Assembly: GCA_023078555.1 (NCBI GenBank) | Contig: CM041200.1 | Span: 7,417,361 to 7,481,360, forward strand | Source of the DNA: Ulva prolifera | Taxonomy: Eukaryota > Chlorophyta > Ulvophyceae > Ulvales > Ulvaceae | Direction: 5' to 3' | DNA: 64,000 nucleotides | Shown: one piece after another, positions 1 through 64,000 of the stretch | How the letters are laid out: each line of letters starts with the position of its first letter | Position numbering within the stretch: the stretch's first letter is position 1 | The notes under the pieces: generated by a model | The model's input: only the letters and a program-made list of their open reading frames with translations | The model's database searches: none | Told to the model about the DNA's origin: nothing | Translations under genes and position numbers: made by a program

Positions 1-187
1 GGGTGTGTTGGCATGTGCTCCGTGTTGCTGATTGCGTGGGTGTGCGGGTCCCCTGGTTGTTGTCCGCCCAATAGTGCTTGTCTGCAGGCAACCGTGCTCC
101 CCACACCGGCACCGCCGCTGAAGAACTCCCTCCGGCCGCTACTTCAAGTTCACCCCCTCCTGCCTCCTCGCCATCAGCACACGCATA

Positions 188-1330
188 ATGCATTCTTCAT
201 CGCGGCAGATCGCCGGCACGGCCAGCCATGCCTGTACCCCTACGCCTCCTCCAACACCCGCCGCACGCACCTCACCCGGCGCCGGTGTAATTCTGATTGG
301 TCTGCTGGCCTCCTGTTGCCACATTCCCTTCGCCGCAGGCCTGCAGCTCCAGCAGGCCCTGCTCACTCCCCCCCCTGATTCTCATCATCCCGGTGTCCAC
401 CCGCGCCCCCTGCCTCCTCCGCATGCATCAGCGACTCGCCGGATCGTTCCCGGCGACGTCGTCGCCGCAGACACCGTGTCTTTCCTCCCGCAGCCTCCAG
501 AAGACCCCGAGGACGCTCCCGAGCAGATACCACGAGCCGGAAGAGCTTCCACGTCTTCGGTGGAGCATGGCCTTGTGAGCGGCGGCGGACACGGGCTGCA
601 GGCCGCGGCGCGGGTGCTGATGCATGGCCGGCACCGCCCCCGCGCCGCCGCCCAGTGCAACCGCTGCACCATCTTCCAATGCAACAGCCTCCAATGCGAC
701 GGCCACTGCAAGCGGCGGCGGCCGGGGGGGCAGCGGCCACAGCTCTTCGCCTGCACCTACCGCCAGCGCTTCATGGACCCGCCCCTCCCGCCCGTGCCGT
801 GTGTCGCCGACGAGGGGTGCGAGGGGTTTGGGGGGACCTGCGACCGTGCGGAGGGGGTGTGCGTGTGCGAGATCGAGGACGGCGGCGAGTTGTTCCTGGA
901 GATCTGCACCCCGAATCCATCTGGCATTGTTGCCGGGGATGTGCTGGACTACGATGTTGGGGTCACGGGCGAGGTCCCTGTGGGGGCGGCTGATGATGAT
1001 TATGATTATGACTCTGCGCGTGGGGCGGGGGGGCCTGCCATGGCGGCGGAGGGACCTGGGGGGCCAACCCCTGCAGGGTTTGGGGACGATGCGGGGGACG
1101 CTCTCTCTCCTGGCCTGGGTGTAGTGGACCCTTCATCAACAGGCGAGGGGGGGGAGGGGGGGGATGGCACAGGGGGGAAGGAGATGAATGAGGATGGTGG
1201 CGGAGAGGATGATGGGGACGGCAGCACGCTTGATGCAGATGAGTCTGTGGGTAGCGGAGGAGGAGGGTGGGATTTGGAGCCGTCACCTCCACCGCAGCCT
1301 GCGCCTTCGTCGCGGCGGCCTGTGAGCTGA
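188..1330 (+). CDS. Possible secreted or membrane-anchored Cys-rich protein with acidic Gly-rich tail
   Basis: Uninterrupted 380-codon frame from an ATG. It contains a hydrophobic stretch at about residues 33-57 (GVILIGLLASCC and following), a Pro/His-rich segment, a Cys-rich block at about residues 155-245 whose end is EGF-like (spacing C-x5-C-x6-C-x6-C-x-C in CVADEGCEGFGG and following), and a 130-residue acidic, Gly-rich C-terminus with a DDDYDYD patch. The layout suits a secreted or cell-wall protein, but I recognise no family. The hydrophobic segment is not at the extreme N-terminus, so the true start may be downstream or in another exon. Other frames here are also open because of the GC content, which lowers confidence. 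Confidence 0.42.
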   Translation: MHSSSRQIAGTASHACTPTPPPTPAARTSPGAGVILIGLLASCCHIPFAAGLQLQQALLTPPPDSHHPGVHPRPLPPPHASATRRIVPGDVVAADTVSFLPQPPEDPEDAPEQIPRAGRASTSSVEHGLVSGGGHGLQAAARVLMHGRHRPRAAAQCNRCTIFQCNSLQCDGHCKRRRPGGQRPQLFACTYRQRFMDPPLPPVPCVADEGCEGFGGTCDRAEGVCVCEIEDGGELFLEICTPNPSGIVAGDVLDYDVGVTGEVPVGAADDDYDYDSARGAGGPAMAAEGPGGPTPAGFGDDAGDALSPGLGVVDPSSTGEGGEGGDGTGGKEMNEDGGGEDDGDGSTLDADESVGSGGGGWDLEPSPPPQPAPSSRRPVS

Positions 1331-1632
1331 CGTGTGTGGTGGCGCCGCCGCAGCTCTCGTGCGCCCTAGCCACTGTATATGTACACGCACTATAGGGAGC
1401 GCCTTGGTGGTGACGGTAGGAGAGGGGCATCCAAGTCGAAGGTACTCGGCCGTAAGAGTGTGAGGAGCAGGTTGAGTGTGGACTGCAAACATCTAGGCTG
1501 CAATATACTCCAAAGGACAGAAATCTTGGGAGCCAGACCTCAGAGCTCGCCTCTAGTGTGGCTTATGTTGGGCCCGGTCCACATGAGCGTTTTTGCATGC
1601 CGCCAGGGAGCATGCATGTATGCGCCGCCGCC

Positions 1633-1861
1633 GCGCAGTGTATGCGCCTCCCCATGCACAGGGTTGAGTGCTGTGGCCGTGGGGCGTTTGATGCATTTGT
1701 GGTTGGTTGTTGTCTGGGGTTTTTTTGCTGTGTTGCTTTCTTGTGGTTGCTGGTGTGGCAGCCGGTCGCTGGGTTGGCTTGATGTTGTTTGTTTGCTTTG
1801 CCATACAATGGCCAGATATGTGTAACTTGATGCGCAGTGTATGCGTCTCCCCATGCACAGG
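1633..1861 (+). repeat. Pair of 30-base direct repeats
   Basis: A 30-base sequence ending in CTCCCCATGCACAGG occurs at 1633-1662 and again at 1832-1861 with one difference. The sequence between the copies is T/G-rich. No gene is evident between 1331 and 3084, and I see nothing else there that I can support. Confidence 0.6.
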
Positions 1862-3084
1862 ACTGCGTCTACAATTTGTGCTCAGTGGCAATGCAGGTGC
1901 ACTGCGACCGCCCCATGTGCCTGCATGCATTGTCTACACCTGCACTCGAGCAACCTGTCAGCTGTAGGCAGTAGACTCAGTACCTGCAGCATGTTGTCAC
2001 CGCATGATGAGTCTACCACAGTTGCATGTGATGGCACACTGAAACAAGGCTCCAAGACACTGAAACATGCCAGGAGGCTCTTCCGGCTACGGTGATGTAC
2101 CTCTTGCTTCTCAGTGAGGCCGACCCACACCTGTCACCCTCATTCATATCGTCGATGAAGGATGGGGCCTGTAGTGAGGTCTACTGCCATAACAAATGCT
2201 GCTTTATCAGCACGCCCCACAAAACATGCCTCATCCCTCATCCCTCAAGCCGCAGCTCCAACCACACCGCAGTGAAGTGCACATTCTGATCTGTGAACAT
2301 GTGGAACGTTTGTGAGAACGTTGCCCAGCCAGCATGGGTCAAGAGTACAGAGAGCTGTACATAGAAAGTGTCGCAAGCATCACATCTGCATGAAGATGTT
2401 CCAATTGTCTTGGCACAGGTGACTTGACACATCGCAGGCCTCCTGCCTCGCAGGACTGCTGCAGAACAGCCTGTCCCTGGCTACAACTGTTGCGAAGCGA
2501 GCTGCAACGTCATGGAGATGGCCCACCTCTCAGCACAGTGCCAGCGCACAACCATCGCTCACAGACTCATTCTGCCGCTTGCGGCATTGCAGCGATAACC
2601 CCCTCTCGTTCTGGACCTGCGGCAACGAGCTGTTACACACTGCGAGCATACCGAGACTCCAACACCTCCACCATACCTGTGGTTCATTGTCTTGGAGTAC
2701 CTCTCTGACTACTGCATCTCTACCTGGTCAATGCAAGCGGAGCACAATCACAGCACCCCGCGCGGTGGCTGACATACCAAACAGAAGAGGGTCTGATTGC
2801 GTTCGCCAATGCACTCACCGCCGCTACACACCTCGACCTGCCACCACAGGACGGCACAGCCTCTCTCGCTGCAGTACACGCCTTCTGGCACTCCCTTCCC
2901 GACCCCATCCCCAATGCACCAGGCGAGCCATCCCGAAAGGCTCGTGCCAAAAAGTTGGAAGCATCATAGTTACATCATCCTTGGTACCCACCCCAATCCC
3001 CAGCATTCCCCGGCATCCCATGGCTGTGTCCGACATGCCCAAAGCCAGGGCCCCTTATATGTGATATCTCAAGCCGGGACCGCT

Positions 3085-3603
3085 TTACAGGGCCAGGAGT
3101 GCCGCCGCTGCGGCGGAAGCAGCCGCGAGGGACATCAGCGACACACCCGCAGCCGACGACGACTCGACGACCGTTCTGTTCCCTTGCCCCTCTCCGTTGC
3201 CCTCGATCACCCCATCAGCACCTTCGCCACCTTCCCCGTTGCCCTCAATCACCCCATCAGCGCCCTCGCCGCCTTCGCCGTTACCTTCGATGACCCCATC
3301 ATCCCCCTCGGAGCCGGCTGTCCCCTCAGTGCCACCCTCAACCACCCCATCCAGGCCCTCTCCCTCGCCATTGCCCTCATAGGTTCCGTCGTCTCCCTCA
3401 TCTGCGCCAGGGGCCACACGGCCCTCGCCGCCGCCCTCCAGCAGGCCATCGTCACCCTCAGTGGCGGCTGGGGTCACGGTTTGGAGGAGGCCCCGGGACG
3501 AGGCGGCGGTGGCCGGGGTGGCCTGCAGAGCGAGGGCAGCGGCCGCAAGAGCGGAGATTAGAGCGAGTGTCCTGCAGCAGCGATTACAAGGGTGAGAGTG
3601 CAT
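3085..3603 (-). CDS. Small secreted acidic repeat protein, probably GPI-anchored
   Basis: 172-codon frame. It has an N-terminal hydrophobic signal (LALISALAAAALALQATPA), then RGLLQT, a form of the RxLLQ motif often seen just after signal peptides in green-algal secreted proteins. The middle is repeats of the type GDDGVIEGNGEG. The C-terminus is a hydrophobic tail (VSLMSLAAASAAAAALLAL) with a Ser-rich stretch before it, as in GPI-anchor signals. An ATG at 3603 gives a complete protein. However, a CTGCAG splice-acceptor-like site lies at the codon where similarity to the paralogue at 6168 begins, so coding may instead start at 3571 after an upstream exon. Function unknown; an extracellular or wall role is inferred. 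Confidence 0.72.
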   Translation of the reverse strand: MHSHPCNRCCRTLALISALAAAALALQATPATAASSRGLLQTVTPAATEGDDGLLEGGGEGRVAPGADEGDDGTYEGNGEGEGLDGVVEGGTEGTAGSEGDDGVIEGNGEGGEGADGVIEGNGEGGEGADGVIEGNGEGQGNRTVVESSSAAGVSLMSLAAASAAAAALLAL

Positions 3604-6167
3604 GTGGCCGGCACGGCAGGCGTGACGGAGAGACTAGGAAAACTCGCACTCATCGTGAACAGCAGATCTGCTGACCTGCATCGATGTGTGAGGTGCATGC
3701 ACATGCAGGGGCATGTGCACAGTAGAAACAACTTGTACCAGAGTGTCCCTGCCAAAATTTTCTGGGTGCATGTATGGATCAACAGGTTACAAGTGTTTGT
3801 GCTCTGGAGAGTGCGGTTTCGGTTCGGTGGGAGCGTGAAGTGCACAGCGACGTGGGAGCCGGCATTCTCGCGTCGGCGCGGGTGCGGCACATTCAGGTGC
3901 TGATTGGCGCGTGGACAGCACGGGTGCCCGACACCCCTACCAGCGACTGCGGCACTGCGGTCTCTTGGCCGAACGACAGCGGAGACTGCCGCCTCGGACA
4001 ACGAACTCGCAGCGCACGAGACTCAATCATCAAACAGTGAGCTAAGTATGGATGTCAAGGAACGAGCAGGCGCATCCATCAAGAGCGTAGATCTCGGCGA
4101 TTGCAGAGCTCTGCCCGAGGCCTCTGCATACTGTTTGCGACGCAGAACGGCTGATATGCGACAACCGAGGCAGCGCGGAGCACATGTAATGCAGCAGTAC
4201 CAATCAACAAGTGCTACCAGAGGTGCATGGCGCCGTGCGACAGGCTACCGGTGTGGCTGTGGGCCTCGACGGCCACCGCAGCTGGCCGCTTGAAGATCTC
4301 ATGCCGTGCAGTTGCCCACGGCACTGCGGCCTCTGCGCCAGAAGATGCCAACTAAAATTTTCTGAATGGAGCTCTGAGCGACATCTCACCTGAACATGGC
4401 GCTGTGTGCGTTGGCTTGGACGAGGTCCCGAAGCAGTGTTAGCGAGTCAATTCAGTGAGGTGTATTTGCGAGCAGAGAGGGCAGAGCTATGAAAGACACG
4501 AGATTATGTGTGAGAGGAAGCTTGTGACTTGGTCCGAGCGGGCTGCCTTTATAGTGTCGCTGGTCGAGGGCCGGCAGCGTGTGCTGGTGCCTGGCGCGTG
4601 GCCTGGGCGTGCCGCTGCCGTGCAGTGCTTGCAACTCGGATCCAGCACGGGTTGCCGCGGTAATCTGTGATACATGCATGGCACGTTCCACGGCCAGGGA
4701 TCGATCCCATTGCAAGCAGCCTCACCTCGCGATCCAGCACCATGCCTTCGGACCATCACACTGGCCTGCTACTAGTAGTACTGGCGTCAGTAGTACTGAC
4801 GTGACTGATCTAGTGTGTACAGCAGTGTTGGGTCGTTGGGCCCGATTACATGTATATATATTGTATATTCTATAGAACAATTCCGAATATGTATACCTAT
4901 AGGTCTGAACGTCTGGATGGCAGCCACGGAAATGCTGCAACCAACCCAAAACTGGTGTGCATTACTTGCTTCGTGCTATACCACCTGGTGCGCAGGCAGT
5001 TACCTATGTCTATCTATATATATATATATATAGATGACATGTAACTGCCCTCAGGCTATGGCATGTAATTGCCCTGTGTAGTTACAAAGGACAAAGGCCG
5101 GGCATGGAGCCGTTTCTCCTCGGCATGCAGCACACAACTCGACTCACTGTTGATGCACAGCGGAGATTTTTAGTTTCATGCTTGTACTGTCCTTTGGAGT
5201 TATGCATATATTATCCATGTATACTAGCGCACTTGTGGCAGTTGGCCAGCCTGCCTGTGTCTGCAAGGTGTGGCTGCAGGAAAGGGCAGCTGTGAGCATT
5301 GGCAGCCGGGATGGTGCATCGAATCATTCGCCTATACAGCCACTCTACAAGGCATGAAGATGGGCCTGCAGGGAAAGTACTAGACAGCATCGGACACGTC
5401 ACAACCGCACCACCTGGGTCCAGATGATTATGCGCAGTGAGTTTGTGGAATCATGTTGCTTGGTACATCGGGCCTGCTGCCAGCTGGCAGCAGTGCTGCC
5501 ATCACTCCAATGCTCTCTTATAAGCTTGTCCATATGATCATTGCTACTATGGCCTCACACACTCTCGCCTGTGTCCTTGCAACACACACTCTCGCACATG
5601 ATCGCAAACACACACGAGGGGCCTTTGTCCTTTTAACACATGAGTGGCTACGGTGCAGCTGCCACCACGTGCAGCCCTGCACTTCCTGGAACTGCCAACA
5701 TCGGTACTGTCCAACAGCCTGAGCCAGCGTGTAGAAATATTGAAAGCCGGGTACCATCCTGAAGGCCCATCCAGCTTGGAACCACACGCAACGCACCCCC
5801 GCGCTCCTCACCCGCGCTCCTGCACTGCCGGACGCACATGTCTGCAGACGCAGCAACATGGCCAGCGAAGCACCAGCACACGCATCCACCATAAACATAT
5901 CCGCTGAAGCATGGCATGGTTGGCATGGCATTGCCGATGTACGCATCACGCGGCCACCACGTGTACTTCCCACAGTCAACCAAAAACGATCTCACACTCA
6001 GCATGTATGCCAGTGAACCTGCAGCTAATCGTTTCTCCGCATGCTGCACTCAAGACGCGTGCAGCCTCACATCACAGTACCCCCGGGAGCCTGCAGATAT
6101 CTATGTATCATATGCAGGTCCCCAAGCATCTGCTCACGAAACCTCGTGGGCTCGAGGCGTCGCCACA
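3604..6167. other. No gene recognised; short AT microsatellite
   Basis: No frame here has family similarity or coding character that I can support. There is a short (TA)n run near 5014-5032, and a palindromic stretch around 4775-4806 with repeated AGTACT and GTAC words. It is intergenic sequence between the two paralogous secreted-protein genes, or it holds their unseen 5' exons or UTRs. Confidence 0.5.
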
Positions 6168-6573
6168 TCACAGGGCAAGCAGCGCCGCCGCCGCGGCGGT
6201 CGCGGTCGCGAGCGACGACACGGCGAGGCCGGCGCTCTGGGATGCCTCGCCCTCAACTTCGCCCGCGGCCGCGGTGCCCTGGCCCTCGCCGCCACCCTCA
6301 AGCACGCCGTCGTCGCCCTCATCTGGTGCCGGGGCCGCGGTGCCCTGCCCCTCGCCGCCGCCCTCCAGCACGCCATCGTCCCCCTCATCGGGTGCAGGCA
6401 CGGCCTGGCCCTCGCCGCCGCCCTCCAGCACACCGTCGTCGCCTTCATTTGCGGCCGGGGTGGCCGTCTGGAGGAGGGTGCGGCCGGAGACGCCGAGGGT
6501 GGGGAGGGCCGTCGCGGGGGTGGCTAGGAGCACGACGGCTGCGGCCGCTAGCGCGGAGATTAGTGGTAGGGAC
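6168..6573 (-). CDS. Paralogue of the secreted acidic repeat protein (last exon)
   Basis: Same architecture as the protein at 3085-3603: hydrophobic signal (SLPLISALAAAAVVLLATPA), RTLLQT, three copies of an EGDDGVLEGGGEG unit with Ala/Pro spacers, and a hydrophobic C-terminal tail (LATATAAAAALLAL) fitting a GPI signal. There is no in-frame ATG just upstream. A TCTGCAG acceptor-like site at 6574-6575 lies exactly where similarity to the paralogue begins, so the start codon is probably in an upstream exon (above 6573) that I cannot place. The two genes look like a local duplication in the same orientation, about 2.6 kb apart. Confidence 0.68.
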
Positions 6574-9492
6574 CTGCAGACATGGCCCAGCTGTCTAGAC
6601 GAGAAGGAGGAGCGTGGTGGGATGCCAAGATTTTGTGTATGGCGTGGTCACTGTACCGTATCGGTTGCGGACAGCATGAACACGAGTGCATCCAAGAGTC
6701 TTCAAGAAGTTCAAGGTGTGGAGTGCAACATATGCAGGAGGCCGCCACAGCTAGGGTGACTGCAGCCTTCCCCGTGGAGTGTATACACAAAAGCTGCACA
6801 GACAAATGGTATAAACGTGACTCAGCCCGGCTAGACCAGCACACGTGTGGCCGTGCACGCCCTGCAGGCATGTACGGGACAAGTACGGGCTAGGGGACTG
6901 ATCGCGTTCAACCGCGAAGTTCTAAACAAGGGACAGAGCACGGCCTAAACAAAAGGCACAACAGTGATTGTCTGATGCTGTCACATCGCGCGTGACGTCG
7001 AGTGTGACGAGATCCAGATTCGCGACAGCCGATTGCAGCTGTCGATCGTCGCGACGGCGCCCCAGCAGCGCCAGCCTCGTTACGTTTGTTAACAGCAAGG
7101 ACATCTGCTGAAACACCTAACTTGCCATCACTTCAATTCGTTCACACAGTCCTCCGCATGTCCTATCAAACGTGAAATGTGGACGTGCCTGAACATGTCT
7201 GCGAGGGATAAGCCTTGCTTGAACTCGACTGTGTGCGTATCAGAGATCCAGAAGGAGACGGACAGCTAGGGCAGGGGCCAGTCGGAGAGTCTCAGAATTG
7301 CGCAGAGAAAGAGAGTCAAAAATGTGATATGTGAGCAGACGGTGGGAAATTTATGGCGTTGCAACGGGCTCGCAACGGGCCTACGGCTCCATGGAGCTGG
7401 TGCACAAGCTTTCGGCGTGCATCGGCTGCACCAGGCCACCGGGCGTGTGCCTGGCGCGTGCGTTGACTGTGCGGACGGCACGACCGAATCCCGCGCGCTG
7501 CCGAAAGCAGCCGGCGCAAGCTGCACAGTCCACGCCGCGCTCAGTCACGTATGTGATATGGGTACTACGTAGACCTCTGGACAGCTGGTGAGCGCACCCT
7601 GGCCAGCGCATGACATGCAGGAATGGTAGGCGTCTGTGGTCCCCTGAGCCGCCGCTGCAACACAGCACGAGCACTCACCATACACGGACTGTTGCAAATA
7701 CGACGTTTCAATGCATGGTGGTGGCGGACGTTGGCTCAGCGGCGTAGCGCGCGGCCTTTGTGGCAGAACGCAACCGAGTACTGTTCCTATCCGGTGGATG
7801 TGAGACCCCTACATACGTTAGTGGCACAGAAACTACCATCAGAAACCTTTCACGTGCGGAGATCTTGCAGTCCAGCAGACTGGGGTCTTACGCCGGTGGC
7901 CGCGCAGTGATGCCACGCACTGGCACATGCACGCTGCATGGAGTGAGAGAAGCTAGCCCCTAGCAGCGCTTAGAGCACTTCTCCTTGACGCATACAGCTG
8001 TTCAAACCCCAAGCTCTTCGAATGTGATAGGTGGTAGGTCCATTGCGGAATGAGAGCCAATCGGTTGCACTGGGCGCATCTCGCGACACCAGCAACGCCG
8101 GCCATCCCGCATACGCCAACAGCTGATGTGTCGCGCACATGAGGCTCTTCAGTGGCTATGTAAGTGTATATCCGTTCTGTCTGTCTTATGCGCAGTGGCA
8201 CCGCTTCACAGTCGTATAGTGTCGATCCTTCAAAGTCTGCTAGGGCGGACGGGATCGCTCACCAGCGACGCTATCCTTGATAAATGTCACTGCTAACGGC
8301 TGCACATACCGACAGCTTGCCGCACTGAAGCTGTTTCTGAAGTTTTGCATTTATTTTGACAAGCTTCTGCAGACTTGCAGAGTGCACCTGTCTCAAGATA
8401 CCGCAGGGCCAATGTGCCCTGCTACCCTTCCACCAACATGGCCTACTGCAGTCTCACAGACGATTGCTTCGTCTGTTTGCTTCTTTCGCGGTGCTGCCCG
8501 CCTTGCTGCCTTTGTCCTTGTAACACAGACGATCACCGAGTACCAGCGGTCGACACCGTTACAAGCTCAAACAAACCTGCCTCCAAGGCATCTTTTTCGG
8601 GAACAGTCACCAGCAGGCCTTCACCTCTCCTACATGTTTTTCACCTGGCTGATCCTGGGTGACCCGTGGTAGGAACTCACGACAGAGGACCCAGCAGCTC
8701 GGCAAAGAGTACCTCCACGGCAATTGAGCACGCATGCCATAGCTAGAGGTCACGCCGCGGACGGCCTCTGCTGGTGCTCAAGCCTCAAGCCAGATCACTG
8801 CAGCTGCGGGCGCAACTCAGCTGTAGCAGCTATGCCCAGGCCCCATGTGGTCCAGCCCCACAAGCCTGCTTGGCCACATCCAGTGTCCCGTGCCTCCACC
8901 CCAAAAGCACCTCGAAAAGACCCTGGGAACAGTGCCGTGTCGGCTGCACTGGCTGGAGCATGGAGAGCCCAGTCCCTCGGCTGCGAACTCGTGGGACTTC
9001 CCACTCGCACAGCGTGCTGCTCGCAATGCCACCTGCTGCCCTGTTGTCATTTCCTCCGGCACTTGCACAGTTTTGCAGAGGGCACGCATTGCATGCCAGG
9101 CCCCAGCTCCGGCATCGCCACATGTCCCGACATGGCGCGTCCGAGCCCTCACCCGAGATGCAACCTTGACAGTCACACCACACAAAATGACGGACTGATG
9201 CGGCACCGGAGTTGCGAGCGCAGCCACGGATGATTGTTCCGCACGCTCATTCGGCAGGGATACCCCTACGTCACATTCTCGCCAAGGCCACCACCCCAGC
9301 AGTCAGAGGATGCAGACTCCGGGCGATGTTTCCGCATACAAAGTCACACAAACACTCCGCACACCATGCCATGCATGGTCTTGGAGCATGAACCACGCAG
9401 GTTCGCCACTGCCACGGCCCCACACTTGCGGAACAAAATCACATGTGTGCGCCGACTTCACGCGCGCCTCGGGGCTACCCCACAGCCACCAG
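6574..9492. other. No gene recognised
   Basis: Several open frames exist on both strands, but none shows family motifs, splice-consistent exons or a domain I recognise. The region may contain the 5' exon of the gene at 6168-6573 and the 3' UTR of the gene ending at 9493. Otherwise I see nothing here. Confidence 0.5.
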
Positions 9493-15155
<5,663 letters not shown>

Positions 15156-17396
15156 GGTGCAGCGCGCGCAATGACAACAAAACAACAGCAATATTCGCGA
15201 CGGTAAGCAGATCAGAGCGATGCTTTCAGACACTCTCGTGTTCAAGTATGGCCTCATCTCGCTCATCTGCGTGCAGATGGTTCAAACCGCTTCATTGCTC
15301 TTGTGGGCACTGCCGCCACCCATGCATCCGGCAGATCACGAACCGCTGCATAATCGTGGCGCAAATCTGGGCATAAAAAAACAACCAACACGGCTGGTCC
15401 GAGAGCCATACGGATTCTGGTCGCTTACAGTGCACATCTGTTCCAGGGGGTCATGTTCGAACCTGATGCAATGGGTTTCGAGCAGGGAATATGGTGTCTG
15501 TGCTTTCGGATCCTTGCATCCCACGCGGCTGTATCACACTCCAACGCTGCTTTTTCAGATTTCTGTTTTGCACATCCATCGAAATGATGTCTCAGGTGCT
15601 GTGCAGCGTGTCTGGCACGCTCACACATGAAGGCACCGCAACCGATGGGTCCCGTCGCGCGGCCGCGATCAAGAAAGCAGAGCTGCTGATCCAAAGGTAT
15701 ATATCTCACTTAGTTCTGTCGCGACTCGGTGATTCAACCGTCAGGCACTCCTTTGAAAAGGGTCCTGTCTCTAGTAACCCATATTCCAAAGGCCTGCTTG
15801 GCATGTATGCATGTCTTGCCACGCTCAAGCAACAGATACTCACTCAGCCAGTCAGAATCGCTCCTGCGTGCCTGATTTGGACGGCAGATCCCTTGCTCCG
15901 AGCATGGTCATGCTCAGCTGCAAGGAATGATGTGTCGCCTGCTGCCAGCTATGCCAGCTGTGCTGCCATTTTCCTGTAGCGTTGTGTGTGTTGATGCCCA
16001 GTCCACGCACTCTCGTCGTTCGTTCCTCGCCCTTTGCTTTTCCTGTACACGCATGTGAGCAGTGAAGGGCGAAGTAGGATAGGCGTCTACGGCCAGTGCA
16101 TATCTGTTCGTTTCCTGGGTGACACAGATGAACACCCTCAGGACTTACGTGATGCAGACTGCTTGAGGCCAGGACCACATCCTCAGCTCCACGTAGCATC
16201 GTCCTGTGACACTATTGTGGCCGGCGCACAGAAGCAGGTGGGTCTGGTTCACCTCCAGTGCACCCGCAACATCCCCGTGATGAAGTTCCAAGCACTGCTC
16301 CAGTTTGTAGTTCTTGCAATGCATAACCCTTGGTCGAATCTCGAACTCACGGACAGACAGAATAGGGCCAGGTACTTGGAGCAGACAGAAATAGGGATCA
16401 GCCCAACAGCATATCAAGTACATATTATCTAAGCATCAGCTGAGGATGGTGCAGTGGACCTGGAGAAGCACGCAGCGGCAAATAATCGAGAGCACTGGAT
16501 CCATTTGCACTTACTGCACTACAATTCAGGACGGCTGAAACATTACATCTGCACCCACCCACAAGCAACCCGGGCGCAGTGTGCAGTTTAACATCAAGCA
16601 GGAGATCAGTTGTCGCGATTGATTGCAGCTGAACCCTGCCACTCTTGGCCGTGGCTCTGGGATGTAGCTCACCCAGAGGACAACAGTGCCCCGCACCATA
16701 ATCTGTGCCACACAAACACCCGCACACAGTGACATATGTGCATTAAGTCTCGAACATCAGAAACCGCATGCCCATGGACCAACGAGTCCTCTACATGGCA
16801 TAAATACACCAAGATCTGTGTTTGAAACGTCCGCGGAATCTACAAGACAGGTCCGCACATGCTGCGTGGCCGAAAGCAACAGCCAGTTGTCGCCACACCC
16901 AGCCGCCAGAACAAAGCATGAACACCAACGGCCCAGCACAATCCTGCCTGGATCACAAGGCGGACAGCTACGTGTCTGTTGTGGTTCCCTGCTGCACTGC
17001 TGCGGCATTCATGCCACACAAGATGTCATGCACAACCCCGCCCCGCCGCCTACTGCTGATGGCAGCGTCCCACAGTTCGAGAAACCTCTCGTGGAGGTGG
17101 TTGCAGAGAAACACCGCCAGGCCTGCCGATCTATCTGCTCTGACCTCTTAAAGCCTTCACAACAACAGCATGATCCTCGATGGGGGATTCAGTATCTATA
17201 TCAGAGTGATCTGGGCGGCGGCAGTGCCCTGGAGGGACACCTCGGGCAACAGAGCGGTGGAAGTCGGCGTCGCCAGACTCAGCCTCATGACCTCACCGAC
17301 CTTGTGATAAATAAAAAAGGCGAATTGCTGTTGATAGCAGGAATCTGCTCGAACTAGCTAGATGAAGGCATGGTCACCAGGCTCTGCACTGCAGTG
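15156..17396. other. Intergenic or unidentified gene; weak coding candidates on the + strand
   Basis: Nothing recognised by family. One candidate first exon on the + strand is 15584-15696, starting with two ATGs and ending in CAAAG then a GTATAT donor. A second open stretch at about 17041-17357 encodes a hydrophilic sequence (FEKPLVEVVAEKHRQACRS and following) to a stop. Together they could be a small gene divergent from the MSI4/FVE-like gene, but the joining exons were not resolved and no homologue comes to mind. The ~430 bases between 15155 and 15584 would then hold both promoters. Confidence 0.25.
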
Positions 17397-20300
17397 TCAC
17401 CGGCCGTGGCCCCGGCTTGCCGTGCGGAAGCCGTGATGGCCCGATCGCCCACCCCTCTGCGGCCGGCCCGCCGCGCCACCCCCGCGCCCCAACGGCCCCC
17501 CCGGTGCGCCCCCCCCAAACACCCCAGGCTCCGCACGCGCCCGCGTCGCCATCCGGGGGAAGTCCTGCACCTGCGGCCCCGCCGCCGCCGCCGCCGGCGC
17601 TGCATGCGGCGTGTGTGGAGCTCCCCGCGGCTTGACCCTCTCGATCGCCTCTGCAAACGCATGCACGGACCCGAGCCCCTCGGGAGTCGCCGGCGGCAGC
17701 GCGGTGACGGCGGCGGCGGCCCGGCGGACGGCGTCGAGGGCCTGCGTGGCGGCGCAGGCGTCCTTGAGTGGCCCGGGGAGGTCCGGGGGCGCGACGGAGG
17801 TCTGCAGCTCCTCCCCGACCCTTTGCAGGACGGGCTGATACGCGTTATGGGCTTGCAGGCCGGCCTGAATGAGACGTTCTTCGCCGACAAACGGAAACGC
17901 GAGCAGCCTCTGCAGCGCCATGAACGCGGGCACCTGCACACCCCGGCACTCATGTTCAGTTGTGTTGAACTTACACACAAACCGGCAAGCCACTGGGTGG
18001 GCCAAAGCCGGGAAGACGAGGTACCTGGCATGCAGGCACTCTCATTTCAGTTCCTGCCACGCCCATCGCCGGACGAAGCCGGGCGGGCCAGGCATGCGGA
18101 GAACACTTTCAGGGGAGTGTTGTCTGTGTACATGATGCACTGCACTCTACTACCACTCAAACAAGACCTCTTGCGCTTCTGGAGCCAACCCATAAGCAGG
18201 CCCTCTGACAAACAGGCCGACCCTCAGTATTAAAATAATTTTGCTGTGGCATTCAGGGGGGGCACCGCACGTCTGCGTCTGCGTCGAAGCGGGGCTTGAA
18301 GCCCGGCACGCACACCCCGCGCATCTTGAATTCCGTCTGGTTGCGGTCGTTCGGCAGCCAGGTGTTACGGCCGCCGATGCGCGTCGCGCCGGTGGCCCCA
18401 ATGTAGACGCCATCGGCAAGGCAGAGAACCTCATTGTTTCCGCCGTCGCTGCGCCGCTTGCTTACCTCGGCCGCGACATTGTTGCCGACCTCGAGCGTGC
18501 CCGCAACAAACAGCAGGTCCGCCGCGATGTGGTACCGGATCTGCATGCAGCACATACATGCATGTCTGAGGTGTGATGCGCTGCTGGCTGGAAGTGGGCG
18601 CAACATGCACACGTGCCATGCATGATGTGGCAGCGTGGGTGTGGACAGCACACGCGGTGTACATTAGCTACGCTTGCTCTGCCAACTTCATAGGCATGTC
18701 ACAGCAGAGAACCCTTCAAAAGGCTTGCATGCCACCAGTAACGCAGAACGGGCTTGCCGTAGAGCAGACGATACCATCGATAGCCATGCATGCCATGCAG
18801 GTCAACAGAGTGCAGGGCGTCGGCGCCGCACCGCATCGAAAATGCACCACATCTCCTCATGCAGCCCCCACTCGTGCACGACGTGCATGAAGTGCATGCT
18901 GGGGCGCAGGAGGTGGTAGGCGGCCAGCAGCGGCTCCGTGAGCCGCGGGACAGCCACCAGCACATCATTGGGGCCACTGGGGATGTTTGGCGGCATGCCC
19001 CCCCGCTGCTGCCGCGGCTGTCGGCGTTGCAGCTTCCTCATCAGGTTCGCCACCGGTTGAAGGGACATCTCCTGTGCACAGCCCAGACTGCGCGTTAGGT
19101 GAGGGCGGCGGAGGGTCGAGGTTATGGCGGCTGTGGCACACAGCGCGAAGGCACTACACTGAGCACATGCATTGCATGGCAGGAAAAATGGCGGTTCCAA
19201 GAAGGACCACACTTCAGGCCGACACCCCAACACATACATGCACCCAAAACACCAGCGACCAAGCGGTCAGGAACGACCGTCCTGGATCACCGTCCCCAAG
19301 CACCACGATCAGAAGAATCATATGGTCAAAGCGCTCACAACACACAAGCTCGCCACAGGAATGTGTGCTTCGGCTACACATGGAGAGCCAGGCACAGAAA
19401 ACACGCAACCAGTATTATCATCAGCAGTGCACGTGTCTTCAGACTATCGAGGGAGATGCCTATGCATCCTCCAGCACACAACACCAACACATTCAGATGC
19501 AAAAAGCACTTTGAAATTGACTTCGATGCGACAATAGTCGCGGCAGCGGGCGTACCAGGGAGCGGTGTCTCGATCGCATCTCGTTCGCGACCTCCGTGTT
19601 TGCCGACTGTCCGTACACAAGCACGTCCCCCAGTTTGCCGCGGCGGCAGTGTGCCAGGAGGTCCCGCACGCGCCGCGCAAACTCATGCGGCGTGTGCGGC
19701 CCCCCGGCGCTGCGGCCGGCCTGCTGCTGGAACCGCACCGCGGCGTCGCGATCGAACGACACACACTGTGCAGCAAAGCCAAAAACGCACATCAGGTCGC
19801 CGGGGCGGCGGCCGCGGGGGTCGTGCACAAAGCGCGCATTGATCACCGTGAACAGCTGGTGCGCGGCGGCTGCGGCGGCAGTGGTGTCCTGAGGCCCCCC
19901 CTGGCCGCTACGGGATATGCTGCAGTGCAGCACTGTCGACTGCCGCTCTTCCTGCAGCGGTGCGTTGTGGCATTGCGTCCCATCTCTGTGTGTGCCGATG
20001 TATGCATGCATGGTCGTCTGGCCAGAGCAGAGGTGCCACTGAAGTTCTATCTAAGCCTGATTCGGACAACTAAGTGGCATGTGCTGGCATGCACATGCTA
20101 CGGAGGGCAGACACGGGGATAGCCATCTGCATCTTTGCACTGTTCGCGGGAAATTCAACACGCGCAGGCGCATATCACTGATGCCGCTGGGAACTGCAGC
20201 GTACGCTCTGATGATCTGCTTGTGCTGAAGCAATTGCAAGGACCCAGGCCATCACATAGCGGAGCACCACATAACAGCAGATCATCCGCCTGGAGCTCGC

Positions 20301-20900
20301 GTTGTAGTTCGGCTCATCGGCTGCAGTGTGTGCTGGTGGTTGATCCTTGAGTCGAAGCCGGGTGTTGCTGCTTGTTGGTTGAGTAGAGTTGGTGCTCTGC
20401 CATACAACGGCCCGAGATCTTGCAACTCGTTTGCAGCATACGCACAGGCATTGTAACCACCTACTAGTGGTCCAGAGTGCGTGTGCTGAGTGGTGACTAG
20501 TTGCGCTCGAGCGCGGGGCAGATGACAGGCATGCATTGATGCATGACAGGCATGCATTGATGACAGGCATGCACAGGCATGCACAGGCATGCCTGATCAT
20601 GATCACTTGGCGACCGAGGTAGGTGCTCACCTCGAGGGCGTGGTCCAGTTTGGCCTTCATCACGAGCTCATTCGCAGGCTGCCTCACGGCGCTGCTCTGC
20701 TGCAGAGCTGCCTCGAGCTCCCAGAGGGAGCCGTGCTCGATGCCATGCTGCTCCAGCAGGAACGCCCGCACAGACTGCAGGCGGAAGCCTGCGTTGTCAG
20801 ACAGCAGGAACTTGAGCTGCGAGTAGAACTCCCGTGCGACGCAGTTCATGCTGTGGCCGGCTTGACTGAGCGTCTGTCCGAGCCGCTGCGCCTCTCCCTT
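17397..20900 (-). other. Coiled coil and SMC hinge module of the GMI1/SMCHD1-like gene
   Basis: Exon 20900-20631 encodes helices including LLEQHGIEHGSLWELEAALQ, which aligns with the SMCHD1 segment just before its hinge. Exon 19888-~19500 gives AHQLFTVINARFVHD and CVFGFAAQCVSFDRDAAVRF, the hinge first half. Exon 19071-18832 gives VAVPRLTEPLLAAYHLL and HEWGLHEEMWCIFDA, which aligns with the DMS3 hinge ([20 protein letters not shown]). Exon 18540-18316 gives VLCLADGVYIGATGATRIGG, matching the conserved DGxxI...GxxxxGG end of SMCHD1 and DMS3 hinges. Exon 17933-17397 would add a helical then Ala/Pro/Gly-rich tail. By analogy, the hinge mediates dimerisation and nucleic-acid binding. Confidence 0.84.
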
Positions 20901-23900
20901 CTGCACAGGGCCACTGCGTTGCAACGCGTCGGTGCTTGAGCTTACGCGGCAGACACATGGATTCGACTTGACCGCATCGGATCAGCATGCTAGGCGGCCA
21001 TCTCTGGATAACTGGGGCAACACATTGCCCCCACAATCGCATGCAACCGCGTTGAGTTGAATCTGTACATTTCGATTTGGTTATTTCATGAACTACATTG
21101 TGCAGGCAAGGCATGACAAGGCACCATTGGTGGTTGCATGCAACAGTGCACTTGTGGCCACTATGCCTTCTGCACCTTGTGCTATACACTGTGCAATCTA
21201 CGGTGTGACACTGTGCATGCAGCGGCACAATTCTAGTGTGACAAGCAATGATGTTCGCTGAGCACCGAGGCCGTGGCATGCACTGAATAGTTGTTGAAAG
21301 GCCATGCATGCACTGATCACATGCAGCATCTGTCTCTGTGGCTACGGGTGCATGCTTGTGGCTACGGGTGCCTCGTGGGCTTGAGAATGTCCAGTCCTGG
21401 CAAATGTGGGTTTCATATGTGGATGAACAACTTCAAGGTAAAACATACATACGTGTATAAGGTAGGGAAGCTGGAAAATTTTCGCTCATTTGCAACACTG
21501 TGCCCCACAATATGGACGAGCTGTTCGTATACGTTATAACCAAGATCGTTCGAGCATCATCTGATCAAAGCAGATACTTGAAAAGTTCAAACTTCAGGGA
21601 CTCAAGCCATCACATGGCCATGACAGAACACCAGAACTAACTACAAGGCAATGCGCCTAAACTGATCCAGTCCGTGTCGTCAAAGTCATGCATACAAAGC
21701 ACCATCCCGACTACGTGACGAGTTGTCGCCATGTACTTCAAAACTCGAGCGACGAATTTGCCCCATCTGAAATCAAGCAGTCAATTCTGTCGACATCCCA
21801 CGACCAATCCCGCGATCCTCATCCATGGAAACCGAAACATCAGCAGTGCAAGGGGTTCAAATCAAACAGGCTCAAAGCCGCACCAGATGCGCCACACGCG
21901 CAGCCCACTCCGCCCGCTCCCGCTCCCGAAGCTCCCGCATATGCTTCTCCTCCACATTCAGCCCGACCCACGACGCCCGGCCGACCTCCACGTCCTCCTC
22001 CCGCGCCTGCGGCCCCCCGGACGGCGCCGTGAACGTCACGTGCAGGGTGCACGGGCCGCAAAACGCGGCGGCGTCGGCCGCGATCTCCTCCGGCGTCACC
22101 GGAAGCGGCGCAGGCTCCGCCAGCGGCTGCACGACGAGTTGCAGCTGCTCGTCCGTTGCGGGGGAGGAGCGGCTTTTGTCGCGGGTGCATCGGAGGACGA
22201 CCTTGCCGGCGCGGCCGGGGCGAGCCTCCTCGGGCACGAGGTATGCGCCGAAGTCCTTCAGGTGCATCAGACTGCCAGCGCCCTGCACACGGCTTCGAAG
22301 TTCCCACAATAGGTCACATCACAAGAGCTTCGGCCAGTACATGGCAGAGCACCATAGACGTTACCAGGCCATGCATGCACTTGCAATTGTGCGCGTGCAC
22401 GCGGCTGCCCAGCCGAAAGCAGTGATCCTAAGATCCACGCGGTTTCACTCATTCAGCACACAATGATGCGTTTTCACACAGTGGCCCGAGCGCACGCAGG
22501 TGCATGAGGGTGTGTGTATACCCACCGTGGTACGGTCAATCAGAGACGATGATGAGCCGCTGCACATTCCCAAGCAACTCCGCAGCTCAGGGCAAAGCAG
22601 ATCTGGTAGCACACATAGGTGTCAGGCCATACTGGGTTGAGGTATCCCAGGTACAGGATTAGACTGCACGCCATAGCAACCGTGCTTTGCGCACATATAC
22701 AATGGCGCTACTGGTGTAGTACGTATGAAGCAGAGAAGCACCTCCAGGCCCTCGGGCACATCCCGCGTAAGCGCGTTGCCGCACGCGTCGCGCGCCTGTA
22801 GCAGCACATGCGTCCCCACGCGGTTCGCGCCGCGCATAAACGTGAAGAAGCCCTCCGGAGTCGCCGCCCGCGTGATGTTGCTCGGCACGACCGTCACCGA
22901 CGCCAGCACGGCCGGCACCACCCGCAGCTGCACCTTGGCGCTGGCGGAGAGTGCTTCTGGCCGCTTTGCAGCGCGCGCACAGATTGCAAGGGCCGAGTCG
23001 AAAGGATGGGAACAGAGAGCCTCCACATTGACGATGCGAGCCTGTACACGTGACGCAGGCGCGGCGTTTGTCATACACGCATAAACGGCTGTAAACCAAC
23101 ATACCACAAGGATGTCTTGCAAATCACTGAGTGAAGAACGGTTGTCAATTCTATGGCACACGGATTGAAGTCGAAGCAGGTACATCTAGTTCCAGTTCGA
23201 ACTGGATGATCAGGACACGTCAGATCGAGGCTGACCAGGGGCGGTATGAGCATGGTTGGCAGAATGGCACGTTGACGTGGTACCTTGCCATCACCACCGC
23301 AGTCATGTAATTGAGTCCGATGTGATGCTCCACATATACAGACACAATCACTTGACAGGAGCAGGCATATCCAGACTGCCAAACAGCACTGTGGACTTGT
23401 CACGGACAGGCATGTGTGTGACTTGGCAGCTGCATTCAAATGCATCAACTGGGGCACACCTTCGATAGATCCTTCACACACGGCTGAAACCGCGTTCCTG
23501 CTAGGAGTGTGGTGCTTTGGGGTGGCACCTCCACCGCAGCGGGCGCTGCAGGCCCCCGGTCGGCCGTCGCCGCGGGGGCAGGTACAGGTCGGTCATTGTC
23601 TATGACCCGCACCTTCATGTTTGCTAGCAGGTCCTTCTGAAGGCTGTCTTGCATCTGCCGCTGCTCCTTGCTCAGCGCCGTGCCTGGCTCGCTTTGCTGA
23701 TTAAGGCTGGCTTTGACAAAGACATCAGCGGCGGCGACAGCGGCGGTCGGCCGAGCGGTGCAGGCCCATGTTGAAACTGTGTTCAAACGCATCTACACGC
23801 AATGGCGTCTCAGACAACAAGTCAACGACATATGACTGCGAGGACCTGGTGGACGTAAAAAAGCGGTCAAACATAGCGCTGCTAGCACTCATCGGGGCGC

Positions 23901-26900
23901 CATGAACCCTAATCACAGATATTAAAAAAACATGTTATTGAAACAGAGCATCTGTGATTGCGCCAAACGCATGAACACTGGCATGGATACTTCTGGCAAT
24001 TTGGCATATGGAAATGGGGACCGCTGGTGCAACAAAGCAACAGCCAACAAACACATTCCATCAAGTTCGTCTTCGAGAGAGACATGCGGACACCATTCTC
24101 CTGAATGTTTCATGCAGTTGGCTGGATCAAGCAGGTCACTGGCGATAGAAATCGCGACGCCTATCACCGGCACTATTACCAACAGCATAGAAGCGGCATT
24201 TGAGATGCAGCAACGTTGGCGTGTGACCCGCACACCTGCTCAAACATCACCGTTGCCTGGCCGCCTGCAGATGCGAGGTCAGATCCGAGGATCGGCTGCC
24301 ATTGCTTCACTGTCATGTTCATGCCCTGCCTGTCCGTGTATCGGACTGGGCGGATGACCTTGGGCTGTGTCTGCGCTGTGAACTCCGGGTGTAGGGCTGT
24401 TGCGTGCTGCGGGAGCCGTGTGGCTTCAATGAACAGCTGGAATTGTTCAGTCTTGCAGGGAGGCTCGACATCAGTCAGTGTCACGCTTTGCAGCACCGCC
24501 TGCATGGCCTCTAATGAGTTGGAGGCCTTTCGAGGCTGTGATATGCCGGCGCCCTCACGCAGCAGCCTACAACACTTCTGGAGCCCCCCAAGTCAATGCA
24601 AGACCGCACACTGCGTTCGTTTCACTGGCCATGTCTCTACCGTCTGCCATGTCCCTGCCCTCTGCTGTATCGAGCAGGCTTGTTAACTCCTTTTGAGTCT
24701 CCCACGCGATCACGCCAAGGCGCGGCCGGGGCGAAACACAGCTGTCTACTATTCACCCAATCAGAATTCTACTGAAGTTGACCAATACAACGGCCGTGCT
24801 TTCACAGATTACATCAGCGGCTGTACAAGGTGCAATACATGACCACAGACAATGTGGCATGAGCCAGGCGAGAGCGGCATTACGATTACTGGCAAAAGAT
24901 CATACCCTGGTTGATCAATGCTGTTACTAAACGCATGAGGGATGTATTTAGCGGCAAGGTGTAGCGGCACGGTGAAGCGGCGCAGCGAGATGCAGTGGCA
25001 CACCTGAAGAGTAGATGCGCCATGGCGTTGGTAGGCTTCACCGTGGATTGGCAACTTTGAGAGCTTCAAGGAGTGAAACACCTTGCCCCTCTGACTACAC
25101 TTGGCCCAGAAATCCACATTCTGCAGACATCGCTACGATGTCAAACGAATTCAGCAGCTGCACTTGTCGACCGTCATTATGATCAGCGGCTTTGGCAGAA
25201 CCATACATGCTGAAAGAGACAAGGAGAAGTGCTGTAGTGAGCTAGTCCAAAGAGGCACGAGCTATGGCACGGTAGAGCTACACACTAGACTTGCAAGCAA
25301 TACTATGTTGAAGTGCCTCACTTAGAACACCGATTAGATCAAAACTCCGACTCTCTAAGAGTTTGGATTCGCAAGCCCAAACTTAAACGCCAGACGACCA
25401 ATGTGGCATAGTACTGTACGTGACACGTGAGTGTGCATGCTTGACTATCGGCATGATCCCGCAAACGACGATTCCACCACCCCAATGGCTCTACGAGGGT
25501 AGGATACGAGCAAGTCGGTGCACTGGCGATCACCGAGTCACGGATATTTCATGGAGCACCATGGAGTGGTCAATGCAGTACAAGCCGGTGACAACAGATC
25601 CAACAGCTCACCTTCCGCGCAGGTGCAGAGTTGCCAACGGCATCAAATAGGGATACAACCTGTTTGGGGACGGGGACGCAGCCAAAGTAGCTCTCTTCAA
25701 GGAGGTCACCCTCCACAAATTTGGCATCGAATGTAGTTGGCCGCCCTGCAACACTAGCCCGCCCGGATCGTAGCGTCTTCGCCGCGCCCAAACTCAATGG
25801 TGCAACCACTTCTCCGACAGGGGTGCATGACCTTTTCTAGTGGCACAGCTAGATACAATGCCTTGGTCTCGGACTCACCAACACTTTGAGCCGAGCAAAA
25901 AGTGATTTTGCTTTTGGCAAGAACCACAAACGTAACCACAAACGTATTTATGGGTGTCCATTCGCACTTGCACACATGCATTGCAACAAGTAAGGCTGTG
26001 GAGGCATGTGTAACCTACCTAGCCGTATGACGAGTGCAAGAATGTGAATGCAACATTGCCACGTCATGGTATCACACATTTCCAACGGTGAGAGCATGTT
26101 GTAGGCCTTGGCTGCTCATGCCTCTATACAAATATTGGTAGGGAGTGTTCTCAATGAAATGAGACTCACCTGTCCGCACAAAGAAGTAAGCTAAAGCCGA
26201 TTCCTCAAAAATCAGATTCTCCGGAGGAAGATCTACACAACCTACAACATAGGTTTGAGGTTGCCGGGAAGAGCAAGTCCGAACAAACCATTGAGGTGAC
26301 CTACATCAGCCATGTTGGTGCATGCACATGATCAAACGGCAGGAAGGCGGAATTTGATAGTTCAAGAGCCTGCTGGCCAACCATTATGGTGGTGTGCACT
26401 TGCCCAATTTCCGTAATGCAACACAGGTGGAGGCGCCTGCATAATGAATGCGGACAACAACAAAGACCTGGCCCCATACCTTCGGCATCTTTGGGGCTTT
26501 GGGCGCTCATATACATCTGGATGTAGAGACCGTCATCATCGCATCTACGCTCTTGTGCCATGTCGATGCCACGGCAGCGCATGATCATGTCTTTCATCAC
26601 ATTCTTTGAACCGTCCCACCTTTACATTGCATTGGCAGTCATCTGTGCCAATGCATGCATCTTGCTCACAATTTTGCACTCATGGCCTTGATAGCAAATC
26701 AATGAGTCTTTGGGATGACATCGGCATCAAGGGGCAAATGCACACTACTGCGCCAACTCCAAGTATGCAACAAAACTTGAATCTAATTGGCCGGGCGTAG
26801 ATGCATGGCGTGAAATGCACCGGCGCACAGAGCTTTTGATACGCAACCACACTTTCATGCAAGTCACAAGTGACGAGCTCCCCTTCGGGAGGCTCTTACG

Positions 26901-29900
26901 CTTTGGTTCTCGAAGCTGAAGCATGAAGCTCGATGCTGCCGGAGCGCTGCAGCCAACGTGGCCAGAGGTGCATCGCAGCTGCGGTGCTCAGCTGCTCGAT
27001 GTATGGTGGTCGACGCTCAATGCAATCGATTTTCGTCGCAGAAAATACAATGCATAGTGGCTCCGAAGCGGTCGCATCTGTGGCGGAGCGCAGCAGCCAG
27101 CATGGCCAGAGGTGCAACGCTGTACTGCTCAATGCGTCATGCTCGAAGCTCGATACAATTCATTTCTGATACAGTGAACATGCACATAATTTAATTAGTG
27201 TATGTGATGCCTCGCCCGGGCCTCAAGCGGCAGTATCTGTGGCGGAGCGCTGCTGAAAGCCGCATGGCCACAGGTGCAACGCAGCTTCGACGCCCGACAC
27301 CGCTGCAGAGAAACTACGCGAAGCGATCTGCTTCGCGGAGTTTTTGAAAGCAGATGCATAGATGCGAGGCCGAAGCCGAAGCCCCGACGCGGAGGCGAGG
27401 ACGTAATGAAGCTGCCGCCAGACAATCGATACATAGATAGATATATAGATACTGGATGCTGAATGTTATTCTTATGATAGACATGCGATATGCCTCGCAC
27501 TTTGTTCATTCAAGTGATGCCGCTAACACATGAAATTTGCATGGAGCGAGATCAAGTTGACTTCTTGGTAGCATTCCTACTGTAAAATAAAGCGTTAAAA
27601 TAAAACATGCGTACGAAAGGTATGTTTCAATTTCGGTGCAAAATAACAAACGTTGTGTAGGTAAAACGCCGTCTTGGCGACGCATGGCGCCAAGAGACTT
27701 TTGCCCCATTTTGCAGTGTGCACCGATCGGTGCAGTCTATGGTCTGACACAACGCTTCATATATCTATTGACATGTGTCTATTGACATGTGTGGCAAGTT
27801 CAATGTGCAACGTTGTTGTGGTATGTGTTGAATTTTTATTATCAGGGCATGGTGTTACAAGCCTTGCTACGCCTCGTGGCTACGGGTGCATAAAGTTTCC
27901 GATATGCATGGAATCCGTGACGCATGGCTAGGGGTACAGCACGCTGCGGATTTGCCTGGAGCCGTTCCGAAAACGTCTATCCCTGCGTACCAACGTATCA
28001 TGCGTTGATTTCCTACGTAAAAAAAAAACTCCCCAAAATTAATGTATTTTATCAAAAGCAACGCGGAGGAATGCAACTCTGCTTGGTAGATTTACGCTGA
28101 CATATTTGTCCAGTTTGCATGTAAAAAAAGACTTTCTTTATATATAATTTGCTATAGTTCGTCCTAGATCATTTTGCTAGTAGTGGTACCATTGAATGCG
28201 CCTATTTTGCGCCAATCCAGTAGCGAAATATTGTGAGAACTGATGATGCGAACGCAATTGCATCATAGCAAGGCGACTTTGCAAAACTCACAATGTGTGT
28301 ATTACTTTAGTATGGTGCATTACAGTGCTAACACAAGCACATGGGAATGGAATTATCGCACCCAAAGTGGACGTCGCCACTAGCCATGACATCAAATGTC
28401 ACAGCGTCATGGAATTCATCTGGCGCGTCCAATACATACAGCTGCACTTGCGGCATTTCTTCATTTTCAAGATCCGTATTTCTATCTTGTGCAAGTACTG
28501 CTTGGGCGAAAATCAAAGGCCGTGAAGAATTGGGTATGGACGCGTCGATTCGGTTGCCAGCCGCGTCTTGCAACCATAACTCAATCGACAAGGGCTGCCC
28601 GACAGCCACAACCGGGATACCCTTCATGAGGGGCCCGGGAGGAAGCAAATGGATGCCCCATTGAACGGGCGCACTGGGCACAGCAACAACTGTGAGAATC
28701 CCGACGCCACCTCCCGGCATCTCATTGGAGCTTTTGTCGGACGTGCATATCTCCACTTGGTATTCCCACACCTGATCCACTAGGAATGGCGCATGCATAC
28801 CGCTCACATACATCGCGCCTGGTGTTTGTGGAACTGGAGCAACCTTGATTGGAGGGAAACATGGCACATCGTCTGCGAACTCCGTGTCCATTGCACCCCC
28901 GTCTTCCACGTCCTCATCGAGCCCTTTCCGCTTGCGGATATGTTGTGCATGCTTGGAGCGCGCATCTTCACGTATGTCGTCTGGAGGCGGACGGACATGG
29001 ACTTGCCAAGATCGGCTGACGACATCTATGGGGAGTCCATCCTCCCCTTGCAAGAAAATTTGGACATCTTGGATAGCTTGCCCCGGAAGGGCTTTCATTG
29101 GTTGCCAGTGCATGGGTGGGGCACCCGTCTGAGGTTCAATTGGGTTGGCACGAGGCACGCGTTGCCCCCCGCACACGATCTCAATAGTTGGCATAGCACT
29201 CGGGCGGATAACAAACGGAAAATCTTGATGTGAATCTGGGATCTCCGTCCATTCCGGCTTTTGCTTGCGCCCTCCACGGCCATCTGATACGGTCAAGGTA
29301 TATATGGACACGCGTACCCGAGCAGGCACACCCCCCTTTGAACGGACCTTGGCCCATTGCATGGCCGTTAGTTCTAGTCGTTGCAATTGAAGCGGCTCGG
29401 ATAAGGTAAATGTGCTATGGCGAACGTTGATAGAATACGCGGCGCCTACTTGTTCTATTGGAATACCTCCTAACAAACAAGGTTGTGATGTACCAACGGA
29501 ATCATCTGTGGCATCCAAACTAGGAACATCCGCGATGACCTCGAGCACTGGGAGCCGGAGCGGAATGACACTATTGGTGCCATTTTGCAGCTCCATTGAC
29601 ATCTTCTGCATCACCGAGCTGTTGAGGTCTGCAACGGTGCTTTCGACGATTGATGCGGGAAAGCCATAGTGGTCGACAAGTCGTACTCCGAATCCGGCAG
29701 GTAGTTGGTCCCCATTGCTTAGGGTTACGAGCGGGCAGAGCACAATGGTTGAGCGGGCAAATCCTGGCTGAACATGTAATGTCACATTTGAAACGTTGCG
29801 ATTTGCTTCCACAATTGACATCAGCTGCATACCACAACATATTTCTATGATGAATGTGTACATATGGCAGTGGTTATGGGACATGCTTGCAAAACTTTGT

Positions 29901-32900
29901 TGCCTTTGTGCACCAAGTAACATGCGCATTCCACGATGCCACCAAAGCGATAACATGACAAAGGTATCGTGTCATCAACAAATGGTCAACATCATTTGGC
30001 AGGACAACATTCAAACAAAAAAACATTATGGTGTGATTGCCAGACAGAACGATGATAGATATCCCCTTTCACTCGCCCTGTCTCAAAACATCAAAACGCC
30101 CTTCAAATACTTTACGGTCCCTATGAGGACCACCTCACACATCACATTCCCTCGGCCTCCTTCAAATGAATACTGAAACAAGTTTGACATGATGCAACGT
30201 TCATTGAATGTATACCCAAAAGATCACACCTTCATATTCAACTTGATAGGAGCACGTCTAAATCCATCTTGGGGCAACCAGGCATCTAATAGCTCTTGAG
30301 TACATGCTTCATTTTTTAGAAGCTCATCGATGGGGAGAACGTGGACCGGATCGAGCACGACTCCATTTGCACCAAAATGCTTTGCGACCGCTTCATATGG
30401 GGTCACCGAGCGCCCTCCTTGGAGTGTTGACTCGGGATCTTCTAAGGCATCGATCATGCTCCGCAGGCTGTACTCTATGCGGAACGGGAGCAAAGGTGGG
30501 TTGTGCCGGTGCTTCTCTACAACGCGCTGCGCAACACAAATCGCACTCGGCTTGACGTGTCATGCACACAATACAAGTGGGGCGCCAAGAGCATATACAC
30601 AACTACATATACGGGTGGGCGCCAAGTGCGAGGTATCAAACAATACTAGAATGTAGCACTGAACACAAGCACATTGTGGCCCTGATGATACACACTACAA
30701 CATGTCAAAGTGATCATTTGTGTAGCCGTGAATGAACTCACCTGTGCCCAATTGAGATCCACCACATACCCGGTCGCATACGTTTCAGCAATAAAAGCGC
30801 ACACACGCCGCTTGTCTGTGAGATGGTTGCCCCACTTGTCGAGGACCCTCAACTCTAAACGAACACGGTCTTGCACTTCTCCCAAATACACCTCGGCATC
30901 CCCATCCATTTGTTTTGCATGCGGTGGTCCACATGCAACAAGTTGTTTGCAAGAAATCGTTTCGGGTTCCCCAACAAGAACGTTGAAAGGAATGACGGCC
31001 GATAATCCTTCTTCTGGCTTTGGTGGATGAATGGTACTCATCTTCATCCGAGGCATGTAGCTTGTTTGTCCATTGATCGGGCCCATAACCCCAGTACACA
31101 CCTACATGGCCAGCGCGTATGCCAATGCAATCTAAAAAATGACATAGCACAAATATGCCATCCAATTGCCACGAACACATGGACAGAGTCATCCACATAG
31201 AGGGGGGTGGGCACTCGGGCATCATGCACGTCCAAGGGGAACGCGAGCACCTTAGAACGCTCTGGAAAGCGTTGGATTCATCTATAGACTAATTGGAACC
31301 TCCTGAATCGATCTAAAGGGTGCTAGGCGAAAGTGCCCAATGAAAAGGGGGGTTTCTGACGAAAAGTGCCGTTTTGCCAGCGCGTCTCGAATGGCGCCCA
31401 GCGCATGCCCATCGTGCTCAGTGGGCCAAGATCTATCGAAAAACACTGTACTATGTGTCATTGATGCTTAATGATCAGTCACCTGGTGTTGTGTGTCTGT
31501 TCGGCTAACCGATACGGAGCAGAGACCGTGGCGACGGCAGGCGACCAGCTCGACGTGGTTGATGCCTACGATTAGCGTTGCTTACTGACCTTTGATAACT
31601 TTACGCGAGTTTGCGGCGAGACTGTGTATTTATACCGGAATACGCGGATGAGGATATTGGACGTTTTAGAAATGTTCGATCACGATTCGACCAGCGTGTC
31701 GAGCAATCGAGTAATGGCCGCGAAGTCACCGGGTTGAACCACAAGATGGACACCCTGAGGTTGAGACCGACTCGTTTGTCTCGAGGGTTGTGATGCAGTG
31801 CAGAATGACATGAGAATGTCGCAAGGTGTATGCTTTCGTCTCCCAGACCAGGGCATGAAGTATAGTTGATGTTCATATCTGTATCACCTGAAGTATTTTA
31901 TGTTTGTCTCGTGTGCGCGTTCACCAATACATCAGCATGCTAGCCGGTTACTCACATCTGATTTCGCTAGCAAACAACATCGCTACATTCACATGGAACC
32001 AGCTTGGAAAACTGACAGGACTTATCCATATATGCCACCATCTCCAAATGGCATCAACTTACTGATCATACAGCATAGAGAAGGATATTTGAGTGACACA
32101 GCCGGTCCTGACCTGAATAGCTATCAGCTCTTCATTCACCCAGATTGCTGCAAATGAGATGGCTATTCAGAAGCTGTACATAACTACTCGTGTACATAAT
32201 GAGTGGGTTGCCTAGAGCACTGTGATGTTTGAGCCATTGAGGCCAACCTTACGCGGAGCGCTGGTGTGAACATCCCTAGCACAGCTCAAACCTTGAAAAG
32301 CTTCTACATCGCCTTCTTGTGCAGTGTAGCTTTCAGGTCGGCTGCTGGTGCCTTGCAGCAAGCCATTGATGCCACACCCATTACCGGACCGCCCACAGAA
32401 CCGCAAAATACCAACCGCAAAACAACACACGTATCAAATTCCAAAATGTTTTATATAGTTTTTGGGGGTCTGAATTGCTTTCAGAGAGGCTACTGGTGTC
32501 AAGATCCGAGCCATCCATGACACCATAGGTATTGAATCACGCACAGCACCGCGAAACACACAAAACAATGTACCAGCAAGATATAAGCGACAAATGAAGG
32601 TGTTCTGTGGGCGATGGGCGCGCGCTGGGCGCCTGTAGGCACCCGCCGGGCAGAAAAGGGCACTTTGCCCAGCCATGCATGCGATCTTGTCGGAAATTGT
32701 CGATTTTGCCCAGCAACTCAAAACAAAGGTACAGTATCATTCATGAGGTTTTGATTAGATTATAGACGTTCCCATCGCTTTCTAGAGCGTTCTGAGGTGC
32801 TCGCGTTCCCCCTGGACGTGCATGAGGCCCGAGTGCCCACCCCCCTCCACATAGAGACACATACATAACGGCACACCCGAAGAGAAAACCAAACACGAGA

Positions 32901-35900
32901 CAAACACGGAGACGGAGACACTCAGGCCATCGGACGGATAGTTGAAGCACACGGTCAACTTGTATGTTTGATGTACCTTATGTACATGATCTTATTTGTG
33001 GCTAACATTGGCGGAAACGTAGCTATGCCGGTAGACTTACGAGCTGCACAACACACATACTCAACTATCCACAACAATTCATGAATAAGGAAGCAAATTC
33101 CGTACCTGAACATCTGCAACTTGAAGCGTCCTTGACGCTTCTGAACCTTGTCCGCGCGTGGTTTGCTCAGGAGCACCGGTCAGCAAGGAATGGCGCACAC
33201 GCACCAGAAGTCGGTATGAGCCTGGATCAAGGCGTTGGTCAAGCCCCCGGACACGAAACACTTGCGCCCCCTTTGGTGGCATGGGGTCAAGAAGCTTGGG
33301 GCAAGGATGATTCTCATGGATGCTCGTCCAAACAAAATCGGATTTTGACTCACGAGCCGGCATTGCCTTCCATGCATCCTCCTAAATACATTCGGCACCG
33401 CTCACTGGCGATGATCATACATGTGAGATATGCCATTGCCATTGACGTGGTTTATGCCATTGGGATTACTTGAAGAAGTCGTATGCACCATTGTTCCATC
33501 ATGCAAAACAAAACATTGAATGCACACATCTGCAAACACCACATGCCATGAGACACACTTTTCTAACATGCAAATCTAGCTAACGCCAATCATTGTCAAG
33601 CCGTTTACCCGGGCAATTTGGATTCCATAAAAATGCCGACTCAAGCACCACATGCAGCATGACATATTTATTTGACATGGAGATTCATCTTCAGCCGGTG
33701 TTAGACGAGGCGAGCCGTTCCCACGCGAAGACTTGCCCTTCTACACATCGTACCACCGGATGTTGTGCATGTGAATCTCGAAATATTGCAAGCAATCATA
33801 AGGACGCCGCATGAAAAAAAAACCACCCTTATGCCCGCGTGTGCGGACACCTGAATAGCACATTAGAAAAGAAAAGCGTCCTACTTACATAACTTATGAC
33901 GTGGTCCATGTTGAAGCTTCAACAATCATAATCACACCTACATATGCATACATGTAGAGCAACTCTCCACACACAACACATGGGCTTGACCAAGTCATGA
34001 TTTGGAAGATTTCCTCCTACCGAAGCGCAATTCAAAAAACTTTTCGATTGATACAATGTATGATGTCCACATCACACCAATGATGTTTTAGCTACGTATG
34101 TACACATGGTATGGCCAAACATCCGGCGGGTCATGAATGGTGCATTGCATTCCATATGCATGATCAGTATACAATAAATAAGCACCAATGAATCTCATTA
34201 TCTGAATTAGTATGCATGGCGCGACCTCAACTCGATACACATTGCACAGTTGAAATTTCACACTCATCGAAATGTAGCTTTGGATTCAATGCCACACGCT
34301 TAGCCTAAGGTCGCTTTCGACATTTGTAGCATGTGGAAACAACCACATGCCATGCGCACCTTTGTCTTGCATTGCAGCCCGAGCCCCACTTCATAAGGAG
34401 CCAGTGTGAAGTGCGTGTTGATGTTGACAAACTTTCCGGGACCGTTCAGTAACCCTGGAAATGACGACAAATGCGGTCGCGGGCATCCTTTTCCAGCGTC
34501 AGCCAAGATGGCTACCATGATGTCGTCCAGCTTGCTACTACGATATTCAAGCATACTTGGCATGTCATCGTCGGCTCTACCACTCCTCGGCCAAAAGCAA
34601 AGTGCTAAGCCACACGGATTGTGGGCTTGTATTTCCTTGTAATAACTGCAATGTTGGCGGATTTACATTTGAAAACCTCAAGAATATTGCCTTGGCGAGT
34701 ACGTGGCAACAACAAGTTTGGCAATCGCAAACACCATCGCAAGAGTGAACATCGCACCGCCGATACTCGTCCACTATCTTGGTGGAAAGGTCTTTGGTTG
34801 GTTGCTTGCTTAGTGCTGCTTGCATGGACGCCATAGTATAAAAATCTTCGGGACGTACTCGAGATATCTCGCAACACAATAACATCTCCACATCCGAGGT
34901 TTCAAAAATTGCACCATTTAACAATATCCGCCGAAATGTCACCTACACATCATTCAAAGCACACATCAACAATAATCATGCACAATATGTGGAACTATGT
35001 TGTACACAATTTTACCCAACACATCAAGGCAACGTGACATGAGGCCGTGTATCAGAGTGGGGGCAACGCACACATCGATCTGCTGCCCTTACGGGTTCTC
35101 CATTGCGAGATGTAGGCTCCGTGAACGCATGTATGACGCCCCATGCTTCCTTCTTCCGTGCCACCAAGTTGCCATGAGGTGCTTCACTCAAGTCAAAGTT
35201 TTTTGGCACCTTGATAAGGTCACCTTGAATGAACTTGGCTTCACCATTGCGGGTAGTGCGAACGCAGGATCTACATGACAATGCATTGAGACTTGCAACT
35301 TTTGTGCTCGCATGCATGGGAGTGTGCCCATGGAGCTGAGCAAGTTTTATGAAAAGAAAAAGAATACATTGGGGGCTAGTGCAATGCGCCACATCACCGA
35401 GTGGAAAGTGGACTAGCTCAGAGTAGACCATACTACATGCATGTGGGGTGCCTATAGATATGTGAACGGAGATGTAGATATTGCAAGAGCGCAGGTCAAC
35501 TCAATCAAGATAATCACATTGGCCATGTGGAGGTAGTCACATTGCTCCATAGTTGGTGTCAACAACAATGAGATTTTATGTATATTGCCAGCGAGTATGC
35601 CGGCCATGCGGCCATCACCAAAGGGCGATGCCGGCTAACACCAAAAAACACCGGTCACACTACATAACCCTTATTTATTCACGTTATCAAACTTGCATGT
35701 GGTATGCATGCACGGATATGCAAGGGCCGAGGTACACAGTTTTTCATACCTGAATACATTGAGACCTAGTTCTTTCGTCCAGGGGTGCTTGTCAAACTTG
35801 TCGACGAGATCCATTTGCGAGTCCAGCTCTCGTATGCATGTTGCCAACCATATGGCGGCATCAAAGCACACCCAAGCTTTCTCCGACTCTTGGGCTGGAC

Positions 35901-38900
35901 CACTCGCGTTCTCCTTAGCCACTTGCTCGCGAAATTTCTTTGAATCGTCCGTGCGCCCTTGCAATTCCAGCAATCGCAACGCGAAAAATGGTTGCGTATA
36001 GCGCAACCGAGAGGTATGAAAGATGCGATTGCACTTCTTCAAGTCTTGTAGATTTTGGAATGTATCCGGAGCAATTGTTTGCTTTGTCTTGCTTTTCTAC
36101 ACGCAAATTGGTGTCCAGCTCACCACAATTCAACCACACCTGAGAACATCAAAACTTTATGCGGTGTATGAGAAGAAACACATGAGCAATGCAAATGCAC
36201 GCAGCACGATCTCTGTCTCCCCATAGACCCTTGCATCATCGCTCTCATAAACAACCATTGCGCATGGATTGACTTGAAGTTAGTGCAAAACTCTATACTT
36301 GTTTTGAGACAGTATTGCGCCCGAGGTCGCCAACGAGTTGCAAACCCCTAACATTTTGAAGCACACTCTCACCACTCCAAAATGTTTGTAGGCAAAAGAA
36401 ATGCAAGCTCCACACCTGAGCACTCCGTCCCTCAAACTTCTCACTCGGCAAAAAGCGGGATGTCACCTTGTCAGACGCTGCGATGCTCTTCCTACGTTTG
36501 TGTGGTGGCAGCGATGGCATGCGACCTTCATCGGACGAATACGACTTCCAATCTGAGAACGACATATGCCCGATGATATGTTCACGCGAGACGGATGACA
36601 ACTTTCTGTTTGCTTCTTGGAGAATTTTCTTTTTGGCATCCCCATCCCTTGCCTTGAATTTTTCGGTGGCATCTCTACCTGTAAGGACCTTGTACAACTT
36701 CGGAAAGTGTGTTTTAAGGATGGCCTGCACATTTAAGTAGTATCATTTTAAGCATTTTGGTAGTGATTGCTGTAAGCAATCTGAATCCGACGACATGATT
36801 TGCCACACTTGCGCAAATTGAAATCCAATGCACCAATGATCAATGGAACCGAAGGATTTGAAATCTATATTCCCATGGAACTCTCAACACGACGTTTCCT
36901 GTTGACAGCACTTTTGAAAACATTTGGCATGTACACGCTTCACATGGCACTTCAGGCGATGCAAGGTAGTGAGCATGCGAATTCGCAACATGTTTCTCTT
37001 GTGCATTTTTGATTGACCATTCTCACGTCGGGGATAGCAAGCAGATTTAAGCAAGAAATCTATATCTATATCACGACGACAAGCGCAATGACAGGACACA
37101 TGTATTCACAACCGGTCAGATCAAGACATGATTATCAATCAGGCATGCATGAAGAAAAGTTGGATGCAACACACCAATAGGGCATCGTTTAGTTTGAAAA
37201 AAGGCAACAATGGAGTGTTGGCATTCGATGATTTATCGACCTTGCTAAATGCAGAATAGCGCCCATTCCACCACACAGCCAAGCGATTTTGCTCTGCTGG
37301 CAGCAACGGGTATCGGGTAGCCCCTCGGAGATCGTCTTCATTCACTTTGCCGCGCCATGATCTGCGCTTACCCTGAGGAAAGCCGAACATGTCGGGGATG
37401 CCCTGCAATGTGAAAATCTTAAGACGAGCAAGCAACCGCTTACATGGTGAAAGGACCATACTCTAGTATAGCACAAAGATTCCTTGAAACAAAAAAGCCA
37501 CATCGATCCGTAGACTCAAGGGACTCGCATAAATACATTGATTGTCACGCAAATTGTTGCTTGAAAGAAGGACCGACTTACCAGGCGAGACTGATTTTTG
37601 GGCACATATTGGAGTACGCCAACGATAGGCAAGTGACCTTGTCCCCATGCCGCATGTGTGCAAGCAAAAGTGAAAGATTGCAGTTCTTGCAACAAATCGT
37701 TAGCCGGTGCATGATGAGCCACTTGCAACGGCGTCTTCAAGACGCGAATGGACCGAGAAACCTCATCCTCACAAGCTGCTGAATAGTCCACCAATTGTGC
37801 TTGGAGCGTTGGCCAACCTTTCCATGGTTGATCATTCAAACTACATATGTCGAAAAGAAATGGTGTCAGCCAATACATCGAGATGAGTGTAGTACTAAAT
37901 GTCTACGGCAACCGCAATCATCGCGGTTCCAGCGGATGTGACGGATCTCCGCATCGCCATTGAATTCACTCGACACAATCCAAACTAGACAACAATTTTG
38001 AAACATAAATCATAGCTTTGGCGCATGCAATGATGAAGAGAAATTCGTCACGCAATCTAGCACAATGATTGCATATGGGAATCGGCGCGGTGTTTCAAAG
38101 GAGGTATAATGTTTTTTTGGATGAGCTAGAAACCATGGCCTTGCACATACATCCCAACACATCCATGCAATGCACCGCAATCTAGCAAAGACTATACCGG
38201 AATGTGGTGGAAGACGGCAAGTATATAACTTGTTAAATGAAGCAAGGGGGCACATCGATGTACATAATCCAGACCTGCAATGTATGATGTTAAGTTGTAC
38301 ACAATGCATGATAAGCGGGCACACCAAGAATCTTACCAGCGATGTCTTAGCGCGGGCACGCGATCCTCTCCAACACTGAATGCCTGGCATAATTTCTCTG
38401 AAAGGCCATGCCACTCTTTCCTTCGTGAAAAGATTTCGGCATCGGACCCACAATCCCACTTGTCCACGATCGTCTCATCTGGAAGCAGATCCCATGGGCA
38501 CCTGCTTCGAACACCGTCATGGAAAAACACATGAAGCTTCATGGCTGTTCGTGATATCATCTCAAGATTCTCTTCTTTACGCGCCCGCTTGCCCTTGTTG
38601 AGACGAGCTTCGATGCGTTCTTCATCATGACCAACTTGTCCATTGAACGTTTTCATGAAGTTGCCTGAATGTCCTAGAAAGTGATAATATGTCATTTTCA
38701 AGGTGTTGCACACTCGGTGGAAGCCATTGAATATGATGTCCTCCGCGCCGGCTTGGTGTAGGTCGAGCAAAATGAACGCAGTAAAGCTGTGGTTTCCCTA
38801 CATATCAGAGCCGGTCGTGTGGTTCTCAAATGTACCACTCATGATGGAAACAACATGTTCCTTACATGAGTGCTTTGGGAAAATGTTGCCCCGCGAACAA

Positions 38901-41900
38901 AATACACATGGCATGCATTCAATCGAGATATTCATGCATAAGAATGCAGGATCCAAGACACATGGTACCTTGCATGGCACGTCTCATACATATTGGTTGA
39001 CATCACAATGAATCTAGGATGGAAATCATGTTCAACATGTCTACATGTCGTTTGAGTTCACCTTATCGTCGCCATCTCTTGGTTCACTACAACCCACCCT
39101 CTCCACATGACTCAATATGCGTGGTAAGATTGATGTAGATGTTGCGCCAGGGACCTTGTGCAAAGCCGTCCGTGTCCACTCGGACATGGGCATGTACTCC
39201 GGCCCATCTGAGCCCTGTATCTAGTGATGGTGGTTGCAATCTCAAGCGCAAGCACGTCTACGCAAATGATGTGTCATAAGGTGTACGAGATAGATCTGCT
39301 CATGCCTTTGGTCTGCCAAGCTAGGCAAAGTGGTGACAAGCATGTATTATGCAATGGCACCGTTTTTGGAGTTATCTTCTTAACACCCTAATGATGCACA
39401 TTGCATTGCAATTTTGATAATGTGCAGCGTGTGCGTGCGTAGGAGGATCGCGTCCATGCTCTCATCATTCTAGAATTCATTATATGTGGCCACACCATAT
39501 ATGCGATATTATCCCATGTTATGTGAAACACTCGAAGCCCTCAGGCCTCAAGGTTTTGTTTTGCATGCATTGGCAACGTAGTGGCATGTATACACATGTT
39601 TTGTAATATGAAAGGAGGTCATGATGAGCAGCCTCTTGCCATGCTCAAACATGGTTGTGTGCCGCACATGATATCGGCGTCGTAGCAACACATGCACGTG
39701 AGTGACGAATCTCAACCATGTACATGTAACAACATACTTTGCAACAAATGCACTGGAAGCAAATTATGCATTGTGTAGTTGCCGGGTGTGCATGCCGACG
39801 CGGCATATCAAGTCTTGCCGAGTTTGAAACATTGCAAAGCATCGTCAAGAGTTGAATTGAGTATATAGTTTATTATCATCGCCTACTCAGCTAGAGCGAG
39901 AACTCGCACGATTCCGAACAAATTTGAGGCCGTGCATGCAATCATAAAATCAACAATGGCATATGGCACCACGCTAGAGTGACGACAACACGCATTTGTT
40001 GTGCATACGGGAGTATCGCATCAAGTATGCAACTTGCAAAGGTGCTGCCAAGATGAATGTGTTCAATACATATGGCGGGGGAAAGACCTCATCAGGAGAC
40101 AGACTAGCTCGGGAAGTCGACTCCAGTGTTGCTGAGAACTTGTCGGTCCACTGATGTCTGTCTATAAGGGTCTCCTTGACATTGGTCGCGCCGAGAGGAC
40201 GGGTTAAAATGTACATGTATGACCCCAGGTCAGACATAACCTTGGTGCATCCTTCGCCAAATGCAGACAAATCGTCATCTGTGAGGAATGGCCGTTTCAA
40301 CTCTTCTCTGATCATGCCTTCTTCTGAACCATGCGTTTGCGCAAGCTACACCAAGCAAGCACACACACAACGTTAATAACGTAATGCATTGTCTTGAAAT
40401 ACATGATGGTATATATATATTAATGCGCTATACCAATTGGGCCCATCATCCATAACAACAAAGAGTGTTGGCCGTATCACGCAAGAGATACTCAAAACGA
40501 TTGCCATTCTAGCGAAAGCCCACAATAACAACGCATCACAGATCATCAATGCAACCGTGGTATATCCACGACATCATCGCCAATCATGGATCGAAGACGC
40601 AATCAACAGCATACGCATTGCAATGCTGCAAACCCCAAAGCAACACATCTGTCATACATCACGCGAGTGTGCATGAGTTGTATGTTCATGCGAATGATTG
40701 GTCTCGCCTCGTTTGCACGTGATCAACGCAAGCGAGGCTCCTACCTTGACCACCATCCACACCCTACAACGTTGATATAGTAAACTTGCTAAAGATGTGG
40801 AACATGTAATCATAGTACAATGACAAATTGATATGTGGGCCCATTCATGAATATTGCAATGCATATGAATGCATAGCCAGCACAGGCCTAGAGACTTGAT
40901 TAAATATTTGTGATGTAACAAAACGCTCTGAAATCAAAGCACACGTTTGGTACATGAGCCATGACGTATGATGCCGCCATCGGAGCACACCTGTTCGTTC
41001 ATCCTTTTGGGAACTTGGCCGCGGCGGGCTATGGGCGAAAAATCCTTCATGCCAATGCCCGAGTCGACAATTGCAATGTATGACAGCGTGGACCGATTCA
41101 TTACGGCATCTTGGGGGCCAAGATCCTTACGACCGACAAGTTTCTCTCTCCCCATGTAGACATCCACAACGCGTGGTCGGTCCTCGGGAACACTCATGAG
41201 CGCTGTCAACGAGTTGTCGATGAATTCCGAAATCTGCAAATACCCGCGTTTTGATTGATACAAGCAATCGCATAAGAATTCTACGCCCACTAGTTGCTTG
41301 CACGGCCGATCAAAAATTGACATGTCAAGCGCACAGATTGAGAGACAATGCGTCAACATGTGTTGAAGGAAGGCAAGCCAAATGGGCATCTACTTTTGTC
41401 ATGTTGAACACCAAACTCAACGAATGACAAATGGGATGAGACATGCCAATTCTAGAGTGTCATGGGCTCATTTATTGTCGCGGGACTGAAGCGTAACATC
41501 GACCGAGACACCACCCACAACACCCAGCAACTGCCTAGCGGACCACCGCATTAGACGAACACATCTCGCAGAGCAACACAGAAGAAGTTTGGCCAGTATT
41601 AGAGACCGGTAACAAGTTCGTGCATGGTTTCGAAGCCGAAAATGCACAAATCAATCAAACTGCTCCGCCATGCTTGGGCAAGGCCAAATTGGCGACAATT
41701 CTCGTCTCCCCAAGCGTGATGAAACACTAGAATTGTTCATTCCGCAGAAATAGATATCAGAGTGATACCCAAACTATCGCAATCGTAGTTTGCGCGGCCC
41801 AAGTGGGCCCAACCGTTTGCAAGAGTGCATGACCCCCTCATCTCACATCGCATTGTCCGCACACTACTCACATTGTCATTGTTTGGAAACACAGACAACG

Positions 41901-44900
41901 TTGCATGCAATAGCACTTGCTGCATTTGTCTATGCCCGTTTCCTCTGCAGTAACACAAAGCGCACACTCTTTTAGCGCCAACACGTGGCAATGTCATGTC
42001 ACGATCGCAGTCGATGACACAAACTTGACAACACGCGGTGTCCGGCCGCGATCTCTGTGCAGCTGCGAAGCGCAGGGTCGCACCGAAAAAATGGCGGGAT
42101 CGACACCCGCTTGGCCTGCAGTCTCATTTTCGGTCGCAGTGCGGAGATTGACTTTCACCTCATGCATCTCCACGCGCTCCTTGCTAAACATGTCGCTGTG
42201 GCGCAACAGCACCTCGATGGGGTGGTTCACGCTGGCACCGGCTCCGGAACCGCTAGAAGCCTCTTCCCGCCACTTTTGCAGCCGCGACTTGGACACAATG
42301 TGCCCCTGCAACAGCGGTTGGCCGTGTTGGTGGGCCAAAAAGCAGGAACAGCAGTGTAAACCTAGAATCGTATGTGTGCGCACAACGCACAACTGAACTT
42401 GCATAGCTAAGGCACGCTGTGTGGCAACAAATAGGACATTTTTTAGGCGTTAACAATGCCGTTCAAGACATTGCTTCAAACATAACATTCGATGAGTTAG
42501 GTACAAATGACAGACGCGGATGCGTTGTCCGGCATGGTCGGACTGCAAGGCTACCTTGCAACGACACGTATTACAGATTCATGACGTCGCACAGCCAAGT
42601 GCCACATCATGCTTCAGTCTTGTTTGCTCGGCATTGAGCCGATGATATCAGACCGCCTTCATTGGATACTACTTCTAGAGCAAATGGTCGTACAATATGC
42701 AAGATGCGTGGCCAAAAAAATGGCCCGGGTACTGCTGTTGCGGCCTCCATGCATACTTGGCGTATGTTGCATTGTTTGGTCCCTTTGCAGCATGTTTTGG
42801 ACTCCCATGCTGATACTGGACGTGAATGTTTGCAACTGGTGTATGTGATCGGGCCCCGCGACCCGCCACCAATAAAGTGGCCAGCGTTGAGCGATGGATC
42901 TTGCGGGAGCAGGTCGTGCAACGCGTGCCAGCGTGCCCGCATGACAGCCATCCGCCACAGGAGCCCTTTCGACATCGTGCGCCATTTGCACTGCAAAGAA
43001 CGGCCCAATGCCTAAGCCATGCCCCATCGGCATCCGGAACAGTGTGGTGGCAATTCACAGTGCACCATGGGTATGCATTCGGGCCGCCTCGAGTGTTAAA
43101 ACATGCACATAGGCTCACATGTGCAGTATGCGAACGTGCCGATGCTGTATGCATGTGCTCCGTACCGATGCTGTATGCATGTGCACTGCAAGGCAGCATG
43201 TACTGGCCTGTGGAGGTGAGAATGTGACAGCTGATTTGCCCAAACACAAACAAATGCAACATTGCAGACGAGCGTTGCAAGCACCGGTGAATTATAGGTA
43301 CACAGATGGGATAGCCACACCACAATTCACGTCCGCAGGTGCACCAAACGATTTCAAACGACGTCCAGCACAGCAGTCAGCTAGGGCTTTGCAGCATGTG
43401 CATCCCAGCCAAACCATGTGCCACGTGCCCCCACATGCCAACTATTCACAGATGCATAGACACATTGGGCGTTTGTGATAAATCTCAAGACACACGGCAT
43501 TACATCAATTTTCAACTGGATAGTCTGGTCCTGATGCAGGAACTGGCACAGGCACCAAAGCATGCATCACTTTGCTACCCAGTTGCACCCAGCTTCCACA
43601 TGTCACCCAACATCATCCAAACGGCTACGCTCCAGCGACAGCACTCCAGCGACAGGAATTTATCATTTATAGCATATTTCTTTACGTTTAATCACTACCT
43701 GTGCCTGCAGCTGTCCAACGGCCATACACTGCCTCGGACGCTGTACTACAGCAGTTGCATTGTACGGCTTGGAGCGCACCTCAGCTGTACACAGCTGGAG
43801 CTGCAACGAATTGGGGCTGTCCAGACTCAATTGCCGGATTGAAGTCTGCGGGATCGCCTGTTCGGCAACAGACAGGGATTGAACCAGCCTGGCGTGGAGT
43901 TTCTCGCGGCTGTTGCATTCGTTGAACTCTTTCGTCGAGATAGCAACTGCCATCTACAGGAGAAGTCGTGGTGACATGTTCAAGTTCGTGTGTTTATACC
44001 GGCGAAGCGCATCGGGCCTGGATCAAAATTCTGGCCGAAGCAAACCTGGGAAGTAGGTATATCGAACGCCTTCCGTCTCCATTCAGCATCTTCAACTTCG
44101 ATGGAGAAGTAGGTGTGTGCATCACCCATTTCTGAACCAGAAGGCCTAGATTCGGGTATGGTAAGCTAAGACGTCAATCGCTATCGCCGCACATACAGCG
44201 CAAGGACACTGTATTGCGCGCACGCATACATCAGCGTTGCAAACTATGCGCATCAGCAGGTTTTACATTGAGACACATTTGCCTGCGCCAGACTCAGCGG
44301 AGAGTGTGATGCGCAGGGCACAAGCTGCCGCTTTTGCAGTGTAAGCATGTCACAGATTGTGGTGAATTATTTGCAACATCCAAGTCTCAGGTGTTTGGAA
44401 CAGTCGATGCTTTTACTAGCGATCGAGGCTGTCCAGCTCTATTGCGCACGTTGTGCCCATTTAAGAAGTTGTACCTGTGGCCACACACGGCACATGGCGT
44501 TGGCACAGGCAAGCAAGACAAGCTTGGCATAGCATGCAACAAAAGCGGAGATTGAGCGACCATAGTTTACAGTACGTGTAAGATGATGGAAATTTCATTG
44601 CGCGGGGCGGTGTCATTGTTCGCCTCACGATGAAAAGCTCTGCAACTGCAACGCGACTCGAGCCAGCATACTGGCGATTTTTTTGTGTGATCTCACGAAA
44701 ACTACTCTATTTTCACACTGCATAGGGATACTGCCATGGTCAGACCACGAACCCGTTGGTGCGCGAGCATGTGTTTCAAGAGGTCCACAAGATGCCCCGT
44801 CGGATACCAGGCTTCTGAAAACTCTGCCAGAATTTGCCCGGATGTCTCAGTGACCCTCTTACCTGCGCATAAATGCGGAATTCTGCCATGTTTCTTTTCC

Positions 44901-47032
44901 TGCCTTCCTTTGTTTCAGGGGCCAGCTGCTACTGATTGTAGACACAGTACGTTGCAAGCTTAAGCCCATCTGGTTTCGAGCCATGTTTGACGATTAAGTT
45001 TCTCATGATCTGCCCCCATCACATTGCACCAAATTCACCGCCCACAATATTTGGGCAGGGATGCAGGTGCAGTAGCAGATCTAGTGTCTTGATTGACACC
45101 AGATGTACACTTACAGCACCTGTGCCCAAGTTACATTGTTTCAGATGCTGCCTTTGATCCAAGCTGTCGCCACCTGCGCTGCACTTCAACATGTGTAAGG
45201 CGGAAGCGTCTGCTCTGTAAAATTATTCCAAAAGATGTCGACCGATGGCAACACGAGGGTACTTGTTGTCTATTATCCACAACAGACACAACATGCCCAG
45301 ACAGCAGCTGAGCTGTTATTCTTTCTCGACGCTAACAGTTCCAAGGGCGTTGGCTTCCTGGAAGTATTCAATTCCGCCAGGCCCCTTGACAGGGACGTTC
45401 CCTGCAGTTCGTTGTGCCACACATCTCGTCAGCCAGCGCAAGTCCTGTGTGCTTGTCGGGTGCACAGAGAAAGCTGCCGGGCCGTTTGGAATTGCTCCAC
45501 GCTGTGCTGGGACTAGCTTCGATGCACCAAATTTGTAGGCCAAGTCTTTGGTGTTGGGAACAGTCGTGATGTCCCCATCATCTTGCCTGATGAGAGTGCA
45601 GCCGGGATCTGCTTCAGGGAGCGGTGCCATCTGAGCCTGCAAAGCAACGGTGATTGACATCTTACGATGCAAGGCGATTGGAATGGCCAGATGCCTGTCC
45701 AACACAAAGGACCTTGAGGTTGTCCTCTGTTTTGGCCTCGAATTAGCAATTGGTTGGGCATGGAGGGTTTAAGAAATCAGGCTGTGTGACTAATCCTTTC
45801 CAGTCTCTCGTCCGTTCGCATGCCGACATAGCAGATAGTGCTCAAGATCAAGTACGCAGGCACGTGGTCATGTTGCAACAATTCAGAGGTACTTGCAACA
45901 GCACAGAAGCGTAGAGAAGGCTGGTCTGCACCCATGAGCTGGCAGTCGATGAGACATGCTCGACATACATCCATTGAAGCAGATCTGGACCTGCTTGACC
46001 AAGTCAATGAAAGCACTGTGCATGGTCAGATGTACCGGATGTTCCTAGCAGATCTTCAGGAATAAGCATTGTCAGCACCTGAGAAGCTCAGACATGTCGA
46101 GCACAGCAGAGTATACATCTATTGGGCCGCACATAAAGCATGACTTACTTGGCGTTCGGAACAGTTGAGCTGTGCACTGCCCACGGAAAATTTACGTTAA
46201 CAGCGCTGTGTGCAGAAGCACAAAGGCCAGACTCACCTGCTGCCGCTCCCAGTCGATCGGCCGTGTTGTGTACTCTGCAAAGCCTGGCTCAAATTTTGAT
46301 TCGGGGCGTGAGAGCTGCCATTGGGTTGTGCTGTGCAGCTTGCTGCACATCGTCTCGTATTCGGCAGCGCTCATGCGGCCTGGCACATGTGAGAACCTGC
46401 CCTCCGACCACATTATCTTTCCTTTTTTGAAAGGCACATTTCCAGCGTCTAGGAGGTGAGCACTGAACTTCCCATTTGCCAAGATAGGCTCCCCAGCAAT
46501 GTGTGAATCCAGCTTATGGTTCTGCAGCATGAGGGATCCGGTTCCTGCAGCTGATAGTCGAAGCAAGTTCGGGCTCACCCCGGCACAACCCAATACTGAT
46601 GCTGCTGCCTCGACAATGTGAGTCGTATTCGTTCAGACTCCTGTTCCTGGCCCAGCATCTGTTGCAAACACTGCAGAGGGGAGACCTAATACAGATTCAA
46701 AATCGGATATGATCCCCGGTCGGTCGCACCGTGCAGTCGTATCGGTTCCCCGGCTTCCAGTCATGGCCTTCCTTGGTGATGTGTGGGCAGTCAATCACTC
46801 GGTACTCACCAGCAATTAGCTTGCTGGTTTCTGTGCATGGCTGCTCAACAAAACCCACCATCTTCTCCCCACTCTTATAAGTGAAGTTTGACCGAACAGT
46901 GGTGCCTTCGTCATCCCCCAAGTGCATGGCACGACCATCCCAAAAGACAGTGCGGGCGGGAGGGGCGTCGCCCGTGCGGAGGCACAATCCTCGTTCCTTC
47001 ATCCGAGCTTCAAGAGCCGCATTATCTTCCAT
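17397..47032 (-). CDS. GMI1: GMI1/SMCHD1-type non-canonical SMC protein (GHKL ATPase, Ig-like repeats, coiled coil, SMC hinge)
   Basis: A single gene of about 30 exons over 29.6 kb. Supported exons: 47032-46730, 46521-46237, 45636-~45350, 43953-43699, 42305-42159, 41233-40991, 40345-40088 (or 40070), 39214-39062, 38797-38337, 37840-37582, 37402-37175, 36724-36416, 36139-36124, 36044-35750, 35270-35093, 34942-34758, 34576-34360, 33381-33106, 31101-30742, 30526-30230, 29824-28362, 26619-26480, unresolved 25.6-25.95 kb, 24535-24236, ~23790-23460, 23041-22742, 22282-21884, 20900-20631, 19888-~19500, 19071-18832, 18540-18316, 17933-17397. Almost all join in frame. Family members (vertebrate SMCHD1, plant GMI1, ATPase-less DMS3) are nuclear proteins of chromatin silencing or DNA repair. 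The start is an ATG at 47032. The last exon is less certain, since reading through 18316 meets a stop near 18254. A small exon near 41.3-42.1 kb is probably missing. Confidence 0.87.
20521..20596. repeat. GACAGGCATGCA short tandem repeat
   Basis: Imperfect tandem array built from GACAGGCATGCATTGATG and CAGGCATGCA units, ending in the palindromic GCATGCCTGATCATGATC. It lies in an intron of the GMI1/SMCHD1-like gene, just past the donor of exon 20900-20631. GCATGC-type palindromes are frequent across the window. Confidence 0.8.
26930..27300. repeat. Three decayed copies of a ~150-base tandem repeat
   Basis: The word CGGAGCGC followed by GC(A)GCCA/AGCC, TGGCC and AGGTGCA(A/T)CG recurs at about 26939, 27082 and 27241, with similar flanks (for example TCTGTGGCGGAGCGC twice). 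The units are diverged and of unequal length. They lie in the AT-richer intron between exons 29824-28362 and 26619-26480 of the GMI1/SMCHD1-like gene. They could be an old satellite or relics of a small transposon. Confidence 0.6.
28362..29824 (-). other. Long 1.46-kb exon encoding Ig-like repeats of the GMI1/SMCHD1-like protein
   Basis: 487 codons without interruption, far longer than the 140-460-base exons around it. The acceptor is GTATGCAG and the donor is GG then GTGCGA. The sequence has repeated beta-rich units with motifs such as GFGVRLVDHYGFPASIVEST, QPLSIELWLQDAAGNRIDA and IQDVQIFLQGEDGLPIDV. These resemble the D-x-x-G-N turns of the Ig/filamin-like repeats filling the middle of SMCHD1. 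A basic patch, KHAQHIRKRKG, could be a nuclear localisation signal. Neighbouring exons 31101-30742 (LRVLDKWGNHLTDKR) and 23041-22742 (LLQARDACGNALTRDV) carry the same kind of unit. Confidence 0.82.
31201..32846. mobile_element. Non-autonomous DNA transposon, copy A (1646 bp), with 8-bp target duplication
   Basis: The ends are inverted repeats beginning AGGGGGGTGGGCACTCGGG on both sides and extending about 95 bases with few mismatches (for example GGGAACGCGAGCACC, GAACGCTCT, CTATA). It is flanked by a perfect 8-bp duplication, CCACATAG, at 31193-31200 and 32847-32854. No transposase-like frame is visible inside, so it is probably non-autonomous. Eight-base duplications are made by hAT, P and the KDZ (Zisupton-type) superfamilies; the long inverted repeats are unlike typical hAT ends. 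It sits in the intron between exons 33381-33106 and 31101-30742 of the GMI1/SMCHD1-like gene and supplies most of that intron's 2.0 kb. Confidence 0.9.
36416..41233 (-). other. ATPase module of the GMI1/SMCHD1-like gene (GHKL core and transducer)
   Basis: Exon 41233-40991 has the GHKL N-box ISEFIDNSLTAL (Glu, Asp, Asn for Mg-ATP) and the G1 box DSGIGM. Exon 40345-40088 has FGEGCTKVMSDLG in the place of the SMCHD1/MORC G2 loop, where the Gly-Gly-Lys form is usual; here it is Gly-Cys-Thr-Lys. Exon 39214-39062 runs into 38797-38337 to give SFTAFILLDL, which matches the SMCHD1 transducer (SFTAVVITGV as I recall it), followed by a charged helix-rich region ending ETIVDKWD. Exon 37402-37175 has NRLAVWWNGR, matching the WNGR segment of SMCHD1. 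The order of elements is that of SMCHD1, so the module looks intact apart from the G2 change. Confidence 0.85.
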
Positions 47033-47650
47033 GATCTCTGATTAGCCGTCTAATTGTCCACTTGCACCTGAGGAGCGCTTCCTCGTCTTGGCGTGGGACG
47101 TTGATGCAGCTGGCGAATGAGCGCCTGTACAGGGCAGCGCACTCCGCAATGATCAGATGCACGCACGACAGTTATTATCGATGCTAGCTGTGCACATGGC
47201 TATCAATCCGAACGTCGAGACGAAGGTGAGGGCATGGACTGGCCCAGTCGTCAAAAGCATTGTCGTCTACCCTCTGTTGACACGTGAGAGTTACATCCAT
47301 ATTTTTCTCTTTGTATTCGGGACCTCTGGAGCAAGGACTGTGCCATTGCACATTTGCTTCCTTTGCAGAGCTCTGATCCAGTGTCTGTGGTGCACTGATG
47401 CGCTGCTGGCGATGTGCTCGTGCATGATCGCGGGATCCCTGAGATCGGCCAGCGCAGACAGCACATAACACTAAATCAGTGAGGTACACAGAACGTATGG
47501 CGCTTTATTTGTATGTCGTGTGCGTGAACGACCGAAGCTGGACCTTGGCCAGCGCAGCAGTGTTCTTATGTAGCCGATGTCGTCGCTTCACTAGGTGAAG
47601 GTCAGCAAACAGTTCTTATATCGCAACGGTCTAACGCTCGCTGAACAACG
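47033..47650. promoter_or_regulatory. Shared 618-base intergenic region between two divergent genes
   Basis: The start codons of the GMI1/SMCHD1-like gene (47032, minus) and the mut-7-like exonuclease gene (47651, plus) face away from each other across 618 bases. The region must hold both core promoters and both 5' UTRs unless non-coding first exons exist. I see no clear TATA box. It lies at the edge of the AT-rich block. Confidence 0.6.
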
Positions 47651-50600
47651 ATGGACTTGAGTCAGCGAATGGGCGAGGACTGGCAAGCGCTGACAGGCCG
47701 TGTACTTTGCATGGATGTTGCAGCTGTGGAGGAGTTCATTGAACGGGCCTTGACCAGCGCCACGTCCAATTATAGGATAGTACAGAGAAGTTTGGAAGAG
47801 TTCTGCTTCTCGCAGGTACGCCGTAATTCAGATTTCACATTCCACGATGAATGTGCAACCACCACAGCAGACAGAGACACTGCCCCAGTTTCTGCTGCAG
47901 CGGCCAAGTAGAGGAACCAGCCAACCAATTGTGACCACCATCCATCTGTAGCGGTGAAATGGGCTTAGTGGTCGTACATGCAGCCTTTTGCAGGTTCTTG
48001 GGCGTTTATTGCACATCATTTTGTCCATCTTGTTGATGTGCGTGTTGCGGTACGTCCGTCCAACAGCACGTGGTCCCCTTGAAGTCGACGCAAACTGTCA
48101 ACGTTGCAGGTCTCAGATGCAGACCGCCTAGACTTCATTCTTGAGGCAGTACAGCCAATGCACGGACAGGCACGACACTTGATGCTCGACCTGGTCAAAC
48201 CTACGTGCATAGAATCCGCGACGTATGCTCTTCTGCTTCAGCCACTCACCCCAGATCGCGGTCAGCGATATTCACAATTGTGGTTGTATGTATGACGACA
48301 TGCTGCCAATGCGCATCGGCATAATGGCTGTATTCTGGTCCAAGCAAGCGCAGTGCATTAAGGGAACAATTCGACTGTGCATTCAAGGCAGGCGGTCAGG
48401 CTAGGGAAAGTGCTCTGCAGGCCTCAGCAGAGACGCCGAGCAGCAGAACTGTTCTGGCAGCTACTTTATGATTCTCCAGCGTCCGCTGCAACTGAGCAAC
48501 AGAGCAGTTCATGGCTGCAGCCTGCTCTCAGCTCTGGGAAACTCGTAGAACAGGCTGATGAACCAGGCCGCGGTCCTTCTACCCAGCCATTGAGTGGCTC
48601 GCTCAGGTCTGATGTTGACGCAGCAGCACTCCTGAACAGGGTCTCATCTGAGGCCAATACAAATGGATCAAGGGCTCCAGCCCTAGCCCCTCGCCCGACA
48701 TATACGTCTCCCCCTTCTAGCATCAACTCCGAGGCTGCCAGGGAAGCTGTCAAGCTGTGCAACTCCTTCGATCTCACTACCAACGAGCTGGGAGGAGTTG
48801 ACCGCATTCAGCAGTACTTCATGGAGCCCCTGCTTCAAAATTCGCTATCAGGATCTGGTGTGTCCTGTAATCTCTCTCCAGGCCTGCATGGATACAGATC
48901 GCACTCTCAACTGCCATGCCACTCACAGCAACCAGACAATGCGCTATACATCCAGCTAGATTGGATGTATGCTATAGCCGTCTACATACAGAAAACATGC
49001 ATGGTGACGGGTACTTCATGTGAGCATGGGGTGGTGCATGGTAGAAGTTCACAGTAGGTCCACGATGGATGGGGATTCTTGAAAGACAGCGGGTTGCAGA
49101 AATGTAGAAGGTTGCCATACACAAATGCAGCCAAGAATGCCACCAAGCCCGCGTCTTTCACAGTCAACACAGACAACATTCCCTACTTCGCGATCAGAAC
49201 ACGCCCTACCAGTCCACCGACATATCTCCAAGTCAGATCAGCCTCATGAGCCCACGCGATGGCATTCAGCTGCTGCGCATACATGCTCTCACACTGGCCG
49301 CCATGGTGGCGTACCTGGTTGATATCGCTCCTGTAGAGACAGCTGCATTTGTACGAAAGTATGCTTCGTGCAAGACGATATACGATACGTGCCAACTGTT
49401 TTAGCGGAGCCAGATCCCCCAACATGGATTTTACGTACCAAATTTGCATGAGAGAGATTCACATTCAGGTCTTCCTCACAGCCGCCGGGGGTTGAATGCA
49501 GGGGAGATTGTGCATTTCCTATCCAGTATCCACGGCACAGGTCATTTCCGGCGCTAATGGACACTGCCTTCATTCATGATGGCCCAGTCAATGATGTAGG
49601 CTCTGTGGATTCAGACACTATACACACGTGACACTGCACACAAATATCGCAATGTTCCCCTTCAGCCCACAAAATGACGTCTCGCTCAACATGTGTGCCG
49701 CCAGTGACTGCATGGTACCCCTCCTACAGGCCACGGGTGTACTGTTGGCAGAAGTATGTGGCCACCTCTCCAGTCCTGCCCAGGGCCACCGCCGTTTGGC
49801 ATCACATGACGACCGACAGCGCCTCTCCAGTTTCACCCCCGGTCGTCTGACATCATCCCCACCGTGAAATGCACGCGGCACACCGCAACGGCACCTAGGG
49901 GGGGGGCTGCAGCAACACATGCATGTGTGAGCGCAGGTGGGAGGCGCGAGGTGCACTCTGCGTGTGTGATGGGCCGGCGGGACCCGCGGCTGCTGCAGGG
50001 CGTCGACTGTGCGGCCGCGCTCGCCGACGCGGCCGCGACCGGCCAGCGGGAGGGTGCAATCGAGCTGGCCCAGCTGCTCTCCCGTGACCAGCAGGTGTGC
50101 CCGCAATGCCTTGCCATGTGCAGCGGTGCGCGCCCATAGGATGGCCACGAGCGCTGGTAGAATTCATGGTCATTAGCGGGGGCATGTCTCCTGTTAAGGC
50201 GAACTTGAGCAGGAGGGCCGTTGCCAGTAGAGGCCACTCTGGATACATGCCAGGCCACCTGATGCATTCTGGCGCAGTCAGCTCGATGGCCCCCACGATG
50301 AGGAGCAGCTGTGGGCTGCGTTCAAGTTGGCTCCTCGGACCAACGGCCTTGCGAAGTTCCACGAGTCAGAGTCGGGCTCCCATCAGCGGTTCCGCAGGCC
50401 TCGGCGACCACCTGGCCCAAGATAAACAGGGTCCACCACGGCGCTCGTAGCGGATATTTTTCCGTGTTCTTGCACCTCAGTGTGATCATGAAGTGTGAAG
50501 TTCTTGCACCTCAGTGTGAATTCAGGCCAAGGTGCCTATTTGTCCCAGGCAAAACCCATCATGCGTGTGAGCATCTGGCAATGTTCGCCATGGGCAGCCG

Positions 50601-53600
50601 GGGCACCAAACCATGGTATACACAGGCACAGGGGAAGTGCCATCATGCCGTGCTGTACGTGTTACAGCGTCCCGCACTCACGCAGCGTGCGGCTTCAGGA
50701 GGAGTTTGTCAGCGCACTGGTGGCCACAGGGGTGCTGAAGGCAGCCGCTCTCGCGGTGCGGGCGCTGCAGCTCGCGGAGGAGTTCCCAGAGGTCGAGCCA
50801 CGGTACCGCCAGGCGACGGTGCGGCAGCTGCTGGCGCGTGGCCGATGGGGCGTCGCGATCGACTTCGCACAGCACGACCCGGGCCTGCAGCTCGAGGTGC
50901 GGCCGCCGCAGGCATTTGCCGGAGATTTGAAAATCTTCATGATGATTGTGGAAGGTGACTGTTCAAAATTGCGCACGTGTTCAGGGCCATATCTCTGTTG
51001 CGTTGCCGGGCACGGATCCATAACTACATTGATGCCTGTTGCCCATCACCCATCACTCCAGCTTTCGCAACGACAGGAGGTCCAGTCCTGATGCGACACT
51101 GCTTTGCGATCGGAGATGCCGATGAGGACGATCTTTGCAGAGGTATGAGCTCCGACAGCTCTTGTGTACAGGTCATGCATGCGCTGGTCGAAGCCGGGGA
51201 GGTGGGCAGGGCGCAGGAGTGCCTCAAGCTGTTCGGCCTGCCTGAAAGCGCCCTGCAGGCCGACGTCAGCGACGGTGCTCTCCAGGAAGAGCTGCGCCGG
51301 TACGCTCTGCTGACACTAGCGATGTGTGTCGACACGCCTCAGAGGAGTTTACGTGCTGTGTCCCCCCAGTCTGTGTGGCAGTACAGATGCGTGCACGCAG
51401 TCTAACAGCTGCTCGCAGGTGTGCATGTTCATGATGCACAGCCATGTCCGGCACATCAGCCACTGACGCTGACATCCCAGATTTTTACATCCTGTGCCGT
51501 TCTCATAGCTGATTGTACACTTCAGTGCATGGCCGTACCCATGGCGGATGCCCATGCCGGCGTTCTGTTAGCAGGGGGGGTACGTGCGCATGTAGCACAT
51601 GCATAGCGGTGTACTTTCAAGCGAAGAAGGTGTACCCACGCTCTATGCGCTGCAGGAAACGAGAGCAATTCGTCAACTGCAACATGCACGTGACGTTCGT
51701 GAGCTCGGTGGACCAGCTGCCGGACCTACGAGCTGAGTTGGCGGAGGCGTCGTGTGTCGCGCTTGATGTGGAGTGGCGACCGGGCGGCCTACGCGGGGCC
51801 CCTGGCGCCACAGATGGGCCGAAAGCGGAGGGCCCAGCCGCGCTGCTACAGGTGTCGGTGTGGAACCAAGAGCTGTGTCCACCAGCCACAGAAACGCCAC
51901 CTGGGCCAGGACCTGGTGGAGCCGCTGCGGGCACCTCCAGCGTGGGACAGGGGTTTGCGGCAGCGGTAGAAGCGAAGACGGTGGAGGTTGTGGCGCTGCG
52001 CGAGGCTGTGGCCGCCGCGATGCGGGAGCCGGTCAAGACCTTTGTGATTGACCTGCTGAGGCTCGGGGTGTGCTTGCCGCTGCTGCGCTGTGTGGTTGCC
52101 ATGCATGTTTCATGCCCCGGGGCACATACACTTGTCATCGTGCAGCTGCATGGCCAAGTGTGCCCGTGGTGCACAATTTGTAGATGTTGGGGGGGGTTTC
52201 ACCAATCCCTCAACATGCATGCATGATCAGAACCGCATGCATGTGTTCCATGCAGGAAGAGCCTCAGCTCTGCGGCACCCTGTCCCCGGTGCTGCTGTCG
52301 CCGGACGTTCCCGTCGTCGGCCTCGAGCTCGCATCGGACCTGCGCAAGCTCTCGAGGAGCTACCCTGGAGTTGCCGCGTTCCAGCGCGTGCTGTGCACGC
52401 TGGACCTGCGCAGTTTGTGGGAGGTGTACGCGGAGCGCACCGGCGTCGCGGCGCGCGGCAACGGCAACCGCAAAGGCCTCTCCGGCCTCTCGGAGGCCGT
52501 GCTTGGCAAGCCGATGGACAAGGCGATGCAGGTGAGCACCCTGCGTGCATGTGGTTGTATGTGTACATGATTGCGTGTGCACAGCCGCTGCTGGGATCTC
52601 TACAGCGCTACGGCACCTGGACTCTATCTGGCCACTGACAGCGGCTGCGCAGGGTGCACACGGCATGGCCTCATGATATAATTCCGCAGGGGCCAGGACG
52701 GAGTGGCGGCTCTCTGTCGGTGCCAGGCTCAGTGTGACCAAATGCTGTGGTACATCGGCGCACACCGTATCGAAACTGCGCCAGTGAAGCGCACAGCGGG
52801 AACTTGACCTGAACTTGACCACAGTCGAACCCGCCCCATTGCACAATCAAACGTGTTCAAAGGCAGCGCTGGGCGGTATGCCGGATACCTGAGTGCAGTG
52901 CCAAAAAGTCAGAGGCTACCTTATCTATGTGATGCTCACAACACATACCTTGGTTCTCTGTTGTAACCTGCAGCAGGCCATGTGGAGCAGGATCACGAGC
53001 CTGTGCATGCAGACATCGGACTGGAGTCGGCGGCCCCTGTCGCCACAGCAGCTCCACTACGCGTCCTTGGACGCAGCGGTGCAGGTGCACCTCCTCGTGG
53101 CGATGTGCCGCGGCGCGGCCGTCAGCCGGCTGGAGCTGAGGATGCTGTGCCGGGACTGGAGCCGGGAGGGCAAGCGCGGGCGCGCGGGGGCGTCACGCAG
53201 CGGCCACGGTGGCAGCGGCGGTGATGGTGGCGACGATGACGATGATACGGCCGGCAGTGGCAGCAGCGGAGGTGAGCGGGGGGACGGCGCCGGCATCGGC
53301 GGTATGGGTGGGGGCGGCGTTGCCGGGCGGGAGAGCGGGGGTGTCGGCCCTGGTGAGCGCACCAACGGAGGCGATGGCACTGGCGGCTACGCTGCTGGCA
53401 GTCACAGCACAGCATGCAGCGGCAGAGGCACAGCCGTTACGCCGGTGTCAACTGATCATAGCCGCGTTTCCCAGCATCGGCGGCTTGCGGCGCATCAGGA
53501 AGAGGCGGCGAGGGCCTGGCTCGACAGGGGCAGTTCGGAGCCGGCTTCGGCCTGGGGCGGTTGCGTCGCTCCAGTCGTGAACGCATTCGGATGTCTGCAG

Positions 53601-54179
53601 CTTGAGGCGCAAACACGGGCTTCTGGTGATCCAACCATGTTAGCGACGGCCTCCAATGTGCCGTCGACGATGGCTGCATGGGTGTGGCATGTGCTTCGTA
53701 TACACTTGCCACCGTGTGGTCATCTTGGCCGGGGTGAGCCCCTGAGAATACCTCTCGGAGGTGCTGCATCGCTTGCGAGCCGGACACCGCTGCCTGCCGA
53801 CGCCCTCGCACGCCTGCTGCTCTCCGCAGCCGCGGCGGCGCTGCGCACGCATGTGCCAGTGCCGCGCGCAGCGCTGTGGCGGCGCTGTGGCCTCCGCGGC
53901 GGCGAATGCGCGGGATGCGGCGCCACAAGTATCGGCCTGGGTGCAGAAGATCGGGCGATGCATGGGGCATCCCCGGCACTGCAGAGGTGCGCATGTGTGG
54001 TAGCTGCAAACACGCAGGGCCGGGGGTGGGGATTGGGCTCTCGGAGCAAACGCAGGTCCGAAGTGGTTACAGGCCACAATGCATGTGCCGCTGCATCTTG
54101 GGGTGCCCCGGCGGTACGTCTAGCGCGGGCGAGGCCGAGCTCGCTGATGCGGTTGCGGTCCCTGCCATTGGTGATATGA
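47651..54179 (+). CDS. EXD3: mut-7/EXD3-like 3'-5' exonuclease (DEDDy) with helical N-terminal region
   Basis: Exons seen: 47651-47815, 48110-48285, 48421-48857, one or more unresolved, ~49930-50094, 50699-50896, 51172-51299, 51656-52067, 52256-52531, 53013-54179; the resolved neighbours join in frame. The N-terminal part is alpha-helical and repeat-like (EEFVSALVATGVLKAAALAV, VMHALVEAGEVGRAQECL), as in mut-7/EXD3 proteins. The nuclease domain has the DEDDy residues: ALDVEW (Asp, Glu), ELASDLRKL (Asp), and YASLDAAVQVHLL (Tyr, Asp) preceded by DWSRRPLSPQQLH. GLSGLSEAVLGKPMDKAMQ is the usual GLSxLxxxxLGKPLDK segment. After the nuclease the final exon runs on as Gly/Asp/Ser-rich, then Ala/Arg-rich sequence; I see no Mut7-C domain. 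Expected role: RNA or DNA 3'-end trimming, tied to RNA interference in C. elegans mut-7. The N-terminal third is less sure. Confidence 0.85.
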
Positions 54180-54530
54180 TTCCTCGGTGACTCCACGTCA
54201 CGCTCTGGCGGCCGCACGCACTGCTGTCTGCCACAAGCTAGATACATCTTTCCCCCCAATTTTGAATGTGCCACCGGGCTGTGTTGTTTGTGGACGCCCT
54301 GCGAGGGACCCTGGCGGTGTTGTAGACGTGCGTATTAGGACTGGATTTGGAGGGGCAAAGGCGGCACGTGTGGCCGCGCCACCCGATAGAAACCAGCGCC
54401 AATCATGAACGGCTGCAGCAGGCATCTGCTCTGGCTCGTGTGTTCTGGGCATCTGAACCATGCACTGCCAGTGTCTCGTGAAGCCGGTGGTATTTTGAGC
54501 TTTTCTCTGTTTTGAGTGTCAAAGCTGGTC
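54180..54530. other. Short spacer downstream of the exonuclease gene
   Basis: Probably the 3' UTR of the exonuclease gene. It ends at the 8-bp target duplication AGCTGGTC (54523-54530) of transposon copy B. No coding signal seen. Confidence 0.5.
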
Positions 54531-56383
54531 AGGGGGGTCGGCACTCGGGCCATCCACGCGTTCACCGGGAACGCGAGCCACTCAGACATCGCCCAGGGCC
54601 TTGGGCGGTGTCTATAGACTCATGATAACATACTGAATGCACACAGGCGGTCGTCTCACGTCGCTGGGCAAAAGCAGCCTTTTCGTCGAACAGCATATGC
54701 ATGCCTGGGCAGAATGACCCATTTCGCTCAGGAGCGCCTACAGCGCCCAGCGCGTGCCCAGGGCACGCCCAGTGAGCCTATGATACCCTTATTATGTTTA
54801 TATTCACTGGTGGGATGTTATCTTTGATGTTATCGATTGCTGTGGAAGGCGTCCAAGCCGTTGTGTGACTTGTGGGGCCAGGTACTGTCACATGTAGGAA
54901 GCCGCTCTGCGCGATTGGGGCGCTATCAAGAATCAATTCCAGTGTTGTTCACTCTTGGGGATGGGTTGTTTTGTCGCTCTGCGGTTGATTGCTTCAGCGG
55001 CTCTGACCCCATTTCGTTCTGGCTTGTCCAGCACATGGCATGAGTATAATTCAACAGGCTTCAATAGGCGTGCATGCTTAAACTATTGTACAGTCGGGAT
55101 ACCTTAACGATACCGACAGCTGTGATCGAGGCTGATCAAGCGGCTGTCCACATGATGAAGGTCATTGTATTGACACCACATGGATGCAGCTGGCCTTGTT
55201 GATACATCTGGCATGTTTGTCATAAATGACAGTATCATTTGGTTGCATCTAGAATGTATTGCAAGCGATGACACATCTGAATGCCAGTCAGGTTACATGC
55301 TGATTGCATGGTAGCACTGTGCAAGAGGCAGAAAACCGATGCAGTTGACTGTATACTTCTGTGAAGAAGAATGCAACAGAACATGTACGCGAGAAGAAAT
55401 CAGCATGCGCTCTGCATCACCGTCGTCGGATTTTGAACTGCATCAGAGGTTTAGGAAAGCAAGAATGCCTTACACACAGCCTTTTTGTGTGCTTGCATCT
55501 GTGACCTGCCACAGTACGCCCACTGATGACATCATGATTGACCATGAATCACTCACGTGGATCGGTGCTGATTGAACAGCGATAAGTTATTGCGTAGTCG
55601 GCGGTGCTGAATACATTTGTGTGAATGAAAATGCTAGCGCGACCGTCACAGCTAGATTCGCAGCGCCTCCGTGCCCTCCAAAACGAAGAAGAAACTGATA
55701 TATACAGGAGAAAATGATGACTGCAATTGGTAGATCGCGCAGGGGTCATTCTTGCCGTGGCTTTGATGAGCCGGTGTACAGCAGCGTACTTTCAATCACT
55801 GTGACGGAAGAACAATGCTGCCTTCCCCACAGAGATTAGTGATCCTGAGCGATCTGGTGCTGGTCATTTTTATATGTGTGCGTATATGCCGTGGTCGATT
55901 GGAACGCTGTGTTGCGAACTCCCCAGGTGCAGAAACTGCACGCAACTTCCGGCAGAACCAACCAGCAATGCCGCCAGTCACTTTAATTCACTCAATCACT
56001 GAGTCTGCGGTACCTAAGCCGGTCTAGGCCGGCGTGGGGCCCGCTCTCCATGGACATCACAGACACGTCGGACATACCCGCACGACACCGGTTGATAGGT
56101 CACTGAACATCCATGAGACACATTATAGTGTTTTGGGGTGTTCTCAGCCCACTGTGCTTACTGGGCGTGCGCTGAGCGCCAAATCCGCGTCCATGGGCGA
56201 AATCAGCATTTCGGGCGAAAACAGGCCTTTCCCTGGGCACTTTTCTACGTTTCGCCCAGGGACCACCTGTGTGCATTCAGTATGTTATTGTGAGTCTATA
56301 GACACCGCCCAGGGCCCTGGGCGATGTCTTGAGTGGCTCGCGTTCCCAGTGGACGTGTGCAGAGCCCCAGTGCAGACCCCCCT
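54531..56383. mobile_element. Non-autonomous DNA transposon, copy B (1853 bp), with 8-bp target duplication
   Basis: Terminal inverted repeats of about 125 bases begin AGGGGGGTCGGCACTCGGG (left) and AGGGGGGTCTGCACTGGGG (right, reverse complement). They share GGGAACGCGAGCCACTC, ACATCGCCCAGGGCC and CTATAGACTCA through ATAACATACTGAATGCACAC. It is flanked by a perfect 8-bp duplication, AGCTGGTC, at 54523-54530 and 56384-56391. The outer ~20 bases and the GGGAACGCGAGC block are shared with copy A, so both belong to one family. No transposase-like frame is visible inside. GCCCAG-rich subterminal sequence continues inward on both sides, so the inverted symmetry extends past the TIR in weaker form. 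Confidence 0.92.
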
Positions 56384-56391
56384 AGCTGGTC

Positions 56392-56950
56392 TGTGCCTCC
56401 TACTACTGGGCGTCTCTCGTCTGGACAGGCTGCTCGGAGTTCCGATGTACACCGTCGCAGTGTAGCTTTTGGTGAGACATGAAACAGGCCTGTTGACTAT
56501 GACCCCGCTGCGAGGCGGTACCTAACGAGCCCAAGCATCTACGCTGTGCAATGGCATGCTCAATTGAATTTGTAGATTAGAGTTGACGACAACAGATAAT
56601 GAGACAGGCCTGCGAATTATGTGGAGCGTTTTTACGGAAAGTACAGAAGCTTCGTGTCTCGGTCTGCACATACCAAATTTCAGCAGTAATATCTTCTGTC
56701 ACATGAGAAACTGCGTGGAATATGCCGAACACATCGAAGAGCTACACGCGCAATAAAGACCTGCTACCAGATCTTTGTTGTCGATGTTACCGATGTTTCG
56801 CAGATCGGGTTGAGAACAGGACGTGCTGCCATCTTCATGGTACATTATCACGGAATAATGTCACCTGGACCATTTGGACAAAAATACATAAGCAGGCGCG
56901 CGTTACAGCATTGATGGCAGCGCATGTGCCATGTGCGGTGTCAGATGCAT
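56392..56950. other. Intergenic, 3' side of the nicotinamidase gene
   Basis: No gene seen. It probably contains the 3' UTR of the nicotinamidase gene, which ends at 56951 on the minus strand, running toward transposon copy B. Confidence 0.45.
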
Positions 56951-57652
56951 CTAAACATTCGACGACAGCATTGATGCACTTGTCGCCAGCTCTATACCTG
57001 CCTCTTCAAAACGCATAAGCATTTCCTGCGTGCTCGCCTCTGCTACACCGCGGCAAGCGTCTCGCAACACTGTCACTCTGGCTTCGGGAAACAACTTTTT
57101 GGCATCCAGCGCTGTGAATCCCACGCAATAGTCAAGAGCTAGCCCAGCCACTATTATGTGTCGACTGGCTTCGGCCTCGTGTGGCACGTGGCTGAGAATT
57201 TCATCTCTGAGACCGGTCGACGTCGCACCATCGACATCGAGGAAAGCTGAGTAGCTGTCGACGTCTACGTGACATCCTTTTCGAATGGCAACATGGGGAT
57301 GCACAATCGTCAAGTCATGATGTAATTGTGCTCCATGAGAGTCTTGGACGCAGTGATCTGGCCACAGAACCTGCAGCTGCCCAGATGGTATCATGTATTG
57401 CTGAAACAGCTCGGCTGCCGGGTCTTCCTGCGCATGCGTCGAATGAAACGACACGTGACCAGGTGGATGCCAGTCTTGGCTGTAGACAACCTGTATTGGA
57501 GCTTGGCGTTCGACGCGGCTGGGCTTGACCCTGCTGAGAAGTTCATTGATGACGGGGATAACCTCGAGACCATCGGGAACAGCCAGAGCGCCAGATGGCG
57601 GACAGAAGTCATACTGCACATCGACAACGATCACAGTAATTGCATTGGCCAT
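56951..57652 (-). CDS. Nicotinamidase (isochorismatase-family hydrolase)
   Basis: A 233-residue intronless protein hydrolysing nicotinamide to nicotinate and ammonia in the NAD salvage (Preiss-Handler) route, probably cytosolic. The catalytic triad is visible: Asp11 in VVDVQYDF, Lys125 in AIRKGCHVD, Cys176 in ALDYCVGFTALDA. The metal-binding motif is DWHPPGH (Asp60, His62, His66), and the family WPDHC follows at residues 98-102. Length is normal for the family. I chose the ATG at 57652 because MANAITVIVVDVQYDF starts just before the first beta strand. An in-frame ATG at 57766 would add 38 residues without family similarity. Unlike all other well-supported long genes here it has no intron. Confidence 0.95.
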   Translation of the reverse strand: MANAITVIVVDVQYDFCPPSGALAVPDGLEVIPVINELLSRVKPSRVERQAPIQVVYSQDWHPPGHVSFHSTHAQEDPAAELFQQYMIPSGQLQVLWPDHCVQDSHGAQLHHDLTIVHPHVAIRKGCHVDVDSYSAFLDVDGATSTGLRDEILSHVPHEAEASRHIIVAGLALDYCVGFTALDAKKLFPEARVTVLRDACRGVAEASTQEMLMRFEEAGIELATSASMLSSNV

Positions 57653-59292
57653 TACCTCACTCACTTTGATTAGTTTAGAGCATGCTGCGAAGCAATCCGA
57701 GTTGCCGATGATCTGCACCAGCGCACAGCCCTGCGCCAACTGCGGGCTATGCTCTATGCAATACATCAGCAAAACATGCTAACACACCTTTGATGCAACT
57801 TTCAAGTATCCCTGACGGGCCTCATCAATAGTCTGCCGGCGCGTTACAAACATCTGGCCGCGGCCAAGTCAATAAGCCGTAGTAATCTGCAGCTGTCAAT
57901 TCACCCATCGGGCGTGCAGCCTGCCCCTTGCCTTGCCTTCAAGAAAGAACATTTAACCAAAATCACGCGTCTCATCTCGGAGCCAAGTAGCAGTAGGCAT
58001 CGGGTTGATACAATTGTTACTGTATCCACATATGAGTGCCTCCTACCACGCACACGCAGAGCCAAATTGCTGTAGGCATTGCGTTGATTCAATTGTTACT
58101 GTCTCCACCGGTGAACGCCTCATACCACTCAAACTAACATACCACTCGACAAGGCAAACGTCAATGCTTAGAGTGGTACATCTGTGCGTCTGTTCCCCAG
58201 CAAAGGCAAGGTTCACATGTGCGTGCTGGAACAGTCGGTGCTGTTGTGTGTAGATGCTTACAGACCTGCCTGGCCATCAGAGCATACAGACAAGAGATTG
58301 GATGAGATAGCATTGCTATCTTATCGTCATGCTTGCAATCGTTTACAAGCAGGAGACCTGTTTTCTGACGATGGCACCTATGCTCAAGCATCACCGCACC
58401 GCCAAAGGCACTGGGGCAAGCCACGTATCATTATTCATGTGGAGATGCCACCATGCAGCAGCCTCCATGTGCAACAGGCTAAGGGAACATCTACACACGC
58501 AGCATCCGCACAATCTAGGCACTGCCTACCTATTCATCCATCCACAGCATACACACGTACACATGTCTCCTCATACTCCCTTGCCAAAGGGCCAATATCA
58601 TTCTAGAGAAACCAGCCAGTGTCTAGCTGATGCAGGCTTCCACAAAGCCTTGCTTGCATGCATTCACGGACCGGCATCTCACCCCTCCGCTTCGCAATGC
58701 TATACTGCTGTGACACCACCACTGAACATCATCTGGCGCCACCGTCTAGACCCATCCATCACCAGCCAACGCGTGCGACGTGCGGCTTCAACTGACCACA
58801 CCGCCACACGCACCCAGCCACAGCTCCACTGGCTGCGCCTGGCCGCCTGAAGAGCAGCCCTCCGCCCCCTCATGCAGCTTCGTCACCCGCCAGAAGCAGG
58901 TGCCAAAGCCGGCCACAGAACCAGAGACCACAGGCGACGGCTTGCTCTGTAGGATACGGGTCCAGCTCAAGCACACGCACAGAGCCGCCACTAGCAACGT
59001 AAACGTGCCCCTCTCCGAATAACAGTAAATAAACACACGGCAGCGCAGGCCAATGCACACGGCCGGTGCAGCGCGACCTTCCGCGCAATTATCTCTGATA
59101 TCTTGGCGACACTCCTCAACGACTCCGCATACCAATACTCCACTTCCACTACTTCTGTATCACAGGTACACAACACGTTTATCTCCAAACGCCGCGATGA
59201 CCACGCCGACGGTATCGCCGCGCCGGCGGCCAGGCTCGGACACCCGCCCCGCCGGCTCCATCGTGCACACACACATGCACACACACGCACTC
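57653..59292. other. Intergenic; holds a two-copy tandem repeat
   Basis: Nothing recognised as a gene. It may include a further 3' exon of the transporter gene (see 59293-61298): a frame on the minus strand at about 58990-59165 contains a hydrophobic stretch, but I could not place a convincing acceptor. A 79-base tandem duplication lies at 57981-58135. Confidence 0.45.
57981..58135. repeat. 79-base tandem duplication, two diverged copies
   Basis: The copy at 57981-58059 (AGCCAAGTAGCAGTAGGCAT, then TTGATACAATTGTTACTGT) is repeated from 58060 (AGCCAAATTGCTGTAGGCAT, then TTGATTCAATTGTTACTGT), with several substitutions. No coding meaning is apparent. Confidence 0.8.
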
Positions 59293-61298
59293 TCACAACA
59301 ACATTGACATCCCGGCACTCACCGACCCCACAGCGGACATTGACACATCCGTGAGGGACCCCCCCGCGGCCGACGCAATCGCATACACCGGCTGCAGCGC
59401 CGACTGCACGCCCTCCGGCACGCCGCCGACGCCATCGTCGAGCCCGAGGTCAGCGCGCAGCTGCAGCCCCTCCACAAAGCAGCCCATCGCTGCGAGGCCG
59501 AGCAGCACGAGGCGGCCGCCGGGGAGGAGCTGCCGCGCCGGCGTGACGGGGGCCGACCCCGCCGCGCCGCTCTCGCGCGCCGCCCACGCGAGCGCCGGCG
59601 GGAGGAGCCCGTACAGCGCTGTCATACCGTACGCGCCCGCGAGGTGCGTCGCTGTCATGAAGATGTCGGAGTTCGACAGGCTCACGACGGTCGGGGGGAG
59701 GAGCGTCAGCAGCACGGCCGCAAGCTGTGGTGTGTCGAGCGAGTACTCCCCGGCATTGCCGCTGCCGCCGCCAGCCACCGCCGGCGGAGGCAGCTCTGCC
59801 GCGTCAGCGCCGGCGGGGGCGTCTGCTGCCGGCAGCCGCGGCAGCGGCACGTCCGCGAGCGTCGTGTGCGTGTGGAACTTCGTGCTGAAGAAGGACGACA
59901 GCGAGAGCGTCGTGCCGATCGCGGACGTCGCGAGCGCTGTCAGCGAGAACGTCGCGAGCGCGACGCCTGCGAATGGGCCGCCTGTCGCGATGAGCACGTC
60001 CACAGGGTCTCCCGCGACCTCCGGCCCGACAAGCCCAAGCGTCACGGCCTCGAACGCAACAAACATTCCCAGCGGCACGGCCGAGCCGAGGAGCAGCGCC
60101 GTGAGGATGCGGCCGCGGCGCCAGCCGAGGAACTCGCACACGACGGGGATGAGGTCGTGGTAGACGAGCGAGAGGAACATGATCGGCAGCGTGTCGGTGA
60201 CGCCGTCCCAGCTCGCAAAGGACAACGGCGACGTCTCCCACGGCATGTGCGAGAAGCCGCCGCCGACGACGGCGACAAATACGGCGAGGAGGACTGCCGT
60301 GAGCGCGCGGTTGGACTTCTCAGCTAGGGGGGTGCCGCCGGCGAGGAGCGCGGCGGCGAGGGGAGCGGTGAAGAGGACTGGGCCGAGGGGCGCAAGAGCG
60401 GGGGGGAGGGCGCCCGATATGAGCTCGCCGGCGCGGGAGGTGTACGCGAGGAGGAGGGTGAAGGACATGGTGAGGTAGATGGTGCTGACGCCGGCCTCGG
60501 CGACGGGGCCGAGGGTGAGGCGGGTCATGTCTGCGAGGAGGATGGGTGGGATCGTGGCATCGGGGTCAGCCTTGGAAAGCTTCCGGTGGCAGGCGAGGTT
60601 CACCTGCGCGGAAGGTGTTGACGTGAGGCTGGAGGTGGCCCTGTGTGAGCGTGACTAGGCATGAAGTGGTCGCTGCGAGAGCGTGCGTGGAAAGGCAGGG
60701 CTTTTGGCGTTACAGATATCTGAACGCATGTGTGCACGCCTTAGCGACGGCGCTATCGAAGACGCTCAGCATATCTATCGCGGAATCTTACAGATGCGTG
60801 TATCTCAGGGTCACGGGCGTCTGTGGCAAATGGTACAGTGCAGCGACTGCAGTATTGCGCACGTGCCCGTCAACGCAGCTGCGTCAGCAAAGGAGCACTA
60901 CGGGGCCGCTCACCTCTACGAGCAGCAGTGCCTCTAGCTGCAGGACCGCCCAGCACACCAGCAGAAGTGTAGTAGCTGGTGCAAACCCTGTTGAGTGAGT
61001 GACCGCGGGGAGCGCAAGTATCCCGGCACCAACTGCAGTACAGAGAGCGAAGTGAGGCAGGCTGCGCTGTCTCCAGCGAATGAAGACCGCAGAGCAGAGA
61101 TCCGGTGGCGATGCACTTGAAATTCTTACCTGTGCTTCCTGTCACTAATCCGGCTCCGCCTATGATTGTGCCTATCGACTGTGCTTTGTTCGACGTAGAG
61201 CAGTCCTCCTGCGTGGAAGCTGCTCGCGCTGCTACGGAGCATCGCTTCTCTTTGAGCTGCTGCCTACTCTGCTGTCCTTTCAAATTACAAGCCTGCAT
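59293..61298 (-). CDS. Tryptophan/tyrosine permease-family transporter, probably plastid-targeted
   Basis: Three exons join exactly: 61298-61130, 61032-60914, 60603-59323 (or to the stop at 59293). Introns are 97 and 310 bases with GTAAGA/CAG and GTGAGC/CAG ends. The first junction rebuilds the family's hallmark GLVTGST/VGAGILALPAVT segment of the first membrane helix. About eleven hydrophobic helices follow, as expected for the aromatic amino acid permease family (bacterial TyrP/Mtr and plant and algal relatives). The first 40 residues are basic and Ser/Ala-rich (SVAARAAS) and would suit a chloroplast transit peptide. A loop rich in Pro/Ala/Gly lies between helices 8 and 9. A strong GTGAGT donor at 59322 suggests the C-terminus may continue in another exon. 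Substrate inferred from family only. Confidence 0.92.
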
Positions 61299-64000
61299 GG
61301 GGCATTGCGCAGTGGATATTGGCAGACTTTGTCACCAAGCGCTGGCACTGCCACACCGTTTGCGTTCTGCCAGGCACACCGATGCTTATAACCTATTCTA
61401 TCCTTTTTGATCATTATCTGACAGATCATCAACTGGCTATGTACTTATGAACTGACGACAGCATTTGTCCGCGTCACTGCACATGGACGAAATAATCGAC
61501 AATGGCTGAAAATACAACGCGCACGAACCATAATGTCGCCGACACCACAATTTGGGTTTCTGAAATGGCTTGCATAAACGGATTAAGCAGCTGCACATCT
61601 CCTTGGCTGCATCGGGGCTTGCGTGAGCAGAAGTATTGCATGCAGACAAGCATCCGTATGTGCTCGCATGCCTTATACCACCCCACATACGGGCTTATAA
61701 CAATGTCTATCATGACGTATCGGCACCATACCTGCCTGTGGCTGAGCCGAATAAAAGTTGAGCAGCGTGTTCCCGCTGCATTCGACCGGGGCACCGTGTT
61801 CATATGAAGAAAGTCTTGGAAATCAGAGACACGCAGAGGCAGAGATACTGATAATAGCTTATGATCAGGCGCGCTGTCAGAATTCCACACTTCACCACTT
61901 GGTAGCTGTTAGTCGTCTATGTACCAACAGTTAGAATTGTCATCAACTTACGGAAGAATGTCAGGATCGTGTGAGCATCTGCCTTTGCAACGCACGGAAT
62001 TATTGTGATAACCTTCAACGATCTCCGGGGACCTTTTCCGAGTGATGGGTGTTGGCATTGCTCTCACGATGCATCCCATCGCGATGTCGAGACAACGCGT
62101 TACCCCGTGATGTCGGCCGTCTCCTCGGATCTGGCGTTGCAGTGTCTGTGCCACAGTGCCGGATTCGCGATATTTGCGGTACCTTGTTGCTCTGATGTTC
62201 AGCGCGACAACCTCCACCGGCGCACACGCAGCCACGCAGTGCATGGCTTTCTACAGCTGGACCACCATGCCCGCCAGGCGATACATTTTTAGCCACCAGT
62301 GTTGATCGCAATTAGCACAAGCAATGCTTATCAAGCACACACTTGGGCCCGTCTGTGCGGCCGGCAGTGCACTCCCATGATTGCCTGGCATCGCATCTGC
62401 TCGGTGCACTCTCCGCCGAGGGTTTCCTTTGGCACCGTCACCTGCTGATGATGACAGCGCAATTGAATCGCGTTCCATGCCATCTGCGTGCACCTTGCTC
62501 GTCCGCAAGCAACAGAGTCACTCCGTGAGGCAGGTTCCACTTGCACAGATCAGAGTGAATCCCGTCGACACATTTACAATTGTCGTGTGAATACGGATCC
62601 ATCTGCGGTACAATGCAGCAATCACAGTCACCAAGCGAGTGGGCAACAGTAGCTGCGGCGATGACGACGGCCTACCTTGCCCCGAACATGCTGTGCTTAT
62701 CAAACTCATGACCAAGTTGAAGAAGCCTTGACTGTGCTTCAGTTCGAGTTGTCTCCCAGCCAGGCAGTGGATCACTTTGGGCGCGCGTGGCACGGCATGA
62801 ACGATCGTCGAACTGGGCCGAAACTGTGGCAGTCGCAGCGACGGTCTCGCGGACACGTCTATCCCTCCTGCACTGCAACCCCATATATATCCGAACGAAG
62901 CCAGAACACTCCGGCGTAGCGGATGATTCCAGGTGCAGGCCCTCGCAAGGAGCTTGGTGCCATGAATGCTACGGCTTGCAGAGCTGTGCCGAGAGAAGTG
63001 CTTGTTACGTTTCCGGCACGTACCCTCTTCGAACTTGCGAACTTATGATTATAGTGGCGATGCATGATAGATAAGATCTAGATGGCGCTAGTTCCGGACA
63101 GCGGCTGCATGCTGCATGTGCTGGGAGCACTTTGGCTGCAAAGGTCAAAACGCCGATCGCGTGCGGCGCATGCCTCTGAAAATTTTGTTATTGGAAGCTT
63201 GTTTGAGCATACTGATCCGGTGTTGAGGGAGTGCTCCGGTCTGATCCAGTCTTGACCGAGCGTGTGGCCAAAGCGAACGAACCAGCATCCCGCGGCCCTC
63301 GACGCAATGGTCCTGGACCGGGCACACATCCTCCCGCCTATTAGCTCTCCGCCAATTTCATGTCCGGTGCTTGCATATGGCTGCCCCAGTAGTCATTCTG
63401 CTGCGGGCATGCCTGCCTAACTGCACTGGCAGTTTCTCTGGCTGCCCTGTCTGGACAGTGTCCAGTGGACATCGCTTGAAATGTCCAGAACCTATTGCCC
63501 CATATGTCTGCACTGCTGCCTCCACACGAAATGCTACTGCAGCTTCTACCACAACAACAACTTCACTCTACCCGTCGAGGTAATCAGCATACGTACCCAG
63601 TCTAACAGAATGCAATTGAAAGCTGTGACAAGGTACCTTTCAGAACTATGACCGACCCGTCGGAACGATCAGCATGCTAAGCATCATAGCATGCCCTCAG
63701 ATCCCACACTCTGTAGGGATGGATACTTCATTTGATTGGCCACCTGTGGTGCAACAGATGCAGGCGGATTACAATGCACACTGGACACCGTGGATGAGTA
63801 TGACGACACGTGGAGATGTGTTCTCATGGTCAGATGTGGGAATTGCATACAGTATTTGCAAGAGGAACGGGTGCGTTTCCGGGGAGTCTGCATCGGAGTA
63901 ACTGCGTTGATGTCTCATTGAACATGTGCCTTGTTTACATTGCATGCTGCTCAGCAGGATGTGCTGCCCTTGCACGCACTGACTCGGCAACGGCGCCATC
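61299..64000. other. No gene recognised; promoter side of the transporter gene
   Basis: The first few hundred bases should carry the transporter promoter. Further on, one minus-strand stretch at about 61738-61890 reads as a hydrophilic exon-like segment (EVWNSDSAPDHKLLSVSL) ending in a CAG/GTATGG donor. Another at 61474-61640 ends with a hydrophobic segment. They may belong to an unidentified gene, but neither could be tied to a family. Nothing else can be supported to the window end. Confidence 0.35.

Follow-up and report, generated by a model that had tools for sequence, protein, structure and literature searches.

A large, strongly diverged gene of Ulva prolifera is probably a second SMCHD1/GMI1-type gene

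On the minus strand of a 64,000-nucleotide stretch of the Ulva prolifera genome (contig CM041200.1, positions 7,417,361 to 7,481,360; the window), we found a chain of exons that is genuine coding sequence. The gene built from it is probably a large, strongly diverged second SMCHD1/GMI1-type gene of this alga, which keeps a canonical copy on contig C6. Coding exons, GHKL motifs I to III, an SMCHD1/GMI1-like ATPase, and a repeated Ig-type signature are established for the window gene, and a transducer and an SMC-type hinge, in SMCHD1 order, are suggested by sequence comparison. The ATP-binding part is clear, and the other half is probable. The "full architecture" of the original prediction is not established, since hinge and transducer are suggestive and neither a ubiquitin-like domain (UBL) nor a strap as in human SMCHD1 was found.

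A self-trained Viterbi gene finder, started from long open frames, gave a minus-strand model of 31 exons and 3158 amino acids (Table 1), with its ATG at 47032 and its stop at 17397, the same start and stop as had been proposed from reading the sequence. Because self-training can be circular, we built a second model without training on the window, which weighs average protein composition relative to the local base composition and nothing else. This composition model scored 126.0 on the minus strand and 11.8 on the plus strand, compared with 6.9 to 11.0 in eight second-order Markov resamples of 1.5-kb blocks and 16.6 to 57.7 on other parts of the window. It kept the start at 47032 and ended at 17196, with 16 of 27 exons exactly common; exons 5, 7, 25, 26, 28, 29, and 31 are omitted and other boundaries are altered, and nearly all of exons 24 to 31 are either absent or present in changed form. 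Training on the C6 gene instead gave a model of 15 exons, nine of them identical to members of the 31 and mostly in the GC-richer 3' part, that reached the stop at 17397 (minus strand, 289.2; plus strand, 103.5; six resamples, 8.3 to 25.0). Every part of the chain thus has the backing of one or more models whose training did not include it, and the whole has that of none. Coding sequence is present at both ends of the chain, and single exon boundaries are uncertain. By eye, the donor of exon 27 may sit about 35 bases further on.

Table 1. Exons of the self-trained model and other features of the locus, in window coordinates, with the gene models and single-exon comparisons that bear on each
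Feature	Position	Strand	Support
Exon 1, N-terminal region of unknown kind, aa 1-101	46730..47032	-	self-trained; composition model same ATG, other donor
Exon 2, N-terminal region	46237..46521	-	self-trained; other acceptor in composition model
Exon 3, N-terminal region	45337..45636	-	self-trained, composition
Exon 4, short, N-terminal region	44863..44928	-	self-trained, composition
Exon 5, doubtful	43780..43953	-	self-trained; absent from composition model
Exon 6, N-terminal region, no SMCHD1 UBL/strap match	42025..42305	-	self-trained; other donor in C6-trained and composition models
Exon 7, doubtful, short, precedes ATPase	41872..41944	-	self-trained; absent from composition model
Exon 8, GHKL motifs I and II	40991..41233	-	self-trained, composition; z 4.53 alone vs SMCHD1
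Exon 9, GHKL motif III	40105..40345	-	self-trained; other donor (40009) in composition model; z 4.07 alone
Exon 10, candidate motif IV Thr	38337..38673	-	self-trained, composition; z -0.47 alone
Exon 11, ATPase-to-transducer stretch	37582..37840	-	self-trained, composition; z 0.59 alone
Exon 12, transducer-like WWNGR, candidate switch Lys	37175..37402	-	self-trained, composition; z 2.04, 9/200 shuffles
Exon 13, candidate transducer C-terminal stretch	36416..36724	-	self-trained, composition; z 1.60, 12/200 shuffles
Exon 14	35750..36096	-	self-trained, composition; z 0.49
Exon 15, post-transducer likeness by eye only	35074..35270	-	self-trained, composition; z -1.07
Exon 16	34360..34454	-	self-trained, C6-trained, composition
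Exon 17	33106..33381	-	self-trained, composition
Exon 18, Ig-like unit, signature LRVLDKWGN	30742..31017	-	self-trained, composition
Exon 19	30230..30526	-	self-trained, composition
Exon 20, 468 aa, Ig-like units, signature LWLQDAAGN	28362..29767	-	self-trained, composition
In-frame stop just past exon 20 donor	28328..28330	-	ORF 28328-29971; TGTAA at 28324
Dispersed repeat inside intron 20	26865..27484	.	at least 206 genome matches
Exon 21, weak	26480..26619	-	self-trained; only 26480-26516 in composition model
Exon 22, Ig-like signature VSLFDAVGN	25612..25745	-	self-trained, C6-trained, composition
Exon 23	24236..24535	-	self-trained, C6-trained, composition
Exon 24	23460..23792	-	self-trained; shorter forms in C6-trained and composition models
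Exon 25, Ig-like signature LQARDACGN	22742..23041	-	self-trained, C6-trained; absent from composition model
Exon 26, last Ig-like stretch, then charged helical-looking start (by eye)	21884..22282	-	self-trained, C6-trained; absent from composition model
Exon 27, helical-looking stretch toward hinge lobe 1	20631..20900	-	self-trained, C6-trained; shorter in composition model
Exon 28, candidate hinge lobe 1 and linker	19556..20017	-	self-trained; shorter in C6-trained model; absent from composition model
Exon 29, candidate hinge, lobe 2 start	18832..19071	-	self-trained, C6-trained; absent from composition model
Exon 30, candidate hinge lobe 2	18266..18540	-	self-trained, C6-trained; shorter in composition model
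Exon 31, helical-looking stretch, Gly/Arg-rich tail, stop 17397	17397..18024	-	self-trained, C6-trained; absent from composition model

The canonical SMCHD1/GMI1-type gene lies on the minus strand of C6 (G000:C6, about 722.7 to 706.5 kb). The Pfam model of the SMCHD1 transducer, PF22899 (SMCHD1_S5), has a single match in the genome, at G000:C6:719097-719285 (E 9.1e-8), near a HATPase_c_3 match. With hand-corrected splices, the C6 protein matches PF22899 (8.5e-31), HATPase_c_3 (9.5e-12), and SMC_hinge (2.5e-5, covering the first half of that model). Its ATPase-S5 part aligns to SMCHD1 with a local score of 601 (P about 7e-46), its UBL gives z 13.7 against SMCHD1, and its hinge is similar to those of SMCHD1 (P about 3e-7) and DMS3 (P about 1e-6). 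We had considered the window gene to be the alga's GMI1 ortholog and dropped that reading after the C6 gene emerged. The two genes have in common the GHKL motifs, a D..GN Ig signature (four in each), and the order of parts, but C6 has a UBL and a Pfam-recognizable ATPase, S5, and first hinge half, none of which was found in the window gene. Because the C6 gene is plainly of SMCHD1/GMI1 type and the window gene lacks a recognized UBL, the best reading of the latter is a diverged second copy.

Translated exons and spliced pieces of the window gene compared with Pfam, NCBIfam, and PDB sequences gave nothing relevant; the only listings were PI3K_P85_iSH2 (0.094), FliJ (7.8), and a photosystem chain (0.15). 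Sixteen pattern matches to window exon 8 in viral contigs and 72 to the C6 ATPase in genome contigs yielded none that was confirmed. For the N-terminal region, exons 1 to 3, 4 to 7, and 6 to 7 gave z values of -0.96 to 0.30 against the SMCHD1 and C6 UBLs, with no UBL or strap as in human SMCHD1.

The ATP-binding half rests on motifs and on alignment. Exon 8 reads EFIDNSLTAL ... IAIVDSGIGM and exon 9 LSAFGEGCTK, so that the predicted GHKL boxes are indeed there: motif I (EFIDN) with the catalytic Glu at residue 497 (codon 41227-41225) and the metal-binding Asn at residue 501, motif II (DSGIGM) with Asp at residue 551 (codon 41065-41063), and motif III (FGEGCTK) beginning at 40261. A motif I-II pattern, which we wrote with exon 8 already in view, has one match in the window and none in 100 resamples. 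Among the SMCHD1 residues named in PMC6620310 (Glu147, Asn151, Asp184, Thr320, and Lys525), the Glu, Asn, and Asp are kept in the window gene, and the Thr (candidate motif IV, residue 698 in exon 10) and the Lys are placed by eye only.

In colinear alignments with shuffling inside exons (150 to 400 shuffles per run), exons 7 to 15 against SMCHD1 gave z values of 7.5, 8.15, 8.9, and 7.6 in four runs at gap cost 11/0.5 and of 4.8 to 8.0 at other gap costs, and no shuffle in any run reached the observed score. Reversed SMCHD1 as a control gave z -0.75. The same exons gave z 5.3 (11/0.5) and 3.2 (11/0.2; 2/300 shuffles) against the C6 protein once its splices had been corrected by hand, and against the uncorrected C6 model the ATPase comparison was null (local P about 0.59; colinear z 1.5). 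Exons 8 and 9 supply most of the signal, with z 7.3 for SMCHD1, 6.7 for C6 (hand-corrected splices), 0.9 for MORC3, and 1.3 for the alga's own Hsp90 at 11/0.5, and 6.6, 4.6, 0.7, and 2.2 (12/300 shuffles), respectively, at 11/0.2; the last value indicates that part of this signal is general to GHKL proteins. Local alignment of the ATPase part with SMCHD1 was equaled by 3 or 4 of 500 shuffles. A two-sequence ATPase profile, of SMCHD1 plus C6, gave -0.3 bits for the spliced region, equaled by 39 of 2000 shuffles, and, run over 1428 window ORFs, ranked those of exons 10 (E 0.77) and 8 (E 8.2) as the best two. These comparisons show an ATPase that is nearer to SMCHD1/GMI1 than to MORC3 or, mostly, Hsp90.

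The predicted transducer is a candidate. Exon 12 carries WWNGR from 37273 and, placed by eye, a candidate switch Lys at residue 924 (37195-37193), and reaches z 2.0 by itself, but exons 12 and 13 taken alone as a pair are null (z 0.3), and PF22899 has no match in the window gene. The Ig-like units show as a repeated signature. The pattern [VILMF]x[VILMFA]xDxx[GD]N, which we settled on once the proteins had been read, is present four times (exons 18, 20, 22, and 25) where 0.064 is expected (0/2000 shuffles); it is also found four times in the C6 model, and in a looser form once in the tested part of SMCHD1. Exon 20 resembles the C6 Ig stretch (z 3.2, 1/150 shuffles), but an AlphaFold model of that exon alone, made without relatives, was unusable as support for the fold (mean pLDDT 34.8). 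In 66 comparisons of exon groups with targets, the three highest fall in architectural order: exons 7 to 15 with the SMCHD1 ATPase (8.9), exon 20 with the C6 Ig stretch (3.2), and exons 27 to 31 with the SMCHD1 hinge (2.5; 4/150 shuffles).

A C-terminal hinge is suggested, short of the complete one first claimed. Exons 27 to 30 can be aligned by eye with DMS3, SMCHD1, and C6. With hand-chosen splices, the stretch gave z 3.1 against the C6 hinge (5/400 shuffles), 1.5 against SMCHD1, and 0.5 against DMS3 at 11/0.5, with reversed controls at 0.3 to 0.6; the unedited model, aligned colinearly, gave z 3.2 against C6 (6/400). Local alignments gave P values of 0.01 to 0.035 (hand splices) and 0.12 (unedited model) for C6, 0.05 to 0.08 for SMCHD1, and about 0.2 for DMS3, so that the DMS3 comparison is null both locally and colinearly. 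A three-sequence full-hinge profile was matched by 1 of 1000 shuffles; for a lobe-2 profile, 35 of 5000 shuffles did as well, and the exon 30 ORF ranked joint third of 1428 (E 7.5). When the hinge half was searched against the alga's own genome, five of the listed matches fell in the gene itself and a sixth lay on C6 (E 0.136), and the window has no PF06470 match at E 0.001.

These values bear on a reading in which a diverged SMCHD1-type ATPase and Ig units make up the 5' part and the C-terminal exons form an unrelated helical, low-complexity tail. The weak or null hinge tests (DMS3, SMCHD1, and lobe 2 above) fit it, as do a probability of 0.4% from hhalign (single sequence against the three-sequence hinge profile) and a spliced protein-to-DNA alignment with free introns, in which three real queries did no better than 25 shuffled versions of each, a null that arises because splicing freedom overfits. 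We nevertheless regard an unrelated tail as doubtful, given the C6 hinge score against its reversed controls at the same gap cost, the full-hinge profile, the likeness of exons 27 to 31 to the SMCHD1 hinge, and the colinear position of the candidate. That a canonical SMC1-6 or MORC gene was misread as SMCHD1-like is highly improbable: the hinge at 11/0.2 scored 1.85 for the hinge of one SMC of this genome, between C6 (2.3) and SMCHD1 (1.4) and DMS3 (1.05), but at 11/0.5, where C6 reached z 3.1, two canonical SMCs of the same genome gave 0.1 and 0.9, so that the hinge is not closer to SMC1-6; exons 8 and 9 carry GHKL motifs, and exons 7 to 15 gave z 0.8 for MORC3 and -0.2 for the alga's own Hsp90 against 7.6 for SMCHD1 (11/0.5).

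The locus could also hold two head-to-tail genes, an ATPase-plus-Ig gene ending at 28328 and an Ig, helical, and hinge-like gene starting near 26.6-25.7 kb, as a split GMI1-type gene. Such a division, which we consider unlikely, would suit the stop and TGTAA just past the weak exon 20 donor, the shift in composition between about 20 and 32 kb, the recognition of mostly the 3' part by C6 codon usage, and the scores at cuts 28300 and 27700, where two genes exceed one by 6.8 and 10.3, respectively. However, all 15 cuts fall within -4.4 to +10.3 of the one-gene score, and because this range is narrow and the stop bonus and start cost given to each gene are arbitrary, the model scores do not discriminate between one gene and two. 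TGTAA occurs at 0.54 per kb here, and neither the stop at 17397 nor the C6 end has one nearby; a 620-base dispersed repeat accounts for part of the long gap; Ig signatures stand on both sides of the gap; and the domains come in the order seen in the C6 gene. Scans of the locus for TGTAA/AATAAA and bacterial-type promoters did not settle the gene number. A GMI1-type gene split in place, giving the alga separate ATPase and hinge partners beside an intact copy and in parallel to the plant MORC6-DMS3 pair, seems quite unlikely. It is very unlikely that the divergence reflects relaxed selection on a duplicate that is losing function. Such decay would fit the lack of a Pfam match in the scanned pieces, although the C6 copy matches three models, and the unrecognizable UBL and strap; against it, the frame is open over 31 modeled exons, amino-acid composition is far above chance in the composition-model exons, and the motif I-III residues are kept.

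If the window gene is a diverged SMCHD1/GMI1-type copy, its product may work much as SMCHD1 does. By analogy, a dimer would form through the C-terminal candidate hinge, ATP binding would pull its GHKL heads toward each other, and the Ig-like stretch would be the spacer of a clamp holding chromatin or DNA, in silencing or break repair. With no recognizable UBL or strap, head dimerization might differ from that of human SMCHD1, or the protein might perhaps pair with the canonical C6 protein. The genome contains 38 chlorophyll a/b-binding exon matches, which identify a photosynthetic eukaryote in line with the algal source first proposed from the sequence, together with 6 Piwi and 8 DNA methylase exon matches; with the latter two present, silencing and repair roles are both possible for the window gene.

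Compared with human SMCHD1, the window gene is alike in the motif I Glu and Asn, the motif II Asp, the motif III glycines, and, by eye, the Thr and switch Lys, and in the order ATPase, candidate transducer, Ig, helical stretch, and candidate hinge; it differs in modeled length (3158 against 2005 amino acids), in its unrecognizable UBL and strap, and in a hinge that is suggestive. With the MORC family it shares a GHKL ATPase, but its exons 7 to 15 are not like MORC3, the one member compared (z 0.8). Arabidopsis GMI1 (At5g24280), which PMC5651269 describes as a GHKL ATPase and a C-terminal SMC hinge in one protein, is likened to the window gene by that description. Arabidopsis DMS3 was earlier proposed to match in its hinge-type C-terminus, which the z of 0.5 does not bear out; DMS3 has a hinge without the ATPase half (PMC5651269), whereas the window locus has ATPase exons upstream on the same strand, unless there are two genes. 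PMC4607528 confines DMS3 to angiosperms and describes a land-plant search from which long or ATPase-bearing GMI1-like proteins were removed, a figure legend on DMS3 in PMC6624907 names Chlamydomonas, and PMC4628070 cites the plant work. From these papers, the ATPase-plus-hinge form was already known in the plant lineage. The suggestion that the window gene bears on whether DMS3 arose by loss of an ATPase half is accordingly weakened, as the C6 gene and Arabidopsis GMI1 both combine ATPase and hinge, and the window gene says little about DMS3 origin. The parts of the literature that we searched contain no report of two SMCHD1/GMI1-type genes in an alga, which does not prove absence.

Discussion of SMCHD1-type proteins usually centers on a small set of known genes (SMCHD1, GMI1). 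For questions of the ATPase-plus-hinge architecture and of DMS3 origin, the algal gene that serves as a reference is the one on C6 and not the window gene. If our reading is true, however, the canonical and diverged copies show that the family duplicates and that its ATPase motifs outlast Pfam-level similarity, so that profile searches would undercount the family, and the gene pair would be a natural test of which parts, such as the UBL and hinge, are dispensable.

The N-terminal region of the diverged window gene (exons 1 to 6) found no match among the references tried. Exons 1 to 3 of this model are about 100 codons apiece, and 22 of its 30 introns are in phase 0. At the other end, the C-terminus of the model (17397-18024) has a basic, Gly/Arg-rich, RGG-like tail.

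Features in the window and on contig C6 of the same genome
Feature	Location	Strand	Details
CA dinucleotide run	window 13215-13318		perfect, 52 copies
Tandem repeat	window 13612-13721		21-base unit
N-terminal region, exons 1-6 of window gene	window 42025-47032	minus	about 470 aa
Isochorismatase-domain ORF	window 56954-57778	minus	Pfam 7.2e-16
Tryptophan/tyrosine permease-family ORF	window 59296-60654	minus	Pfam 1.2e-30
Canonical SMCHD1/GMI1-type gene	G000:C6, about 722700-706500	minus	

Intron 20 of the window gene model contains a dispersed repeat (26865-27484), for which the genome has at least 206 matches. On contigs C7, C8, C3, C1, and C6 many of its copies are arrayed at a spacing of about 800 to 860 bases, an arrangement that is satellite-like.

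The canonical gene on C6 comprises a UBL, a GHKL ATPase, an S5 domain, Ig-like signatures, a helical-looking stretch, and a hinge, and it is a better reference for the SMCHD1/GMI1 family in algae than the window gene.
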